The translations under genes and the position numbers were made by a program. This document shows, one piece after another, positions 1 through 64,000 of a stretch of 64,000 bases of DNA; within the stretch, counting starts at the first letter, position 1, and the number at the start of each line of letters is the position of its first letter. The notes beneath the pieces are model-generated. The model ran no database searches, was not told the DNA's origin, and saw only the letters and a program-made list of their open reading frames with translations. The DNA is from Desulfovibrio sp. A2 (GTDB lineage Bacteria > Desulfobacterota > Desulfovibrionia > Desulfovibrionales > Desulfovibrionaceae): assembly GCF_000226255.1 (NCBI RefSeq), contig NZ_AGFG01000029.1, forward strand, positions 1 to 64,000. Direction: 5' to 3'.

Positions 1-66
1 ATACGATTGATTACTTATCGTAAAGGCTGATTCCTTCCCGACTCGCTATTTACTTGTCAAAGAACC
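1..66 (-). promoter_or_regulatory. Probable rRNA operon leader with boxA-like element, reading off the left edge
   Basis: Read on the minus strand, 66 to 47 is GGTTCTTTGACAAGTAAATA. This resembles the boxA-type antitermination element (E. coli form TGCTCTTTAACAA) that lies between rRNA promoters and the 16S gene. Two sigma-70-like promoters sharing the same -35 region lie upstream of it on the same strand. I infer that an rRNA operon begins just beyond position 1; no 16S sequence is visible here. Confidence 0.45.
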
Positions 67-118
67 GCAGTCTTTTGCGGACCGTCGCCCCGCCGGGGCT
101 TCCCGTCGCGGCGAGGAG

Positions 119-150
119 CATGTATGCCCCAGCGCCCCGCCAGGTGTCAA
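119..150 (-). promoter_or_regulatory. Candidate rRNA promoter P2 (minus strand)
   Basis: On the minus strand TTGACACCTG begins at 150, the same ten bases as at the upstream candidate. A weak -10 (CATACA or TACATG, 126-119) follows about 18 bp later. The tandem arrangement ahead of a boxA-like element is typical of rRNA operons. The -10 assignment is uncertain. Confidence 0.35.
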
Positions 151-166
151 CCGCTTTTTTCGTTTT

Positions 167-210
167 CCCCGATTTTTCTTCGGGGACCCCGCGAACCCGC
201 AGCGGGTTCG
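167..210. repeat. Two adjacent inverted repeats in the leader
   Basis: CCCCGA (167-172) pairs with TCGGGG (180-185) across a 7-base loop. Just to the right, CGAACCCGC (192-200) is followed after one base by its exact complement (202-210). Both lie upstream of candidate promoter P2 and would be within the transcript from P1. The rest of 1-537 shows no protein gene that I can support. Confidence 0.4.
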
Positions 211-303
211 GGAAAACGGCATCGGCTTGGGCTGAAAATGAGCAGAGCCTTGTCCGTTTGCCCCTTGCTGAACGCCAGAAGCAGTCGGTTGCGGCGAAGG
301 GGG

Positions 304-333
304 TATCTAGGCCATGACGCAGGCAGGTGTCAA
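304..333 (-). promoter_or_regulatory. Candidate rRNA promoter P1 (minus strand)
   Basis: On the minus strand a perfect TTGACA (333-328) is followed by an 18-bp spacer and TAGATA (309-304). A C-rich discriminator comes next, as is usual for stringently controlled rRNA promoters. The block TTGACACCTG is repeated at the second candidate promoter near 150. No minus-strand protein gene begins between here and the left edge. Confidence 0.45.
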
Positions 334-537
334 CACGGTTTTTGCGGGAAGCTTGAAACTTTCACGCAACCCACCGATCTTGCAGACAGTAAATGACCAC
401 ATAAAACCCGCCCGTTCCGCCCCGGCCCCTTGCCGGAAAGTACGCGGGCGGGTAACACTGCCCTCCGGGTTGGGCCCCCCGACCGCTTGCGGGCCGCGCG
501 CCCGGCCGCCCACTTTCATCATAAGAATGGAGCATCC

Positions 538-1185
538 ATGTCCCAGACCCACCGCGCACAAGGCCGTCAGCAGCAGGACGATGCATACGTCCGCAAGTCC
601 ACCATGTACATGGCAGTGGCCGTGGCCCTGATCGTCGGCGCATTCCTTGGCGTGCAGGGAGCGAGCATGTATACCCCCTCGCCCGCGCCGGAAAAGCGCT
701 CGGTGTCCGCCCCCAGCCAGCAGGCCCAGGGCGGCGCGGCCAACCAGATCACGCCCGACATCATGGCCCGCATCCTGGAGATGGAGCAGGCCGTGCTGAA
801 GAACCCCAACGACGTGGCCGCGTGGACCAAGCTGGGGCACCTGTACTTCGACACCGACCAGCCCAAGAAGGCCATTCCCGCCTACGAGAAGTCGCTGGCG
901 CTCAAGCCGGGCGACGCCGACGTGCTGACCGACCTTGGCGTGATGTACCGCGAGGACCATCAGCACGACCGGGCCCTGGCCACCTTCGAGAAGGCCATCG
1001 CCATCAATCCCAAGCACCAGATCGCCCGCTTCAACAAGGGCATCGTGCTGTACTTCGACCTGGAACGGAAGGACGACGCCCTGAAGGCATGGCGCGAACT
1101 TCTGGCCATCAACCCCGACGCCAAGGCCCCCAACGGCCAGCCGCTGAAGGAAATGATGCAGTCGCTGCAGCAGCAGAACAAGTAG
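538..1185 (+). CDS. Membrane-anchored tetratricopeptide-repeat protein
   Basis: A 215-residue protein with one N-terminal membrane segment at about residues 20-40, followed by a Pro/Ser/Gln-rich stretch and three to four TPR units from about residue 75 to 205. The TPR signature spacing is clear around 'TKLGHLYFDTDQPKKAI' and 'TDLGVMYREDHQHDRAL'. I chose the ATG at 538 because GGAGC lies 8 bases upstream and the sequence before it is low-complexity. The topology resembles the TPR anchor proteins of cytochrome c assembly (NrfG/CcmH class), but no partner gene is nearby, so I only call it a TPR scaffold facing the periplasm. A short inverted repeat AGGGCG-AA-CGCCCT overlaps the stop codon. Confidence 0.85.
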   Translation: MSQTHRAQGRQQQDDAYVRKSTMYMAVAVALIVGAFLGVQGASMYTPSPAPEKRSVSAPSQQAQGGAANQITPDIMARILEMEQAVLKNPNDVAAWTKLGHLYFDTDQPKKAIPAYEKSLALKPGDADVLTDLGVMYREDHQHDRALATFEKAIAINPKHQIARFNKGIVLYFDLERKDDALKAWRELLAINPDAKAPNGQPLKEMMQSLQQQNK

Positions 1186-1593
1186 GGCGAACGCCCTGCC
1201 TGCACCGTGCGGATGCGCGCGGCGGCCACGAGCCGTCGCGCGCTTTTTCGCTTCCGCCTCGTGCGCGGGAACTTGCGGCTGTCCGCCATTCACGGCCCGC
1301 AGTTACGCCGCCTGTCCGGCCCATCAGTCCCGCCGCCCCGAGCGCACTGCTCACGGTCGCACGGTCGCTCAACCGCATGGGCCTTCCCCATGGCCCCAAC
1401 CGCCACGCCGTCCCTGTGCATCCACCACCCGCTGCCCCGCAGCCCGCCCACGGCGGGCCCGGCTGCCGCGCCGGGCCTTGATTTCCACTCGCCCCCCATG
1501 CCGAAGTGCGCTATGGTCCGACGGGGCGCGGCCCTAGCGCCGCGCCGCGCACGGTCAACACGCAACCCGCGCGCCCCGCGCGCCCACGGAACC
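1186..1593. other. Intergenic region, no gene supported
   Basis: After the small hairpin at 1184-1197 I see no convincing gene, RNA or terminator. The reading frame of the next gene stays open through most of this stretch, but the translation is arginine/proline-rich and unlike a conserved protein. Confidence 0.5.
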
Positions 1594-4500
1594 ATGCCGC
1601 ACGCCCCGACCATCGACTCGGCCACCCGCTCGCCCCGCGTACCGTCGCTCCACACATATTTCCCCGGCCGCCACGCCATTCTGCCGCGAATGGCCGCATG
1701 GCTGCTGCTGGCCTGTTGCCTTGCGGCATGGGCGATCCCGCCCGCGCAGGCCGCCACGGCCACGCCCGCCGCCGCGTCCAACGCCACACGCGCCGACGTC
1801 CCGGCCGCCGCCCCCGCGCTTGCAAACGCCACGCGCGCGCTGGACACTGCTTCCCTGCTTGCCACCCAGCCGCTGACCCCGTTCATGGAGTTCCTGGTGG
1901 ACCCCACCGGCACGCTCAGCGTGGATGAACTGCTCTCGCCCTCGCATCAGGCCGGTTTCGCCCCCCTGGGCAGCGGCCTGCCCCTGCTCCGCTCCGGTTC
2001 CACCTGGCTGCGCCTGACGCTGGCCGCCCAACCCGCCAACGGCCAGAACCGGCAGTTGCTGCTCGACCTCGGGCGCGACCTGCCCGGCCGCGCGACCCTG
2101 TTCCTGGCCAAGCGCAACCAGCCCGGCGAACCCAACGAATGGCAGGCGCAAAGCCCCGAGGGCAGCAACGTGTTCACCCTGCCGGACCCGGTGGGCAAGC
2201 CCATGCCGGTGTACGTGAAGCTGGACGGCGTGCCGGGCCCGTGGTTCGCGCCCATGCTGCGCACCGCCCAGAACGCCGCCTCGAACAACGACGCCCTGGC
2301 CCGCCCGCTGGTGATCGGGGTACTGGTGGCGGTGCTGGCCTTGTGCCTGCTGCGCGGCCTTTTCGAGCGGGGGGAATGGCGGCTGTGGACCAGCCTGTTC
2401 GCCGCCGCCGTATTGGCCCAGGCCGTGGCCGGGCAACCGCCCACGCCCGCCGGGTACGTGCCGCTGCGCGGTCTGCCTGGCGTACTGGCTCCGGGCCTTG
2501 CCCTGATGCTGCTGCCCCACGTGGGGCGGCACCTGTTGCGCACCAGCGACCAGGCCCCCAAGGCCGACCTGCAATTGCGCATTGTCTCGCTGGCCGGTGC
2601 GGTGCTGGCCCTGCTGCCGCTGGTGCCGGGCATGGCCTGGGCGTCGCGCCTGCTGGCGCTGTGGCCCCTGCTGCTGGTGCTGGTGTTGCCTGCGGCCGTG
2701 TCCTGCAAGGTCCGCAAGCTGCCAGGATCGCGCCGTTTCCTTACCGGGTGCCTGGCAGCGCTGGCCGGGGCCGGGGTGGGCATCGTGGGGCTGGCGTCTC
2801 CGGTTCCCGCTGTGTGGATATCCACGGCCCCGCTGTGGGGCCTTGCCCTGCTGGCCCTGCTGGTGGCAGGCACCGGCACCCCGCGCCCGGCCGAGGCCGA
2901 GGGGTCGCTGACCGGCGGACGCGGTTACCGCGTGCGCAAGAGCCCGGCGGCCGAACGGCCCGACCTTGACGACCCGCTGGCCGACGAACCCACCCTGCGC
3001 CTGATTCCGGCCGAGGAACTGCGCGGCGGAACGTCCGGCCCGGCCCGCCTTGGCGGGGGTGACCGCCATGCCGGGCATGACGGGCGCGACGGGCAGTCGC
3101 GCGCAGCCGAACATCCCCTTCATTCCCTTCATCCCTTTGACGATGGCGCCGAGGGCGAGGAACCGCTGGAGCTTTCCCTGGGAGACGTGCTGCCCGAACT
3201 GGAGGACACCCCCGCGCCGCGCGGCTCGCGGCGCATGGCCCGTGCCGCAGCCGCCGCTGGCATGGCGGATTTTGCCACCGACTACGGACCGGATGCGGAC
3301 GAAGATGCCGCCGCCCGCACGGGCCGGGACCGTACCGACCAGAGCCGCGTCAGCCCGACCCACGCCCCGAACCACGTTCTGGATCCGCTGGCGCTGGCCC
3401 GCATGGAAGAAAGCCTGCTCGGCCCCATCGACGCCATGTTGCAGGAATTGGACGGCCTGGAGAACTGCGCGCTGCCCCCGGCGGCCCGCAGCCACGCCGA
3501 GGCCGTGGCCGCCGCCGGGCGCGAGCTTGCGTCCATCGCCGGTGATCTCGGCCGCGTGGCCGCGCCGCAGCGCACCGCGCCGCGCCGCGCCGTGTTCGAC
3601 CTGCAACGCATGCTGCGCGACGCCCACGACGCCGTGGCCGACCGCGCGGAACGCAAGGGCCTGGCCATCTCGTGGTTCATGGCCCCCCATCTTTCGCAGC
3701 TGTATGAAGGCGACGCGGGCCAGCTGGGCGAACTGCTGCGCCTGCTGGCCGAAAGTTCGGTGCGCTCCACGGACAAGGGCTCCGTGCACATGTCGGTGCG
3801 CCGCGTGCCCGACAGCACCGACCCCGGCCACCTGCTGTTCACCGTCAGCGATTCCGGCGCGGGCGCGCCGCCGCACAAGCGCAGCGTCAGCGCGTTGGCC
3901 CGCGCGTGGGAGATGGCCGACGCCGCCGGGGGCACCCTGACCGTGGAAAGCGGGCGGGGCCAGGGCACCACCGTGTCGTTCACCGCGCGGCTGGTGGCCC
4001 TTTCGGGCGACGCCACCGCCCCCCGTCCCTTCGTGGGCGTGGATCTGACCGACGACCTGCGCGTGGCCCGGCCCATACCCGACGCCGTCACCGCGGCGGA
4101 CCAACTGCACCTTGGCCCGATAACGCCGCGCCGCCCGTTGCAGGTGATCGTGGCCGACGACGTGCCCAGCAACCGCCAGCTCTTGGCCTTTTTCCTGGAG
4201 GGGCTGCCGCACGCGCCGCTGGAGGCGCGCGGGGCCACCGAGGCGGGCATCCTGTACCGGCGCGCGCCTTCCGGGCTGGTGATCATGGACGGCGACATGC
4301 CGGAGGACGACATCGTGGCGGCCGTGGCCTCCATCCGCGCCTTCGAGCAGGAGCACGACCTTGCCCCGGTGCCGGTGCTGGCGCTGGTGGCGCACGAGGC
4401 CCAGGCCGACCGCATGCTGGCCGCCGGGTGCACCGAAACGCTGGAAAAGCCCCTGACCCGCAGCGGCCTGCGCGCCGCCGTGGAACGTCTGGCCCCGCCC

Positions 4501-6651
4501 CATGCCGAACCGGAGCCGCAAGCCGCATACGCGGAATACGGATACGCGGACGCGTTCACGGATGCAGCGGACCAGGCTCCCCAGCCGGGGGCCTATGCTG
4601 ACGCCGCGCCGGAGTTCACCGCGCTGCCCGACCTGTTCCTGACCGACCCGCCCATGGCAGACATGGAAACCTTGGCGGATACGGCCAGCGCATGGGATGC
4701 GCTGGGCCACGCAGGCACGGGGCATGACCAGCCCTTCGCCGCCGGCCACGGGGAACCGCAGCCCGAACTGGCGGGGGAACCGGAGGGACCGGATGAACCG
4801 GATGAGCCGGACGAGGCGGATGGGTTCGATGCACCTGATGCGCCTGATGCTCCCGATGAGCCGCATGCGCCTGATACGCCCGATGCTGCTGACGACGCGG
4901 ACATGTTCGACGACGCCAGAGCCCTGCCGGGCGCGGAAGCCGCCGCCGAACTGATGGCGTCGCTGGCCGCCGGGCCAACCTCGTGGCACCCGTGGGACAG
5001 CCCCATGGCGGTCGGACCGGAGGAAGCCCCCACGGACGCGCGCGCGCCCGGAACCGTCGGCGCTGACCTTGGCGAACCCGGCCCGACCGGCCCGACCGGC
5101 GAAACCGGCGAGGCCTATGAAACGGGCGCGGCAGGCGAGGAGTTGCCGGACCTGTTCGGCGCGGACATTTTCGCCGTCCCGCACAGGGACGATCAGACAC
5201 AGCCCCGCGATGCGGCCTTTGCGGCCACGGGGTCGGGCGGCGCGCTGCCCGAAGGCGGTTCGCTTCTGGACCTCATCGTGACCGACGCGGCGGATTTTGA
5301 GTCCGCCGACAATTCCGGCACGGCAGACACCGCGTTCACCGAGCCCGCAACCGCGGTTGCCGTTTCCGGCTTGGCCGCCGCCATTCCCGCCACGGCAGCG
5401 AGTGCCGCCGCGTCCCTGTCGCCCGCCACCGTTCCCGCCGCATGGGGGGACGATTTCGAGGAGTCGGTGGGCGAACCCATGCCCCTGCAACGCGCGGCAA
5501 CGCCACAGTCCCCGGCCAGCTCCGCCGGTGCACCGACCGAAACGGAACGGAGCGCGGGCAGGCCAGCCCATGCCGCCAGCGTCCGGCCCGCCGCCGAAGG
5601 CGGCGAATGGGTGGGCGATCCCATGCCCATGGAGCCGCATCGGGCCTCGGCCCACGCCGGACCCAGCGCTTCGTCGTCTTACGGGGCTGCGGCGCGGCTG
5701 GAACGCTGGGAACGCGCCCAGCGGGCGCAGCATCAAGGCCAACGCGTCACGCCACAGCCCCCGGCGGCAGACCCCGCCCCCATGCCAGCCCCGGCGTCGG
5801 AGCTCGACACCCGCCCCATCCGCGACCTGTCCGCAGAAGTGCGCCCCGGCTACCGCCCGCAGCAGCAACCCGCGCCGAGCCCGGCCCAACACGCGGGTCA
5901 GCCGGGTCAAACGCCGTCGGCCCAGCCCGCCGCAGCGCAGCAGGCCCCCCAGCCCCTGCCGCCACAGATGCCGTATACCCGGCCGCAACCGGGCCAGCCC
6001 CAGCCAGAGCCCACGCACCCCGGCCAAGCCCGCCCGGTGCAGACCATGACGCAGCCCCAAGCCCAGACCACGGCCCCGCACTCCCAGGCCGCGCAGGCCG
6101 CACCGGCCGCGCCCGCCAAGAGCTTTGCCGAACGCATCGCGGAGCGCATCGCCATCCATCTGGGGCGCGGGGCGGAGCGGACTCCCGACCGGGAATCCGA
6201 CAAGACGCGACGTGCCCCTGCCCGCCCCGCAAGCCCCGATGGCGGCCAGGCACATGCCGGTCCCAGGGACCGGGGCGACGCCGCCCCCGCCCACTCGTTG
6301 CCATCGGTCGGGCACCGGCCCGAGCCGCACGGCCACATGGGCGACGACATCGAGCCGTTCATCCCCGGCCTGCTGGAAACGCTGGATGCCGCCCTGGACG
6401 ACGCCCGGCGCGGCCGGGCGGGCGGCAGCACCTTCGTGGTGCAAGAGGCCGCGGCCCGCATAGCGGGCAAGGCGGACAGCTTCGGCCTGCGGGTGCTGGA
6501 ACGCATCGCCCGCTGCGTGGAGCGCGCCGCTGCGGCCGACGACATGGAAGCCGTGCGCGACCTGCTGCCCGAACTGGAGGCCGCCGTGGAGCGCAACCGC
6601 ATCGCCCTGGCCCCGCGCGCCGGACGGGGCAGCCGCCGCTCGGTGGGGTAA
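1594..6651 (+). CDS. Very large degenerate hybrid sensor kinase (7TM-DISM type)
   Basis: About 1685 residues. Order: signal-like segment (around 35-55); 7TMR-DISM-like extracellular domain (about 90-230) with six to seven membrane helices (about 235-435); a kinase-like module (about 600-810); a receiver domain (about 850-965); roughly 600 residues of Asp/Pro/Ala/Gln-rich low complexity; and a C-terminal Hpt-like helix bundle (about 1585-1670). The kinase module keeps a G1-like DSGAG, but the N-box is ESSVRST with no Asn and no GTGLGL box is present. The receiver keeps the acidic pair (ADDV), the Asp in MDGDMP and the Lys in EKPL, but the Ser/Thr position reads LVAH. The Hpt-like helix reads AARIAGKADSFG, without the phosphate-accepting His. 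I infer a signalling scaffold or pseudokinase. The start is uncertain: 1594 has a weak GGA upstream, and 1690 is an alternative. Confidence 0.7.
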   Translation: MPHAPTIDSATRSPRVPSLHTYFPGRHAILPRMAAWLLLACCLAAWAIPPAQAATATPAAASNATRADVPAAAPALANATRALDTASLLATQPLTPFMEFLVDPTGTLSVDELLSPSHQAGFAPLGSGLPLLRSGSTWLRLTLAAQPANGQNRQLLLDLGRDLPGRATLFLAKRNQPGEPNEWQAQSPEGSNVFTLPDPVGKPMPVYVKLDGVPGPWFAPMLRTAQNAASNNDALARPLVIGVLVAVLALCLLRGLFERGEWRLWTSLFAAAVLAQAVAGQPPTPAGYVPLRGLPGVLAPGLALMLLPHVGRHLLRTSDQAPKADLQLRIVSLAGAVLALLPLVPGMAWASRLLALWPLLLVLVLPAAVSCKVRKLPGSRRFLTGCLAALAGAGVGIVGLASPVPAVWISTAPLWGLALLALLVAGTGTPRPAEAEGSLTGGRGYRVRKSPAAERPDLDDPLADEPTLRLIPAEELRGGTSGPARLGGGDRHAGHDGRDGQSRAAEHPLHSLHPFDDGAEGEEPLELSLGDVLPELEDTPAPRGSRRMARAAAAAGMADFATDYGPDADEDAAARTGRDRTDQSRVSPTHAPNHVLDPLALARMEESLLGPIDAMLQELDGLENCALPPAARSHAEAVAAAGRELASIAGDLGRVAAPQRTAPRRAVFDLQRMLRDAHDAVADRAERKGLAISWFMAPHLSQLYEGDAGQLGELLRLLAESSVRSTDKGSVHMSVRRVPDSTDPGHLLFTVSDSGAGAPPHKRSVSALARAWEMADAAGGTLTVESGRGQGTTVSFTARLVALSGDATAPRPFVGVDLTDDLRVARPIPDAVTAADQLHLGPITPRRPLQVIVADDVPSNRQLLAFFLEGLPHAPLEARGATEAGILYRRAPSGLVIMDGDMPEDDIVAAVASIRAFEQEHDLAPVPVLALVAHEAQADRMLAAGCTETLEKPLTRSGLRAAVERLAPPHAEPEPQAAYAEYGYADAFTDAADQAPQPGAYADAAPEFTALPDLFLTDPPMADMETLADTASAWDALGHAGTGHDQPFAAGHGEPQPELAGEPEGPDEPDEPDEADGFDAPDAPDAPDEPHAPDTPDAADDADMFDDARALPGAEAAAELMASLAAGPTSWHPWDSPMAVGPEEAPTDARAPGTVGADLGEPGPTGPTGETGEAYETGAAGEELPDLFGADIFAVPHRDDQTQPRDAAFAATGSGGALPEGGSLLDLIVTDAADFESADNSGTADTAFTEPATAVAVSGLAAAIPATAASAAASLSPATVPAAWGDDFEESVGEPMPLQRAATPQSPASSAGAPTETERSAGRPAHAASVRPAAEGGEWVGDPMPMEPHRASAHAGPSASSSYGAAARLERWERAQRAQHQGQRVTPQPPAADPAPMPAPASELDTRPIRDLSAEVRPGYRPQQQPAPSPAQHAGQPGQTPSAQPAAAQQAPQPLPPQMPYTRPQPGQPQPEPTHPGQARPVQTMTQPQAQTTAPHSQAAQAAPAAPAKSFAERIAERIAIHLGRGAERTPDRESDKTRRAPARPASPDGGQAHAGPRDRGDAAPAHSLPSVGHRPEPHGHMGDDIEPFIPGLLETLDAALDDARRGRAGGSTFVVQEAAARIAGKADSFGLRVLERIARCVERAAAADDMEAVRDLLPELEAAVERNRIALAPRAGRGSRRSVG

Positions 6652-6685
6652 CCCCGCACCCGGCCCCCGAGCCGCACGATACCCG

Positions 6686-6709
6686 GCCCGGCCGAATTTT
6701 CGGCCGGGC
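6686..6709 (+). terminator. Hairpin after the degenerate kinase gene
   Basis: GCCCGGCCGA (6686-6695) pairs perfectly with TCGGCCGGGC (6700-6709) across ATTT. It lies 34 bases after the stop codon. No T-run follows, so it is a weak intrinsic terminator at best. Confidence 0.45.
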
Positions 6710-6864
6710 TACTGGCGGCGCGTACCGCCCGTGCTCAGTTGCCTCCACTTGGCCCGCCCCTTCGCCCTTGTCCATGCCGCTCTCGCGCGCCCCTGATCCG
6801 GACCCGAAATCCCCGGAAATCAACGGTCGCCACCGGCAGGTTGCGCGTTCGCCCAACACCGGCG

Positions 6865-6893
6865 TTGACACCGCTCATGACTGGGGTTAGCCT
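6865..6893 (+). promoter_or_regulatory. Promoter of the TetR-family gene
   Basis: Perfect -35 TTGACA (6865-6870), 17-bp spacer, then TAGCCT (6888-6893) as a weak -10. It lies about 70 bases upstream of the TetR-family start codon, with two inverted repeats between it and the gene. Confidence 0.55.
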
Positions 6894-6902
6894 TCTCTCG
6901 TT

Positions 6903-6940
6903 TGAGCGTTCACTCCTCGCTTCTGCCGTAGTGCGGCAGA
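6903..6940 (+). promoter_or_regulatory. Candidate operators in the TetR-family leader
   Basis: TGAGCGTTCA (6903-6912) is palindromic in 8 of 10 positions and resembles TGAACG-type TetR-family half-sites. TCTGCCG (6922-6928) and CGGCAGA (6934-6940) form a perfect 7-5-7 inverted repeat just ahead of the ribosome-binding site. Either could be the autoregulatory site; the second could also act as an RNA hairpin. Confidence 0.4.
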
Positions 6941-6958
6941 CACTGAAAGGATTCCGAC

Positions 6959-7540
6959 ATGAAGCGCGACACCATCCTGCTTACCGCCGCCAAGCTGTTT
7001 GCCGAGCGCGGGTTCAACAACACCCCCACCAGTCTCCTCGCCAAGGAGGCAGGCGTGGCGGAAGGCACCATCTTCCGCCATTTCAAGACCAAGGACGACA
7101 TCTTCCTCACCCTGATCCGCAACGTGAAGGATCAGCTCATCAGCGACATCGAGAAATACCTCGAAGTGCGCGCGCCCGAGACCAGCGTGGAGAAGGTGGT
7201 TTCCATCATCAAGTCGTTCTACGTGTTCGTGAAGAAGAACCGCATGGAGTTCTGCCTGATCTTCCGCGACGCGCCCACCCGCTACGGCGAGCGGAACGAC
7301 GACGTGTTCCTTGCCATCAAGGAAATCTACACCTACCTCAATGAGTACCTGCTGGTGGCCCTGCGCGAGGGACAGCGGGACGGCTCGGTGCGCACCGACA
7401 TCAATGTCGAGGACACCGCATGCATGATCGTGGGAATCATGGTGGGCATCGTGCGCACCATCCACTTTCAGTTCGTGGAACCCACCGACGATCTGCTGCG
7501 CAATGTCATCGACAACGTCAGCCGCTTCCTGAAGCCGTAG
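6959..7540 (+). CDS. TetR-family transcriptional regulator
   Basis: 193 residues, the usual TetR-family length. The N-terminal helix-turn-helix (about residues 8-52) has the family pattern, including 'NTPTSLLAKEAGVAEGTIF' and 'RHFKTKDDIF'. The C-terminal two-thirds is helical and would bind a small ligand and dimerise; its ligand cannot be told from sequence. AAAGGA 8 bases upstream supports the start. It has its own promoter and likely operators upstream, so autorepression is probable. No efflux pump or enzyme gene lies beside it, so its target is unknown. Confidence 0.9.
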   Translation: MKRDTILLTAAKLFAERGFNNTPTSLLAKEAGVAEGTIFRHFKTKDDIFLTLIRNVKDQLISDIEKYLEVRAPETSVEKVVSIIKSFYVFVKKNRMEFCLIFRDAPTRYGERNDDVFLAIKEIYTYLNEYLLVALREGQRDGSVRTDINVEDTACMIVGIMVGIVRTIHFQFVEPTDDLLRNVIDNVSRFLKP

Positions 7541-7678
7541 CGGAGGCATCCGCACCGTTTCCATGGGGCCGTTCCGCGCATACGGGGCGGCCCTTTGTCA
7601 TGCGGCACGCTGGCGCACAGGCGCGCGGCCTCCCCCCTGCGGCCAGCCACACCGCGCAACCTTTTCGGAAGGTGTCCC

Positions 7679-8254
7679 GTGCCCGCGTTCTTTCCCCGCC
7701 GAAAGGCCCTTGCCCTGCCCGCCATGCTGGTGCTGCTGTGCCTGGCGGCGGCGCCCTGGCCCATGCGCCCGGCCCGGCAGGCCCACGCGGCGCAGCCCGG
7801 ACAGCCGGCCCCGGCCGGACAGCCTGATCGGCCTTATCGGCCAAGTCTTGCAGATCGGCCAGATATTGCAGACCGGCCTGACAGGGCCGCGCGCCTGACG
7901 GCCTGCCCCGACCGGCCCAATTGCGTCATCACCCAGGCCGAAGGGGCCGTGCGCGACGGGCAGTACATCGAGCCCCTGCCCTTCACCGGCGAAGCCAGCC
8001 ACGCCATGCGCCGCCTGGCCGTGGCCCTGGCCGCCCAGCCCGGCTGCACCGTGGTGGAGAAGGACGGCCTGACCCTGCGCGCCGAGTGCCGCAGCAAGGT
8101 GTTCGGCTTCATCGACGACGTGGTGTGCACGGTCGATCCGGAGGCGTCCGTGGTGCATCTGCGCTCGGCCGCGCGTACCGGCTGGTGGGATTTCGGCGTC
8201 AACCGGGACAGGGCGGAGCAGCTGCGACGCAAGTTTCTGGGGCTGCCCCGCTAG
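7679..8254 (+). CDS. Exported DUF1499-family protein
   Basis: 191 residues from a GTG start at 7679, chosen because GGAAGG ends 6 bases upstream and the start gives a clean signal peptide (basic residues, then a hydrophobic stretch at about 12-30). The mature part has a short Asp/Arg/Pro repeat (ADRPD-like, about 50-70) followed by a DUF1499 domain beginning CPDRPNCV and running to the end. DUF1499 proteins are small and mostly of unknown role. It stands alone between the TetR-family gene and the corA-type gene; a link to the regulator is possible but unproven. Confidence 0.75.
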   Translation: MPAFFPRRKALALPAMLVLLCLAAAPWPMRPARQAHAAQPGQPAPAGQPDRPYRPSLADRPDIADRPDRAARLTACPDRPNCVITQAEGAVRDGQYIEPLPFTGEASHAMRRLAVALAAQPGCTVVEKDGLTLRAECRSKVFGFIDDVVCTVDPEASVVHLRSAARTGWWDFGVNRDRAEQLRRKFLGLPR

Positions 8255-8583
8255 GCTCCGCAGCATTCCCGCCCCCGGCCCCGCCGCGCGTATTTTTCCT
8301 TCGTCCTGCGCGGACGCCGCGCCCCCCGCATTTCCGGTTGCCAAGCGGGCCGCACGGGCGTAAAGCAGACCCCGCAACGTGCCCACGGCACATGCAGGCG
8401 GCGGCCACACGGCGCGCCGCGCACCCCCAACAGGAGCACAGACGTGGATTCCGGCGACAGTAGTAGATGCACCATCGCATCGCACCGTCTCGCAACGACG
8501 CACCCGCGCCGCTGCCGCCGTCACGTCCGGGCCTGATCCCTCCCGGTCCGCCCGGCGGCGCAGCGCGCCCCCGGAGGTGGACT
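8255..8583. other. Intergenic region, nothing supported
   Basis: GC-rich sequence between the DUF1499 gene and a small ORF upstream of the corA-type gene. No RNA gene, terminator or promoter is convincing. Confidence 0.4.
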
Positions 8584-8694
8584 ATGTTCCGCACACCGCT
8601 TTCCCCGCTTTCCGTTCCTGCCATCCGGCGCGCCCGTTGCCGGATGCACCGGCGCACGCTTTCCGTGGCCCGCTCCGCGGACCCGTACTCGTGA
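8584..8694 (+). CDS. Possible 36-residue leader peptide upstream of the corA-type gene
   Basis: A short frame of 36 codons starts at an ATG preceded by a strong GGAGGTGG ribosome-binding site. The peptide is Arg/Ser/Pro-rich and ends 149 bases before the corA-type start. Some Mg2+ transporter genes in enterobacteria are preceded by short regulatory ORFs, so a leader role is conceivable. The codon content alone does not prove translation. Confidence 0.3.
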   Translation: MFRTPLSPLSVPAIRRARCRMHRRTLSVARSADPYS

Positions 8695-8843
8695 TGCTTC
8701 CTCGCTTCCGCCGCCGCGCCCATCCCCGGACCTGACCAAGTCTCGCCACGGACATGGCGCCGCGCGCGGCTGTTCCCGGCATCGTGCGGCCCCTTTCGCC
8801 GCGCGACCCACCGCACACCGGAACGGACGCAAGGAGCCTTGCC

Positions 8844-9776
8844 GTGTTCACCATCCATAAGACCATCGACGGCGTGCTGACGCCCGTGGACCATATAGAG
8901 CCCGACTGCTGGGTGAACCTTTCCAACCCCTCGGACGAAGAATTGCGCCGCGCCTCGGTGCTGCTGGGCATTCCGCTGGACTACCTGACCGACCCCCTGG
9001 ACGCCGACGAACGCGCCCGGCTGGAACACGAGGACGGCATACTGCTGCTGGTCATCCGCGTGCCCCTGGAAAACGAGGCCGACGTGCGCGTGCCCTACCT
9101 TACGCTGCCCATCGGCATCGTGATCACCCGCACCGCCGTGGTCACGGTGTGCCGTTCGCCGCGCGACATCGTGGCCGAACTGCTCAACGGCCGCGCCCGC
9201 ACCATGGACACGGCCCGCCGCCTGTGCCTGGCCATCCACCTGCTGCAACGCACCGCCATCACCTATCTGAACGATCTGAAGGACATCAACCGGCGCACCG
9301 CGTTCATCGAACAGCGCCTGCAACAGTCCATGCGCAACCAGGAACTCATCGAGCTGCTGAACATAGAAAAGAGCCTCGTGTATTTCACCACGTCGCTCAA
9401 GGCCAACGACATCATCATGGAGAAGCTGCTGCGCACGCGCACCCTGCGCATCAGCGAAGAGGAAAGCGACCTGTTGGAAGACGCCATCACCGAGAACCGC
9501 CAGGCCATCGGCATGACCAACATCTACAGCGACATCCTTTCCGGCACCATGGACGCCTTTGCCTCCATCATTTCCAACAACATGAACACGGTGATGAAGT
9601 TCCTGACCGGGTTCACCATCATCCTGATGATCCCCAACATCATCACCGGCATCTACGGCATGAACATAGACACCCCCCTGCACGATTCGCCCTATGCCTT
9701 CGGCATCGTCTCCGGGGTGACCGTGGGGCTGTGCCTGGTGGCCTGGCTGGTGTTCATCAAGAAGCGCTGGCTGTAA
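8844..9776 (+). CDS. corA: CorA-family divalent metal ion transporter
   Basis: 310 residues from a GTG start with AAGGAG 8 bases upstream. The N-terminal two-thirds is the cytoplasmic funnel domain, with long helices from about 140 to 240. Two membrane helices lie at the C-terminus (about 250-270 and 285-305), and the first is followed by the family signature YGMN that forms the selectivity loop. It probably imports Mg2+ (or Co2+/Ni2+) as a pentamer in the inner membrane. A small ORF with a strong ribosome-binding site upstream may be part of its regulation. A strong hairpin follows the stop codon. Confidence 0.92.
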   Translation: MFTIHKTIDGVLTPVDHIEPDCWVNLSNPSDEELRRASVLLGIPLDYLTDPLDADERARLEHEDGILLLVIRVPLENEADVRVPYLTLPIGIVITRTAVVTVCRSPRDIVAELLNGRARTMDTARRLCLAIHLLQRTAITYLNDLKDINRRTAFIEQRLQQSMRNQELIELLNIEKSLVYFTTSLKANDIIMEKLLRTRTLRISEEESDLLEDAITENRQAIGMTNIYSDILSGTMDAFASIISNNMNTVMKFLTGFTIILMIPNIITGIYGMNIDTPLHDSPYAFGIVSGVTVGLCLVAWLVFIKKRWL

Positions 9777-9801
9777 CCCCCGCCCCCCAAAGCAGGAACG
9801 G

Positions 9802-9835
9802 GACGCCCCGCACGGCCATGACCGTGCGGGGCGTC
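9802..9835 (+). terminator. Terminator after the corA-type gene
   Basis: A perfect 14-bp stem, GACGCCCCGCACGG (9802-9815) with its complement (9822-9835), closes on a 6-base loop 26 bases after the corA stop. It is followed by GTTCGTT. It could also stop transcripts from the minus-strand gene at 9951. Confidence 0.65.
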
Positions 9836-9950
9836 GTTCGTTCCGGGCGGCAGAAAATGCGGAGGGGAGAACGCAGCGCCGGAGGGTGTGCCCACGCGGC
9901 GCGACGAGGCGGCTGCGAAGCGGTGACGGGGACCGCGTTTGGGAACTGCC

Positions 9951-10328
9951 CTAGCGCTTGCCGTCCTTGTGCCGCGTCTTGGCCTCGGTGCGCTCCGGAT
10001 TGCCCACGAGGTGGCGGTATCGCTTCACGGCCAGGCGGGCAAAGTCCCCCACGATGCGCGGCAGGTCGGAATCGGTCCATATCCCCGCGAACCCCGGCAA
10101 CGCCCGGATCGTCCCGTCCAGCGCGTAGCCGTCGGCCGCATCCGGCGAAAGGGTCACGGCGTCGTAGCGCACCGCCTCGGCCGCGCCCAGGGCGTCCGCC
10201 AGCAGCGTGGCCACGGTTTCGGCAAAGAACCTGCGCACCTCGTCGGGCGACTCGGCGCGGTCCAGACGTTCCCTGAAGCCGGGCAACTGCGCCTGCTCCA
10301 GCCGGGTGAACGAAACCTGTCGGGTCAT
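9951..10328 (-). CDS. Conserved-looking hypothetical protein
   Basis: 125 residues with no signal peptide or membrane helix; predicted largely helical, with a basic tail ending RHKDGKR. I do not recognise the family. The ATG at 10328 has a textbook AAGGAGG five bases upstream, so translation is likely. It is oriented away from the chemotaxis receptor gene at 10609, with 280 bases between the two starts. Confidence 0.65.
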
Positions 10329-10506
10329 GGGCACCTCCTTGCCGGGGCCGCCGTGGCGAAGGAAGGCGGCGGACGCGCGGCCCCCGAAAGGTCCGCCGCC
10401 TTATGCCCACCGTAGCAGAAACGCCCCCTCGCGCAAGCGGGCGGCAACCGCGCGGCAGACGTGCCCGCCCGGCAGGACGACGCCCCGCGCGCCTCCGTCG
10501 CCGGGT

Positions 10507-10515
10507 TGTTATAAT
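10507..10515 (+). promoter_or_regulatory. Extended -10 promoter element for the chemotaxis receptor gene
   Basis: TGTTATAAT contains a perfect TATAAT (10510-10515) with the TGn extension, about 95 bases upstream of the receptor start. No good -35 is visible, as expected for extended -10 promoters. Confidence 0.45.
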
Positions 10516-10608
10516 TCCCGCGCTAAGCGGCGGAAGGATACGTTTTCCCCTGGCCGGGCGCGAACGCCCCGAGCGCCCTTCCCCATCACACCGGAGCCGG
10601 AAAACGCC

Positions 10609-12504
10609 ATGTCCCAGCCGCACGCCCCCAACAGCGCCGCCCAGCAGTCAACGGAACCGCGCACCGCCCCCCGCTTCGAGGCGGGCGTGGCCCTGCGCAT
10701 CATCGCCCTTGCCACGTTCATCGCCCTGCTGTTCGTGGCCGCCATCATCGGGGGCTTTCTGCCGCACGTCCGGGCGGACGCCCTGCGGGCGCGGCAAGAG
10801 GAGTTGCGCCACCTGGTGCAGACGGCGGTGAAGCTGGTGGAAGACCACGACGCGCGCGCCGCCAAGGGCGAATTCCCGCAGGCAGAGGCCAGACGTCGCG
10901 CGGCCGAAAGCATCCGGCAGATGCGTTACGGCAACGGCGACTATTTTTGGATCAACGACGACCGCGATCCCTTTCCCGTCATGGTCATGCACCCCACCGC
11001 CCCGGCCCTGGAGGGCCAGCCCCTGGACAAGCCCGCCTACAACCGGGCCACGCACTGGCGGCCCGCGCCGGGGGCCACGGCTGTGGATTACCCCGGCGGC
11101 AACCGCAACCTGTTCCAGGCCTTCCTTTCCGTGGCGCGCGAACGGGGCGAGGGCCTTGTGGCCTACATGTGGCCCAAGCCCAAGCAGGGCGGCGGCGTGA
11201 CCGAGGCCACCTACCCCAAGGAATCGTACATCGCCTACTACAAGCCGTGGGGGTGGATCATCGGCACCGGGGTGTACGTGGACGACCTGGACGCGGATGC
11301 GGCCTCGCTGCGGAACATGGTGCTGGCCGTCACCGCGTGTATCCTGGGCGTTGGCGGCGTGCTGACGGTGCTGGTCACCCGTTCCGTGCGCACCCCGCTG
11401 CGCGCGCTGGTGGCCTATGCCCGCGCCGTGGCCGCTGGCGACCTGGACGCGCCCCTGCGTGGGACGTTCCGCGCCGAACTGCGCGGGCTGAAGGATTCCA
11501 TCGCCACCATGGTGGAGGCGCTGCGCGCGCGCATCGACGAGGCGCGCACGCGCACCGACGAGGCCGCCGAACACGCCCGCCGCGCCGAAGCCGCCACGGC
11601 GGAGGCGGAGGCGGCCCGTATCCGGGCCGAACAGGCCCGGCGCGACGGCATGCTGGAAGCGGCTGGCAAGCTGGAGGGCATTGCCGCCGCCATCGTGGAG
11701 GTGGCGGACACCGTGGGCCAGCAGGTGACGCTGGCCGGGGGCGGCGCGGACGCCCAGAAGACCCGCGTGGCCGAAAGCTCGCGCGCCATGGAAGGCATGG
11801 ACGCCGCCGTGGCGGGCATGGCCGGGGGCGCGGCGGGCGCGGCCGATGCGGCCGACGACGCCCGGGCCAAGGCGCGCGAGGGCGCGGAGGGCGTGCAGCG
11901 GGTCATCGAGGCGGTGGCGCGCGTGGAGCGCGGCGCGGGCACCCTGCGCGAAAGCATGGCCGACCTTTCGCGCAAGGCGGAGAGCATCGGCGGCATCATG
12001 GGGGTCATCAACGACATCGCCGACCAGACCAACCTGCTGGCGCTGAACGCGGCCATCGAGGCGGCCCGCGCCGGGGATGCAGGGCGCGGCTTTGCCGTTG
12101 TCGCCGACGAGGTGCGCAAGCTGGCCGAAAAAACCATGAACGCCACCCGCGAGGTGGGCGACGCCATCCGGGCCATCCAGGAAGGCACCACGGCCAGCGC
12201 GCGCCAGGTGGACGCCGCCGTGGAGGCGGTGACGCAGGCCAACGCCCAGGCGGGCACGGCCGGAAGTTCGCTGGACGAGATCGTGCGGCTGGCATCCGGC
12301 GTTTCCGCGCAGGTGCGGGCCGTGGCCACGTCGGGCGAGGAGCAGGCGGCGGTAAGCGCCCACATCGTGCGCTCGCTGGGCGACATCACCACCATCAGCG
12401 AGGATACGGCCCAGGCCATGCGCGACGCGGAACGCTCGCTGGACGACCTGAACGCCGAGGCGCAGCGCCTTGGCGACCTCATCGCGCGGTTCAAGGAAGG
12501 GTAG
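10609..12504 (+). CDS. Methyl-accepting chemotaxis protein with single Cache sensor
   Basis: 631 residues. One membrane helix (about 25-48), a periplasmic single-Cache (sCache_2-like) domain (about 55-225, with [21 protein letters not shown]), a second helix (about 230-250), HAMP (about 250-305), then the cytoplasmic signalling domain with the conserved hairpin tip ([20 protein letters not shown]). The receptor would sense a small periplasmic ligand, probably an organic acid given the Cache type, and control CheA. The ATG at 10609 has GGAG upstream. Its signalling tip is nearly identical to that of the receptor at 17884. Confidence 0.93.
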
Positions 12505-12624
12505 CGGACGGCCGGGGTGCGGGTACCGGGCGGAACGCGGGTGGAGAGAAGCGGACCGGCGTGGAACGCGGTGCAACGTGCACGACGGCGGGACGGGTGA
12601 CGCCGCGCGGCGGCGTGGCAGGCG

Positions 12625-13635
12625 TTATCGGGTGTACTGGGCTATCATGCCCCAGAACTGCCGGGCGATGGCGTCTGGGCTGAAAACCGACCGCAGCCCG
12701 AGCACGCGTTCGAGACCGTGCGCCCACTCTTCCTTGCCGAAGGTGTCGCGCGCCTTGCGCATGTAGCGCACCACCACCTCCTCGGAGATGTCCTCGCGAA
12801 TCAGGTACGGGTAGTCCTCGCCCAGGAAGTGCAGCGCGTCGCCGTCGTCCTTGTGGACCAGCATGTTCACGCCGCAGGTGGCCGCGATGATGCCCTTCAT
12901 GAACGGCTTGAAGACGCGCTCGCCCATCTGCGGGCGCACCGCGTAATGGAAGTTGGACTCGTTGAGACGCGTGTACCAGTCGTGGTTGGGCACGTCGCGA
13001 GTGTCGGTGTACACGATGCCCAGCATGTCCCTGATGGCGTCGAACAGCAGCAGGTTCTTGGGCGCGCCGAAGTAGTACGGCGCGAACCTGTCCGTGGGCG
13101 GCGTCACCTGGCCGATGCGCGGGTCCGTGCAGTGGGCCACGAAATGGACGGGAATGCGCGGGCATTCTTGCGAATAGTACTCGTAGGCCTTCTGCGAACA
13201 GCAGATGATGCCGTCGTAGAACTCGGTGCGGCCCGGCTTGGGACCGCCGTCGATGATATCCACCAACAGGATGTTACCGTTGCGCTTGAACTGCCGCAGC
13301 AACCGCTTGCGGTTGATGATGTTCTTGTGCGCGATGACGATGGAGTTCCTGACGGTCTTGAGATTGGTGCACCCGATGTCGTGCCCCTCTCCGCCGCGCC
13401 TGGACACCAGATCCGCATGCATGAAGGTCCGCATGAGCACGCTGGGCGAGCACTGGTCCACGTGGCGCATCACGGCCGCGTCGGCCATGTCGAAGCCGTC
13501 GTGAACGTCGTGATACAGTGGCGCGAAGCCGCGCCACAACCACGACCGCTGGCGGTGGATGTCGCCCCGGATGTTGATGGTCACGCGGTTGAAATGCGTC
13601 TTGACCTCTTTTTCAAACACGAAGACTATATTCAT
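12625..13635 (-). CDS. Unrecognised protein, possibly glycosyltransferase-like
   Basis: 336 residues from the ATG at 13635 (an in-frame ATG at 13647 is the alternative; GGTG lies upstream of the chosen one). The architecture, a Rossmann-like first half starting MNIVFVF and a second half with a 'FKPFMKGIIAATCGVNMLV' block, recalls a GT-B glycosyltransferase in which a family member is fixed on a modified locus, but the usual E-x7-E motif is not clear. Codon use near the 5' end is somewhat AT-richer than the neighbours, which may indicate transfer. It sits downstream of ettA on the same strand, separated by about 300 bases that include a duplicated ettA tail. Confidence 0.7.
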   Translation of the reverse strand: MNIVFVFEKEVKTHFNRVTINIRGDIHRQRSWLWRGFAPLYHDVHDGFDMADAAVMRHVDQCSPSVLMRTFMHADLVSRRGGEGHDIGCTNLKTVRNSIVIAHKNIINRKRLLRQFKRNGNILLVDIIDGGPKPGRTEFYDGIICCSQKAYEYYSQECPRIPVHFVAHCTDPRIGQVTPPTDRFAPYYFGAPKNLLLFDAIRDMLGIVYTDTRDVPNHDWYTRLNESNFHYAVRPQMGERVFKPFMKGIIAATCGVNMLVHKDDGDALHFLGEDYPYLIREDISEEVVVRYMRKARDTFGKEEWAHGLERVLGLRSVFSPDAIARQFWGMIAQYTR

Positions 13636-13839
13636 GCATTTCACCATGTTGACATATCACATCCGAAATTTCCGGCACTCCCGCAAAGGGTGCCGCCAGC
13701 CCGTTCCCGCCGTCCAGCGGCATGCAGCCGCCATTCCGGGGCCGCCGTGGCGTCCGAGAATGGCGGCTGCGGCCATGTCCTGACCGGGCGGGCGGGCCCC
13801 CCGCCCCGGTTTCATGCACTCTCCCAATCCTGGCAAGCC

Positions 13840-13869
13840 AGCTTGCGGAACGTGATCCGGTGCGGCTGG
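13840..13869 (-). repeat. Duplicated remnant of the ettA 3' end
   Basis: 27 of 30 bases match the coding 3' end of ettA at 13950-13979, in the same orientation and exactly 110 bases away. On the minus strand it encodes QPHRITFRKL, against QPHRIKFRKL in ettA. Similarity stops abruptly on both sides. Confidence 0.7.
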
Positions 13870-13923
13870 ACCACTCCATGGCGGGCACACTCGCTGCGCT
13901 CGCGATGCCCTGTTCCGCCGGGC

Positions 13924-13939
13924 GGGCGGCCAGCCGCCC
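13924..13939 (-). terminator. Hairpin after ettA
   Basis: GGGCGGC-CA-GCCGCCC directly abuts the ettA stop codon. It could act as a compact terminator for the minus-strand transcript; no T-run follows. Confidence 0.35.
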
Positions 13940-15622
13940 TTAACGCGTCAGTTTGCGGAACTTGATGCGGTGCGGCTGGTCGGCGTCCTTGCCCAGGCGC
14001 TTCTTGCGGTCTTCTTCGTATTCCGAGTAGTTGCCGTCGAAGAACACCACCTTTGAATCGCCCTCGAAGGCCATGATGTGCGTGGCGATGCGGTCGAGGA
14101 ACCACCGGTCGTGGCTGATCACCAGCACGCAACCCGCGAAGTTTTCGATGCCGTCTTCCAGCGCCCGCATGGTGTTCACGTCCAGGTCGTTGGTGGGTTC
14201 GTCAAGCATGATGACGTTGGCGCCCGACTTCAGCATGCGCGCCAGGTGCACCCGGCTGCGTTCGCCGCCGGAGAGCACGTCCACCTTCTTCTGCTGGTCC
14301 TGGCCCATCAGGTTGAAGCGCGAGCAGTAGGCGCGGGCGTTCACCTCGCGGTTGCCCAGCTTCACCGTTTCGTAGCCTTCGCTGATCACCTCGTACACGG
14401 TCTTGCCGGGGGTCAGCGATTCGCGGTTCTGGTCCACGAAGGCGAACTGCACCGTCTCGCCGATCTTCAGTTCGCCCGCGTCGGGCGCTTCCACGCCCGC
14501 CAGCATCTTGAACAGGGTGGTCTTGCCCGCGCCGTTGGGACCGATGATGCCCACGATGGCCCCGGCGGGGATGATGAAGTTCATGTCCTCCACCAGCAGC
14601 TTGTCGCCCATGGACTTGCTGACGCCCTTGGCCTCTGCCACCACCTTGCCCAGCCGCGGTCCCGGCGGAATGTAGATTTCCAGGTCCGCCGCGCGTTTTT
14701 CGCTCTCGTGGCTCAGCATGGCCTCGTAGGCGTTGATGCGCGCCTTGCCCTTGGCGTGGCGGCCCTTGGGCGACATGCGGATCCATTCCAGTTCGCGCTG
14801 CAGGGTCTTCTGGCGCTCCAGCTCGGACTTCTCTTCCTGTTGCAGGCGCTTTTCCTTCTGCTCCAGCCACGAAGAGTAGTTGCCCTTCCACGGAATGCCG
14901 CGCCCGCGGTCCAACTCCAGAATCCAGCCCGCCACGTTGTCGAGGAAGTAGCGGTCGTGGGTGACGGCAATGACCGTGCCGGGGAAGGTCTGCAGGAAGC
15001 GTTCGAGCCACGCCACCGACTCGGCGTCCAGGTGGTTGGTGGGTTCGTCCAGCAGCAGGATGTCCGGGCTTTGCAGCAGCAGGCGGCACAGGGCCACGCG
15101 GCGGCGCTCGCCGCCGGAGATGACCGACACCGGCGTGTCGCCGGGGGGGCAGCGCAGGGCGTCCATGGCCATTTCAAGGCGCGCGTCCAGGTCCCAGGCG
15201 CCCTTGGCGTCCATCTGCTCCTGCACCTTGCCCTGGCGCTCGATGAGCGCGTCCATCTCGTCCGGCTCCATGGGCTCGGCGAACTTGGCGTTGATCTCCT
15301 CGAACTGCTTCACGAGGTCAACCACGTCCTGCACGCCCTCTTCCACCACCTCGCGCACGGTGCGGGTTTCGTCCACCAGCGGCTCCTGCTCCAGGTAGCC
15401 GATGGTGAAGCCCGGCGCGAGCACGGTCTTGCCGTCGAAGTTGGGGTCCACCCCCGCCAGTATCTTCAGCAGCGACGACTTGCCCGAGCCGTTCAGGCCC
15501 AGCACGCCGATCTTGGCGCCGTAGAAGTAGGAGAGGGAAATGTCCTTCAGCACCTCGCGCTGGCCGTGGCGCTTGGTGACGCGGATCATCGAATAGATGA
15601 TCTTGTCCGGTTCGTTGCTCAT
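13940..15622 (-). CDS. ettA: Energy-dependent translational throttle protein EttA (ABC-F ATPase)
   Basis: 560 residues with two ABC ATPase domains in one chain and no membrane segment. Walker A motifs read GLNGSGKS and GPNGAGKT; signature motifs read ISGGERRR and LSGGERSR. The N-terminus (MSNEPDKIIYSMIRV), the arm insertion in the first domain and the linker between the domains match EttA, which binds the ribosomal E site and gates entry into elongation according to ATP/ADP. The ATG at 15622 is favoured over 15628 because AAGGTGG lies 6 bases upstream of it. It is divergent from the hemerythrin sensor gene. Confidence 0.95.
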   Translation of the reverse strand: MSNEPDKIIYSMIRVTKRHGQREVLKDISLSYFYGAKIGVLGLNGSGKSSLLKILAGVDPNFDGKTVLAPGFTIGYLEQEPLVDETRTVREVVEEGVQDVVDLVKQFEEINAKFAEPMEPDEMDALIERQGKVQEQMDAKGAWDLDARLEMAMDALRCPPGDTPVSVISGGERRRVALCRLLLQSPDILLLDEPTNHLDAESVAWLERFLQTFPGTVIAVTHDRYFLDNVAGWILELDRGRGIPWKGNYSSWLEQKEKRLQQEEKSELERQKTLQRELEWIRMSPKGRHAKGKARINAYEAMLSHESEKRAADLEIYIPPGPRLGKVVAEAKGVSKSMGDKLLVEDMNFIIPAGAIVGIIGPNGAGKTTLFKMLAGVEAPDAGELKIGETVQFAFVDQNRESLTPGKTVYEVISEGYETVKLGNREVNARAYCSRFNLMGQDQQKKVDVLSGGERSRVHLARMLKSGANVIMLDEPTNDLDVNTMRALEDGIENFAGCVLVISHDRWFLDRIATHIMAFEGDSKVVFFDGNYSEYEEDRKKRLGKDADQPHRIKFRKLTR

Positions 15623-16091
15623 GTGCATCCACCTTTCGGGGTTGTCTTCAGGCTTGGGGTTCCGGGGCCGCCGTGCCGCCCCTGGGCCGTGCGGCGCGCG
15701 CAGGGCTTGGCTCAATGGGCCGGGCGTGGCGGAAACGGCTCCGTTCGCCGTGTTCGGGGATATGCCGACGAAACGCGGCCCTAGTGCTTTTGCAGACCAG
15801 CGGGATTTTGTCCAGTGCGCGGGGCCGCGCGGGGCGGAATGCGGGTCGCGGGCGCGGGCCAGCCGGCCCCTTTGGCCGGAGATGCCCATCCGGGGGTGAC
15901 GACCACGCCCCGCCCCCCTGCCGCTCCGGAAAGATCCGTGCTATGCTGGACGGCGTGACGCCCGTCACGGCGCAGGGCCAGGCCAGCCCCTAACCTGACC
16001 ATGCAGGGCTGGCCACGCCATGCCGCCCATACGACATCGCCGGACGCCCGGCCCGCGAACACCGGACACACGCAACCCCACGGGAGGCCCC
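15623..16091. other. Divergent intergenic region
   Basis: 469 bases between ettA (minus) and the DUF438/hemerythrin gene (plus). Promoters for both must lie here, but I cannot place a convincing -35/-10 pair. No gene or RNA is supported. Confidence 0.4.
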
Positions 16092-17702
16092 ATGCATATC
16101 GCCCCGTCCACGTCCATACACGATCTGGTCACCGAGCACCCCTACCTCATCGACGTGCTGGCCGATTTCGCGCCCGCCTTCGCCAAGCTGAAGAACCCGC
16201 TCTTGCGCAACACGCTGGGCCGGGTGGCCACGTTGCAGCAGGCGGCGGACATCGCCGGGCTGGAGGTCAACGGCCTGATGCTGCACATCGCCCGTGGTGT
16301 GCTGGACCATTCCACCGAGGCCGTGACCATCGTGCCCAAGGGCGCGCCCGGCACCGGCGCGAAGCCCGGGCCCCAAGCAGGGGCCTCGCCCTGCGCCACC
16401 ACCTGCGGCACGCCGTGCGACGCGGGGCAAACGCCCTCGGGGACCACCGCGCCCCTCGACGACGCCGCGCGCATGGACACCCTGAAGGAGCTCATCCGCG
16501 AACTGCACGCCGGGGCGGACCCGGCCAGCCTGAAAGCGCGCTTCGCCGCCGCCGTGGGCGACATCTCCGGCGGGGACATCGCCCGGCTGGAACAGGCCAT
16601 GGTGGCCGAGGGCTTGCCCGAGGCCGAGATAAAGCGCCTGTGCTCGCTGCACGTGGACCTGTTCAAGGGCGCGCTGGACGAGGCCCCGACCGTTTCCGCG
16701 CCCGCCGGGCACCCGGTGCGCACCTACATGGACGAGAACGCCAAGGCCATGGAACTGGCCAGCGAAATCATCTCGCAGGTGGACCGCATGCACCGCACCC
16801 CCGGCGACCGCTCCTCGCCCATCGACGAGATGGCCTGGTCGTTCAGCAGCCGCTACGTCCAGGAACTGCTGGAAGACCTTGCCCGCATCGAGGTGCACTA
16901 CACCCGCAAGGAAAACCAGCTCTTCCCCCTGCTGGAGGAAAACGGCATCGAGGCCCCGCCCAAAGTCATGTGGGAAGTGCACGACGACATCCGGGCGCTG
17001 TTCAAGGCCGCCCGCGCGGCCATGGAAAACCTGGCCGCCACCGGCTCCGCGCTGGCAGCGCGCGAAGTGGCCGAGGCCGTGAAGGACATGGTGTACAAGG
17101 AAGAGAAGGTGCTCTTCCCCATGGCTCTGGAATCACTGACCGAAGCCCAGTGGGCCCGGGTGCGCCACGGCGAGGACGAAATCGGCTACGCCTGGGTGAC
17201 GCCCGGCGACGAATGGACGCCGCAGGCGACCTATCTGGCGGGCCTGACGGACACGGCGGGCACGGCTGGCCGGACGCGCGCCAGCGGTTCCGCGCAACTC
17301 GTCCAACTGGACACCGGCGCGCTGGCCCCCAACGTGCTCAACCAGATGCTGCGCAGCCTGCCGGTGGACCTCAGCTTCGTGGATGCGGACGACCGGGTGG
17401 CCTACTATTCCGACGTGCCGCACCGCATCTTTCCGCGCAGCGCGGCGGTGATCGGGCGCAACGTGCGCAACTGCCACCCGCCCAAGTCGGTGCACATGGT
17501 CGAGGACATCCTGGCCAAGTTCAAGACGGGCGAACGCGACACGGCGGAATTCTGGATAGAGCTCGGCGGGCGGTTCCTGCACATCCGTTACTTCGCGGTG
17601 CGCGACACCGACGGCGCCTACCTTGGCTGCCTCGAAGTTTCGCAGGACGTCACGGACATCCGCGCCCTGACCGGCCAGCGCAGGCTGCTGGAATGGAGTT
17701 GA
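16092..17702 (+). CDS. DUF438 protein with DUF1858, hemerythrin and PAS domains
   Basis: 536 residues. An N-terminal DUF1858-like domain (about 5-70), a low-complexity Cys-containing linker (about 85-125), the DUF438 region (about 130-200), a hemerythrin/HHE helical bundle (about 215-370, with iron-ligand candidates in EVHYTRKENQLFPLLEE, WEVHDDI and KEEKVLFPM), and a C-terminal PAS domain (about 430-530). Such proteins are common in strict anaerobes and are thought to sense oxygen or NO through the di-iron site. No output domain is present, so it may signal through a partner. GGGAGG precedes the ATG. Confidence 0.88.
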   Translation: MHIAPSTSIHDLVTEHPYLIDVLADFAPAFAKLKNPLLRNTLGRVATLQQAADIAGLEVNGLMLHIARGVLDHSTEAVTIVPKGAPGTGAKPGPQAGASPCATTCGTPCDAGQTPSGTTAPLDDAARMDTLKELIRELHAGADPASLKARFAAAVGDISGGDIARLEQAMVAEGLPEAEIKRLCSLHVDLFKGALDEAPTVSAPAGHPVRTYMDENAKAMELASEIISQVDRMHRTPGDRSSPIDEMAWSFSSRYVQELLEDLARIEVHYTRKENQLFPLLEENGIEAPPKVMWEVHDDIRALFKAARAAMENLAATGSALAAREVAEAVKDMVYKEEKVLFPMALESLTEAQWARVRHGEDEIGYAWVTPGDEWTPQATYLAGLTDTAGTAGRTRASGSAQLVQLDTGALAPNVLNQMLRSLPVDLSFVDADDRVAYYSDVPHRIFPRSAAVIGRNVRNCHPPKSVHMVEDILAKFKTGERDTAEFWIELGGRFLHIRYFAVRDTDGAYLGCLEVSQDVTDIRALTGQRRLLEWS

Positions 17703-17725
17703 GGCGACGCGTTCCGCTTTCCACG

Positions 17726-17751
17726 GCCCGGCGGCTTTCGCCGGGCTTTTT
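17726..17751 (+). terminator. Rho-independent terminator
   Basis: GCCCGGCG pairs with CGCCGGGC across GCTTT and is followed by TTTTTCATTTT. It lies 24 bases after the hemerythrin sensor stop codon. A textbook intrinsic terminator. Confidence 0.88.
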
Positions 17752-17784
17752 CATTTTCTCCGTGCGGACGCCTTGCGATTCGCA

Positions 17785-17811
17785 TAAAGTTATGTCCTAG
17801 TCGACCGAACA
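17785..17811 (+). promoter_or_regulatory. Candidate sigma-28 (FliA) promoter for the chemotaxis receptor
   Basis: TAAAGTTA (17785-17792), 11 bases, then ACCGAACA. The FliA consensus is TAAAGTTT-N11-GCCGATAA, so the match is 7/8 and 5/8. It lies 73 bases before a chemotaxis receptor gene, a class usually controlled by FliA. Confidence 0.5.
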
Positions 17812-17883
17812 AGTCCCGTATGACCGCGCGGCGCTCCGCCGCCGACAATCCGTGAACATGCAGCCTTTCGGGGGGCACACTCG

Positions 17884-19905
17884 ATGACCATCCGCCAGAA
17901 ACTCATCTACGGCCTTGGCGCGCTCACCCTGCTCAACCTGGTCATGGGCGTGGCCATGGTGCTGGCGCTCGGCGAGGTCACCATGCTGGTGGACGAACTG
18001 GTCTCCAAGCACGTCGAACTGGAGGAGACCGTCTACGCCATGCGCCACGACGTGAGCCAGCTGCGCCGCTACGAAAAGGATGCCCTGCTCAACGTGGCCA
18101 ACGCCGAACGGCTGCGCGGCTACCTGCCCCGGCATGAAAAGGCCGCCGCCGACCTTGCCGCCCACACGGATGCCGCCGAACGCAAGCTGCGCAACATGCC
18201 GGAACTGGCCAACCTGTTGCAGCAGGTAACCGCCATCCGCTCGCTGACCGGCCCGTATCTTTCCGCATTCGCCACCCTGACGCGAGAGGCCCCCGCCGCC
18301 GGGCTTGCGGCCGAGCAGGCCAACATCCGCTTCGATGCCGGGCGCGAGACGGCCCACAAGTTGGAACAGGCCATCGACGAATTGACCAAGGCCACCATCG
18401 AGGCCACCCGCGAGCACGCGGAAGAGACCAACGACACCACCTCCATGCTGCGCACCGGCGTGGCCGTGGCTTTCTCTTTGGCCGTGCTGCTGGGCGGCCT
18501 GCTGGCCCTCGGCCTGTACCGTTCCATCCAGACTCCCCTGCTGGCCCTGACCGAATTCGGCAAGCGCATCGCCGACGGCGACTTCGAGCACAAGACCGCC
18601 TACCGCTTCACGGCGGAAATGGCCGCGCTGCACGAAACCATCACCCACATGGTGGACGCCATTCGCGAGCGGGTGGCCTACAACCGGGCCATCATCAACC
18701 GCGTGCCCGACCCCATCATCGTCACCGGGCCGCGCCGCAACATCCGCGCGTTGAACAGCGCGGCCTGCACCCTGCTGGGTCACGCCGAGGCCGACCTGAT
18801 CGGCAAGCCCCTTGACGACTACCAAGGGGCGGAAATCTACGGCACAGAGCCTCCCATTGACAGGCTGGCCCGCACCGGCGAGGCCGAGACGCAGCTGGAC
18901 TTCACCCGCCTGCTTTCCGGCGAGACGCGCTACTTCCATTCCCGCGCGGCCACGGTGCGCAAGCCCGACGGCACCCTGGTGGGCTACATGGAAATCCGCC
19001 AGGACATCACCGGCGTGAAGCGCGGCGAGCTCACGGCGCGGGAACGCAGCGAGCGCATCGCCGGGGTGGCCCGCGACGCCGACGCCATAGCCACCACCGT
19101 GGCCGAGGCGGCCGACCAGCTTTCCGACCGGGTGGGCGAGGCCGCGCGAGGGGCCGACAGGCAGTTGCAGCGCAGCACCGAATCGGCAACGGCCATGGAC
19201 GAAATGGCCGCCACCGTGCGCGAGGTGGCCCGCAACGCCTCGGATACCAACAGGACCACGTCCGAAATGTCCGAACGCGCCAGGCAGGGCGCGGAGATCG
19301 TGGCGCGGGTGGTTTCGGCCATCGAGGGGTTGGGCAGCCATTCGCGCGACCTGCGCGGCGAAATGGAGCAGTTGGGCGCCCAGGCCAGCGGCATCGGCAA
19401 CGTGCTGGGGGTCATCAGCGACATCGCCGACCAGACCAACCTGCTGGCGCTGAACGCGGCCATCGAAGCGGCCCGCGCCGGTGACGCCGGGCGCGGCTTT
19501 GCCGTCGTCGCCGACGAGGTGCGCAAGCTGGCCGAAAAGACCATGAACGCCACCCGCGAGGTGGAGGCCGCCATCGGGGCCATCCAGCTTTCCGCCCGGC
19601 GCAGCGCCGAGGCCACGGACGTCGCCGTGCGCGGCGTGACCGACAGTCAGGCGCTGGCCAACGAGGCGGGCGGCATGTTGCAGGAAATCGTGCAGGCGGT
19701 GCAGCAGGCCTCGGACCAGGTGAACTCCATCGCCACCGCCGCAGAGGAGCAGGCCGCCACCGGCGACGAACTGAACCGCATCATCGCCGAGGTCAACGAG
19801 ATATCCGGCACCACGGCCATGCGCATGTCCGAGGCGGAAACCGCCATCGCCGAGCTTTCGGCCCAGGCCGCCGCCCTGCGCCGACTGATGGACGACATGA
19901 AGTGA
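17884..19905 (+). CDS. Methyl-accepting chemotaxis protein with PAS domain
   Basis: 673 residues. Membrane helix (about 10-32), a periplasmic four-helix-bundle-like sensor (about 35-190), second helix (about 192-215), HAMP (about 215-270), a cytoplasmic PAS domain (about 275-380) and a signalling domain with the canonical [20 protein letters not shown] tip. The PAS domain may bind a redox cofactor or heme, but I see no diagnostic residue. Preceded by a sigma-28-like promoter and followed by a strong palindromic terminator, so probably a single-gene unit of the motility regulon. Confidence 0.93.
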
Positions 19906-19995
19906 CCAGGCGGGCACGGGGCGCAGCGTTCCACCCGCCCCGCCCATAATCACGGGTCACCCTGAAATCATCGTGGAATTACCATGCCCCGCCAA

Positions 19996-20022
19996 GGCCC
20001 CCGGCACGTGCCGGGGGCCTTT
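19996..20022 (+). terminator. Palindromic terminator between receptor gene and phage cassette
   Basis: A perfect 24-bp palindrome (GGCCCCCGGCAC and its complement) flanked by AA and TT, followed by TTT. It lies between the convergent receptor gene and the minus-strand phage cassette and may stop both. Confidence 0.8.
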
Positions 20023-20165
20023 CCGTTGCGGCGGCATGGCGGCACGCCGCCGCCATGCCATTTTCCACCGTGCCGCTGTCCTCCGCCACATATTTCCCTG
20101 TCATCCTGTCCGTGCCCGGCTTGTGCCCGGCTTGTCCCCAAATTCGGTGGAACTCGTCCCCTCCC

Positions 20166-20441
20166 TTACAACCCCAGCACGGCCAGCACGGCCAGCCGCA
20201 AATCCTGCACGCTTTCGGCCCGGATGATGGCGTCTGCCTGGTCGTAGGTAATGGTGTTCAGGTCCAGCGGTTCCGGCTGCGGCGGTGCGGACGCCGCCAG
20301 CCACGAGCCGTCCGGCTGCAACAGCGCGCCCGGCGCGGGGCGCTGCTCCATCACTTCCACCGCACCGCCGGGCAGGGTGTGTTCCAGCCCGGCCGCCACG
20401 GCGTACAGCGCCGACGTTCCAACTATTCCGAAGGTCTGCAT
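20166..20441 (-). CDS. Small phage protein at the distal end of the tail-fibre gene
   Basis: 91 residues; last gene of the virion cassette. The start ATG at 20441 overlaps the last base of the tail-fibre stop codon, so translation is probably coupled. It has no signal peptide or membrane helix and contains a Pro/Ala-rich centre. Genes in this position often encode tail-fibre assembly factors or small structural proteins; I do not recognise the sequence. Confidence 0.7.
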   Translation of the reverse strand: MQTFGIVGTSALYAVAAGLEHTLPGGAVEVMEQRPAPGALLQPDGSWLAASAPPQPEPLDLNTITYDQADAIIRAESVQDLRLAVLAVLGL

Positions 20442-22798
20442 CAGAAGGCCCTCCGTACTTTCACGCGCGCCCTGGTGGCCGCGTAGGTCATGGAAGAAAG
20501 GTCGCTTCCCCACCAGAAGTGCCCGGTGTAGGTGCGCAGCCGGATGAGCGACTGGTTCGCGGCCTTGGTCATCACGCCCATGTACTGCGATCCGGTCCAG
20601 CACAGGCCGCAGGGCACCCAGTAATTGGGAGCCGAGGTCGTGTCGTACCCTTCCACCACGAACTCCCCGAGCACGGGCGTGCCCAGCGGATTGTCCATGA
20701 CATAGGTGGTGCTGGCGGCCAGCGCGTTGCCGCCGTTCAGCGGCACCACGGCCTCCACCCCCGGCGCGAAGGGCGTGACCGCCGCCACCGCCCCGCCGCT
20801 CACCACGGCCTTGCCCACGTACACCCGCTGCATCTGGGCCCCGTCGGCCCGGCGCATGATGTTTTCCGGCGGGCTGTACCAGTCCTCGTCGAAGATGGGC
20901 ACGAACTCCATCATGCCCACATACTCCCGCCCGGAGTTCAGGCACTCCACCTCCAGCACGTCGCAGTCCACCGGGGCGGCGAAGAGGCGGCGCTTGCGCT
21001 CGTTGGCGGACCACGTGGCCCCGGTCACGCTGTCCACCGTGGTCTGAACGCCGTTGTGCGTGACCTTGATGTTCCAGGCGCGGGGAATGGCCAGCGCGTC
21101 GTTCTCGCACACCATCTCGTAGCCACGCACACGGCGCTTGCGGCTCATGGTCAGCCGCCACCACCCACTGGTGACGCCGCTGGCCGTGTACCAGGCCTGA
21201 TTGACGGCGTTCCCGTCCAACGCCTTCCACGCCGGGGAACCGCCCCCCGCGTATTCGCTGCTGGCGGCCACCGTGCCCCACTTGCCGGTGTACCCGGAGT
21301 AGTTGCCGGGTTCGGCAACCCCGCGCCGGGCCGCGCCATATTCGGGCGGCGTCTCCGTGGCCCCCAGCGAAAGCGCGCCCGTGTCGGGGGTGCGCTCCAC
21401 ATACAGCCACTGGGTGGCCGCCGCCGCGGGCAGGGTGACGGAGAGGTTGGCGGTGATTTCCGACGCCACGCTGACGCCGCCGTTGCCGAAACACGCGGCG
21501 AACGGCGCGGCCGGGTCGGCCAGCAGGGTCACCACCAGCCCGGAGAAGGACAGAAAGTCCGGCAAGGCCAGATCATGGAACGGCGGGGCCATGGGCGACT
21601 TCATGCGGCAGCGCAGGATGGTCTGGGGCTGCTTGGCCTCGGCCCCGGACAGCCGGATGGCGTCCAGCGCGGCCAGCACGTCGGTCAGGTCCACGGGCGC
21701 GGCGCTCATGGGCGCATGGTACGCCTTGATGCACGACACCACGGCCACGTTGCGGGGGCGGTTTTCGCTGGCGGTGGGCACCACGGCGGAGGCGTCAAAG
21801 CCGCCAACCCCGCCTGCCGTGCCGCTGGCTGTGCCGGAGATGGCCACCCCGGTGGCCGCCCCCGTGAACGCGCCGGAAGGCGCAGACCCGGCGGAAGCAA
21901 GGCGTATGGTGCCGCAACTGCCGGTGATGTTCCGGATGGCGTCGCCCTGCGCGCTGCCCGCCGCGCGCCCCGCATCCACCCCGCGTCCAAGGTCCGCACC
22001 GCGCCGGAACTCGCCGCGCAGGTCAGGCAGGGTGGCGGAAAGGGCCAGCGCATCGCCGGTCAGGTAGGCCACCAGTTCGGGATACGCTTCCTTCGTCACC
22101 TCCTGCCCGGCGCACAGCAGAAAGCCCACCGGCACGGTGTGCACCGGAAAGTCCAGAATAGCCCCGATGGGCACGAACGCGGCGGACGCCAAAACCTCGT
22201 TCCGCGCATCCGCCACGGCCTGATCCACGATATCGCGAGCGGCCTCCGCCTGGGCCAACGCCACTTCCGCGTCACCGCGCGCCGCCTCGGCCCCGTCCCG
22301 CGCGGCTCCGGCGTCCGTGGCCCGGGCCTCGGCATTCAATGCCGCCATCTCGGCACGGCCCACGTTGGCGGCGATGCCCGCCAGCAGTTCGTCGGTGCGC
22401 GTGGCCTGGTCGGTCAACGGCACCTTGACGCAGCGGCCCACCTCTTCGCGCAATTGCTGGGCCATCAGCGTCAGCCGGTCAAAGCTGCGTTCCAGCATTT
22501 CCGCGTCCAGCACGCCGGTGTTGCGCAGGTCCATCTCCTGCGTGAAGGGCTGGTCCAGCCACAGGGTAAGCCGTTCACCCGCGCCCACCATGCCGGGTAT
22601 GGCAGTCATGCGGCCCCCGCCGCCGTGCAAGGCGGCGACGGCGTAGTCCGTGCCGTACGCCAGCACCCTGTCGCCGCCGACGCCGGTCACCACGGCCCGC
22701 ACGTCCTCGGGCCGGTGGAACGGGAAGGTCACGGGCCATTCCGTCTGCACGCCGTCCCCGGCGTACTGCTCGACGGTAGTGGTCGATACGATGGTCAT
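20441..22798 (-). CDS. Phage tail fibre/collar protein with discoidin-like domain
   Basis: 785 residues. The first 100 residues (TTTVEQYAGDGVQTEWPVTF) look like the virion-attachment part of podoviral tail fibres. A coiled-coil Ala/Glu segment follows (about 130-190), then a phage tail-collar domain (about 200-290, GAILDFP, LCAGQEV, TLPDLRGEF), and later an F5/8-type C (discoidin)-like region (about 470-600, WKALDGN, ...GWWRLTM) that would bind surface carbohydrate. It is the receptor-binding protein of the particle. AAGGAG lies 9 bases upstream of the ATG. The reading frame is intact. Confidence 0.85.
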   Translation of the reverse strand: MTIVSTTTVEQYAGDGVQTEWPVTFPFHRPEDVRAVVTGVGGDRVLAYGTDYAVAALHGGGGRMTAIPGMVGAGERLTLWLDQPFTQEMDLRNTGVLDAEMLERSFDRLTLMAQQLREEVGRCVKVPLTDQATRTDELLAGIAANVGRAEMAALNAEARATDAGAARDGAEAARGDAEVALAQAEAARDIVDQAVADARNEVLASAAFVPIGAILDFPVHTVPVGFLLCAGQEVTKEAYPELVAYLTGDALALSATLPDLRGEFRRGADLGRGVDAGRAAGSAQGDAIRNITGSCGTIRLASAGSAPSGAFTGAATGVAISGTASGTAGGVGGFDASAVVPTASENRPRNVAVVSCIKAYHAPMSAAPVDLTDVLAALDAIRLSGAEAKQPQTILRCRMKSPMAPPFHDLALPDFLSFSGLVVTLLADPAAPFAACFGNGGVSVASEITANLSVTLPAAAATQWLYVERTPDTGALSLGATETPPEYGAARRGVAEPGNYSGYTGKWGTVAASSEYAGGGSPAWKALDGNAVNQAWYTASGVTSGWWRLTMSRKRRVRGYEMVCENDALAIPRAWNIKVTHNGVQTTVDSVTGATWSANERKRRLFAAPVDCDVLEVECLNSGREYVGMMEFVPIFDEDWYSPPENIMRRADGAQMQRVYVGKAVVSGGAVAAVTPFAPGVEAVVPLNGGNALAASTTYVMDNPLGTPVLGEFVVEGYDTTSAPNYWVPCGLCWTGSQYMGVMTKAANQSLIRLRTYTGHFWWGSDLSSMTYAATRARVKVRRAF

Positions 22799-22849
22799 TG
22801 TGGTCTCCTTGCGTGTCGATGACACCCCGCGCCGGGGCGGGCGCGCTCT

Positions 22850-23362
22850 CTAGGTGTCCAGCAGTCCGTGCGTGCCCCGCCCCGCGTTGCCGATGATCAT
22901 GCCGGTGCGCCAGCCCTGCCGCGTGCGCGCCCACGGGTCGTCGGCCATGGCCTGCAACAGCGATGCGCTGCTGTCCGCCCCGGCGGCCTGGTATTCCAGG
23001 GCGCGCTGCCGCCGTTCCGATTGCCTGCGCACGTCCAGCACGTCGGACTCGGCCGCCGTGGACTGGTCCTGCAAGACATCGAGGGCGCTGCCCGAGCCCG
23101 CGTCCATGCCCGATGCCGCCAGCAGCGAACGCATGCCCGCCTGCTGCGCGCGCGACTGGCGCTTCAGGGCTCGCTCCGTCCGTTCGGCATCCAGCTTCGT
23201 TTCCTCGGCCTGGTAGCGGGCCTGCGCCGCCGCATTGCGCTGGGTGGCCGCCTGGTATTCCTTCTGGGCCTTGCTCGTCCGCGCGCTGTGCTCCCCCTCC
23301 AGCAGCGAGTAGCCGCCCTGGATGATTGCGGAAGCGACGAGCGCTTCGGTCACGCCGCACAT
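22850..23362 (-). CDS. Phage internal virion protein, T7 gp14-like
   Basis: 170 residues: a short hydrophobic N-terminus (MCGVTEALVASAIIQGGYSL) followed by a long Ala/Gln/Glu-rich coiled coil. This shape and the position between the DUF2833 gene and the tail fibre match internal virion protein B of podoviruses, which forms part of the DNA-ejection channel. The GGAGGAG ribosome-binding site is strong. The call rests on architecture and order more than on motif identity. Confidence 0.65.
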   Translation of the reverse strand: MCGVTEALVASAIIQGGYSLLEGEHSARTSKAQKEYQAATQRNAAAQARYQAEETKLDAERTERALKRQSRAQQAGMRSLLAASGMDAGSGSALDVLQDQSTAAESDVLDVRRQSERRQRALEYQAAGADSSASLLQAMADDPWARTRQGWRTGMIIGNAGRGTHGLLDT

Positions 23363-23381
23363 GGTGCTCCTCCTGTGGTGG

Positions 23382-24062
23382 TTACGGTGTTTCCGGAATG
23401 GCACGGGCCAGGGGATGGTTGATAAAGGGATGGAACGGCGCGCCGTCCCGCCCCAGCGGCGCGGGGCGAGCCGCCACGGCAAAGCCGCACCGCGCCAGCC
23501 AGCGGGCCGTGGCGGGCCGTTCCTCCAGCGCCGGGGCGTGGATCATGTTCACCAGGCACGGCCAGGCGGCGCGCATGCGCGCCGCGAACAACGGCCCCAG
23601 CCGGGCCAGCGCCCTGCCCTCCGCGTCCAGTTCCGGGGTGCCGAACAGCCACGGCGCGGCCACACCCGACACTCCCGACAGGCCAGACAGGCCAGACAGG
23701 CCGGGATACGGCCTCGCGCCAAACAAGGCCACGCACCGCCCCCCGCGCAGCACCGCCCAACGCATGGGCGACAGGGCGAAGGCCCGCGCCGCCTCGGCCA
23801 TGGCCCCGCGCGGACCCAGGGCCTCCAGTTCCGCCCGGTCGCGCGGGCGCAGGTCGGGCAGCACCTCGCGCAGATGCCCGCGCCGCGCCGGAACCACGGT
23901 GAGCCGGGTACGCCGCCCGTCGCCGCCGGTACGGGCGAAGCCGGTGCGGGCGAAGCTGGTGAGGACAGATGCGCGCGGGGCATGCGAAGGGCATTCGCAA
24001 GGGGATGCGGCTGGCCGCGCCCATGGGGAGGCCGTGGCCATCGGAGAGGGATGCGCGCTCAT
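23382..24062 (-). CDS. DUF2833 (T7 gp13-like) internal virion protein
   Basis: 226 residues with a GNAT-like fold region (about 50-200), including 'PMRWAVLRGGRCVALFG' and 'FHPFINHP', as in the DUF2833 family to which T7 internal virion protein A belongs. The start codon overlaps the stop of the tail-tube B gene (ATGA, 24059-24062). An in-frame nine-base repeat encodes GLSGLSGLSGVSG in the middle of the domain; the family does not usually carry it, so it looks like a recent local expansion. Confidence 0.75.
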   Translation of the reverse strand: MSAHPSPMATASPWARPAASPCECPSHAPRASVLTSFARTGFARTGGDGRRTRLTVVPARRGHLREVLPDLRPRDRAELEALGPRGAMAEAARAFALSPMRWAVLRGGRCVALFGARPYPGLSGLSGLSGVSGVAAPWLFGTPELDAEGRALARLGPLFAARMRAAWPCLVNMIHAPALEERPATARWLARCGFAVAARPAPLGRDGAPFHPFINHPLARAIPETP

Positions 24063-26137
24063 GCCTCGCCCACCTCCACTTCGCTGATCACCGCCAGCAC
24101 CGTCAGCGGCAACGGGTCGTCCTGCCGGATATGCAGCCCGCCCTGGGTGCCCAGGCGCGCGTCCAGGGTCACCTCGCGGTCGCCGTCGAAGAGCGGCAGC
24201 GCCTGGCCCGGCGGGTCCTGCGCGGTGCGGAACAGCACCTCGCGCTGGTGGTCCGCGTCCGGCCCGGCCTTGAACCCGGACGAGCGGTACAGCCGCACCC
24301 GCGCCCTGCCCACCCGGCGCACCCGGCCCTGGGTAGGGCCGTCGCCCGCCACGAATTCCTGCGTCACCGGGGCAAGATCGCTGGCGAAAGCCAGCCCCGC
24401 GTGGATGACCGACGCCGGGCGGTCCAGTTCGATGCGCCCGCCGCTGACGGTGCGCGGCGGGTGCACCCAGCCGTCGGCCAGGATGGACACCTCGCGCCCC
24501 TCCAGATGTTCCAGCCCGCCCAGCGCGGCCACGGGCGGCCCGTCATACGACAGGCCGGAATCCACGAAGAACGCCCGCGCCGGGGTGTCCGCCTCGAAGG
24601 CCGGATCCAGCCGTTCGATGTACCGCCGCTGCGCGCCGTCCACCTCGCGGCGCACCACCAACCACAGCTCGTCGCCGCAGGCCGGGTCGGACGGAGCACC
24701 CGGCACCACGCACAGCGCCTCCACCGCGCCGTCGGTCTCGTGGCGGTGCCAGCCCGCCACCTGATGCTCGGCGATGAGGGTAAGCCCGGCCATGGAGCCG
24801 TCGTCCATGGCGCACCACACCACCGAATGGGGCGACTGCTGGTAGGCCCAGTCCACGATGGTGCGGCCGCGCAGCATGTGCTCGGCCAGGATGGTCTGGT
24901 CCGCGCCGGAATAGCCGTCCACGTCCAGGCTGTAGCGAAAGTCGCGCACCGCGCGCCCCCCGCGCTGCACGGCCAGCACCCCGTCGCCCACGGCCAGGGG
25001 CGGCAGCTCGGCCGACCCGCGCGCCGACTGGAATTCCAGCAGGCACGACAGGGGCGAGAACGGCTCGCTGCCCTGCCCGGACAGGGTCCATTCGCCGCCG
25101 CCGGTGCCCACCAGCAGCTTGCGGGCGGGCATCATCCAGCGCACGGCGCTGACCGTTTCCGAGGCGATGGTCACGGTGACGGCGTCGTCGGTCTGGAGCG
25201 GGCGCGAGACGTCCATGTTCTCGTAGCAGCCGGTGCGGCTGGCCCAGATGGTCTGCGGATGCCCGCGCGACCCGGCGAAACACAGCCGTTGCTGCCAGAA
25301 CTGCACCGACGAGGGGTAGTCGTCCTCGCCCTCGAAGGGGTTGCGGTGTTCGGGCGGGCCTTCGGCGAAGTCGGGCGCGCGCCCGGTGTCGGCATAGGTC
25401 TCGCCCGTGGCGGCGGTGCCCAGCAGGCCGTACACCGACGCCCCGCCCCCGGCCTTGTAGACGCGGTATTCGCTGGCCCCGTCCACCGCGTTCCAGGCCA
25501 GGTTCACGGCGGAGCCTTCCGCCGGGGTTCCGGCGGTAACGACCAGTTCCGCCGTGGGCAGGCCTTCCTCGCCCGTGTCCACGGACACGGCGGTGACCAC
25601 GTAGCGGTGCTGGCGCGACCCGGACGGCGCGCCGGTTGCGCGCAGCCCCGTGGGCGTGCCCACGCGCGGGCCGAAGTTCACCGGCACCAGCCGCCAGTCG
25701 GCGTGGCCGTGGCGTTCCAGCTTGCGCGGGGCGGCGTGCGGCGTGACCAGGTAGAGCACGTCGGCCGACTGGCACCAGCGCAACGTGGGCAGGTGGTCCG
25801 CCGCGTAGGGGGTCTGCACTTGCACGGGCGCGCCCCCTTCGGCCAGCACCAGCCCGCCGCGCCACCACACCCGCATGCGCTCCGGCGCGAATTCCAGCAC
25901 GTAGGCCTGCTCCTCGTTGAACACGAAGGGGACGAGCCGGGGCGGCGCGCTTTCGTCGGCGCACGGCCCCATGAAGCGCAACCCCGGACGCCGGAAGGCC
26001 GGGCCGTGCGGATGCAGCAGCATGTTGCGCAGCACGCGGCAGCCGCTGGCGTAGCGGGCCTGGTCGCCGCGCGCGGCCATGAGGGGCGACAGTTCGCCCG
26101 CGTTGAAGCTGTTCTGGATCAGGGTGGTGCGGGCCAT
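24059..26137 (-). CDS. Phage tail tubular protein B
   Basis: 692 residues from the ATG at 26137. The N-terminus (IQNSFNAGELSPLMAARGD) and the 'RNMLLHPHGPAFRRPGL' block are the hallmark of podoviral tail tubular protein B/nozzle proteins (T7 gp12 type). A fibronectin-III-like insert lies at about 165-235. The protein would form the end of the short tail through which DNA leaves. The reading frame is complete and no internal stop is seen. Confidence 0.85.
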   Translation of the reverse strand: MARTTLIQNSFNAGELSPLMAARGDQARYASGCRVLRNMLLHPHGPAFRRPGLRFMGPCADESAPPRLVPFVFNEEQAYVLEFAPERMRVWWRGGLVLAEGGAPVQVQTPYAADHLPTLRWCQSADVLYLVTPHAAPRKLERHGHADWRLVPVNFGPRVGTPTGLRATGAPSGSRQHRYVVTAVSVDTGEEGLPTAELVVTAGTPAEGSAVNLAWNAVDGASEYRVYKAGGGASVYGLLGTAATGETYADTGRAPDFAEGPPEHRNPFEGEDDYPSSVQFWQQRLCFAGSRGHPQTIWASRTGCYENMDVSRPLQTDDAVTVTIASETVSAVRWMMPARKLLVGTGGGEWTLSGQGSEPFSPLSCLLEFQSARGSAELPPLAVGDGVLAVQRGGRAVRDFRYSLDVDGYSGADQTILAEHMLRGRTIVDWAYQQSPHSVVWCAMDDGSMAGLTLIAEHQVAGWHRHETDGAVEALCVVPGAPSDPACGDELWLVVRREVDGAQRRYIERLDPAFEADTPARAFFVDSGLSYDGPPVAALGGLEHLEGREVSILADGWVHPPRTVSGGRIELDRPASVIHAGLAFASDLAPVTQEFVAGDGPTQGRVRRVGRARVRLYRSSGFKAGPDADHQREVLFRTAQDPPGQALPLFDGDREVTLDARLGTQGGLHIRQDDPLPLTVLAVISEVEVGEA

Positions 26138-26139
26138 GG

Positions 26140-26742
26140 CTACCTCGCCGTCAGCCAGGGGTTCAGTTCCACGGGGTCGGACGCGCCCTCGGCGGCGTCG
26201 GCCACGCGGGCCGCGTCCAGGGCATCGCCGAAGCGCTGGAGCATGGACTGCTCCAGCCGCGTGCTGTTCATGAGCGGCACGGCCAACGCGGCGGCCAGGC
26301 GGCGGGCCAACGCCTCGACGAACAGCGCGGGAAAGCGGGCCGGGTCGGTGACGCGCACGGTCAGCACCGCCTCTGCCGGGGCCGCGTCGGTGTACAGGGT
26401 GCGCGCCTCCACCACCTCGAAGGGCTGCGAATCGCGCAGGCGGCGCACCCGCAGGCAGTCGCCCGGCAGACGATAGGCCCAGGCGAAGCCGAAGGGCGGC
26501 ACCGCCGCCAGCGGGGCCAGCGAGGAGTAGCGGGTGGCGAAATTCCAGTGGTGGCATTCCAGCAGTTCGTCGCGCGCCTCGGCGTAGTAGCGGGCGCACA
26601 GGTCCGCCTCGCGCGAGGGCTGGTCCAGGGCCACGATTTCGGGCGCGCCCAGGTAGCGCAGGGCCTTGTTGCAGACGGAGACCTCGCTGGTCATGACGGA
26701 ACTGGTGGCCGCGCCGGGGGCGGAACTGGCGAGGGCGCTCAT
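26140..26742 (-). CDS. Phage tail tubular protein A
   Basis: 200 residues. The region from residue 20 (VCNKALRYLGAPEIVAL...ARYYAEARDELL, with the aromatic HHWNFA block) matches the T7 gp11-like tail tubular protein A family, the ring that joins the portal to the nozzle. Its start overlaps the stop of the upstream gene (ATGA). A second in-frame Met at residue 17 could be the true start. Confidence 0.85.
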   Translation of the reverse strand: MSALASSAPGAATSSVMTSEVSVCNKALRYLGAPEIVALDQPSREADLCARYYAEARDELLECHHWNFATRYSSLAPLAAVPPFGFAWAYRLPGDCLRVRRLRDSQPFEVVEARTLYTDAAPAEAVLTVRVTDPARFPALFVEALARRLAAALAVPLMNSTRLEQSMLQRFGDALDAARVADAAEGASDPVELNPWLTAR

Positions 26743-27332
26743 GACCGCCCCCTGCCGCGCGGGCGGCCCGGGTTCGATTCCACATCCTCCGTCGCCGCCC
26801 GCTGCCGTTCGCGCAGGTGGCGGGCCATGGCCCGGCGCATCTCCGCGCTGGGCGGCGCGGCGGGCACGGCCCGTTCTGCCGGTTTCGCCAGTTCCGCCGG
26901 TTCTACCTGCCCGGCCTGCCCGTTCCCGGCAGCCGTACAGCCGGAACCGGCGGCATCGGCGGGGGCAGGGGGAACAGGGGAAGCGGGGAGAGCTTCCGCC
27001 CCGCTGCCCTGCCCTTCGGCGGCGCGCAGCATGCGGCGCAGGGTGGCCTCGTCGGTGGCCGGGTCAAAGGCCACCCCCAGCAGGGCCAGCCGGGCGCGCA
27101 GGGCCGCCCGGCGGAACCGGCGCACGTCGTCCGCCGTGGGAGGGGCGCACGGTTCCGCCGGAGCGGGAAGAACGGTGGCTGCCGCCCCCCTGGTGCTTCC
27201 CTGCATGGGGTCCTCGTTCACGGCCTGGGCCGCGCCGCCGGCCATTGCGGGCGTGTCGACAGGCGCTTCGGTCGCAGCGCCGGTGGCCGTTCCTGTGCCC
27301 GCTCCATGGCCATCACGAATGTCATCGCTCAT
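26739..27332 (-). CDS. Phage-cassette hypothetical protein, Ala/Pro-rich
   Basis: 197 residues, low complexity at both ends, with a helical centre (DDVRRFRRAALRARLALLG) and a basic C-terminus. The start at 27332 has GGAGGTG upstream. It is coupled to tail tube A by a 4-base overlap. I do not recognise a family; the position between head and tail genes suggests a head-completion or accessory virion protein. Confidence 0.65.
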   Translation of the reverse strand: MSDDIRDGHGAGTGTATGAATEAPVDTPAMAGGAAQAVNEDPMQGSTRGAAATVLPAPAEPCAPPTADDVRRFRRAALRARLALLGVAFDPATDEATLRRMLRAAEGQGSGAEALPASPVPPAPADAAGSGCTAAGNGQAGQVEPAELAKPAERAVPAAPPSAEMRRAMARHLRERQRAATEDVESNPGRPRGRGRS

Positions 27333-27406
27333 AAGGGCACCTCCGTGCCGTGGCCCCCGCCCGTCTCCCATCGTGGGGACGGACGGGGGGTTGCTGTGCG
27401 GCCGCG

Positions 27407-27805
27407 CTAGCGCGGCAGGTAGTCGAAGACCACGTCCACGGTGCCGGAGGCCCCGGCGTCGTCGGTGCCGATCACCACGCGCACGTGGCGGCGGCAGTCG
27501 GAGGGCAGGGGCAGACGGCCCAGCACCTCGCCACCGGCCCAGGTGCGCCCGCCGGGGGCGCTGCGCCGGAACGACACCGGCAGCGCGGCGAAGGCCACGC
27601 CGTCGTCGCTGTCCTCCAGCATCAGGGTAAGACTCTTGCCGTCACCCAGGGTGACCGGCGTGGCGGCCACGGCCGCCACCTCGGCCGCGCCCATCAGCGC
27701 GCCCGCGCGCTGCGGGCCGCCGTTGCCCACGGCCTGGGTGTTCTTGGGCAGGGCCTGCCCTTTGGCCAGGTGTTCGCCGTGCACGCGCAGCATGTGTCCG
27801 TACAT
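27407..27805 (-). CDS. Small phage head protein (unrecognised)
   Basis: 132 residues from the ATG at 27805, which has AAGGAG six bases upstream and is preferred over an ATG eight codons earlier. The body is beta-rich with Gly/Asp turns (LEDSDDGVAFAALPVSF, VVIGTDDAGASGTVDVVF), as in capsid decoration or head-stabilising proteins. It follows the major capsid gene directly, a common place for such proteins. An imperfect 12-bp hairpin lies downstream at about 27354-27390. Confidence 0.65.
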   Translation of the reverse strand: MYGHMLRVHGEHLAKGQALPKNTQAVGNGGPQRAGALMGAAEVAAVAATPVTLGDGKSLTLMLEDSDDGVAFAALPVSFRRSAPGGRTWAGGEVLGRLPLPSDCRRHVRVVIGTDDAGASGTVDVVFDYLPR

Positions 27806-27881
27806 GCGTCTCTCCTTGTTCATCGGCACCGCCGGGCGGTGTCCGTCATGGTGTTGCGGGGCAATGCGCGCCGAAGCGCCG

Positions 27882-28796
27882 CTACAGGGTCAGTGCCTGT
27901 TCGGTGCCGTCCTTGAAGTTGTAGGAAGTGACGATCTCGATGCCGTTCCAGTGGGTGATCTGGCGGTCCATGTCCTTGCCGCCGGGCACGATCTGCAGCG
28001 CGCCGGCCTTGTAGCGGTACAGCAGGTTGCGCGCCCGCTCGTGCATGAACAGGTAGGTGGAGCCGGAGGTGGCGCGCACCTGGGCCAGCATGTCGTCGAT
28101 CATGGCCTCGGTGGGCACGTGGTCACGGCTCACGTTGACGATGGCCGCCACGCTGTGGGGGTTGGCGATCTGGATGCCCAGGTACGACTTCAGCCGCAGG
28201 CCGAAGACCAGCACGCCCTGGTACTGGCCGCTGGTGGCCTTGTAGAGGTCGCCGCCGTTGATGGGCTGCACGTCCAGCACGGTGCCCTGCTTGAAGCATT
28301 CCGGGCTGTACAGGCCGCAGGTCTCGCCCTCCACGAAGCGCACGGCGATCATGGAGTAGCAGCCGCCCGCGGCGGCCCCGGCATCGGTGACCTGGCCGTG
28401 GTCCAGGGCGTAGGCGCGGAAGTTGTCGTAGATGATGCGCTGTTCCGCCGACATGCCCGAGCGGCGCAGCACCTTGGGCATCTTCTTGGTGAAGTACTTC
28501 TCCTTGCCGCCGAACATGCGGGCGGTGTCTTCCGGCACCTCGATCTCGCCACCCAGGATGGACAGGTCCACCTTGCGCAGGTTGCTGGTCACCTCCACCG
28601 AGGGCAGGGGGGCGTTCATGTCCACCCAACCCGCGCCCTGCACTTCTTCCACGTCCTCGTACATGTTCCACAGGCCGTGGCTGGCCTCTTCGAAGGGGAT
28701 GATGCCCAGGATGGGGGCCTCTTCGGTCAGCCCGTCCACCTGCTGCGGCTGCGTGGTCGCCTGTTCGTTGGTCAGGTCCTTCAGCGTCTTGCCCAT
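27882..28796 (-). CDS. Phage major capsid protein
   Basis: 304 residues, close to the size expected of an HK97-fold podoviral coat protein, and placed directly after the scaffold gene as in all related phages. The sequence is typical of the family that includes P-loop-free, beta-rich coat proteins with a long N-terminal arm and 'KMPKVLRRSGMSAEQRI' helix. GGAGG lies 9 bases upstream of the ATG. The frame is intact, which suggests maintained function. Confidence 0.8.
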   Translation of the reverse strand: MGKTLKDLTNEQATTQPQQVDGLTEEAPILGIIPFEEASHGLWNMYEDVEEVQGAGWVDMNAPLPSVEVTSNLRKVDLSILGGEIEVPEDTARMFGGKEKYFTKKMPKVLRRSGMSAEQRIIYDNFRAYALDHGQVTDAGAAAGGCYSMIAVRFVEGETCGLYSPECFKQGTVLDVQPINGGDLYKATSGQYQGVLVFGLRLKSYLGIQIANPHSVAAIVNVSRDHVPTEAMIDDMLAQVRATSGSTYLFMHERARNLLYRYKAGALQIVPGGKDMDRQITHWNGIEIVTSYNFKDGTEQALTL

Positions 28797-28815
28797 GCCG
28801 GATGCCTCCTGGCGG

Positions 28816-29472
28816 TTAGCGTTTGGCGAACACGACGGTCCGCAGGAATTCCTCGGTGCTCATGGCCTCGCCGCGCGCGCCCGCCGGGCCGGACCCCGCG
28901 CCCAGGGAGTCCTCGCCCATGCGCTCGCCCACGAGGGCCATCAGTTCGGCGAAGGCGGGGTGGTTGCCGAGCCCGGCGCGGACCAGGGGGGTCAGGCGCC
29001 CCTCCATGCGGCCGTCCAGGGTACGCACGGCGCGACGGGCCGCGTCGATGCGCTCGTCGTAGCGGCCCTTCCACAGGGTGCGCAGGCCCGCCTCGCAGCC
29101 GTCGGCGGCAAGGCCGCCCGCCGCCTCGTGCTCGGCCACATAGAAATCCACGGCGGCGCGGGCCTGTTCCGGGGTCAGCCCCTGGGCGGCGCACAGCGTG
29201 CGGAAGCGGTCCGCCGCCGCCGTATCCACCGTGAGGTGGGACGGCAGATCGAAGACGTAGTCGGCGGCGGTGCGGGCGGACGGGGTGTCCGGACCGCCGG
29301 GAGTGCCCACACCGTCAGGGGCGGCGGTACCGGCGGGTTCGATGGGTCCGGAGCCGGGCGCGCCCGAGGGAGCGGTCGCGCCGGAAAGCAGTGTCGCGGG
29401 AGCGCTGCCCGCCGCCGTGCCCGTGGCTGCGGGGGCGGCAGGGGATGTGGCCGGGGCCGATGTCTGTTCCAT
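28816..29472 (-). CDS. Phage capsid scaffolding protein
   Basis: 218 residues. The first 70 residues are Ala/Pro/Gly-rich, then a helical segment (about 70-165) and a C-terminal helix (MSTEEFLRTVVFAKR). This layout and the location immediately before the capsid gene are typical of podoviral scaffolds. GGAGG precedes the ATG. It would guide procapsid assembly and then leave the shell. Confidence 0.7.
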   Translation of the reverse strand: MEQTSAPATSPAAPAATGTAAGSAPATLLSGATAPSGAPGSGPIEPAGTAAPDGVGTPGGPDTPSARTAADYVFDLPSHLTVDTAAADRFRTLCAAQGLTPEQARAAVDFYVAEHEAAGGLAADGCEAGLRTLWKGRYDERIDAARRAVRTLDGRMEGRLTPLVRAGLGNHPAFAELMALVGERMGEDSLGAGSGPAGARGEAMSTEEFLRTVVFAKR

Positions 29473-29545
29473 GGTGTCCTCCGTCTGGATGGTTGCGTGT
29501 CATGCGCGGGGGCATCCGCGCTTGCCTGGGCGGCTGCGGCGCGGT

Positions 29546-30040
29546 TCAGTCCCGCCGTCCGCCGGGGTTCAACTGTTCCCCGGCCCAGCGCCGCGCGCCC
29601 TCCAACTGGATGCGCAAAAGGCTGGCCGGGTCGGCCATGGCGATTTCCGCCGTGCGGTCGCGGGCGTAGTCGTAGAGGGCCGCGGCCCCGTGGATGGCGG
29701 GCTCGGGCCGGGACAGGCGGTCGTTGGCGCAGGCGGCGTCCAGCCAGTGGCGCAGCACGCGCACCCCGGCCCCGCCCCCGGCGCGCAGCACCGCCGCGAG
29801 GTCGTCAAGGTAGGCGGCAAGGCGGGTGCGCTCCTCGCGTCGGGTCCGGCGGGCCTCTTCCACCTCGGGGCCGAGCAGGTCCGTCAGCAGATCGGGGAGC
29901 GGCCCGTCGGAGCCTTCGGCATCCGCCACGTCGCTGCGGGCCAGCAGGTCGGCCAGCACCGCGTCCGGGTGCGGCAGGGTTCCCGGCTGCCGCGCCCGGT
30001 CAGCCGCATGGGAAGGAACGGAGGTGTCGTGGACGCTCAT
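29546..30040 (-). CDS. Bbp19-like phage protein
   Basis: 164 residues with a compact helical C-terminal half (VLRHWLDAACANDRLSRPEP to LLRIQLEGARRW). Its size and place between the portal and scaffold genes resemble Bbp19-type proteins of Bordetella phage BPP-1 relatives. The start overlaps the portal stop (ATGA at 30037-30040), so the two are translationally coupled. The function of the family is unknown. Confidence 0.6.
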   Translation of the reverse strand: MSVHDTSVPSHAADRARQPGTLPHPDAVLADLLARSDVADAEGSDGPLPDLLTDLLGPEVEEARRTRREERTRLAAYLDDLAAVLRAGGGAGVRVLRHWLDAACANDRLSRPEPAIHGAAALYDYARDRTAEIAMADPASLLRIQLEGARRWAGEQLNPGGRRD

Positions 30041-31806
30041 GCGCGCGCCTCCGAGCCCCGGCCGCCACCGGCCGTCGGAGTCCTTGCGTCTGCGGAGTGG
30101 GTCGGAGCGGCAGGCAGCCCGGACGACGATGACGCCGCCAGGGTTTCGCTCGCGCCGCCCCCGCCGACCTCACCGTCCCCGCCGCCTGCGCTCCCCGCGC
30201 CAAGGGCCTTCGCCAGCGCCTGCACGGCCCCGGCGGCGCTGCGGGCCATGCCCGCCACCTGGCCCGCCTCGCGCGCGGCCCGCAGCCGGGCCACCTCGGC
30301 ATCGGACCGCACCACCTTGGCGGGCACCCCGCCGATGGAGGCCAACTCGTCCACGGCCTGCTCGAAGTCGATCTTGTCCAGCACGCCGGGCGCGGTGGCC
30401 GACAGGGCTGTGACCTCGGCCGCGAACTGGCGGATGGACTGCGCCGCCCCCATCCGCTGGGCCTGGGCCAGGGCCGAGACGTATTCCACCCGCATCTCCA
30501 GCCCTTCTAGTTCCGGCGGGTTGGGGGGCAACGCCCCGGCCCGGCGCAGGATGCCGTAGGTGCGCGTCAGCAGCGGATCGAGCAGTTCCGTCTGGTGCCG
30601 CTCGATGACCGGGCCGAGCATGAGCAGCTTTTCCTGCCCGCGTTCGGCCACCTCCGCCGCCGTGACGTTGGAGCGCCCGTCGCCCGTGAACATCAGGAAG
30701 AGATCGTTGAAGAATCCTTCCCGCACGGCCTTGCGCACGTCCTCTATCTTGCGCGTCACCGCCGCGATGTCCGGGTTGATCTGGTAGAGCGGGGCCACTG
30801 CCTCCGGCTGGCCCGGCGCCACGTAGTTCTGCGCGCCGGGGATGAGGTTGAGCCGCTGCTTGAACCCGGTGGGCACGCGCATGGGCGGGTTGACCACCTT
30901 GTGGATGGCCAGCAGCTGGCTGCGGGCCATCTCTTGCAGCATCTTCACGTCGGGCAGCACGTCCATGCCCGGCGAGCGGCCGTACACGTCGCTGCCGGTG
31001 ACGTCCCAGCGCGCGGTAAGGTGCGGGAACTCCTCGAAGCCGCCTTCGTGCAGCAGATCCCCGGCCGCGCCGTCGGCCTCGAACACCAGCGACTCGAAGG
31101 GCATGTGCAGGTTGCCGTCGCGACCGGGGCTGCGCACGGCGCGGGGCCGCACAAGGTGCACCACCTCCACGTGGCGGTTGGGCTCGTTGCGCAGCATGCG
31201 CCGGGTGCCCGTGGAAAGGCGCGCCTCTCCGTAGCGTTCCGCCAGTTGGCGGGCGGTCATCAGCATGCGGCGGACCACGGTGTCCACGCGGCCCGCCGCA
31301 TTGCAGGCCCAGGAGAATTCGCCGCAGGTCAGCGCGGCGAACCGGGTAAGCCGTTCCGGGTCCACCTCCTGGTAGAGGTCGGCGGAGCCGAAGGCGGCCA
31401 GTTCGGTGTAGAGCGCGTGGCTGGCCTGGTAGAAGTTGCTGCGGGCCAGCGCCCAGTACAGGCGCTGTTCCACGGCATCCAGCCAGCGGCGCGCCGGGCC
31501 GGATTCCGCGTCGGCCCCGTCGGCCAGGCGCAGGCGAAACCACGGGCGCGCGGGCGAGGTAAGCCCCCCCTGCATGCCCGCCGCCAGGATGCGCACGGCG
31601 CGGGTGGCCGTGGCGTCGATGACGCGTCCGCCGCGCGCGTCCTGCTGGTCGGAGGCCGGGGCGCGCAGCGGGTCGCGCCCATGCATGCGCCCGCGCCGGG
31701 GCAGGACGTAGACGGCGATGTCGCGCCACGCCTCGTCCCACGGGGATCGCTGCCGCTCCAGAAAGCCCACCGCCTCGCGGGCGTCGCGCAGTCGTTGGCT
31801 GGTCAT
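30037..31806 (-). CDS. Phage portal (head-to-tail connector) protein
   Basis: 589 residues, matching the Head_tail_connector/portal family of T7-like and BPP-1-like podoviruses. Family features include an N-terminal YVLPRRG block, 'RAVRILAAGMQGGLTSPARPWFRL', 'LYTELAAFGSADLY' and the 'MARSQLLAIHKVVNPP' helix; a Gly/Ser-rich tail follows from about 545. It would form the dodecameric ring at one capsid vertex through which DNA is packaged and ejected. The frame is intact. Confidence 0.9.
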   Translation of the reverse strand: MTSQRLRDAREAVGFLERQRSPWDEAWRDIAVYVLPRRGRMHGRDPLRAPASDQQDARGGRVIDATATRAVRILAAGMQGGLTSPARPWFRLRLADGADAESGPARRWLDAVEQRLYWALARSNFYQASHALYTELAAFGSADLYQEVDPERLTRFAALTCGEFSWACNAAGRVDTVVRRMLMTARQLAERYGEARLSTGTRRMLRNEPNRHVEVVHLVRPRAVRSPGRDGNLHMPFESLVFEADGAAGDLLHEGGFEEFPHLTARWDVTGSDVYGRSPGMDVLPDVKMLQEMARSQLLAIHKVVNPPMRVPTGFKQRLNLIPGAQNYVAPGQPEAVAPLYQINPDIAAVTRKIEDVRKAVREGFFNDLFLMFTGDGRSNVTAAEVAERGQEKLLMLGPVIERHQTELLDPLLTRTYGILRRAGALPPNPPELEGLEMRVEYVSALAQAQRMGAAQSIRQFAAEVTALSATAPGVLDKIDFEQAVDELASIGGVPAKVVRSDAEVARLRAAREAGQVAGMARSAAGAVQALAKALGAGSAGGGDGEVGGGGASETLAASSSSGLPAAPTHSADARTPTAGGGRGSEARA

Positions 31807-31816
31807 GCCTTTCTCC

Positions 31817-32047
31817 TCACAATCCCAGCAGCGTCTTGCGCTGGGTCTCGGGCGCGCCGGGCACGCCCAGCGCCCCGGTCAGGATGGTGCCCTGCCTGCC
31901 CCGCGCGCGGAGCGCGGCGCGGCGGGCGTCATCGCGCGCGTCCTCGATGGCCTTGGCCTCTTCCTCGGCCACCTCGGCGGCGGCCGGAGGAGCGGGCGGT
32001 GCCGGGGGATCGGGAGCCTTGTACGATTTGCCGCCTCCGCCACCCAT
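31817..32047 (-). CDS. Small conserved podoviral protein (first gene of the virion operon)
   Basis: 76 residues: a Gly-rich start (MGGGGGKSYK), a Pro/Ala run, a charged helix, then RQGTILTGALG...KTLLGL. Small proteins with this 'TILTG...KTLLG' ending are commonly found just before portal genes in podoviruses. AAGGAGG lies 7 bases upstream of the ATG. Its role is not known. It opens the virion operon, whose promoter should lie in the gap to its right. Confidence 0.7.
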   Translation of the reverse strand: MGGGGGKSYKAPDPPAPPAPPAAAEVAEEEAKAIEDARDDARRAALRARGRQGTILTGALGVPGAPETQRKTLLGL

Positions 32048-32583
32048 GGGAATGCCTCCTTGCTGGGGTGCGCGGGCGTTGCGCGGGGCCGGACCATCCG
32101 GCCGCCGCGGCCGCGCCGCGTGAGCAGGTGGTACACCCCGGTTTTCGGGCGAATGCGCCCGCAAGGGGGTTGCAGGGGGGGCGGAAGGGTGTACGGGCCA
32201 TGCGCGGGCATGGTGCGGAAAATCCGCGCCGGGCGGCACGGAAGAAAAATGGGGCATGGACGAAAAATGAGCCGTGGACGGAAAGTCGGCGGGACGGCGA
32301 AGGGAATGGACGGGAAGGACAATGGGCGGAGAATGCTTCCGGCGGGTTAAGAAGAACCGCAAGAGAACCGATACAAGGTCATGACCATGCCGGAGCGGTT
32401 CCCGCCGTTGGCGGCGTCCAGTCGGCATGGCCCGGCATGGTGCGGCGCGCACGAAACGGGCCGGGCGCGGCGCATTCCCCTGCCGCCCCGCCCAAACAGG
32501 AGCTTTCCTGCCTTGGCCGCGCCCCGCGAATCCCGTTGGCTGAACAGGCGTTGCTACACGTCCGCGTATCTTTCGAGGCTGGA
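32048..32583. other. Gap between virion operon and exported-protein genes
   Basis: 536 bases from which the virion operon is presumably transcribed leftward. It contains a degenerate tandem array (32238-32326) and a direct repeat AGAACCG at 32353 and 32364. I cannot place a convincing sigma-70 promoter on the minus strand. No gene is supported. Confidence 0.45.
32238..32326. repeat. Five-unit degenerate tandem repeat upstream of the virion operon
   Basis: Units begin at 32238, 32260, 32278, 32294 and 32310. Each starts ACG(G) followed by a purine-rich core and ends in GG, with lengths of 22, 18, 16, 16 and 17 bases. The spacing is not exact but the pattern is clear by eye. It may be a regulator- or terminase-binding array or simple slippage-derived sequence. 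Confidence 0.5.
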
Positions 32584-33582
32584 ATGCCCATCCGCCATGT
32601 GGCCCTGGCCGCGCTTTTCGTCGTTTTCGCGCTGTTTCCGCCCCCCGCGCGCGCCGCTGGCGTCGGAGAGACCCGGTACGAGCAGGCGGGAGAACGCTAT
32701 GACGTTTCCATCAGTTACCCGGTGCTGCGCCACGCGGCCATCGACGCGGACATCGGGCGCGTGGTCTGGAAGCTGACCGACGCCTTCCGCCGCGTGGCCG
32801 GGCGCGGCCTGCCGCCGCAGTCCGCCGCAGGCCCCCCCGGCGTGCCCCCGGATGCGATCCCGGATGCGGCCTCGAACTCATCACCAGGCGCACACCCCGG
32901 CGCGACCACGCCCGTGCAGGCGAAAGGGGCGCGAAGCAGCGCCCGCCAGACGCCCGGCCCCTTGGGGGGCGACATCTACGCCCCGGCCCGGCGCGACTGG
33001 ATGACCGTGACCCACGCCGTCACGCGGCCGTCCGACTCCGCCCTGTCCGTGGTCTTCGAGGTGCAGACCGGCCTGTGGTCTCCATTCTCGCCGGACGGCC
33101 CCGTGGTGGGGCGCGAACTGCTGGCCGTAAGCTACGATCTCGCGGCGGGCCGCCGTATCGAACTCGACGACCTGTTCGGCGACGACGACTGCGCCGGTGC
33201 CGTGCTGGCCGCCCACCTGCGCCAACTGAACGAACAGGACGGCGACCCCGCGCGGAACGCCTCCCCGGCCAGGGCCGGTGGCGTGGCGCGCGCGGCCACG
33301 CAGGGCGGTCAGGGCGCGCAGACCCCGGCGTTTCCCCCGTCCGCGCGGCCCGGCGGCCAGGAAACGCCGGTCACCTTCTGGCTCACTCCACGGGGGCTCA
33401 TGCTGCTGCCTGGCGTCTGCTGCTGGCAAAACGCCGCCACGGGCGGCGCGTCCAGCGTGCAGGGCAGCTTCCCGGCCGATGCGCGCCGTGCCGAGGCGGA
33501 TGCGCCCCTTCCACTGGAAGTGCCCATCGAACCGCTGTTGCGCTGCGCGCCGCACCTTTCCTACTGGGGCAGAAGCCGCTGA
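32584..33582 (+). CDS. Exported protein with RsiV/DUF3298-like domain
   Basis: 332 residues with a signal peptide (about 1-24, cleavage after ARAA). The mature part begins 'YEQAGERYDVSISYPVL' and contains the layout of DUF3298/RsiV-type periplasmic domains: a beta-rich first half and 'LAVSYDLAAGRRIELDDLFGDD' in the second. A Pro/Ala-rich insert (about 75-120) and another (about 215-260) split the domain. It has GAGG five bases upstream of the ATG. It lies in the host-like interval between two phage blocks. Confidence 0.65.
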   Translation: MPIRHVALAALFVVFALFPPPARAAGVGETRYEQAGERYDVSISYPVLRHAAIDADIGRVVWKLTDAFRRVAGRGLPPQSAAGPPGVPPDAIPDAASNSSPGAHPGATTPVQAKGARSSARQTPGPLGGDIYAPARRDWMTVTHAVTRPSDSALSVVFEVQTGLWSPFSPDGPVVGRELLAVSYDLAAGRRIELDDLFGDDDCAGAVLAAHLRQLNEQDGDPARNASPARAGGVARAATQGGQGAQTPAFPPSARPGGQETPVTFWLTPRGLMLLPGVCCWQNAATGGASSVQGSFPADARRAEADAPLPLEVPIEPLLRCAPHLSYWGRSR

Positions 33583-33711
33583 CGCGGCGCGCGCCCCGCC
33601 CCGCCCGCTCTCCCCGCTGATCACCCCGCCCGCCGTGGGCGCCCGCGCCACGGGCCTTGCGGGGTGGGTGCGCATGCTGTATCTGGCACGTGGACATACC
33701 GGAGGTCTCCC

Positions 33712-35118
33712 ATGCCGCGCGGCCACGCGCCCCATACCCATCGCCACGACCGGCCCGCCAGGCGCATGCCGCGCCCCCTGCTGGCCGCAGCGCTGGCCGC
33801 TGCCCTGCTGCTGCCCGTGGGCGCGCCCTCCGTCCCGGCCCCTCGCCCGGTCCCCGGCCCGGCTCCCTTAGTCGCTGCCCTTTTCCCGTCCCTGCCGCGC
33901 GAGGCACGCGCAGAAGAACCGGCCGCCTACAACGCCGGCTTCCGCACCATGGGCATCTGGATTCCCGAAACCGGCGAACGGCTGGACGTGGCCGTGTGGT
34001 ACCCCTCGTCGCGGGCGCCCTCCGAAATCCATCTCGGAGACTGGACGCTGGACGTGGCGCGCGGCGGCAAGGAAGTGCCCGGACGCTTCCCGCTGGTGCT
34101 CATCTCGCACTGCACCGCCGGTTCGCGCCTGGCCCACCACGATACGGCAGAGGCCCTGGCCCGCGCGGGCTTCGTGGTGGCCGCGCCCACCCACCCCGGC
34201 GACAACGGCAACGACACCTCGCTGCTGTTCCTGCCCGAGCAGATCACGGCCAGGCCGCGGCACATCAGCACCACCATCAGCAGGCTGCTGCGCACCCCGG
34301 AAACCGCGCCCATGATCGACCCTGCCCGCATCGGGGTCATCGGGTTTGGCACCGGCGGGGCCACCGCCCTCATGCTGGCGGGCGCGCGCCCCGACGGCAG
34401 CCGCTACGCGAGCTACTGCGAACGCACCACCCCCGGCGATCCTTACTGCACCAAGTGGGCGGCCGAACGGCTGGCCCGGTTGCCGGAGGCCCTGCGCCCG
34501 CCGAAGCCCGCGCCTGGCGTACCGGGTACCGCCGGAGTCGCCGCCACGGCGAATGCCGCCAACGCCGCCCCGCCCCCCACGGGCACGGAGGACGGCCGCG
34601 TGCGCGCCGTGGCGCTGGTGGCCCCGGGCTACGGCATGCTCTTTCCCCGCGCGGCCCTGAGCCGGGTGACCATTCCCGTGGCCATCGTGAAGGCCGATGA
34701 CGACGAGGTGAACCGCGCCCCGCTGCACGCCGACGCCCTGCGCGCCGCCCTGCCCCGTCCGCCGGAATTCGCCGTGCTGGCCGGGGCCGACCACTACGCG
34801 CTCATGGCGTCCTGCCCGCCGGGACTGCGGCGCGACCTGCCCGAACTGTGCGGCGGCGTGGACGACGACGCCCGACAGACCATTCACCAGGCCCTGAACG
34901 CCAGACTGGTGCGCTTTTTCCTGTCCACCCTGGGCGAGGCCGGTCCGCCCCTGCCCGCCCCTGCGCCCGAGCCCGAGCCCGTGGCGCAGCAAGCTCCGCT
35001 CCCAGACGTGCCCGCCGCCAACGCCACCGCGCCCAAGGCCAAGAAGGACGACAAACGGAAAAAGGACGCCAAACCCCGCAAGCCGGACACCCCCCCGGCG
35101 CGCGGCGGAGCGCAGTAG
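33712..35118 (+). CDS. Exported alpha/beta-hydrolase-fold protein, nucleophile position altered
   Basis: 468 residues with a signal peptide (hydrophobic core at about 20-35, possible cleavage after REARA). The fold matches the predicted dienelactone hydrolase group: 'LVLISHCTAGSRLAHHD', 'GFVVAAPTHPGDNGND', a nucleophile-elbow position, and a C-terminal GADHYALM that supplies the His. At the elbow the sequence is GFGTGG where GxSxG is expected, so the catalytic Ser is a Gly (codon GGC). A Lys/Pro-rich tail ends the protein. GGAGG precedes the ATG. Either the enzyme is inactive, or it works as a binding protein. Confidence 0.75.
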   Translation: MPRGHAPHTHRHDRPARRMPRPLLAAALAAALLLPVGAPSVPAPRPVPGPAPLVAALFPSLPREARAEEPAAYNAGFRTMGIWIPETGERLDVAVWYPSSRAPSEIHLGDWTLDVARGGKEVPGRFPLVLISHCTAGSRLAHHDTAEALARAGFVVAAPTHPGDNGNDTSLLFLPEQITARPRHISTTISRLLRTPETAPMIDPARIGVIGFGTGGATALMLAGARPDGSRYASYCERTTPGDPYCTKWAAERLARLPEALRPPKPAPGVPGTAGVAATANAANAAPPPTGTEDGRVRAVALVAPGYGMLFPRAALSRVTIPVAIVKADDDEVNRAPLHADALRAALPRPPEFAVLAGADHYALMASCPPGLRRDLPELCGGVDDDARQTIHQALNARLVRFFLSTLGEAGPPLPAPAPEPEPVAQQAPLPDVPAANATAPKAKKDDKRKKDAKPRKPDTPPARGGAQ

Positions 35119-35144
35119 CCAGGGCGGGGCTGCCGCCGCGTTCC

Positions 35145-35210
35145 GTCCGCGACCGACCACATTGGGCCGCATCTGTCCGCGTCCGACCGCATTTGGCCAC
35201 ATTGGGCCGC
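35145..35210. repeat. Imperfect 30-bp tandem repeat
   Basis: GTCCGCGACCGACCACATTG at 35145 recurs at 35175 as GTCCGCGTCCGACCGCATTT, and ACATTGGGCCGC occurs twice (35158, 35199). It lies just after the hydrolase-like gene. Confidence 0.55.
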
Positions 35211-35389
35211 GCACCTGGCGCATGGGCACACCGGCTGGCCAACATCGACCGGCCAGCGGCCGGATACGTCGGCCATGCCAGTTTCGTTGCCCCATCGAGG
35301 CAGCCATGCCTGCCGCCTGCTTCGCCTGTTTGCCCGCACCGGCCCGTGCGTGCTTCCTTCCTCCCTCACCCGCCTGCCAAGTCATGAAA

Positions 35390-35409
35390 TCCCCGCGTCA
35401 TCGCGGGGA
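35390..35409. terminator. Hairpin in the AT-rich intergenic region
   Basis: TCCCCGCG pairs with CGCGGGGA across TCAT. It is the only strong stem after the hydrolase-like gene (272 bases downstream) and lacks a T-run, so a terminator role is tentative. Confidence 0.35.
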
Positions 35410-35624
35410 AAGCGCCTGAACATTGCTGTTCCGGCACCGTTTCTCTAGAGTTTCAGCGCGCAATTAACATTGTAAAATTGCTACACTTTTATATCAATCG
35501 CGCAAGCCGTCGCGCCATGCCGTGGCGGGGGATTCTTTCCGACGGCAAGCGCCCCTTCGGCATACTTTGCAACACACTGAAATATCATGCTTAAAAAAAT
35601 ATTTATCCCTGCCATTCCGCGCCC

Positions 35625-35653
35625 TTGACAGGGGCCTTCGGAATCAATAAAGC
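35625..35653 (+). promoter_or_regulatory. Promoter of the Lys-rich exported protein gene
   Basis: Perfect -35 TTGACA (35625-35630), 17-bp spacer, then TAAAGC (35648-35653). It lies 60 bases upstream of the start codon. Confidence 0.5.
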
Positions 35654-35712
35654 CTGCACACGTGGCGATACGCCATGCAACACCATCCGAAGGATTCACG
35701 GTAAACACCACC

Positions 35713-36654
35713 ATGCGCGGCGACAACGTTCGGCGTGTACCTTGCCTCTCCATATATTTCCGCACTGTAACCACATTCCGGCTGCTGGCTTCGCTGCTGG
35801 CGCTGGCTCTGCTTACCGTTCCCACCGTCACCGAGGCGGAGCGCGGCGACATGCCCGACACGCTGTCCGGCCATGGCCGGGCGGCCGTTGACGGCGCTGG
35901 CGACGCACGCCGCGTGGCCCTGCACGGCTCCGGTCCGCAGGCCCAGGCCAGCGACGACGGCTGGATCGACATGCCCGGCGGCTCGCGCCCGACCTACATC
36001 GGCATCCACGGCGGCACCGTGCCGGTCAGCCTGCTGGCCACGCGCGGCGGCAACACCATGGTGGCCATGGTGGGTGAAACCGGCAGCGACTTCCTGTACC
36101 TGCTGCGCGGCGGCCGTACTCCGTCCGCCGCCAACGGCAGCGACCAGGCCGAGGCCGCCTCGGAACTGCTGGCTGCGGCGAGAATCTCCGAAAGCGGCCG
36201 CACCGCGACCACCGAAGCCCTGGCCGCCACGCGCCAGCCGCAGGCTCCCGGCGCGGCAACCGCCGCCATGCCGGAAGCCGGGGCCAACGGCACCGTGCTG
36301 TTCGCCTCCACCCCTGAAGGCAGCGTGCCGGTCATCTACACATCCGGCCGCTCTTTCGAGTCGCTGGACATCGCCCTGGCGGACTGGACCCCCTTCGGTC
36401 TCACCGAAGACCACGTGGTCACCGACGGCAAGGGCAAGATCGTGGCGAACAAGAAAAACGCCAAGAAGGCCAAGCAGGTGGCCCGGTCCACCAAGCCCGG
36501 CCAGGCCGACCAAGCGGACAAGGCGGCAAAGGCCGCCCGCAACGGCAAGCCCCGGACCGAGACGGGCAAGGCCGACAAGGCTCCGCGCCTGCCCCGCAAC
36601 GAAAAGGGTCCCGTGAGCATTCAGGACGCCTCCGGCGGCATGCTGGCCGCCTGA
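35713..36654 (+). CDS. Exported protein of unknown function with Lys/Ala-rich tail
   Basis: 313 residues. Basic residues then a hydrophobic stretch (about 25-43) form a signal peptide. The middle holds two short similar segments, 'YIGIHGGTVPVSLLATRGGN' and 'VLFASTPEGSVPVIYTSG', which may be a repeated small domain. The last 70 residues are rich in Lys, Ala and Asp and may bind nucleic acid or the cell envelope. The chosen ATG lacks a close ribosome-binding site (AAGGA is about 18 bases away), and an earlier GTG at 35662 is an alternative. I do not recognise a family. A strong terminator follows. Confidence 0.65.
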   Translation: MRGDNVRRVPCLSIYFRTVTTFRLLASLLALALLTVPTVTEAERGDMPDTLSGHGRAAVDGAGDARRVALHGSGPQAQASDDGWIDMPGGSRPTYIGIHGGTVPVSLLATRGGNTMVAMVGETGSDFLYLLRGGRTPSAANGSDQAEAASELLAAARISESGRTATTEALAATRQPQAPGAATAAMPEAGANGTVLFASTPEGSVPVIYTSGRSFESLDIALADWTPFGLTEDHVVTDGKGKIVANKKNAKKAKQVARSTKPGQADQADKAAKAARNGKPRTETGKADKAPRLPRNEKGPVSIQDASGGMLAA

Positions 36655-36692
36655 TCCCAACCCGTTTCCGCCCGGTTCCCCTCTGCCCCTCC

Positions 36693-36724
36693 GACGCCCC
36701 CGCCCAGCGGGGGCGTCTTTGTTT
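36693..36724 (+). terminator. Rho-independent terminator
   Basis: An 11-bp perfect stem (GACGCCCCCGC with its complement) closed by CCA and followed by TTTGTTTG, 38 bases after the stop codon. It separates the exported-protein genes from the holin operon. Confidence 0.88.
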
Positions 36725-36914
36725 GCGCGACACGCGCGCCCGTTCACCCTCGCGGTTCCGGGAGCATGGCCGCGCCCCCTTCGGACGGCCGCGCTCCCCC
36801 TCCGCCACCCCGCTGCGACGCATCCAGGGGCGCGGGGCCGGTGTATGCACGTTCTCTCGCGCCACGCACGCCGGGCATGCCGCCCGGCGTCAACGAGCGC
36901 GGAAGGAGCACGGC

Positions 36915-37451
36915 ATGGACTGGAAAGGCATAGGCGTCACGGTGGCCCGCGTGGCCCCCTTGCTGGGCGCGGCGCTGGGGGGCCCCGTGGGCGCGGTGGC
37001 CGGTGCGGCCGGGGCGCTCCTGGGGTCCGCCCTGGGCGTCGCGCCCGAGCCGGAAGCGGTGGCGGCGGCCCTGGGCGACCCGCAAACCCTGACCGCCCTG
37101 CGAGAACTGGAAGTGCGCGAACGGGAACGCCTGCTCGACTGGCAGGCCGAGCAATTGCGGGCCGAACTGGACAACACCCGCGACGCCCGCGCGCGAGAGG
37201 TGGCCCTGGCCCGCGCCGGACACGGCGGAGCCTGGGTGACCGGGCTGGTGGCGCTGGTGGTGGTGGCGGGGTTCTTCGGCATGCTGCGCGTGGTGCTGGA
37301 GCAGCCCTCGGTCAGCGAACCGGCCCTGCTGCTGCTTGGTTCGCTGGGCACGGCCTTCGGCGCGGTGGTCAACTATTACCTCGGATCGTCGCTGGGGTCG
37401 TTCCGCAAGGACGAACTGCGCTCGCGCGCCGAAGGGGGCGGCGCGCGATGA
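36915..37451 (+). CDS. Three-TM holin of the GTA type
   Basis: 178 residues. A glycine/alanine-rich hydrophobic segment (about 12-45), a charged helix with the pattern 'TRDARAREVALARAG' (about 87-100), two further membrane helices (about 108-130 and 136-157) and the ending 'NYYLGSSLGSFRKDEL'. This is the layout of the 'holin of 3TMs, for gene-transfer release' family (PF11351 from memory), first described in the Rhodobacter gene transfer agent but also found in prophages. It would form lesions in the inner membrane. GGAAGGAG lies 6 bases upstream. It overlaps the next gene by four bases. Confidence 0.82.
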   Translation: MDWKGIGVTVARVAPLLGAALGGPVGAVAGAAGALLGSALGVAPEPEAVAAALGDPQTLTALRELEVRERERLLDWQAEQLRAELDNTRDARAREVALARAGHGGAWVTGLVALVVVAGFFGMLRVVLEQPSVSEPALLLLGSLGTAFGAVVNYYLGSSLGSFRKDELRSRAEGGGAR

Positions 37452-37792
37452 ACGGCCCAAACGGCCCAGGCGGTCAGGACGATGCCGCTACCGGTGGCGA
37501 GGGGTGGCGGCTGGACCGCCGGGTGGGGGTGCAGGCGCTGGCCGCGGCGGCCACGGCCTTTGCCGGTGCGGTGATGTTGGTCGCCACCGTGCAGGCCCGG
37601 CTGGATGCCATGGAGGCGCGCGCCGCCTCGCTGGACGGCGAGGTGCGCGCCGCGCGCGAGACCGCCGTGTGCGTGGCCCGCATGGACGAACGGCTGGCCG
37701 CCGTGCAGCGCGCGCTGGAGGACATGCGCGCCGATCTGCGCCGCCTGCGCGACGACGCGCGCGCCACCGCCACGGCGAAGGAGGCCCGATGA
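37448..37792 (+). CDS. Small membrane-anchored coiled-coil protein
   Basis: 114 residues: a Gly/Asp-rich start, one membrane helix (about 33-52), then a heptad-patterned coiled coil to the end (ARLDAMEARAASLDGEV...LRRLRDDARA). It overlaps the holin and terminase genes by four bases each (ATGA), so the three are translated together. Proteins of this shape sit beside holins in many prophages (XhlA- or spanin-like), but no lipoprotein partner or clear family motif is visible. Confidence 0.65.
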   Translation: MNGPNGPGGQDDAATGGEGWRLDRRVGVQALAAAATAFAGAVMLVATVQARLDAMEARAASLDGEVRAARETAVCVARMDERLAAVQRALEDMRADLRRLRDDARATATAKEAR

Positions 37793-38664
37793 CCGGAGAA
37801 GACATGCGGATGCCGGATCACCCCGCGCCCAGCGGGCACGCCGCCGCCCCACCAGGGCGGGAAATGGCCGCCCCCCGTTTGGGGGTGCGCCAGCGCCGCT
37901 TCGTCGAGGAATACCTGGTGGACATGTCGCCCGTGCGGGCGGCCGAGCGGGCCGGCTACGCGCCAGACCGGGCAGCCCGCACCGCCTCCCGCCTGCTGCG
38001 CAGCCCGGCCGTGCTGGAGGCGGTGGAGCAGGCCATGCGCCGCCGCGCCGCGCGCACCGAGGTGACCCAGGATCTCGTGGTGCGCGAACTGGCCGCCGTG
38101 GGCTTTTCGGTGATGACCGACCTGTGCCACTGGTCCGACGAAGGCGTGCGTCTGCGCGATTCAACGGATCTGTCGCGGGCTCAGGCCGCCGCGGTGGCCG
38201 AGGTGCGCGAGTCGTCAACGGCAAGGGGCGGACGCCCGGCGCGCGGTGAGCAGCCCGACGGCCCCGTGCGCGGCGGCGTGCAGGTGAAGCTGCACTCCAA
38301 GCTCAAGGCCCTGGAGATGCTGGCCAGGCACCTCGGCATGTTCGGGGTGGCAGCCGGGGGCCCCGGAACCTCCAGAACCGGGTGCAGTCCGGGCGGTGAC
38401 GCCCTGCCCGACGCCGACGCTCCGCCCCAGTTGCCGCCTGAACTGCGCGCCCGCATCGAGGAACTGTACCCCGGCCGCGCACGAGGTCACGCCGCCCTGG
38501 GGGGCGACGCCTGGAACGGCCGCCAGGGCACGGACGGAGATGACGACGACACGGACTGCTGCGAGGGCTGCACGGAAGACGATGACCGCGACGAGGCCGA
38601 CCCCGACAGCGGGGACCACGACGACAGCGGCGACTTCGATCCGACAACCCTTCGCTGCCCGTAG
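37789..38664 (+). CDS. Phage terminase small subunit
   Basis: 291 residues. The region from about 32 to 110 (RQRRFVEEYLVDMSPVRAAERAGYAPDRAARTASRLLR...VLEAVEQAM) is the terminase small subunit helix-turn-helix domain that recognises the packaging site; it continues with an oligomerisation helix and 'HSKLKALEMLARHLGMFG'. The C-terminus is extended by about 110 residues, ending in a very acidic Asp/Glu/Cys-rich tail. No large terminase (ATPase/nuclease) gene lies downstream or anywhere in the window. The start overlaps the upstream stop. Confidence 0.85.
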   Translation: MTGEDMRMPDHPAPSGHAAAPPGREMAAPRLGVRQRRFVEEYLVDMSPVRAAERAGYAPDRAARTASRLLRSPAVLEAVEQAMRRRAARTEVTQDLVVRELAAVGFSVMTDLCHWSDEGVRLRDSTDLSRAQAAAVAEVRESSTARGGRPARGEQPDGPVRGGVQVKLHSKLKALEMLARHLGMFGVAAGGPGTSRTGCSPGGDALPDADAPPQLPPELRARIEELYPGRARGHAALGGDAWNGRQGTDGDDDDTDCCEGCTEDDDRDEADPDSGDHDDSGDFDPTTLRCP

Positions 38665-39109
38665 CCCGGCCGCCCGCCACAAGCGGTGCGCCAGCCCGGT
38701 TGAGCAGGACGCGCGGGATGCGCGGGGTCTCACCGGACTCGCTCGCCTCGCTCGCCAAGGCCATCGGGCTCCATCGGCCCCTTTGGCCCCATTGGGGAGT
38801 CCTCCTGACGGCAGGCACCCTCTCAAAACACGACGGGCCGCCCTTGCAAGGGGCGGCCCGTCACGTCGGCACGCACCGAAAGCCCTTCTCCGTCCTTCCC
38901 CCCACCCGCGCCCGTGGCCTGACGAAATTTTCCGCATACGGCAACCCGGCGTGAGACGAACACCTTTTCCCGCGCCCCGTCCACGCGCGGTCCCGGTCCC
39001 GGAAAAATAATGGAGGGTTGTCGGCGGCAGCCGTACCAATGGTATAGTCGGTCATGCGTCACCGGCGTTCCGCTGGGTGAATGCCGGGCGCAACCGCAAG
39101 GAGCAATCC
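38665..39109. other. Intergenic region after the terminase gene
   Basis: 445 bases. It holds the strong hairpin at 38832-38862 and a -10-like TATAGT at 39043-39048, 62 bases before the zinc-binding protein gene. The position where a large terminase gene would be expected contains no such reading frame. Confidence 0.5.
38832..38862. terminator. Strong hairpin after the terminase gene
   Basis: GACGGGCCGCCC (38832-38843) and its exact complement (38851-38862) form a 12-bp stem with a 7-base loop. On the plus strand no T-run follows; on the minus strand the stem is followed by GTGTTTTGAG, so it may terminate leftward transcripts better. Confidence 0.55.
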
Positions 39110-39313
39110 ATGAAAGGACCCATGCCCGACCCGGTGACCTGTACCTTCTGCGGGCGCAGTTTCGACGCGTCGCCCGAGCAACAGGAACGAGAACTGCGTA
39201 CCCTCTGCGACGACCACTTCTGCCTCGACTGCGCCTGCCACGCCGACCCCGCCATACTGGCCGTGGTTGGCGAAGACCGCCTGCTGGACATCATCGAAAA
39301 CTGGTACGGATAG
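39110..39313 (+). CDS. Small zinc-binding protein
   Basis: 67 residues with four Cys in two pairs plus His: CTFCGRSF, LCDDHFCLDCACH. AAGGAG lies 6 bases upstream of the ATG and a TATAGT -10-like element is upstream. The pattern suggests a single zinc ribbon, perhaps an adaptor protein. I do not recognise a family. Confidence 0.7.
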   Translation: MKGPMPDPVTCTFCGRSFDASPEQQERELRTLCDDHFCLDCACHADPAILAVVGEDRLLDIIENWYG

Positions 39314-39462
39314 CGGGCCCGCCCGCCTGCCGCCCGCCTGCCGCCCGCCTGCCGGACGACACCGGCAAGACGCGCGCGCCGCGTGCGGGGTCTGGCGGTG
39401 CGCCCGCGCAGCGGCGGCGCGCGTTCCCTGCCGTGCCGGGCGCACGCCCCTCCGGCACTGCG

Positions 39463-39891
39463 TCAGCGCCGGGGTTCCAGTCGCAAGCCCACGGGTTCGC
39501 CCACGCTGGCCAACAGGCAGGTCACGCGCACCGGACGGGGCACCCCGTCGGGGGGCGTCAGCACGCCGTCCAGCCGCAGGATGGTGGACACGTAATGCCC
39601 GTCCACCATGCCGTCGTACCGTTCCATGGTGGCCCGCCCGTCGTTGATGAAGACCAGGCTGGACGGCGAGCCGTACTGGGTGGCCAGTTCGATCTGGGCG
39701 TAAGCCATGCAGACCTCCATATCCTGGTCCGACACCTCCGCCCGTGCGAGGGTAGCTGACGACGCGGCCCACAGCGCCACGGCAAACGCCGCCAGCATGA
39801 CGCGCCGCGCCGCGCGCGGAAGCACGCCCGGCAGTTCGCCCGGCAATTCGGCCATGGGCATGGCCAATGGTTTCGATGTGGTGTCTCGCAT
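39463..39891 (-). CDS. Exported protein of unknown function
   Basis: 142 residues with a signal peptide (basic residues near 28, hydrophobic core to about 45, cleavage near ARA-EV). The mature part of about 95 residues begins 'VSDQDMEVCMAYAQIELAT' and has two Cys that could pair. The start at 39891 is tentative because no good ribosome-binding site is seen; an internal Met 10 codons later is possible. No family recognised. Confidence 0.6.
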   Translation of the reverse strand: MRDTTSKPLAMPMAELPGELPGVLPRAARRVMLAAFAVALWAASSATLARAEVSDQDMEVCMAYAQIELATQYGSPSSLVFINDGRATMERYDGMVDGHYVSTILRLDGVLTPPDGVPRPVRVTCLLASVGEPVGLRLEPRR

Positions 39892-40081
39892 GGCTGGGCT
39901 CGCGTCGGGGAGATGGTCGGGGTTCGCGGCTGGCGCTTCCGGCCGGGCCCCCGTCCGCCCGCGCCGGCCCCGCGCTGGCCCGCGCTGGCATGGACGCCGC
40001 CGGTCCAAGCTCCATGCCATATCATGGTGCGGCCAGTGGGTCTGGTCAACCCGCCGTACGGCAAACGACACGCTCGCCCCG

Positions 40082-40753
40082 CTACTTGCAGAGCCCTTCG
40101 CGCCGGGCAGATTCCATCCCTGTGCAATCGCCGTTGGAGCAGCCCTTGCCAAAGTCGGCGCAGGCGGCGGTGATTTCGTCGTCGGCCAGGTTCACCGCCC
40201 CCCGGTAGTTCCACGCCCGGTGCTGCCCCGCGTCAAGTTCGACGGATCGCGTCAGGTCCCTGCGCGCGCCCATCCGGTTGCCCATGCGAAAGGCCACCAG
40301 GCCCCGGTAGGCGTAATTCTCGGGCGAGGGGTGCTGCCGCACCGCGTACGTCAGGTCGTCGAAGGCCTCGTCCCACAGCCCCATGTCGCTGTAGGCCAAC
40401 CCCCGCCGGGCATGGGCCTGCCAGTAGTCTGGCTGCAGGGCGATGGCCTTGTTCAGGTAGGCCACGGCCTTTTCCGGCTCGGTGCAGGTTTCGCCGCCCT
40501 TCCACAGCACATGGGCCATGGCGAAATACTTCTCGGCCTCGGGGTTGACCTTTCCGGAAACCCCCATGGGGTTGTACGCCTTCAACGGCTCTTGCGAGGC
40601 GCAGCCCGCCAGGGCCAACGACAGGGCCAGCAAAAAGGCCACGCCGAAGGTCAACGGCAGTCGCGCCGGAAGCGCCCGTGCCATGACCGGGGCGGATGCG
40701 CGAAGCCGGGAACATTTTGCGGTGGCTGTGGTGCGGGACAACATGAACGGCAT
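40082..40753 (-). CDS. TPR-containing lipoprotein
   Basis: 223 residues from the ATG at 40753 with CAGGAG upstream. The signal sequence is long, ending in a lipobox LALAGC at about residue 57, so the mature protein would be attached to a membrane by lipid. Three TPR-like units follow (about 95-200), then a Cys-rich end (CADFGKGCSNGDCTGM...GLCK). It probably acts as a protein-protein adaptor in the envelope. Its partners are unknown. Confidence 0.8.
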   Translation of the reverse strand: MPFMLSRTTATAKCSRLRASAPVMARALPARLPLTFGVAFLLALSLALAGCASQEPLKAYNPMGVSGKVNPEAEKYFAMAHVLWKGGETCTEPEKAVAYLNKAIALQPDYWQAHARRGLAYSDMGLWDEAFDDLTYAVRQHPSPENYAYRGLVAFRMGNRMGARRDLTRSVELDAGQHRAWNYRGAVNLADDEITAACADFGKGCSNGDCTGMESARREGLCK

Positions 40754-41004
40754 GTCAGTCTCCTGTATGGGTGCGGGCCGCACGGCCCCATGCTGGTGGG
40801 ATGATGGGAGAATGGATGGTTGGTTGGGAGAAAGACGTCGCGCCCGTGTCGCACACGGTCGCCTGTTCGAATTGACGCTCGTCGCCAAGTGGGGTCGATC
40901 ACTCCTTGCGCGGCCGGACGCCCCTGACCTGTCTGGGCCAGCAGGCCTTTTCGGCCTTGCCGGTCGTCAACGCCGCAAATACGCGCCCATCCCCCAAAGC
41001 GCAA

Positions 41005-41031
41005 GCGGGGCGAGCCCCCGGCCCGCCCCGC
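41005..41031 (-). terminator. Possible terminator after motB
   Basis: GCGGGGCG and CGCCCCGC form an 8-bp stem with an 11-base loop, 34 bases past the motB stop on the minus strand. No T-run is present. Confidence 0.3.
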
Positions 41032-41064
41032 GCGAAAATGCGATGCCCGCGCCAAGGGGGCGCG

Positions 41065-41790
41065 TCAGTAGACCACGTTGTACGACATGACTTCCGGCCT
41101 GTGGAAATGGAACTCCACGCGCCGGTTCTTGCCACGCCCTTCGGGGGTGGTGTTGGGTTCCAGCGGCCGCGTGTCCGCGTAGGCTATGCCGCGCAGCCGG
41201 GTGGGCTTGATGCCGCCGCGTTCGATGATGTAGCGCACGGCGGCCGCCGCGCGCGCGCCGGAAAGTTCCCAGTTGGAAGGATAGGGGCTGCCCGCGGCCA
41301 CCTCGCCGCTGTCGCTGTGGCCGCGCACCATCAGGTACAGGTTGTACTCGCGCAGGATCTTGACGACCTCGTCCAGCACCTTGGAGCCTTCCGGCACCAG
41401 TTCCGCCGAGCCTGCCTTGAACATCACGTCGCTGTTCACCCGCAGCAGCACGCCCACGTCGTCGGCGCTGATGCCGCTGGCGTTCTGCGGAATGGCGTCG
41501 GACATCAGCATCTGCTTCAGCTTCTGGGCGATGGCGTAATGCGACTTTTCGGTTTCCGACACCTTGAAGTCGCGCGTATCCAGCTTGTCCACCCCCTGCA
41601 CGAAGGGGTTGTTGGCCACGGGCGACACGTTGCTCGAATCGAACAGTGACCGCTCGGTGGAGAAGTACCCGGCCAGGGCCTGCTTGGTCTCCGGCGGGGT
41701 CATGTTCAGAATCCACATCAGCAGGAAAAAGGCCATCATCGCCGTCACGAAGTCGGCGTAGGCAACTTTCCATGATCCACCGCCTGCCAT
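41065..41790 (-). CDS. motB: Flagellar motor stator protein MotB
   Basis: 241 residues: a single N-terminal membrane helix (about 8-30) with the proton-binding Asp at residue 13 (YADFVTAMMAFF), a plug/linker (about 35-105) and a C-terminal OmpA-like peptidoglycan-binding domain (about 115-235; VRGHSDSG, NWELSGARA, GRGKNRRVEF). With MotA it forms the stator that drives the flagellum. GGGAGG lies upstream of the ATG. It is the last gene of the PilZ-motA-motB group. Confidence 0.95.
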   Translation of the reverse strand: MAGGGSWKVAYADFVTAMMAFFLLMWILNMTPPETKQALAGYFSTERSLFDSSNVSPVANNPFVQGVDKLDTRDFKVSETEKSHYAIAQKLKQMLMSDAIPQNASGISADDVGVLLRVNSDVMFKAGSAELVPEGSKVLDEVVKILREYNLYLMVRGHSDSGEVAAGSPYPSNWELSGARAAAAVRYIIERGGIKPTRLRGIAYADTRPLEPNTTPEGRGKNRRVEFHFHRPEVMSYNVVY

Positions 41791-41857
41791 GGCGTTCCTC
41801 CCTGTGCGCGCGGCGCGGCACGGGCCGGTTCCGGCCCGACGCCGTACACGCGGCGCG

Positions 41858-42703
41858 TCAGCTCTTCAGCTTTTCTTCCATCTCGGCGAACGTGGGCCGA
41901 AAGGTGTGCGGAATGGCCCGGCGGCCATACTCCACCGCGATGATCGGCGTCGATCCCCGGATGGCGGCGGCCACGGCCTCCTTGATCACCGCGAAATACA
42001 TGTGGTGCTCATGGTTGCACTGCTCGATCTTGGCGCCCATGGGGCCGAACACGCCATAACAGAACAGGATACCGATGAAGGTGCCAATGAGCGCCGCGCC
42101 GATGTGGTGGCCAAGCACCTCCGGCGGTTCGCTGATCTTGCCCATGGTCAGCACGACGCCTAGCACCGCCGCCACGATACCCATGCCGGGCAGGGATTCG
42201 GCCATGCGCCCGATGGAATGCGGGGCGATGGACTCTTCCTCGTGCATGGACTTCATGTCCACTTCCATCAGGCTGTCGATCTCGTTGGGGTCGCCGGTGG
42301 TCAGGTACACCCGCAACGTGTCGCCGATGAAATGCACGGTGTGCTTGTCCTTGGCGATGGCGGGGTACTTGTTGAAGATGGAACTGCCTTCCGGCTTTTC
42401 GATGTCCTGTTCGATGCTGATCACCCCTTCGCGGTGCATCTTGACGAACAGCGAGTTGAGCAGCCCGAGTATCTCGAGATACTTGGCCTTGCTCATGCCC
42501 GGATCGCCCATGACCATCTTCAGGTTCTTCATCACCAGCCCAAGCGAATACTTGGTGCTGGAGACGATGAACGCGCCGATGGCCGCCCCGAGGATGATGA
42601 TCAGTTCGGCGGGCTGCCACAGCACGTGCATCACGCCGTGCGACATCAGGTAGCCGCCGATGATCGAGCCGAAGACGACAACAAGACCGAGTATGGCGAA
42701 CAT
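41858..42703 (-). CDS. motA: Flagellar motor stator protein MotA
   Basis: 281 residues with four membrane helices (about 3-22, 32-52, 170-190, 203-223) and the large cytoplasmic loop between helices 2 and 3 that touches the rotor. The loop and the 'MAESLPGMGIVAAVLGVVLTMG' helix are typical of MotA. It lies 67 bases upstream of motB and 9 bases downstream of the PilZ gene, so the three are probably one transcript. Confidence 0.95.
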   Translation of the reverse strand: MFAILGLVVVFGSIIGGYLMSHGVMHVLWQPAELIIILGAAIGAFIVSSTKYSLGLVMKNLKMVMGDPGMSKAKYLEILGLLNSLFVKMHREGVISIEQDIEKPEGSSIFNKYPAIAKDKHTVHFIGDTLRVYLTTGDPNEIDSLMEVDMKSMHEEESIAPHSIGRMAESLPGMGIVAAVLGVVLTMGKISEPPEVLGHHIGAALIGTFIGILFCYGVFGPMGAKIEQCNHEHHMYFAVIKEAVAAAIRGSTPIIAVEYGRRAIPHTFRPTFAEMEEKLKS

Positions 42704-42712
42704 GGCGTATCG

Positions 42713-43321
42713 TCAGTTCCTGTTGGCCTGCACGTCGCCGCACGCATGCACGGCGTCGATTTCCGCAAGCAGATGCTCAAGGTCAAGGCCGGGCGACGGT
42801 GCGGGCAGGATGCCCCGGCCCATGCGGGCCACCTCGTCGCACCAGCGGGTCAGTTCCTTTACGCCGTAGCGCCCCGCGTCGAACATGCGGAAGGCCTTTT
42901 CGGCACGTTCCGGCACGCCGCGTGACGTGATGTGCAGCCCCAGCAGCACGCCGCCGTCCGCATGCTCCACATGCGTCACGCGCGTGCCCAGGAAAAGCGT
43001 GCAGTTGCGCGTCTCCGCGCAGGGCGCGGGGGACAGCAACTTGAGGTAGACATGCATCTCCCCGGAAGGAAGCGCGCCACCGGACTCAAAACGCAAACGC
43101 CGCGCAACGTCTGCCGAAAGGCGCAGACGCAGGCCCCGCGTGCTCACGTCCGTCACGGCGATGCCGCCCCCGCCCGCCATGCCCACCGCGTCGGGCGCGC
43201 CCAGTTCTTCCAGCGACAGCCGGTTCCCGGCCACGGCGCGGTCGCGCCATACGGCGACTTCGCGCAAAAAGCCCGCCGGAGCGTCCACCCTGTAATTGTT
43301 CCTGCGCTCGGTCTCGTCCAT
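42713..43321 (-). CDS. PilZ-domain protein upstream of motAB
   Basis: 202 residues with a PilZ domain: the RxxxR element reads RRNNYR near the N-terminus and the D/NxSxxG element reads DVSTRG (about 59-64), the two motifs that bind cyclic di-GMP. A C-terminal helical part (about 130-202) follows. Being cotranscribed with motA and motB suggests a brake or clutch on the flagellar motor in response to cyclic di-GMP, as YcgR does in other bacteria. This link is inferred from context. Confidence 0.85.
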   Translation of the reverse strand: MDETERRNNYRVDAPAGFLREVAVWRDRAVAGNRLSLEELGAPDAVGMAGGGGIAVTDVSTRGLRLRLSADVARRLRFESGGALPSGEMHVYLKLLSPAPCAETRNCTLFLGTRVTHVEHADGGVLLGLHITSRGVPERAEKAFRMFDAGRYGVKELTRWCDEVARMGRGILPAPSPGLDLEHLLAEIDAVHACGDVQANRN

Positions 43322-43770
43322 CTCTGTTGTGTTCCGGCGCTGGCCGTTCCGGCGGCTTTCGGGGTGCGAGGCATCACGCGGGGTCCACGGGCGTGAAGGA
43401 CCGAAGCGTTCACGACATGGGCATGAAGATATGCGCGGGCACTCGCCCGCGCGACGTCGCGCACGATCCGATCCAAGACCGGTGCGCGCATGGCCTCACC
43501 GCCACGGCGATGCGGCCCGACGCACTCCCTGCCCCTCGTTTTCCCGTAATTGTAGCCGAGAACGCACCGCAAGGAAAGTAGGGGATGCCCCAATCACACC
43601 ATACACCCGGCCGAAGCGCGGCAGCGTGACGCAGCCACATGCCGCTTGGCGTTACGGGCCGATCTGCCCCGCGCTTATGCCGGTTCCGCCCGGCTGGCCG
43701 TGCGCCACCGCGCGGCGAAACCTCATATTTACTGTTGCTTCAATATATATAAAAAGCTATAAAGAGTTCC
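43322..43770. other. Divergent intergenic region with AT-rich promoter patch
   Basis: 449 bases between the PilZ gene (minus) and a small hypothetical gene (plus). The right end (43721-43770) is strongly AT-rich and carries a promoter-like pair. No gene is supported in the remainder, and I cannot place the minus-strand motility promoter. Confidence 0.45.
43735..43763 (+). promoter_or_regulatory. Promoter-like pair directly before the 43771 gene
   Basis: TTGCTT (43735-43740), 17 bases, TATAAA (43758-43763). The start codon follows 7 bases after the -10, which would make the transcript nearly leaderless; an alternative -10 (TATAAA at 43748) would leave a short leader with AAAGAG. Confidence 0.4.
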
Positions 43771-44370
43771 ATGAATACACCTGCCGCCCATTCCTTCGTC
43801 CGCCTTGTTCCCGCCATGCGCGCCCTTGCGGCCTGGCTGGACGCTCCCGCCACCGTGGCCGGACGGAAGCCCGGCGGCTCCGGCGACGCGGCCGCCACAT
43901 TGCGCAGGTTGTGCGCCGACGGGCTGCGCTGCCTGGCGGACAATGCGGACGAGTACGACCGGCTCATCGCCCGGCCCAACGCCTTCGCCGCGCATTTCGC
44001 CGCCACGGTGGCCATGCTGGCCCCTGCGGCGGCCAGCTTCGCCGCCACGGGCGCGCACCCGGACGACGGCTCCGCTCCCGCCCCATCCGCCGCCATGCTC
44101 GACGACGCGACGTTCATGCTGGTGGAAGACATGGCCGCCCTTTTCCGCGAACGCAGCCTGCGCGCGCCCGAAGACGCCCCGCGCCATGCCGAGGAAGCCC
44201 TGCTGGCCCACTTCGAGCATGGTGGCGAATGGGTGCCCGCCGATGGCACCACGGTCACCGACTGGTACTACGTGCGCCTGCCCGCCCTGGTCCTGGCCCA
44301 ATTGCTGCGCCGGGCAGAGTCCGCCGCGCGTGCCGCCGGGCCCTGCGGCGTTCAGCCCCCCCGCCGTTAA
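43771..44370 (+). CDS. Hypothetical helical protein
   Basis: 199 residues, no signal peptide, Ala-rich and mostly helical by composition. The end 'WYYVRLPALVLAQLLRRAESAA' could be an amphipathic or weak membrane helix. I do not recognise a family. It is preceded by an AT-rich promoter patch, which supports its being expressed. Confidence 0.55.
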   Translation: MNTPAAHSFVRLVPAMRALAAWLDAPATVAGRKPGGSGDAAATLRRLCADGLRCLADNADEYDRLIARPNAFAAHFAATVAMLAPAAASFAATGAHPDDGSAPAPSAAMLDDATFMLVEDMAALFRERSLRAPEDAPRHAEEALLAHFEHGGEWVPADGTTVTDWYYVRLPALVLAQLLRRAESAARAAGPCGVQPPRR

Positions 44371-44565
44371 CATTCCCCGCCTGCCATCTCCTGCCGGGCA
44401 CACGTCCTGACCGCGCTTGGCCCGTATCCGCCCCTGCCGCCGCCCGCACGGGCATGCCCCCCGCCGACAGCCCGCCGACAGTCCTCCGGCGGCGATACCC
44501 GTTGCGTTCGCCCGCGCGTTCTGCCAATACTGGAAAAAGTCCCACACTCACCTCCTGCAGCACGA

Positions 44566-47013
44566 GTGCGCCGCATGCCCGTTTCGCATGTCACTCAGAC
44601 CGGGCGTTCCGAGGTCCCGGACCCCGCCGCCGACACCGACCCGCCCCAGGGACGCGGGGGCGAACACGACCGACAGCCCTCCAGGCCGGGCCGTTCCCCA
44701 AGGCGAAGCCCCCGGCCCCTGCGCTGGCTGCTGCCGTCCCTGCTGCTTTCCGCTGGCGCCCTGCTCTACGCCATCACCTTCGCCGATCCCTACGCGCTGC
44801 CCGCCACCCCGCCGGTACAGGCCCTGCTGATCAATTCCTACGACCAGAGAATGCGCTGGGTGCGCGACCTGACCGACGCGGTGGAGGCGGACCTTGCCCC
44901 GCCCGGCGGCAACGTGCTGCTGCGCGTGGAGAACATGGACACCAAGGCGGTGCACGACGACGCCTACTTCGCCGCCTTCGCCGCCATGCTACGCGCCAAG
45001 TACGCCACCACGCGCCCCGCGCTGCTGCTGTGCTCCGACGACCACGCCCTGAACTTCCTGCGCCGCTACCGCGATGTGCTCTTTCCCGGCGTGCCGGTGG
45101 TGTTTGGCGGCGTCAACAATTTCTCGCCCGCCCGCATCGAGGGCATGCCCGGCGTCACCGGCGTCACGGAAGAACACTACCCGTACGAAACCGCGCAATT
45201 CCTGTTGCGCGCCCACACCGGCGTCGAGGAACTGTTCATCATCAACGACTACACCGAAAGCGGACGTTCCACGGCGGCGGAACTGGCCGAGGCGCTGCGC
45301 CCCCTGGAAGGCCGCGTGCGGCTGCGCTGGAACGCCGACGTCCCCATGTCCGACCTGTTGCGCCAAGTGGCCGCGCTGGGACCGGAAACCGCGGTGCTGC
45401 TCGGCGTGTACTACTCCGACGCCACGGCCCGCGTGGCCACCTACGAGGAAGCCGGGCTGCGCATCGCCTCGGCGGCGCGGGTGCCCGTTTACTGCATCAT
45501 GGGCTTCAACCTGAGCGGCAACATGGTGGGCGGCAAGCTGGTCAACGGCCAGACGCAGGGACGCAGCATGGCCGACCTCGGGCGGCGCATCCTTGCGGGT
45601 GAAGATCCGGCCGCCCTGCCCGTCCGGCGCGGGCCAGGCGAATTTCTTTTCGACTACACGCAGTTGCACAGATGGCGCATCGACGAGGCCTCGTTGCCCC
45701 CGGGCAGCGAGGTGGTGGAGCGGCCCTTCTCCCTCTATCGCGCCTACACCAGGGAAATCCACGTCATCGCGGGCTTCGTGGCGGCCATGTTCGCCACCGT
45801 CGTGGCCCTGGTCATCGTCATGCGCCACAAGGCGCGGACCGAGGCCGAACTGCGCAAGCTGCGCAACCTGCTGGCCAACATCCTCGATTCCATGCCCTCC
45901 GTGGTGGTGGGCGTCTCGCCCGAAGGACGCATCATCCAATGGAACCGCCAGGCGGTGCGCATGTCCGGCGTGGAGCCCGCCGCGGCAATGGGCCGGGCGC
46001 TGGACGAGGTGTTTCCGCGCCTCGCACCGCAACTGCCGCGCGTGCGCGAGGCGCTGGACAGCCAGATGCCCGTGCGCGGCGAACGGCTGGTGCGCACCGA
46101 AAACGGCATCCCCCGGTACGAGGACGTCACCGTGTTCCCCCTGGCCGCCAACGGCATGGAAGGCGCGGTCATCCGGCTGGACGACGTGACCGAGCGCGAG
46201 CGGGTGCGGGAAATGATGATCCAGACCGAACGCATGCTGTCGGTGGGAGGGCTTGCGGCGGGCATGGCCCACGAGATCAACAACCCCTTGGGCGGCATCC
46301 TGCAGGCCGTGCAGAACGTGCTGCGCCGCATCGAGCCGGGGCGTCCCGCCAACGAGGAGGCCGCCCGGTCCATGGGCTGCACCGTGGAGCAGGTGCGCGA
46401 CTACCTGGAGCGGCGCGGCGTGCTGCGCATGGCCGCCGGGGTGCGCGAGGCCGGGTTGCGCGCGGCGCGCATCGTCTCCAACATGCTCAATTTCAGCCGC
46501 CGCAGCACGTCTTCGCACGTGGAATGCGACATCGGCGCGCTGGTGGCCAACGCCGTGGAGCTTGCCGCCAGCGACTACAGCTTTCGCGAGAACCACGACT
46601 TCCGCAAGCTGCGCGTGGAACTGCTGGTGCCGCCGGACCTGCCCAAGCCCGCCTGCCTGCCCACCGAGGTGGAACAGGTGCTGCTGAACCTGCTGCGCAA
46701 CGCCGCGCAGGCTCTCGCGGGGTTCACCCCGGCCGGGGGCGCGCCGCCCACCATCACCGTGCGCGCCGAATGCATCCCGGATGGCGTGGCCGTGTCCGTG
46801 ACCGACAACGGCCCCGGCATGCCGCCAGAGGTGCGCGCGCGCGTGTTCGACCCCTTCTACACCACCCGCCCACCGGGCGATGGCACCGGCCTCGGGCTGT
46901 CCGTGGCGTTCTTCATCATCACCCAGAACCACAAGGGCACCTTCACCGTGGCTTCGGAACCCGGCCAGGGGACAACCTTCACCTTCACCCTGCCGCTGGG
47001 GCCAGCGTCATGA
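44566..47013 (+). CDS. Sensor histidine kinase with periplasmic ABC-substrate-binding-like domain (copy 1)
   Basis: 815 residues from GTG 44566 (ATG 44575 is the alternative; neither has a good ribosome-binding site). A membrane helix (about 55-75), a periplasmic domain (about 85-385) resembling the ABC_sub_bind family (LLINSYDQRMRWVRDLTD...FPGVPVVFGGVNNFSP), a second helix (about 400-425), PAS (about 440-550), HisKA with AHEINNPLGG (His about 569) and a long internal loop, then HATPase with N-box LLRNAAQA, DNGPGM and GTGLGL. All catalytic boxes are present. No response regulator is next to it. Confidence 0.88.
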   Translation: MRRMPVSHVTQTGRSEVPDPAADTDPPQGRGGEHDRQPSRPGRSPRRSPRPLRWLLPSLLLSAGALLYAITFADPYALPATPPVQALLINSYDQRMRWVRDLTDAVEADLAPPGGNVLLRVENMDTKAVHDDAYFAAFAAMLRAKYATTRPALLLCSDDHALNFLRRYRDVLFPGVPVVFGGVNNFSPARIEGMPGVTGVTEEHYPYETAQFLLRAHTGVEELFIINDYTESGRSTAAELAEALRPLEGRVRLRWNADVPMSDLLRQVAALGPETAVLLGVYYSDATARVATYEEAGLRIASAARVPVYCIMGFNLSGNMVGGKLVNGQTQGRSMADLGRRILAGEDPAALPVRRGPGEFLFDYTQLHRWRIDEASLPPGSEVVERPFSLYRAYTREIHVIAGFVAAMFATVVALVIVMRHKARTEAELRKLRNLLANILDSMPSVVVGVSPEGRIIQWNRQAVRMSGVEPAAAMGRALDEVFPRLAPQLPRVREALDSQMPVRGERLVRTENGIPRYEDVTVFPLAANGMEGAVIRLDDVTERERVREMMIQTERMLSVGGLAAGMAHEINNPLGGILQAVQNVLRRIEPGRPANEEAARSMGCTVEQVRDYLERRGVLRMAAGVREAGLRAARIVSNMLNFSRRSTSSHVECDIGALVANAVELAASDYSFRENHDFRKLRVELLVPPDLPKPACLPTEVEQVLLNLLRNAAQALAGFTPAGGAPPTITVRAECIPDGVAVSVTDNGPGMPPEVRARVFDPFYTTRPPGDGTGLGLSVAFFIITQNHKGTFTVASEPGQGTTFTFTLPLGPAS

Positions 47014-49541
47014 CCGCCAGGCAACGCGCAATGCACGGTCTTGGACGGCGGGGAACCGCAAAAGGCCTTTCGCGGCTGGCGTTGGCCGGGCTGTTCGCCG
47101 CCTTGGCCGTGATGGCCGTGATGGTCATGATGGCGTGGACGCCCGCCGCCATGGCCACCGGGAACGGCCCGCCCGACATTACGGACAGGGCGGACATGTC
47201 GAGCAGGGCGGGCGGGGCGGGGCCGGAACGCCCGGCAGCCAACGCCACGTCCGAGGCCGTGGCGCGCTCGGTGGCCGATTCGGTGGTCAAGACCCTGGCC
47301 GACTCCATCGCCGCGCGGGGCGTCCAGCCGCAGGACACCAGGAAACTGGTGCTGCTGCTGAACTCCTACGAACAAGGCATGGGCCGGGTGCGGGAAATAA
47401 CCGACACCATCGAGCGCATACTGGCCCCCGCGGACAACAACATCGCCCTGCGCGTGGAAAACCTGGATTCCAAACGCGTGTCCACGCCGGAGTACCTGAA
47501 CGCCTTTGCGGCCATGCTGGCCCTGAAATACGCGGGGCGCACGCCCGCCCTCATCCTGACCAGCGACGACGACGCCCTCGACTTCCTGGAGATGTGGCAT
47601 GCCGCGCTGTTTCCGGGCGTGCCCGTGCTTTTCTGCGGGGTGAACCATTACCATGACAGCCTGGCCACGGCCATTCCGCAGCTTTCCGGCGTACTCAGCA
47701 CCTTCTCCGCCCGCGAGACGGCGGAGGCGATGCTGGCTCTGCACCCCGGCACGCGCCACATCCAGATCGTCAACGACCACACCGAAACCGGCAGGGCCGT
47801 GGCCGAGAGCATGCGGAAGCAGTTGGTCGGGCTGCCCGACGGCGTGCAGGTGCACGAGTTTCCGCCGCTGCCCTTCGACGATCTGCTCTCCCGGCTGGCC
47901 ACCCTGCCGCAGGACGCAGCCGTGCTGCTGGGCGTGTATTTTTCCGACCCCACGGGCTACGCCACCAGCTTCGAGGACATGGGCGAGCGCATCGCCGAGG
48001 CCACGCGGGTTCCCGTGCACTGCCTGGTGGATTTCAACCTGCGCGGCGCGGTGGTCGGGGGCAAGCTGTCCGGCGCGTCCATGCAGGCCGAGGCATTGGG
48101 CCGCATGGCCCTGCGGGTGCTTTCCGGCACCCGCGCAGCTGACATCCCCGTGCAGACCGAAGGAGTGAACCGCTTCCTGTACCGCGCCCCCTCGCTGGAG
48201 CGGTGGGCCATTTCCGAACGCCTGCTGCCCCCGGGGAGCTCGGTGGTCGACCGGCCCTTCTCGCTCTACCGGGCCTACCGCACCCACATCAACGTGCTGG
48301 CCCTGCTGGTGGTATCGCTGGCCTCCACCATTGCCGTGCTGGCGCACATGATGCGCCGCAGGGCCGCCTCGGAACGCCAGTTACGGCGGCTGCGCAACCT
48401 GCTGGCCAACACCCTCGACTCCATGCCCTCGATCATCGTCGGCGTGTCGCCCGATGGCTTGGTAACCCACTGGAACCACCACGCGGCCAGCGCCACCGGG
48501 CTGGAGGCGACCGAGGCCACGGGCCGCCCCCTGGGCGAGGTGTTTCCCCGGCTTGAACGGCTGAAGCCGCTGGTGATCGAGGCGCTGGAGGACGGCCAGC
48601 CCAAGGGCGGGCAGCGCCAGTTGCACCCCGAGGGCGACACGATGCGTTGCGAGGAGGTGACGGTCTTTCCCCTGGTGGCCAACGGCGCGCACGGGGCCGT
48701 CATCCGCGTGGACGACGTGACCGAACGCGAACGCATCCGCGAGATGATGGTCCAGACGGAAAAGATGCTCACCGTGGGCGGCCTTGCGGCGGGCATGGCC
48801 CACGAGATCAACAACCCTCTAGGCGGCATCCTGCAGGCGGTGCAGAACATGCGCCGCCGGGTGGAGCCGGGAAGACCCGACAACGAAACCGCCGCCCGCG
48901 AGGCGGGGCTTTCCCTCGAACAGGTGCGTGGCTACCTCGAGCGGCGCGAGATACTGCGCATGCTCGACGACATCGCGGCCTCCGGGGCCCGGGCAGCGCA
49001 CATCGTGGCCAACATGCTCGACTTCAGCCGCAGGGCGGACGGCTCTTTCGTGGCGCAGGATCTGCACCGGCTCATCGAGAACACGCTGGAACTGGCGGCC
49101 AATGATTACGACCTGAAAAAACTGTATGATTTCAGAATGCTGCGCATCGTACGCCACTACGCCCCCGGCTTGCCGCCGGTACCCTGCCTGCCCACCGAGG
49201 TGGAACAGGTGCTGCTGAACCTGTTCAAGAACGCCGCCCAGGCCCTGGCCACCCATCCCCCGGCCGATGGCGCGCCGCCCACCCTGACCATCCGCACCGA
49301 ACGCCACCACGACCTGGTGGCGGTGACCGTGAGCGACAACGGCCCTGGCATGCCGCCCGATGTACGGGCCCGCGCCTTCGATCCGTTCTACACCACCAAG
49401 CCCCCCGGCGAAGGCACCGGGCTCGGGCTGTCGGTGTCGTACTTCCTGATCACCCACAATCACGGCGGCAGCTTCGCCCTGCACACGGAACCAGGCAAAG
49501 GCGCGCACTTCACCTTCACCCTGCCCCTGCGCCAACGCTAG
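47010..49541 (+). CDS. Sensor histidine kinase with periplasmic ABC-substrate-binding-like domain (copy 2)
   Basis: 843 residues, a diverged tandem paralogue of the gene before it, with the same order: helix (about 20-45), ABC_sub_bind-like periplasmic domain (about 110-415; VLLLNSYEQGMGRVREITD), helix (about 430-450), PAS, HisKA with AHEINNPLGG and HATPase with intact boxes (DNGPGM, GTGLGLSVSYF). Its start overlaps the stop of copy 1 (ATGA, 47010-47013), so they are translated together and may form heterodimers. The N-terminal half differs most, which fits different ligands. Confidence 0.88.
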   Translation: MTARQRAMHGLGRRGTAKGLSRLALAGLFAALAVMAVMVMMAWTPAAMATGNGPPDITDRADMSSRAGGAGPERPAANATSEAVARSVADSVVKTLADSIAARGVQPQDTRKLVLLLNSYEQGMGRVREITDTIERILAPADNNIALRVENLDSKRVSTPEYLNAFAAMLALKYAGRTPALILTSDDDALDFLEMWHAALFPGVPVLFCGVNHYHDSLATAIPQLSGVLSTFSARETAEAMLALHPGTRHIQIVNDHTETGRAVAESMRKQLVGLPDGVQVHEFPPLPFDDLLSRLATLPQDAAVLLGVYFSDPTGYATSFEDMGERIAEATRVPVHCLVDFNLRGAVVGGKLSGASMQAEALGRMALRVLSGTRAADIPVQTEGVNRFLYRAPSLERWAISERLLPPGSSVVDRPFSLYRAYRTHINVLALLVVSLASTIAVLAHMMRRRAASERQLRRLRNLLANTLDSMPSIIVGVSPDGLVTHWNHHAASATGLEATEATGRPLGEVFPRLERLKPLVIEALEDGQPKGGQRQLHPEGDTMRCEEVTVFPLVANGAHGAVIRVDDVTERERIREMMVQTEKMLTVGGLAAGMAHEINNPLGGILQAVQNMRRRVEPGRPDNETAAREAGLSLEQVRGYLERREILRMLDDIAASGARAAHIVANMLDFSRRADGSFVAQDLHRLIENTLELAANDYDLKKLYDFRMLRIVRHYAPGLPPVPCLPTEVEQVLLNLFKNAAQALATHPPADGAPPTLTIRTERHHDLVAVTVSDNGPGMPPDVRARAFDPFYTTKPPGEGTGLGLSVSYFLITHNHGGSFALHTEPGKGAHFTFTLPLRQR

Positions 49542-50031
49542 CAGCGGTCCGCCCGTGCGTGCGCAAACCCGGCGCGCCCGCCGTTCCATCCACCCATCAC
49601 GCATCATCCGCCGCCCTTTCTGGCCGGGCACGGCACCGCCTGCGTGGCATTCCATGGGCGCGGCACGCGCGCAACGTGTATGTGCCGGGGTGACGGCGTG
49701 CGGACGGGCCAAACTGCCAGATTGGACGGATTGTGCGGATGGGGCGCACGCCCCCGCCCCGGCCGGCAGCCGACCGATTTCGCCCGGCTGCCAGCCAACG
49801 GCCACATGGACACAGCCACCCAGCATGCGCATAGTATGGCAAGGACGCCAGGTGCCAAGCCCAGGAAAACCCATACGGGCATGCCGACGCCCATGGCCGT
49901 CGCCCACTTGACCGACGGCGAGGCCGTGGCGCAATCGGCTCGCCCCTGAACCGCCGCGCCAACCGGCCGACCGTCAACCGGCAGACCGTCTGAGCGCATA
50001 GGCACAAGACTCTTCACGGAAAGGACGCCCC
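49542..50031. other. Intergenic region, no gene supported
   Basis: 490 bases between the second tandem kinase and the DUF4136 lipoprotein gene. Several open frames cross it but none has a ribosome-binding site or recognisable product. No terminator or promoter is convincing. Confidence 0.4.
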
Positions 50032-51078
50032 ATGAACGCCCCACGCGCCATATGCGCTTCATCTGCCCTACGCCTGCTCGCCTGCCTGCTCGCGCTGCTC
50101 GTGCTGCTGGCCACGGGCTGCGCCCCGCGCATGAAGGCCGACGTGCAGGCCGTCTCGGCCCCCGGCTTCCGCAAGGCCGGGCAAAGCTACGTGCTGGCCC
50201 CCGGCCCGGCGCTGACCACGTTCACCACCCTCAACGCCGACATGTTCCGGCAGTCCACCCAGCGGCTGCGCGCCGTGCTTACCGGGCACGGCTACCGCGA
50301 GGCCGCCAGCGCGCAGGAAGCCGACTTGGCCGTGGTGGTGGAATGGAAGGTGGACGGCCCGCACGAGGTGCCGGACACGTCCTCCTACGGTTACTCGCGC
50401 CCGTCCATAGGCATCGGCATCGGGTACGGCTCCAGCCCATGGTACGGTGGCGGCTACGGCGACCGATACGGGCGTTGGGGATACGGAGGATACCGGGGGA
50501 TAGGCGGCGGCTACGGATATGGGTACGGCTATCCCCCGCCCATGACGGTGGTGCATACGCGCACCCTGTCCATCGAGGCGCGCGACCTGCGTCCCGGCCG
50601 GGCCGCCGCCGATGCGGCGGAGCCCAAGCCGCAAGATATGGGGAAGGCGATCCCCCCCGCCGTTCCCGACGCGCGCCCCGCTACGTCTGGAACCTCTGGA
50701 ACGCCCCAGAAGGGCACGCCGCCCCCCGCTCCTCCCGCTGGCCAGGCGTTGACGGGACAGACATCGACCGGGCAGCCAGCGGGCGGCAGCAGCCCCGGCG
50801 CACCCCGGCAACCGGCCGCTCCGCCGTCCGGCGAGGTGCCCGACTACGCCAAGCCCCCGTATGGCACGCCCATCGGCGTGGTGGAGGGCCTGCCTTCCCC
50901 CGCCGAACTCACCGGGCCGGTGGTCTGGAAGGTGGTGGTTTCCAGCACGGGCAGTTCGCGCGACATCCAGAGCGCCCTGCCCGCGCTCACCGTGGCGGCA
51001 TCGCGCTGGATAGGCGTCACGGCCAACGTCAAGGTGACCGTGGACGACGAACTCAACGTGACCATCCAGGGGCAGTAG
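50032..51078 (+). CDS. DUF4136-like lipoprotein with Gly/Tyr-rich insert
   Basis: 348 residues with a lipoprotein signal (hydrophobic core about 13-27, lipobox LATGC, Cys at about 30). A DUF4136-like domain is split: the first half (about 35-120; SYVLAPGPALT, LRAVLTGHGYREA, DLAVVVEW) and the second (about 285-348) are separated by a Gly/Tyr-rich repeat (about 125-165; GYGYGYG) and a Pro/Ala/Gly-rich linker. GGAAAGGA precedes the ATG. It is probably an outer-membrane lipoprotein; its role is unknown. Confidence 0.8.
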   Translation: MNAPRAICASSALRLLACLLALLVLLATGCAPRMKADVQAVSAPGFRKAGQSYVLAPGPALTTFTTLNADMFRQSTQRLRAVLTGHGYREAASAQEADLAVVVEWKVDGPHEVPDTSSYGYSRPSIGIGIGYGSSPWYGGGYGDRYGRWGYGGYRGIGGGYGYGYGYPPPMTVVHTRTLSIEARDLRPGRAAADAAEPKPQDMGKAIPPAVPDARPATSGTSGTPQKGTPPPAPPAGQALTGQTSTGQPAGGSSPGAPRQPAAPPSGEVPDYAKPPYGTPIGVVEGLPSPAELTGPVVWKVVVSSTGSSRDIQSALPALTVAASRWIGVTANVKVTVDDELNVTIQGQ

Positions 51079-51416
51079 CCCGGAGAAGTGAGCCTGGCGG
51101 CGCGGAGTGACGTCCACCAACACCCAGCGCCCGGCCTGAGTCCGGCCTCATCGGGCAGCATCGGGCAGCATCTGGCATGCATCGGGCGACATCGGGTCGA
51201 ACATGGCTGCGCAGGGTCTCGTCCGAGCAGCCCGAAGCCCCTCGGGAAAGCGGGCGTTCGCGGACGCAGGGGCGCGCGGCGACGACAAGTCCTCCGCCGC
51301 GCCGGTGGCGGGGGACGCAGAAAGGGCCGAGCGGCCCTCGCCGCCCGGCCCCGAGCATCCCGTGGATCACCCCGCCATCCGCGTCCCTTGAGCCGCCTCG
51401 CCGATGCCGCCCCCGA
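51079..51416. other. Convergent intergenic region with decamer repeats
   Basis: 338 bases between the lipoprotein gene (plus) and the HTH gene (minus). It contains a five-unit repeat at 51149-51199. Nothing else is supported. Confidence 0.45.
51149..51199. repeat. Five copies of a CATCGGGCAG-like decamer
   Basis: Copies begin at 51149, 51159, 51169, 51180 and 51190, with the first two identical and the others differing at one to three positions. The period of about one DNA turn is regular. It lies between convergent genes at the edge of the repressor module. Confidence 0.6.
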
Positions 51417-51845
51417 TCAATGGCTGCGCTCAGCCCCTTTGCCCCCGCTCTCCGCACCAGCCCCGTGACCATGCCAGAACCACCGTCGCACGGCCTCGGG
51501 GTCGGCACGGTAGGTACCGTCCGAGCACCTGCGCGCGGGAAAGCCGTCCTCGCGGATCCAGCGCTTTACGGCCCCCTGTCCCGCGCCCACGGCGCGGCCG
51601 ATGGCGTCCAGTCCCACCAGCACGAACGGTCGGGGGCAAACCTGCCCTTGCGCCAGGCTTCGCGCCGGGTCCGGCATTCCGGCGGGCCGGGCGCATCCCG
51701 GTCCATGGCGCTCGGGCAGGCAGCCGCCGGGCGGATATCCGGCGGGCCGCCCATCCTCGAACGGGCCGGCGCAGCGGGATGGCCAGACGGCCCCCGGCGC
51801 GGGAACAAGAGAAGCCTGTCGCTGCGGTTGCTGCGCGGCATGCAT
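51417..51845 (-). CDS. Helix-turn-helix protein of the repressor module
   Basis: 142 residues from the ATG at 51845, which has AAGGAGG 9 bases upstream. The last 60 residues form an HTH of the kind seen in small phage DNA-binding proteins (LDAIGRAVGAGQGAVKRWI, GFPARRC, GTYRADPEAVRRWF). The first 80 residues are low complexity. It is the last gene of the leftward operon that is divergent from the S24 repressor; it could control later genes or packaging. Confidence 0.6.
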   Translation of the reverse strand: MHAAQQPQRQASLVPAPGAVWPSRCAGPFEDGRPAGYPPGGCLPERHGPGCARPAGMPDPARSLAQGQVCPRPFVLVGLDAIGRAVGAGQGAVKRWIREDGFPARRCSDGTYRADPEAVRRWFWHGHGAGAESGGKGAERSH

Positions 51846-51972
51846 GAGTAGCATCCTCCTTGCCTCGCGACGTGTGCGTCGCGGTTGTCGAGCCTCAACC
51901 ATGGCCGGTTTCCCATCTTGCCCGGCCACGGAGCGCATGCGCGCCTCCTGGGTACGCGGCAGCTGGCCCGCT

Positions 51973-52566
51973 TCAGTGCATGCGCCGTGGCGGGCGGCCC
52001 GGCAAAGCCCCATCCGCGCCGTACGTCCCCCACCACGGGACCATCGGCCATGCGGTCGTCTCGCCGCCGTCGATTCCGGCCCGCTCCGGGCCGCACGGCC
52101 ATGCCGCCATGGGGGGCCGATCCTGCAGCATTGCCCCGCCCGGCGCATCCGGCGTTGCCGCCGGTTCCCGTGCAGCGGATGCGTCACGCTTTCCCGCAGC
52201 CTCCGCCTGTTTCCACACGGCTCGGTGCACGGCCGCACCCGCGCGTGCAGGCGCGGGCGCTCCGGAACGGCGGTCCGTTTCCACGGCCTGGACCAGCCAC
52301 GCGGCCACCACGGCGCAGGCTTCACCACCAAGTTCACAGGCCACCAGTTCGCCCTCCACGTGCACCAGCATGCCCCGCCGCAACCGCGCAAGGCACCACG
52401 CAGCCTGATCACCGGCAACACGCACCCGGTGCCGCTGCCCCGCGTCGTCCTGGCCCGCCCCGTCGGTGCTGACGCAAAACAGCACGCAGGTTCCGGCCGT
52501 ACCCGTGCCGGGGCGTGGGCCGGTCACCACGCGCCCGAGCAGCATCACTCTGTTCACAGCCGCCAT
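51973..52566 (-). CDS. Single-stranded DNA-binding protein-like OB-fold protein
   Basis: 197 residues. The first 100 residues follow the SSB pattern (NRVMLLGRVVTGP..., HRVRVAGDQAAWCLARLRRGMLVHVEGEL). The C-terminal half is Ala/Arg/Pro-rich and lacks the acidic tip that recruits partner proteins in bacterial SSBs. GAGGAGG lies 7 bases upstream of the ATG. In the repressor-module operon it would be an early protein, but no other replication gene accompanies it. Confidence 0.65.
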   Translation of the reverse strand: MAAVNRVMLLGRVVTGPRPGTGTAGTCVLFCVSTDGAGQDDAGQRHRVRVAGDQAAWCLARLRRGMLVHVEGELVACELGGEACAVVAAWLVQAVETDRRSGAPAPARAGAAVHRAVWKQAEAAGKRDASAAREPAATPDAPGGAMLQDRPPMAAWPCGPERAGIDGGETTAWPMVPWWGTYGADGALPGRPPRRMH

Positions 52567-52743
52567 GCGGCATCCTCCTCTGCGACGCTTCATGTCGCGC
52601 CGGTCCCCGTCGCGCGCGGTACGCGGCGTGTGGGCCCGGCATATCCCGATCCGGCGCGGGGCGCGCCGGGCGGCGTCCTCGCCGAGTGGCGGCCGTCCGG
52701 CACCAGCCCCTCGCCGGTACGGCCGTTCGCCCTGCGGCGAGCC

Positions 52744-53175
52744 TCAGAAACCAAGCACCATGTCGGGCATGCGGAACAGATCGCGTCCGTAGCAGTCCGG
52801 CGGAATGTCGCCCGAAGCCCAAGGGTCCTCGAACAATCCATGCTCCACGCCGTGCGCCGCGGCCTCGCAACCGGGGCCGCAAAACCTGTCGCGCAGGGAG
52901 GCCGGGGCAAACCCGCGCCCGCACACGACACAAGTGCGCGGCTGGAGCCGGGACTGCCCGGCGGCGGCCAGCGCCACGCATTCTCGCGAGCAGTATCGCC
53001 GGTGGGCGCGCCCCGGGGGCATGGGGCCGCCGCACAACTGGCACCGCTCGGGCCTTTCCAGCGTGCGCGCGGCGGCATGGCATGCGCGTGAGCAATACCG
53101 CCCCCGGCCATGCTGCAACCGGGCGGGGTTGACCGAAAACAGGGAACCGCAATGCAGGCAGGTCACTACAGGCAT
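52744..53175 (-). CDS. Protein with three zinc ribbons
   Basis: 143 residues with three consecutive Cys4-type units: CLHCG...YCSRAC, CQLCG...YCSREC and CVVCG...FCGPGC, followed by a short acidic tail. TGAAGGAGG precedes the ATG. Units of this kind occur in phage HNH proteins, but no HNH residues are present here, so it is a zinc-binding adaptor or DNA-binding protein. It overlaps the upstream zinc-ribbon gene by ten bases. Confidence 0.7.
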   Translation of the reverse strand: MPVVTCLHCGSLFSVNPARLQHGRGRYCSRACHAAARTLERPERCQLCGGPMPPGRAHRRYCSRECVALAAAGQSRLQPRTCVVCGRGFAPASLRDRFCGPGCEAAAHGVEHGLFEDPWASGDIPPDCYGRDLFRMPDMVLGF

Positions 53176-53459
53176 GACGCACCTCCTTCATAAAAACGGT
53201 TGCATGCCTCCAGCGCGCGCAAGCGGGCGCGCGCCGTGCCGGGCGTGGGGTGGCGGGCCTCGTCGTGGCTCGCATGGTACAGGCCGAGCAGTCGCCGATG
53301 CTCGCCCACCTCGATGAACATCATGGGCAGCCGCCGGTCGCGCAGGGCGCAGCCTTCGGCGCAGGCCGGGCACAGAGCCACCCCGGCGATCACCGCGCCC
53401 TCCGCGCCAAGCCCGCTTCCGCATACGGCGCAGTTCGCGCCGCGTGACATTGCGTGCAT
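53166..53459 (-). CDS. Small zinc-ribbon protein, first gene of the leftward operon
   Basis: 97 residues with CAVCG...CPACAEGC at the N-terminus (about 10-35) and a helical C-terminus (GLYHASHDEARHPTPG, RARLRALEACNRFYEG). It starts at ATG 53459 or 53450, with a GAAGGGAA purine-rich site upstream. It overlaps the next gene by ten bases. Its promoter should lie in the divergent region shared with the S24 repressor. Family not recognised. Confidence 0.65.
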   Translation of the reverse strand: MHAMSRGANCAVCGSGLGAEGAVIAGVALCPACAEGCALRDRRLPMMFIEVGEHRRLLGLYHASHDEARHPTPGTARARLRALEACNRFYEGGASCL

Positions 53460-53540
53460 GTTCCCTTCCCTCTCGTTGCCGCGAAACCGGGCAACGTCAC
53501 CTCAGGGGGTGTGCCCGGCCCGTGCGCGGCCCGTCTATCT

Positions 53541-53555
53541 GTTATTCTATAAAAA
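53541..53555 (-). promoter_or_regulatory. AT-rich patch likely to hold the leftward operon promoter
   Basis: Read on the minus strand this is GGTTTTTATAGAATAAC, with a -10-like TATAGA or TATAGAAT about 85-90 bases upstream of the first leftward start codon. The -35 is not clear. Confidence 0.35.
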
Positions 53556-53702
53556 CCGTGTCTCGCCGTTTCCGCCCGGCCCAGGCCGGGTCGCGCCCTC
53601 CTGCCCGGCGACGGGGCCTCGACCCGCGCCGCACAAGCACGTCAAGGACTGCGCCCCTCGTGCGCACAGATATTTCACACTTCGCACACAAACGTCAAGA
53701 GT

Positions 53703-53716
53703 ATCGACGCGTCGAT
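53703..53716. promoter_or_regulatory. Perfect 14-bp palindrome in the divergent control region
   Basis: ATCGACGCGTCGAT is its own reverse complement. It lies midway between the divergent operons, 20 bases from the S24 repressor operator. A dimeric regulator other than the S24 repressor may bind it. Confidence 0.45.
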
Positions 53717-53735
53717 GGCAGAATTTTGTGGACAT

Positions 53736-53752
53736 TCGCACAGAATGTGCTA
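53736..53752 (+). promoter_or_regulatory. Candidate S24 repressor operator overlapping its own promoter
   Basis: TCGCAC-AGAAT-GTGCTA is an inverted repeat with one mismatch. The same design occurs at 54618 with perfect arms. It overlaps the -10-like TAACAT (53751-53756) of the repressor gene, so binding would repress its own gene. Nested inside is a second perfect repeat, ACATTC-GCACA-GAATGT (53732-53748). Confidence 0.55.
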
Positions 53753-53763
53753 ACATCTCATAC

Positions 53764-54534
53764 ATGAACGAATACGATTCCACGGCCACCGATTGGGATG
53801 AACTTCGGGAGTTCGTCGTCGACGCGCTGCGCAGCGTGGGCGGCGTGAAGCGCCTTGCGGAAATCGCCGGGGTCAGCGAACGCACCGTGTACGCCTGGAA
53901 GAACGGCGAGCGGTTTCCCAGCCGCGCCAACCTCGCCCGGCTTACCGAGCATCTGGAGCGCATCGCCAGCGTCGGCGCGCCCAGCGCCCCGCAGCCGCAC
54001 TGGCGGGGGCTGCATGAACGCATGCAGCGCCCCTACGGCGAGGCCCCACGCGGACACGAGCCCGCCGGAAACGCAGGCGCAGAGGCCCGGGAAGAAGCCC
54101 GGCGGCTGGCCGAGGAGTTCGTGCTGGTGGACAAGGCCGAGGCCCGGCCCAGCGCGGGCGGCGGCTCACTGCAAACCGGCGACCGCCCCGAAGAACGGCA
54201 CGCCTTCCGGCTGGACTGGCTGCTGGGGCGGGCACGCTCCACCACGGGCCTGTGCCTCATGGAGGTCATGGGACGCTCCATGGAACGCACCCTGCACGAC
54301 GGGGACCTGGTGTTGGTGAACCAGCACGACCGCGCCCTGGCGGAAGACCGCGTCTACGTGCTGCGCGTGCAGGACGAAATCTACATCAAGCGGTTCTCCC
54401 GCACTCCGGGCCGCTACCACTTCCGGGGCGACAACCCTGAATTCGCCTATCAGGACATCGAGATAGACCCGCGCGACGAATCCCTGCCCTGGGAAGTCAT
54501 CGGCCGGGTGATCTGGGCGGGCAAGGATCTGTAG
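53764..54534 (+). CDS. S24-family phage repressor (CI/LexA-like)
   Basis: 256 residues. An N-terminal Cro/CI-type helix-turn-helix (about 22-62; GVKRLAEIAGVSERTVYAWKNG), a linker rich in Ala/Glu/Arg, and an S24 peptidase domain (about 150-256) with the catalytic Ser in MGRSMERTL and the Lys in YIKRF. Such repressors hold phage genes silent and cleave themselves when RecA is activated. The ATG lies only 7 bases after a -10-like TAACAT and has no ribosome-binding site, so the message may be leaderless like lambda cI. Divergent from the zinc-ribbon/SSB operon. Confidence 0.9.
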   Translation: MNEYDSTATDWDELREFVVDALRSVGGVKRLAEIAGVSERTVYAWKNGERFPSRANLARLTEHLERIASVGAPSAPQPHWRGLHERMQRPYGEAPRGHEPAGNAGAEAREEARRLAEEFVLVDKAEARPSAGGGSLQTGDRPEERHAFRLDWLLGRARSTTGLCLMEVMGRSMERTLHDGDLVLVNQHDRALAEDRVYVLRVQDEIYIKRFSRTPGRYHFRGDNPEFAYQDIEIDPRDESLPWEVIGRVIWAGKDL

Positions 54535-54617
54535 GCTGCGGCAACGGCGGCTTCAGCGTCCTCCCTTTCTCGTGGCTTGACGCAGCCGTCCGGCGCGACG
54601 CTGCCTGATGGACCGCT

Positions 54618-54634
54618 TCGCACTTCTTGTGCGA
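54618..54634 (+). promoter_or_regulatory. Candidate S24 repressor operator before the 54667 gene
   Basis: TCGCAC-TTCTT-GTGCGA, a perfect 6-5-6 inverted repeat. It matches the operator at 53736 in both arms except one base. A second repeat, TGTGCG-N9-CGCACA, overlaps it (54628-54648). It lies 33 bases before the start codon. Confidence 0.55.
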
Positions 54635-54666
54635 TACTGTTCCGCACATTGGAACACGGAGGTCCC

Positions 54667-55038
54667 ATGCACGTTTCGCCCGTCAGTCCCGCATCCGCCC
54701 TTGCCCCTGTTTCGCCTAACGCGCCTTCGTCCGGGTTCCACGCCGACGCCGCCTGCCGGGCCGGGGCACCACCGCGTCACCGCGCGCCCCTCGCCCGTTC
54801 ACACCCCCGCACACCGGAGTCCGCCCGTCCCGCTTGGTCTGGCCACAACGTCTGGTCCGAAGGCCGCGGCCCCGACCCCATGCCCTCGTTCCTGGTGCGC
54901 TGGCACCTGGACGACGGCACCCCCTGCCACGAACCCGCGGCATCCGACGCGGAAGCCCAAGCATTCGCCCGCGACGCGCGCGACGCGGCCATGACCGAAG
55001 CCGCCGTGTACCGCCTGTGGAGCATCCTGCCCGACTGA
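54667..55038 (+). CDS. Small hypothetical protein, probably controlled by the S24 repressor
   Basis: 123 residues from an ATG with GGAGG six bases upstream. The first 75 residues are Ala/Pro/Arg-rich low complexity. The last 50 form a compact domain (PSFLVRWHLDDGTPCHEP...AVYRLWSILPD). It has an S24 operator-like site in its promoter region, so it is likely silent until the repressor is inactivated. Family and function not recognised. Confidence 0.6.
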   Translation: MHVSPVSPASALAPVSPNAPSSGFHADAACRAGAPPRHRAPLARSHPRTPESARPAWSGHNVWSEGRGPDPMPSFLVRWHLDDGTPCHEPAASDAEAQAFARDARDAAMTEAAVYRLWSILPD

Positions 55039-55245
55039 CGCCCAACTGGAGCCAGACTGGCGCTGGCCGGGCCCGCCTCTCCCCTCTGCGCCCCCCCCGG
55101 TGACGTCCAGCGACGCCCGGTGACTCCCGGTACCGTCCGGCTTTCCCCCCGCGCAGTCCGGACTCACGCCCCACCCCTCCCGTCCATTTTCCCGTCACGC
55201 TTCGGCGGCGCATCGCCCGCGCCATCGCATGGCATTCTCACTTGC

Positions 55246-55275
55246 TGGACAATAATCCCCACCCACGCCTATAGT
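55246..55275 (+). promoter_or_regulatory. Promoter of the large hybrid kinase
   Basis: TGGACA (55246-55251), 18 bases, TATAGT (55270-55275), each 5/6 matches to consensus. It lies 60 bases upstream of the kinase start codon. Confidence 0.55.
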
Positions 55276-55334
55276 GCGTTGCATATCCCCATCCGGCTCG
55301 TGCCGGTCATTTACCGGCCGGAAGGAGCCCCGCC

Positions 55335-58300
55335 ATGCCCATCACTTCGGGCCCCCTGCTGTTCCGCCATCTTTCCGTCTTCCAGCGGCTGCTGCTCGGC
55401 ACGCTGCTCATCGTGGGCTTCAGCATCGTCCTCGGCTACAGCACCCTGACCCTGATGCGCGACATGGCCGAAGACGCCAGCACCGTCTACCGGCACACCT
55501 TCATCGCCACCAGCAACCTGCAGCGGGCCAAGGAAGGCGTGCAGCGCATGCGTGCCGTCATGCGCGAGCAGATCATCGAGGTGGACGAAGCCATCAAGGC
55601 CGACCAGGTCGCCCTGTTGCGGCGCGAGGAACGCCTGTACCGCGAATGCATGGACGCCGTGCGGGCCAACTTTCGTGGCGACCCGGCCCAGATCGGGGCC
55701 GCGGAAGACCGCTACAACGATTTCCTGTCCATGCGCGACAGGGCCATGAGCCTGGCTGAAAACCGCGAGATACAGGAAGCGTGGCGCATCACCGAATCCT
55801 CGCCAGAAAACCCGGCCGACAAGTTGCTGCACACCATCGACGAACTGATGGCCGCCGCGCGCGCCAAGGCCGAACTGTATTTCCAGACCTCGGTGGCCGA
55901 ACACCGCACCATGCTGCACAAGGCCATGGCCGCCTACGCGTTGTTCTGCGCCATGGTCATCGTCATCACCTACCTGGTCAGCTGGGCCATCCGGCGTCGG
56001 CTGCTGGCCCTGACCGGCTGCGTGCAGGCCCTGGCCGACGGCGACCTTGACGTGGGGGTGCCCTACGGAGAGGAACGCAACGAAATGGGGGCCATGGCCC
56101 GCTCGCTGGAGGTCCTGCGGGGCGTTTCCCGCCAGATGGAGCAGCAACGCTGGATCAAGGCGCAAATGTCGGAAACGGCCACCGCACTGCAGCAGGCTGG
56201 CGACCTGCACGTCTTTGGCGAGCGTCTTGCCGGTCAGGTCGCCAGCGTGACCGGCGCGCCCCACGCGGCCCTGTACGTGCCCGGCGACGACGGGGTGCAT
56301 CTGGAACTGGTGGCTTCGCTGGGCGGCACATCGGGCGGCCCCCCGCCCCTGGTGGCCAAGGGCGAAAGCCTGGTGGGGCGCTGCGCCGCCACGCACGCCC
56401 CGGTGGAGCTGGCCCCCCCGCCCGGCGAAACGCTGCGCTTCGCCACGGGGGTGGGCGACGTGCTGCCCGCCGCGCTGCACGCCTGGCCGCTGCTGCTGGG
56501 CGACAGGCTGCTCGGCGTGCTCGAACTGGCCACCCTGGGCCCGCTGCCCCCCCGCGCCGCCACCCTGTTCGAAGACCTGCTGCCCATGGCCGCCCTGTCG
56601 CAGGAAGTGCTGGAGCGCAACCTGCATACCCGCAGCCTGCTGGAACAGACCCGCATCCAGGCCGATGAACTGGAAGAAAGCCGCGAGCTTCTGCGGCGCA
56701 GCGAAACGTTCTTCCGCGCCGTCTTCGAAACGGCCGGGGTGGGCATCGTCAGCGAGCGCCACGGGCTCGGCATCGACCGGGCCAACCCCGCCTTCTCCGC
56801 CTTCATCGGCGTGGGCGAGGCGGAATTGCGCGGGCGCGACCTTGCGGACTTCATCCACCCCGACGACCGCGAGGCCATGGGCGACCTGCTGGGACGGCTC
56901 ACGCCCGACCGGACCGAACGGCGAGGCGGCGGGGGCGGCACCCTGCGCGCCGAGTTGCGCTACCAGCGCCCCGACGGCGAGACGCGCTGGGCCGACGTGC
57001 GCTGCGCCCTGATCACCGACGAAGGCATCACCCCCCGCCGCCTCACGCTCATCGACGACATCACGGAACTGAAGGAACGGCAGGCGGAACTGAAGGAAAC
57101 CGAGGCCTGGTACCGGGGCATCGTGCATTCCGCCCCGGACGCCATGGTGGTCGTGGACGGCGAGGGGCGCATCGTGCTGTGCAACCCGCAGTTCGAGCGA
57201 TTGCTGGGCTACGCAGATGGCGAGCTTGCCGGGCGCCCCATCGAGGATCTTCTGCCGCCAGAACTGCACGACCGCCACGTGAAGCTGCGCAACGACTTCC
57301 TTGCCTCGCCTCTCCGGGTCATCGGCCATGAACGGGAAGTGTTGGGCGTGCGCAAGGACGGCACGCGCCTGCCGCTGGAAATCAGCCTCAGCAAGCTGCC
57401 CCCGTCCGAGCGGCACCCCATGAGCGCCTGCGGGGCCATGCGCGACATTTCCCTGCGCAAGCGCGCCGAGTCCGAACTGCTGCGGGCCAAGGAAATGGCC
57501 GAAGAGGCCACCCGGCTCAAAAGCGACTTCCTGGCCAACATGAGCCACGAAATCCGCACCCCCATGAACGCCATCATCGGCTTGGCCCACCTGGCCCTGA
57601 AGACCAACCTGGACCCGCGCCAGGCCGACTACGTGCGCAAGATACGCGCCTCGGGCCAGCACCTGCTGGGCATCCTCAACGACATCCTCGACTTCTCCAA
57701 GATCGAGGCGGGCAAGCTGACGGTGGAGAACACCGAGTTCGAACTGGAAACAGTGCTCGACACCGTGGCCAACCTGGTTTCCGAAAAGGCGGCGGCCAAG
57801 GGGCTGGAATTCGTGCTCGACGTGGCCGCCGACGTGCCCCCCGTGCTGCGCGGCGACCCGCTTAGGCTGGGGCAGATCCTCATCAACTACGCCAACAACG
57901 CCGTGAAGTTCACCGAGCGCGGCGAAATCGTGGTCCACGTCGAAGCCGTGGAAAAGACCGGGCAGGATGCGCTGCTGCGCTTTGCCGTGCGCGACACGGG
58001 CATCGGCCTCACCCCCGAGCAGAAGGCCCGGCTGTTCGTTTCGTTCCAGCAGGCCGACACCTCCACCACGCGCAAGTACGGCGGCACCGGCCTTGGCCTT
58101 GCCATAGCCAAGAAACTGGCCGACCTGATGGGCGGCGACGTGGGCGTGGAAAGCACCCCCGGCGGGGGCAGCACCTTCTGGTTCACGGCCCGGCTGGGCC
58201 TGGGCTCCGGACGGCGAACCCTGGTGCCCCGCATCGACCTGCGCGGCCTGCGGGTGCTGGTGGTGGACGACAACCCCCAGGCCCGCACCGTGCTTGCCCA

Positions 58301-59930
58301 CATGCTGGAAGGCATGACCTTCCGCACCGTGGAGGCCGACGGCGGGGAATCCGCCCTGCGCGTCATGGACGAGGCGCGCGCGGCGGGCGCACCCTTCGGC
58401 ATGGTGTTCCTGGACTGGCAGATGCCCGGCATGGACGGGCTGGAGACGGCGCGCCGCATCCGGGCGCTGGCCCCCGAACTGCCCGTGGCCATCGTCACCG
58501 CCCACGGGCGAGAGGAAATATTCGCCGCGTCCGAAGGCGTGGGGGTGGATGCCGTGCTGGTGAAGCCGGTGCAGCCGTCCCTGCTGTTCGATACGGCCAT
58601 GCGCCTTCTGGGTGCCGCGCAACCTGCGTCGCGTCCGGGCGGCGAATCCGAGTCGCCGTCGGCGCGCTCCCCCGGCGCGCAGCCCGGCGAGCCCCCCGCC
58701 CAGTTGCAAGGACTGCGCGGCGCGCGCGTGCTGCTGGTGGAGGACAACGAACTGAACCGCGAGGTGGCGCTGGGCCTGCTGGGCGAGGCGGGGCTTGCCC
58801 CCGACGCGGCAGAGGACGGGGCGCAGGCGGTGCGCATGGTCATGGAGGGCGACTACGACCTCGTGCTGATGGACGTGCAGATGCCCGTCATGGACGGATA
58901 CGAGGCCACGCGGGCCATCCGCCGCACCCTGGGGCCGGACCGGCTGCCCATCGTGGCCATGACCGCCAACGCCATGCAGGGCGACCGCGAGGCGTGCCTG
59001 GCCACGGGCATGAACGACCACGTGGCCAAGCCCATCGACCCGGACGAACTGTTCGCCGCGCTGATCCGCTGGCTGCCTCGGCGTGGGGACGCCGCTGCGG
59101 CAAAAGAGAATGCCCCGGCCGCCGGGCCGGACGCCGCTCCAGGCGGCGGGCCAGACACATCGCCAGCCGCCCCGCCGGACTCCCAACCCGACACGCCCGC
59201 GCTCGCCAGCCCGGCGTCCGCTCCCTTGGTTACCCCCTCGGCTGTCCCCCCACCCCGTGGGGCATTGGACAAGGACGGCGCGCCCCGCGTCCTTGACCCC
59301 GAGGCCGGGCTGCGCCGGGTGCTGGGCAAGCAGGCCACCTACCATGCCCTGCTGCGCCGCTTCGTCACCGAGCATGCCGACGCCGCCGCGCGCATCGCCG
59401 GGCTCATCGCGGCAGGCGACGGCGCATCCGCCACGCGCGAGGCGCATACCCTGAAGGGCGTGGCGGGCACCCTTGGCGCGCGCGTGGTGCAGGGCCACGC
59501 CGCGAACCTGGAATCGGCCCTGCGCCACGGGGCGTCGCCCGAACGCGCCAACGAGGGGTTGAAGGTTCTCTCCGCCGCGCTGGAAGAGGCCGTGCGAGCC
59601 ATGAACGCCCTGCTTGAGGACGCGGGGGCCGACCACCCCCATGGCGCGGCCAGCGCCCCGGAAGACGACGCCGGCAATGCGGCCGCGCCCGGCGCGCATT
59701 CCGCCCAGGGCCCGGCCCTGCCAGCCGACGGCGAACTGCTGGACCGGCTGGAAATGCTCATGGAGGAAGACGACAGCGAAGCCGTGGACCTTTTCAACGC
59801 TCACGCCGATGCCTTGCGCGCCGTCCTGGGGCGGGACATCGTGTCCGGCATGGGCGAGGCGCTGCGCGCCTTCGAATTCGAGACCGCACTGGAGATGCTG
59901 CGTTCGGCCCGCCCCGCCGGGCGGGACTGA
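55335..59930 (+). CDS. Hybrid sensor histidine kinase with two receivers and Hpt
   Basis: 1531 residues: membrane helix (about 15-37), periplasmic helical sensor (about 38-195), helix (about 196-215), HAMP (to about 265), GAF (about 280-420), PAS (about 450-580), PAS (about 585-710), HisKA (His 738 in [10 protein letters not shown]), HATPase (about 835-950; NNAVKFT, DTGIGL, GTGLGLA), receiver 1 (about 965-1090; [18 protein letters not shown]), receiver 2 (about 1130-1250; [17 protein letters not shown]) and Hpt (His about 1371 in AHTLKG). All phosphorelay residues are present. GGAAGGAG precedes the ATG. The HD-GYP regulator begins 86 bases after its stop, a likely output. Confidence 0.95.
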
Positions 59931-60016
59931 CCCACCGTTCCGGCATGCCGGGACCGCCCCCGACAACCGCGCGCCGTGCTGGCGCGCGCCGCCACCCCAG
60001 CCACCACGAGGCCGCC

Positions 60017-61192
60017 ATGACCGACACGCACCTGCATCCCGATGACACCCGCCGCACCGTGCTCGTGGTGGACGACACCGCGGACAACCTGACCCTGCTG
60101 AGCGACCTGCTGAAAGACGCCTACCGGGTCAAGGTGGCCAACAGCGGTGAAAAGGCCCTGCGCATCATCGCCTCCGGCAGTCCGCCGGACATCGTGCTGC
60201 TGGACATCATGATGCCCGGCATGGACGGCTACGAGGTGCTGCGCAGGCTGAAGGCCCTGCCCGGCACGGCGGACGTGCCCGTCATCTTCCTTACCGCCCT
60301 GTCGGAAGAGGACGACGAGCGCATCGGGCTGGAACTGGGGGCGGTGGACTACATCACCAAGCCCGTCAGCGCGCCCATCATGCTGGCCCGGGTGCGCACC
60401 CACCTGCAGATGAAGGCCGCGCGCGACTTCCTGAAGGACAAGAACGAATTCCTGGAAGACGAGGTGGCCCGCCGCATGCGCGAACTGGCCGCCGTGCAGG
60501 ACGTGACCATCATGTGCATGGCCTCGCTGGCCGAAACGCGCGACAACGAAACCGGCAACCACATCCGGCGCACCCAGCACTACGTGCGGGTGCTGGCGCA
60601 GCACCTCTCCCCGCACCCCCGCTTCGCCGCCGCGCTCTCGCCCGACGAGATCCCCCTGCTGTTCAAGTCGGCCCCGCTGCACGACATCGGCAAGGTGGGC
60701 ATCGCCGACCGCATCCTGCTGAAGCCCGGCAAGCTCACCCCCGAGGAATTCGAGGACATGAAGCGCCACCCGGCACTGGGGCGCGACGCCATCATGGCGG
60801 CGGAACGGCAGCTCGACACCCCGGTCTCATTCCTGCGCCATGCTCGCGAGATCGCATACTGCCACCATGAAAAATGGGACGGCACCGGCTACCCGCAGGG
60901 GCTTTCCGGCGACGCCATCCCCGTATCGGCGCGGCTCATGGCCCTGGCCGACGTGTTCGACGCGCTGATCAGCCGCCGGGTGTACAAGCCGCCGTTCGAC
61001 ATGGAGAAATCCGTGGGGATCATTCGCGAGGGGCGCGGCACCCACTTCGACCCCGACGTGGTGGACGCCTTCCTCGCCAACCTGCCGACCTTCCGGAGCA
61101 TCGCCGACCGCTACGCCGATTCGGAGGAAACGCTGGCCGAAACGCGCGCCCGCACCGAAAAGGACTACCCGCTCACGGTGTCGCAAGGCTGA
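60017..61192 (+). CDS. HD-GYP response regulator (cyclic di-GMP phosphodiesterase)
   Basis: 391 residues: a receiver domain (about 14-130; VVDDTADN, LLDIMMPGMDG, TAL, YITKPV), a linking coiled coil (about 135-165) and an HD-GYP domain (about 170-370) with LHDIGKVG, HHEKWDGTGYP and the other conserved His/Asp residues of active enzymes. It probably lowers cyclic di-GMP in response to phosphorylation, likely by the upstream hybrid kinase. It may act on the PilZ protein next to motAB in the same window; that link is inferred. No good ribosome-binding site is visible before the ATG. Confidence 0.93.
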   Translation: MTDTHLHPDDTRRTVLVVDDTADNLTLLSDLLKDAYRVKVANSGEKALRIIASGSPPDIVLLDIMMPGMDGYEVLRRLKALPGTADVPVIFLTALSEEDDERIGLELGAVDYITKPVSAPIMLARVRTHLQMKAARDFLKDKNEFLEDEVARRMRELAAVQDVTIMCMASLAETRDNETGNHIRRTQHYVRVLAQHLSPHPRFAAALSPDEIPLLFKSAPLHDIGKVGIADRILLKPGKLTPEEFEDMKRHPALGRDAIMAAERQLDTPVSFLRHAREIAYCHHEKWDGTGYPQGLSGDAIPVSARLMALADVFDALISRRVYKPPFDMEKSVGIIREGRGTHFDPDVVDAFLANLPTFRSIADRYADSEETLAETRARTEKDYPLTVSQG

Positions 61193-61281
61193 CGTCCGCG
61201 CCTCCCACCACGGGCGATGACGGTGGGGGCGGGTTGCTTCCTGTTCGCGCGTCCTTTCCCTGCGCCGCCGCCCCACGGCAT

Positions 61282-61307
61282 GCCGCACTGCCCAGGGGCA
61301 GTGCGGC
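61282..61307 (+). terminator. Hairpin after the HD-GYP gene
   Basis: GCCGCACTGCCC and its exact complement make a 12-bp stem with a two-base loop, 90 bases after the stop codon. No T-run follows. Confidence 0.4.
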
Positions 61308-61392
61308 GGCCTTGCGCCCGCCGGTGGGCTTTGCTAGACCGGACGGGCGTTCAGACCCTTTCCCGCGCCCGCGCACACCCCCACCCCTCGCC

Positions 61393-62700
61393 ATGCCAGA
61401 CACCCCCACCACCCGCCGGCCAGAGGTCGCGCTGTTCATCCGCACCTACTCGCGCTACGGCGGCGTAGAGCTTTTCTGCCATCGCTTTCACGAATACCTG
61501 CGCGCCAGGGGCGTGCCCGTGCGCGTGCTGTGCGGCGAAGTGGCCCCCGGCATGGCGAACAAGCCAATGGAGAAGACGTCGCCTGCCGTACCGCAGGACG
61601 ACGGCGGCCGACAGCATGACGCGGACGGGCCGGGCAACGCCCCCTGGCCGGATGACGCCATCCGGCTTGCCGACCCCGACGCCGCGCCACTGGCCGTGGA
61701 CATCCGGGTGCTGGGGCTGTGGCGGCCGGGCCGGTTCATGAAGAACCTGGGCCTGCACTTCGCCGCCGCGCGCGCCCTGCGCGAACTGCCCCCCACCACC
61801 GTCACCGTCAGCTTCGGCAACATGGCGGGCTGCCACATTCACAGGTCGGGCGGGCCGCACCGCGATTTCATGCGCCGGAGCCTGGCGGCGCAGCGCTCGC
61901 CCCTGCGACGGTTCACCAAGGCGCTCTCGCGCCTGCTGAACCCCAACAACCTGCTCATGACCGTGCTGGACAACGGCATCTACACCCACCCGGCCACCCG
62001 GCGCATCATCGCCATCTCGCAGAACGTGCGGGCCGCCGTGGCGCGCCAGTTTCCGCACTCCCCGGCCACGGTGGTGGTGATCCCCAACGGGGTGGACAAG
62101 CGCCGCTTCAACCCGCAGCGCTTCGCCGACCTGCGCGGCGAGGCCCGCCGGGCCGTGGGGCTGCTGGAACGCCACCGGGCCATCGGGTTCTGCTCCAGCA
62201 ATTTCGAGCTGAAGGGGCTGGACCGGCTCATCGCCGCGCTGGCCCACCTGCCCGAGGAATACGTGCTGGTGGTGGCGGGCGGACGGCGCAGCCGCAAATA
62301 TGCCGACTACGCGCAATCGCTGGGTGTGGAGAAGCGGGTGGTGTTCCTCGGCAAGGTGGGGGCCGCCGACATGCCGCGCTTCTACGCGGGGCTCGACGTG
62401 TTCTGCCACCCCTCGTTCTACGACACCTTCGGCAACGTGGTGGCCGAGGCGCAGGCCATGGGCGTGCCCACGGTGACCACCCGCGCCACGGGAGCGTGCG
62501 ACCTCATCGACGACGGCCGCACCGGCCGCGTGCTGGACGATCCGGAACCGTGGGCGCTGGCCAACGCCGTGTTCGACCTGCGCGACATCGCGGCGGGCGC
62601 GGACTTCGGCTGCGTGGAGGACGACGCGCAGGTCTTCGCCCGCTATCTGGAAGTGATCGAGGCGGTGCGCGCCGAACTGGCCGCCGCCGGAAAGAGCTGA
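61393..62700 (+). CDS. GT4-family glycosyltransferase
   Basis: 435 residues with a GT-B fold: an N-terminal Rossmann domain (about 12-215, including 'TYSRYGGVELFCHRFHEYL' and an Ala/Asp-rich insert at about 60-90) and a C-terminal domain with IPNGVDKRRF, the nucleotide-sugar site near 'FCSSNFELKGLDRLI', 'VFLGKVGAADMPRFY' and E-x7-E-like 'HPSFYDTFGNVVAEA'. It would transfer a sugar to lipopolysaccharide or another envelope glycan, probably heptose or hexose. The ATG at 61393 has no strong ribosome-binding site. Its neighbours give no pathway. Confidence 0.85.
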   Translation: MPDTPTTRRPEVALFIRTYSRYGGVELFCHRFHEYLRARGVPVRVLCGEVAPGMANKPMEKTSPAVPQDDGGRQHDADGPGNAPWPDDAIRLADPDAAPLAVDIRVLGLWRPGRFMKNLGLHFAAARALRELPPTTVTVSFGNMAGCHIHRSGGPHRDFMRRSLAAQRSPLRRFTKALSRLLNPNNLLMTVLDNGIYTHPATRRIIAISQNVRAAVARQFPHSPATVVVIPNGVDKRRFNPQRFADLRGEARRAVGLLERHRAIGFCSSNFELKGLDRLIAALAHLPEEYVLVVAGGRRSRKYADYAQSLGVEKRVVFLGKVGAADMPRFYAGLDVFCHPSFYDTFGNVVAEAQAMGVPTVTTRATGACDLIDDGRTGRVLDDPEPWALANAVFDLRDIAAGADFGCVEDDAQVFARYLEVIEAVRAELAAAGKS

Positions 62701-62786
62701 ACCAGCCAGGAAGGCAGGGACCGCCAGGCAGTCTCCCCTTGGCCACATCTCCGCACCCGGCCCAAGCCGCGCTTTCGGTCCGCGCC

Positions 62787-63776
62787 CTACAGCCGCACCC
62801 GCTGAAACGTCCCGTCGGAAAGATCGAACAGCAGCACTCCGTCCAGAGGGGGCCTTCCGGCCAGCAGGCGCAACGCCTCCGAAGTCTGCATGGAGGCCGC
62901 GCAGGCCACGGCGGGCGCGGGCGTGCCGAGCCCGTCCTCCGCCGCTCCGCCCGCGCCCAGCAGTTCGTAGGGGCTCATGGAACCGGGCTGCACCGTGGCC
63001 ACCAGGCCGGTGAGTCCGGCCACCGCCGCCGTCACCAGCGGCAGCCCGGCCCGCGCCGCGGCCCCGTGCAGGGCCATGCGCGACGCAAGCCCCCCCAGCG
63101 CGTCCACCACCAGGTCCGGCAACGGCAAGTTCCGGCATGCACCGGCGGCGTCATCCGCCCGGCCGCCATCGGCTGCGGCCGGTTCGTCACCCGCCCTGAC
63201 GGGCACGCGGCCCGCGCACAGCCCGTCCAGGCCCGCCGCATCGACGAAAGACGCCACCCCCGCGAATTCCACCGCGCCGTTCACCGCCGCCACGTGCAGC
63301 GCGGCGGCCTCGGCCTTGGGCATGCCCAGCCGGGCCTCCGCCGACAGCAGTTGCCGGTTCAGGTTGCCTGCCTCGAAGACGTCGCCGTCCACCCCCACGA
63401 TGCGCCCCACCCCGGCCCGCGCCAGCATGTCCAGCACGTGCCCGCCCAACCCGCCCAGCCCCACCAGCAGCACCGTCGCCCGCAGCAGCCGGGCCTGCTC
63501 GGCCGGGGAGAAGAACGCGTGGTTGCGGATGTAGCGTTCAGGCATGATGCCCGCGTCGCAGGCCGTGGCCTCCACGTCCCGAAGCCGCGCGCCGGTGGCG
63601 CGGGCGATGCGGGGCGTGGCGTCATGGGGCAGGCGGCGGCAGGGCGCGCCGTCCGGCAGGGGGGCGTCCACGCTGGCGCGCAGCACGGCGGCCCGCACGT
63701 CGGACGTGCGGTCGGGAAGGGCGGAAGGGCAACAGCCGGGGAAGTCGGAAGAAGCGGGGTCGCCGGGTGGGGTCAT
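62787..63776 (-). CDS. ThiF/MoeB/HesA-family E1-like adenylating enzyme
   Basis: 329 residues. The Rossmann ATP-binding loop VGLGGLGGHVLDML (about 110-125), the conserved Asp after strand 2 (VDGDVFE), NLNRQLL (about 145-151) and the C-terminal TLQ-type crossover region are present. The paired CxxC motifs that bind zinc in MoeB/ThiF are not seen. Such enzymes adenylate the C-terminus of a ubiquitin-like sulfur carrier; here no carrier or partner gene is adjacent. GGAGG lies five bases before the ATG at 63776. Confidence 0.85.
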   Translation of the reverse strand: MTPPGDPASSDFPGCCPSALPDRTSDVRAAVLRASVDAPLPDGAPCRRLPHDATPRIARATGARLRDVEATACDAGIMPERYIRNHAFFSPAEQARLLRATVLLVGLGGLGGHVLDMLARAGVGRIVGVDGDVFEAGNLNRQLLSAEARLGMPKAEAAALHVAAVNGAVEFAGVASFVDAAGLDGLCAGRVPVRAGDEPAAADGGRADDAAGACRNLPLPDLVVDALGGLASRMALHGAAARAGLPLVTAAVAGLTGLVATVQPGSMSPYELLGAGGAAEDGLGTPAPAVACAASMQTSEALRLLAGRPPLDGVLLFDLSDGTFQRVRL

Positions 63777-63900
63777 GCAATCCTCCATGCCCGCGTGCTG
63801 GCGGGGCATGGCGCACTATCGGGCATAGGCGACGGACCTGTAAAGGGGCGACGGGACTGTAAAGGGGCGGCAAGCAGGTGGCCACGCGGGCTTTGCCGCG

Positions 63901-64000
63901 CTATTCCACGAACCCTTCATGCTTGCCGCGCGGAGGCCTGCGCATGAACCAGATGCAGAAGAACAGCACCAGGAATATGGCCCCCTGCGAAAAGAAGGCG
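63901..64000 (-). CDS. C-terminus of a small membrane protein (cut by the window edge)
   Basis: The minus strand reads to a TAG at 63901-63903 and encodes a membrane helix (GAIFLVLFFCIWFM) followed by RRPPRGKHEGFVE. The N-terminus lies beyond the right edge. A short tail after a single helix is typical of accessory subunits of membrane complexes; I cannot name it. Confidence 0.6.
   Translation of the reverse strand, partial: AFFSQGAIFLVLFFCIWFMRRPPRGKHEGFVE

Follow-up and report, generated by a model that had tools for sequence, protein, structure and literature searches.

Podovirus-type virion genes in three chromosomal blocks of Desulfovibrio sp. A2 probably belong to a domesticated particle resembling a gene transfer agent

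Genes for the virion of a short-tailed phage are found in three separate blocks on one contig (NZ_AGFG01000029.1, here C56) of Desulfovibrio sp. A2. Two of them lie in the window, that is, the whole stretch of 64,000 nucleotides that was analysed (positions 1 to 64,000 of the contig). The head-tail block, on the minus strand (20166-32047), is intact and encodes an epsilon15/BPP-1-type head and a short tail; the second block, on the plus strand (36915-38664), carries holin-like, coiled-coil and small terminase genes (Table 1). The third block, at C56:73.9-76.3 kb, consists of a large terminase gene and a small partner gene. All frames had been described as intact from the sequence, and the block genes are indeed open in the window, as they are in the orthologues with which they were compared.

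Table 1. Block genes and shared upstream element in the window (omega, dN/dS ratio).
Feature	Position	Strand	Evidence
Small protein, 91 aa, last gene of head-tail block after fibre	20166..20441	-	frame checked
Tail (collar) fibre with F5/8 type C domain	20441..22825	-	phrog_523 E 1.9e-42; PF07484, PF00754
T7 gp14-type internal virion protein	22850..23362	-	phrog_418 E 1.1e-12; omega 0.22-0.28
Internal virion protein	23382..24062	-	phrog_308 E 7.2e-18; omega 0.33-0.34
Tail tubular protein B	24059..26137	-	phrog_376 E 7.7e-195, 650 bits; omega 0.12-0.15
Tail tubular protein A	26140..26742	-	phrog_394 E 2e-48; omega 0.27-0.34
Variable Ala/Pro-rich protein	26739..27371	-	omega 0.56-0.67, highest variability in head-tail block
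140 aa protein after capsid gene	27407..27829	-	omega 0.15-0.27; 95% identity within genus
Major capsid protein, epsilon15 gp7 type	27882..28796	-	NF045672 E 1.3e-42; omega 0.13-0.18
Scaffold/protease-type protein	28816..29472	-	phrog_458, phrog_3742; omega 0.36-0.42
Conserved protein between portal and scaffold	29546..30040	-	omega 0.27-0.41
Portal (head-tail connector)	30037..31806	-	PF12236 592 bits; omega 0.19-0.23
Small protein, phrog_831 type, first of head-tail block	31817..32047	-	E 7e-12; omega 0.15-0.19
Shared element copy 1 (head-tail block)	32132..32212	-	CATGSCCGC-N67-GTGTA, expected 0.00 in window
Shared element copy 2 (holin block)	36765..36845	+	CATGSCCGC-N67-GTGTA, expected 0.00 in window
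Holin-like membrane protein	36915..37451	+	phrog_1544 E 1.4e-19; omega 0.10-0.12
Membrane coiled-coil protein, coupled to holin and small terminase	37448..37792	+	omega 0.24-0.34
Terminase small subunit, 291 aa	37789..38664	+	PF03592 E 2.8e-26, residues 34-185; omega 0.23-0.32

Protein families confirm the head and tail set that the preliminary description had placed on the minus strand at 20.2-32.0 kb, except that the 908 aa frame at 24059-26785 is not one gene. This frame had been considered as a single gene or a fusion of tubular proteins A and B and was dropped: tubular A is read in another frame, and the first 216 residues of the long frame are a chance frame over it, with an omega of 2.3-3.8. 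The phrog_376 match covers residues 217-907, and the start of tubular B was put at 26137. The capsid scores 146 bits against NF045672 (cut-off 75), while a search of its sequence against the PDB gave no match even at E 1. The portal has a solved relative (8ck0_A, E 9.2e-114) and shares 37% identity with the BPP-1 portal. Among the remaining genes, the 140 aa protein is 38-56% identical in g20, g21, g23, g2 and related loci; it occupies the position of the BPP-1 cement protein, which we take to be its candidate role. PHROG and Pfam scans assigned no family to the 91 aa protein or to the protein between portal and scaffold, whose gene order is unchanged in other genera, and no convincing family to the Ala/Pro-rich protein. 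This last gene is the only one in the block that evolves faster than the fibre. No large ejection protein is encoded in the interval from the gp14-type gene to the fibre of the head-tail block; at that place a related prophage of genome G044 has a 706 aa frame, and genome G150 a 626 aa frame with no more than a weak endolysin match (E 0.0079). No endolysin was recognised among the block genes scanned, nor were replication genes found among them in the PHROG and Pfam scans, which covered part of the window's open reading frames.

In the second block, the small terminase and the coiled coil agree with the trio that had been described on the plus strand, whereas the protein called a GTA-type holin (GTA, gene transfer agent) matches only phrog_1544, a family of unknown function. 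Pfam gives this protein no family, so the label rests on its look and place. Its best matches (66-71% identity) are in six Halodesulfovibrio-type genomes, and none was found in G118, G133 and G141; the coiled-coil protein is 35-43% identical in Halodesulfovibrio-type genomes. For the small terminase, a start at 37336 was replaced by one near 37789. The protein covers positions 4-131 of the 141 of PF03592, which is nearly the full DNA-binding-type domain; this corrects the first reading and speaks against a textbook GTA. GTA small terminases are reported, in the sections available of PMC6854486 and PMC11841831, to be short and to lack a DNA-binding domain. A small terminase of this kind is a proposed GTA trait and no formal definition (proposed in the available part of PMC6854486); the present protein has 291 aa and keeps PF03592.

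Host genes separate the two blocks. Out of three supposed host-like exported-protein genes between them, one is a clear host enzyme (33664-35118, PF01738), another a protein without family (35662-36654), and the third a variable frame at about 32.1-33.6 kb.

The preliminary description had seen no large terminase in the 64 kb. None was seen there, and a T7-type large terminase is encoded among host genes at C56:73923-75665, 10 kb past the window end and 35 kb from the small subunit (38664 to 73923). It belongs to phrog_38 and matches NF033889 below the cut-off of that family. Orthologues in the Halodesulfovibrio-type group match PF17289, and it was through this match that the copy of the genus was located. 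Other queries led elsewhere: PF03354, in the own genome, to a terminase gene on contig C24 that is part of an unrelated HK97-type prophage, and phrog_2 to prophage terminases and host ATPases (by eye, PhoH and a RecD-like helicase). PF03237 had no match in G003, G006 or G007; with a related prophage's terminase as query, the five genus genomes searched had no match except on contig C15 of the own genome. The idea of a particle devoid of any terminase was abandoned once the genus large terminase was found. This gene is present in eight of eight genus genomes, the own one included, and is collinear in the three compared. Its motifs are kept in the own genome, G001, G003, G006 and G007 (omega 0.22-0.25); in G004, an assembly of 590 contigs, the frame does not contain the coupling-motif stretch. 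The partner gene is GNAT-like by eye; against Pfam and PHROGs two copies had no match and a third reached E 0.0024.

No integrase had been noticed in the window, and the tyrosine type (PF00589) is absent from the whole of C56, the contig that also carries the large terminase. The 12 PF00589 matches of the own genome are all on other contigs, and the compared stretches of G003, G006 and G007 contain none. A complete phage matching these genes elsewhere was not found either; one other relative was seen, a diverged copy on C15 (37% identity) whose portal match crosses two stops.

The three blocks share an upstream element, CAYGsCsGC-N67-GTGTA. Strict matches number three in the 104 kb of C56, one per block, against zero in 57 kb of other own sequence and zero in 400 kb of non-block sequence from G007; the element was derived from the same sequences in which it is counted, and the own-genome scan amounts to 181 kb. 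When upstream regions were simply aligned and compared with 400 random own segments, a set not cleaned of self-overlap, the score of the holin and large terminase pair was reached by none and that of the phrog_831-type gene and large terminase pair by three. The pair of phrog_831-type and holin genes was reached by 168 of 400 and is no better than random. In three Halodesulfovibrio-type genomes a CATG...GTGTT/GTGATAG pair, 63-64 bp apart, precedes the large terminase; an element of the CAYGsCsGC-N67-GTGTA form was not established in that group.

The comparison of synteny and dN/dS across relatives, proposed with the first reading of the locus, yielded a conserved place and purifying selection. 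Across the Nitratidesulfovibrio genomes that were compared, all three blocks sit at constant chromosomal positions, and the single-contig genome G007 has the identical three-block layout. For the window, both flanks are syntenic in G003 and G007, the block and its right flank in G006, and the interval 22.0-39.7 kb in G005. The dN/dS of the three blocks is mostly 0.1-0.4. Against four genomes, capsid, portal, both tubular proteins and both internal virion proteins have an omega of 0.12-0.34, and the synonymous divergence of block genes is within the range of the host flanks. Ratios against two near-identical IMG/VR contigs reach 0.76, from few changes.

Beyond the genus, the head, portal and large terminase genes of Halodesulfovibrio and of a Maridesulfovibrio-type genus are split at other points. 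The Halodesulfovibrio-type group has the large terminase in 10 genomes, with the capsid in 9 of these and the holin-like gene in 6 of the 7 searched. In the Maridesulfovibrio-type group the large terminase occurs in 17 genomes, and the capsid, missed at E 1e-10, was recovered by a family model in all 13 genomes searched, unbroken in 12 of them. The large terminases group in a single clade (support 0.984), made up of 36 host sequences plus three IMG/VR contigs; within it the branching between genera is weak. For the IMG/VR entries L017 and L019, the alignment to the window starts at 20166 and runs to 38954 and 38922, respectively.

Taken together, the genes probably represent a domesticated podovirus which is held in three chromosomal blocks and may now work like a GTA. 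The conserved synteny, the purifying selection and the unlinked large terminase favour this GTA-like interpretation, which had been put forward at the outset. Among the properties of GTAs, the following are found here: a tailed-phage origin with intact structural genes, several loci with vertical inheritance, both terminases, and no accompanying tyrosine integrase. The spread of the genes points in the same direction. An epsilon15-type head holds about 40 kb, and the block genes are spread over 55 kb here, in relatives over as much as 1.1 Mb, so they would not be carried together in one head. The blocks of G142 and G150 are all found inside a stretch of about 20 kb, and self-packaging there would not be prevented by size alone.

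A domesticated particle might instead serve another purpose, like PBSX, which packages host DNA and kills rather than delivers. This is unlikely, although the missing large ejection protein speaks for it, and so does the fast evolution of the fibre, which would suit a part in contact with diverse targets. On the other side, both terminase subunits are under purifying selection and the catalytic motifs are intact in most of the genus, from which packaging itself is probably useful; yet PBSX packages too. Ongoing decay of a defective or split prophage has a low probability. Damage of this sort does occur: no capsid was found in G144, the capsid of G201 is in two pieces 25 kb apart, the large terminase of G143 is in two pieces about 15 kb apart, and the own genome holds the relative on C15 with stops in its portal match. 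Nonetheless, the open frames, an omega well below 1 and the constant place across the genus genomes compared are at odds with decay, as are the retention of unlinked blocks and the upstream element common to all of them. It is more improbable still that a functional phage or phage satellite appears split because part of it is unassembled or elsewhere. The draft does consist of 83 contigs, and relatives of the portal and large terminase are found in many viral contigs; the single-contig genome G007, however, has the same layout, and the own integrase matches are on other contigs.

The best reading is that several Desulfovibrionaceae genera descend from an ancestor in which a podovirus was domesticated, and that it has been kept as a dispersed GTA-like particle. 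In its fuller form this reading is somewhat favoured: one podovirus would have been domesticated in the common ancestor of Nitratidesulfovibrio, Halodesulfovibrio, the Maridesulfovibrio-type genus and the D. cuneatus lineage, would later have come apart into at least two blocks, with breakpoints that differ from genus to genus, and would have been kept in more than 30 species as a DNA-packaging particle. It would be a short-tailed GTA that spans a family of sulfate reducers, is co-regulated from one common element in Nitratidesulfovibrio if not more widely, and has entries in a virus database as provirus-like contigs. In such a system, a host regulator acting on the shared element would switch the three blocks on together in a few cells. 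Heads would assemble on the portal, the terminase pair would fill them from chromosomal DNA by the headful, the holin would help to lyse the cell, and the particles would deliver DNA to relatives.

If this is true, a GTA is able to persist with unlinked terminase subunits, and GTA-like elements are filed as virus contigs, for instance L017 and L019. A defined three-block gene set that has a common control element and occurs in sulfate reducers, named strains among them, makes the GTA question testable; Nitratidesulfovibrio liaohensis and N. vulgaris Miyazaki F are such strains, with terminases among the named matches. Few GTAs are known outside the Alphaproteobacteria, Dd1 from Desulfovibrio being among the oldest. 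A 2026 paper states that the gene clusters responsible for such examples from other phyla still await identification (PMC12946183); as far as the available sections of two other papers go, putative Ddes GTA genes had been named earlier than that (PMC6854486, PMC5701242).

Several known systems resemble the present one in part. Epsilon15/BPP-1-type podoviruses share the capsid (NF045672), the portal (PF12236) and the T7-type large terminase, but the contiguous genome with an integrase of a functional phage of this type is not found here: the contig has no tyrosine integrase, and host genes lie between blocks of fixed place. Dd1, the GTA of Desulfovibrio desulfuricans, is reportedly known from the DNA transfer experiments of Rapp and Wall in 1987, and its host is from the same broad bacterial group. 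The accessible portion of PMC5701242 lists putative GTA island genes between Ddes_0703 and Ddes_0715. Compared by layout, the small terminase of Dd1 has 125 aa and its gene sits immediately upstream of the large terminase gene (in the available text of PMC6854486), whereas here the protein has 291 aa and the distance is 35 kb. FpGTA of Faecalibacterium has podovirus-like head genes and a further operon for fibre and lysis, which in one strain lies about 125 kb away; it differs in belonging to another phylum and in having two operons, with portal, capsid and both terminases together, and its small terminase, compared by description, has no obvious DNA-binding domain, unlike the present one. Finally, RcGTA of Rhodobacter capsulatus is described as a siphovirus-like particle, in contrast to the epsilon15/T7-type portal, capsid and tubular proteins of the window; as here, its virion genes lie at several chromosomal loci and are inherited vertically (available parts of PMC11409702 and PMC6854486).

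The head-tail and holin blocks lie within the first 64000 of the 126758 bases of contig C56, in an assembly of 4.15 Mb and 83 contigs. The portal scores 592 bits against PF12236, and the capsid exceeds the cut-off of NF045672 (epsilon15 gp7 family). The best portal matches in an annotated phage collection (best 25 of 179 records) show 35-40% identity over 83-85% of the protein, so the gene is not a recent copy of any phage in that collection; most named portal relatives come from Desulfovibrio-type bacteria. The preliminary description reported no large terminase (TerL), which holds for the 64 kb of the window but not for the contig: the gene was missed because it sits 10 kb past the window end. 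A PF17289 search of 14 genomes picked up, in Halodesulfovibrio-type genomes, a gene of 515 aa close to the head-tail block, and with this protein as query an orthologue was found in all eight genomes of the host genus (g1, taken as Nitratidesulfovibrio), that of G002 being the second half only, at a contig end. The A2 protein is a phrog_38 member and resembles the T7 terminase model with a score below that model's cut-off. In the alignment, the proteins of A2, G001, G003, G006, and G007 retain Walker A-type and Walker B motifs together with the coupling and nuclease motifs, and the G004 frame lacks the coupling-motif stretch. Between the motif B region and the coupling motif, the g1 terminases have an insert that varies in length and sequence and is absent from the other aligned sequences. 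The surroundings of the gene are collinear with G003, G006, and G007, and its neighbours, judged by eye, are host genes. No endolysin or large ejection protein was recognised in the packaging and short-tail set.

Features of the three blocks, in transcription order, and of other elements in the A2 genome
Feature	Position	Strand	Content
Head-tail block, first part	20166-32047 (whole block)	-	small phrog_831 protein, portal, 164 aa protein, scaffold, capsid, 140 aa protein
Head-tail block, remainder		-	variable protein, tail tubular A, tail tubular B, internal virion protein, gp14-type protein, fibre, small last protein
Tail fibre	20441-22825	-	F5/8 type C domain at residues 519-640
Second block	36915-38664	+	5 kb from head-tail block; holin-like protein, coiled coil, small terminase
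Large terminase	C56:73923-75665		580 aa; orthologue of the Halodesulfovibrio-type 515 aa protein
Small partner gene	C56:75658-76293		overlaps large terminase, directly after it
Tandem similar stretches	44566-49541		sensor kinase with PAS domains (44566-47013) and a relative (about 47.4-49.5 kb)
Head-module relative (L108)	C15:30143-36016		portal 37%, capsid 46%, phrog_2-type large terminase
Unrelated HK97-type siphoprophage (L107)	C24:113000-132000		terminase, portal, protease, capsid genes

The conserved synteny and purifying selection expected of the capsid, portal and tail genes were borne out in four related genomes. The window is collinear by blastn with G003 (10.4-45.9 kb), G007 (16.1-48.2 kb), G006 (22.9-50.6 kb), and G005 (22.0-39.7 kb), and pairwise dN/dS against these four was well below 1: 0.13-0.18 for the capsid, 0.19-0.23 for the portal, 0.36-0.42 for the scaffold, 0.27-0.34 and 0.12-0.15 for tubular A and B, 0.22-0.28 and 0.33-0.34 for the gp14-type and internal virion proteins, 0.10-0.12 for the holin, and 0.23-0.32 for the small terminase. 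For the large terminase it was 0.22-0.25 against four genomes. The fibre gave 0.40-0.48 (three genomes covering it) and gene 26739-27371 gave 0.56-0.67, while a chance frame overlapping tubular A, used as control, yielded 2.3-3.8. Synonymous divergence of the block genes (0.13-0.81) is of similar order to that of the flanking host genes measured (0.24-0.76). On these comparisons, the block genes are in vertical descent under selection, not in decay. Portal and capsid are present in 5/8 and 6/8 g1 genomes, respectively, own included; G001 and G002, both without a match to either, are fragmented assemblies (810 and 820 contigs). In three related species, 365-399 of the 794 fibre residues are alignable, as if the fibre tip had been exchanged. 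Outside the blocks, blastn against G007 and G006 gives cross-alignments of 65-68% between the tandem stretches that include the sensor kinase.

The three blocks share an upstream element, CAYGsCsGC-N67-GTGTA, which precedes the head-tail block in seven of eight sequences (G007 with one mismatch), the holin block in 8/8 and the large terminase in 4/4, counts to be read knowing that the pattern was derived from these very sequences and that orthologues are not independent. Its strict matches in C56:1-104000 are only three, one per block, and none occurs in a further 57 kb plus 20 kb of own sequence scanned, nor in the 400 kb of G007 scanned beyond its blocks, where two weaker matches were found. 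An additional strict match comes from G001, and one with a mismatch from G004. The window holds two strict matches against 0.00 expected. The looser CAYG-N72-GTGTA was counted five times, against 0.83 expected. Plain alignment of the upstream regions supports two of the three block pairs. The element is read as a putative common promoter or activator site.

The same genes recur in other genera. Among Halodesulfovibrio (g23), ten genomes carry the large terminase and nine of these the capsid, G144 giving no match in the capsid search. In G143 the terminase gene is divided into two parts, with about 15 kb between them (G143:C7:185158-201713). The holin is matched at 66-71% in six of seven g23 genomes searched, and the same search found none in G141, D. 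cuneatus (G118), or G133; in all six loci read out it is followed by the coiled coil and the small terminase, and G144 has the same trio. Where one contig carries both capsid and holin, as in five g23 genomes, the distance between them is 14 to 79 kb. A TPR lipoprotein adjoins the holin block in two g23 loci listed and is near it in the window too, and in G150 the large terminase and the portal have a sodium:alanine symporter between them. In g33, presumably a Maridesulfovibrio-type genus, 17 genomes have the large terminase, followed by the small partner gene and portal in four loci read out; the remaining surroundings are host-like in the one locus with frames listed. The capsid was found in 13/13 g33 genomes searched, its distance to the large terminase ranging from 12 kb to 1.1 Mb, with scaffold, tubular protein or fibre matches beside it in the seven loci outside G201. 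The capsid gene of G201 is divided into two parts, with about 25 kb between them (G201:C1:1542084-1567961), and the two G201 capsid loci gave no such matches; this capsid and the G143 terminase look as if split by insertions. Family-wide, 65/288 genomes match the large terminase and 50/288 the capsid, counts that include distant prophage copies, e.g., in g17.

In a midpoint-rooted FastTree built from search hits only, with 124 of the 125 large terminases (one row without a frame left out), a single clade of 39 tips (support 0.984) joins 6 g1, 10 g23, and 17 g33 sequences, G118, two G133 copies, and three IMG/VR contigs, of which one is nested in g23, one in g33, and the third is sister to g1. 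Support is weak both for the branching among genera (0.28, 0.43) and for the parent node (0.157). The tree fits a single domestication of a podovirus. Repeated capture of related phages may be the explanation instead. The IMG/VR contigs L017 and L019 (18.8 and 19.0 kb) are filed as virus contigs and correspond to the orthologous stretch from 20166 to about 38.9 kb, spanning both window blocks and the intervening genes. The A2 genome also holds a diverged relative of the head module on contig C15, whose portal match runs across two stop codons (TGA and TAG); in contrast to the window block, this copy looks like a decaying prophage. The siphoprophage on C24 is unrelated.

What sequence comparison establishes is a packaging and short-tail gene set, kept in place and jointly marked by the upstream element. 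As a gene transfer agent (GTA), it would be activated jointly across the blocks in a subpopulation of cells, would package chromosomal DNA by a headful mechanism, would leave the cell by holin-assisted lysis, and would deliver its DNA to relatives. The main rival is a PBSX-like killing particle, in which host DNA would be packaged as well. No published description of this three-block element was found in the literature listings searched. According to PMC12946183, the gene clusters that encode GTAs such as Dd1 of Desulfovibrio desulfuricans in other phyla are yet to be identified, while putative Ddes genes have already been named (PMC5701242, PMC6854486). The small terminases of GTAs are described as devoid of a DNA-binding domain (PMC11841831, PMC6854486), whereas that of the candidate GTA retains a DNA-binding-type domain; packaging may therefore start at preferred sites, or the domain may have been relaxed.
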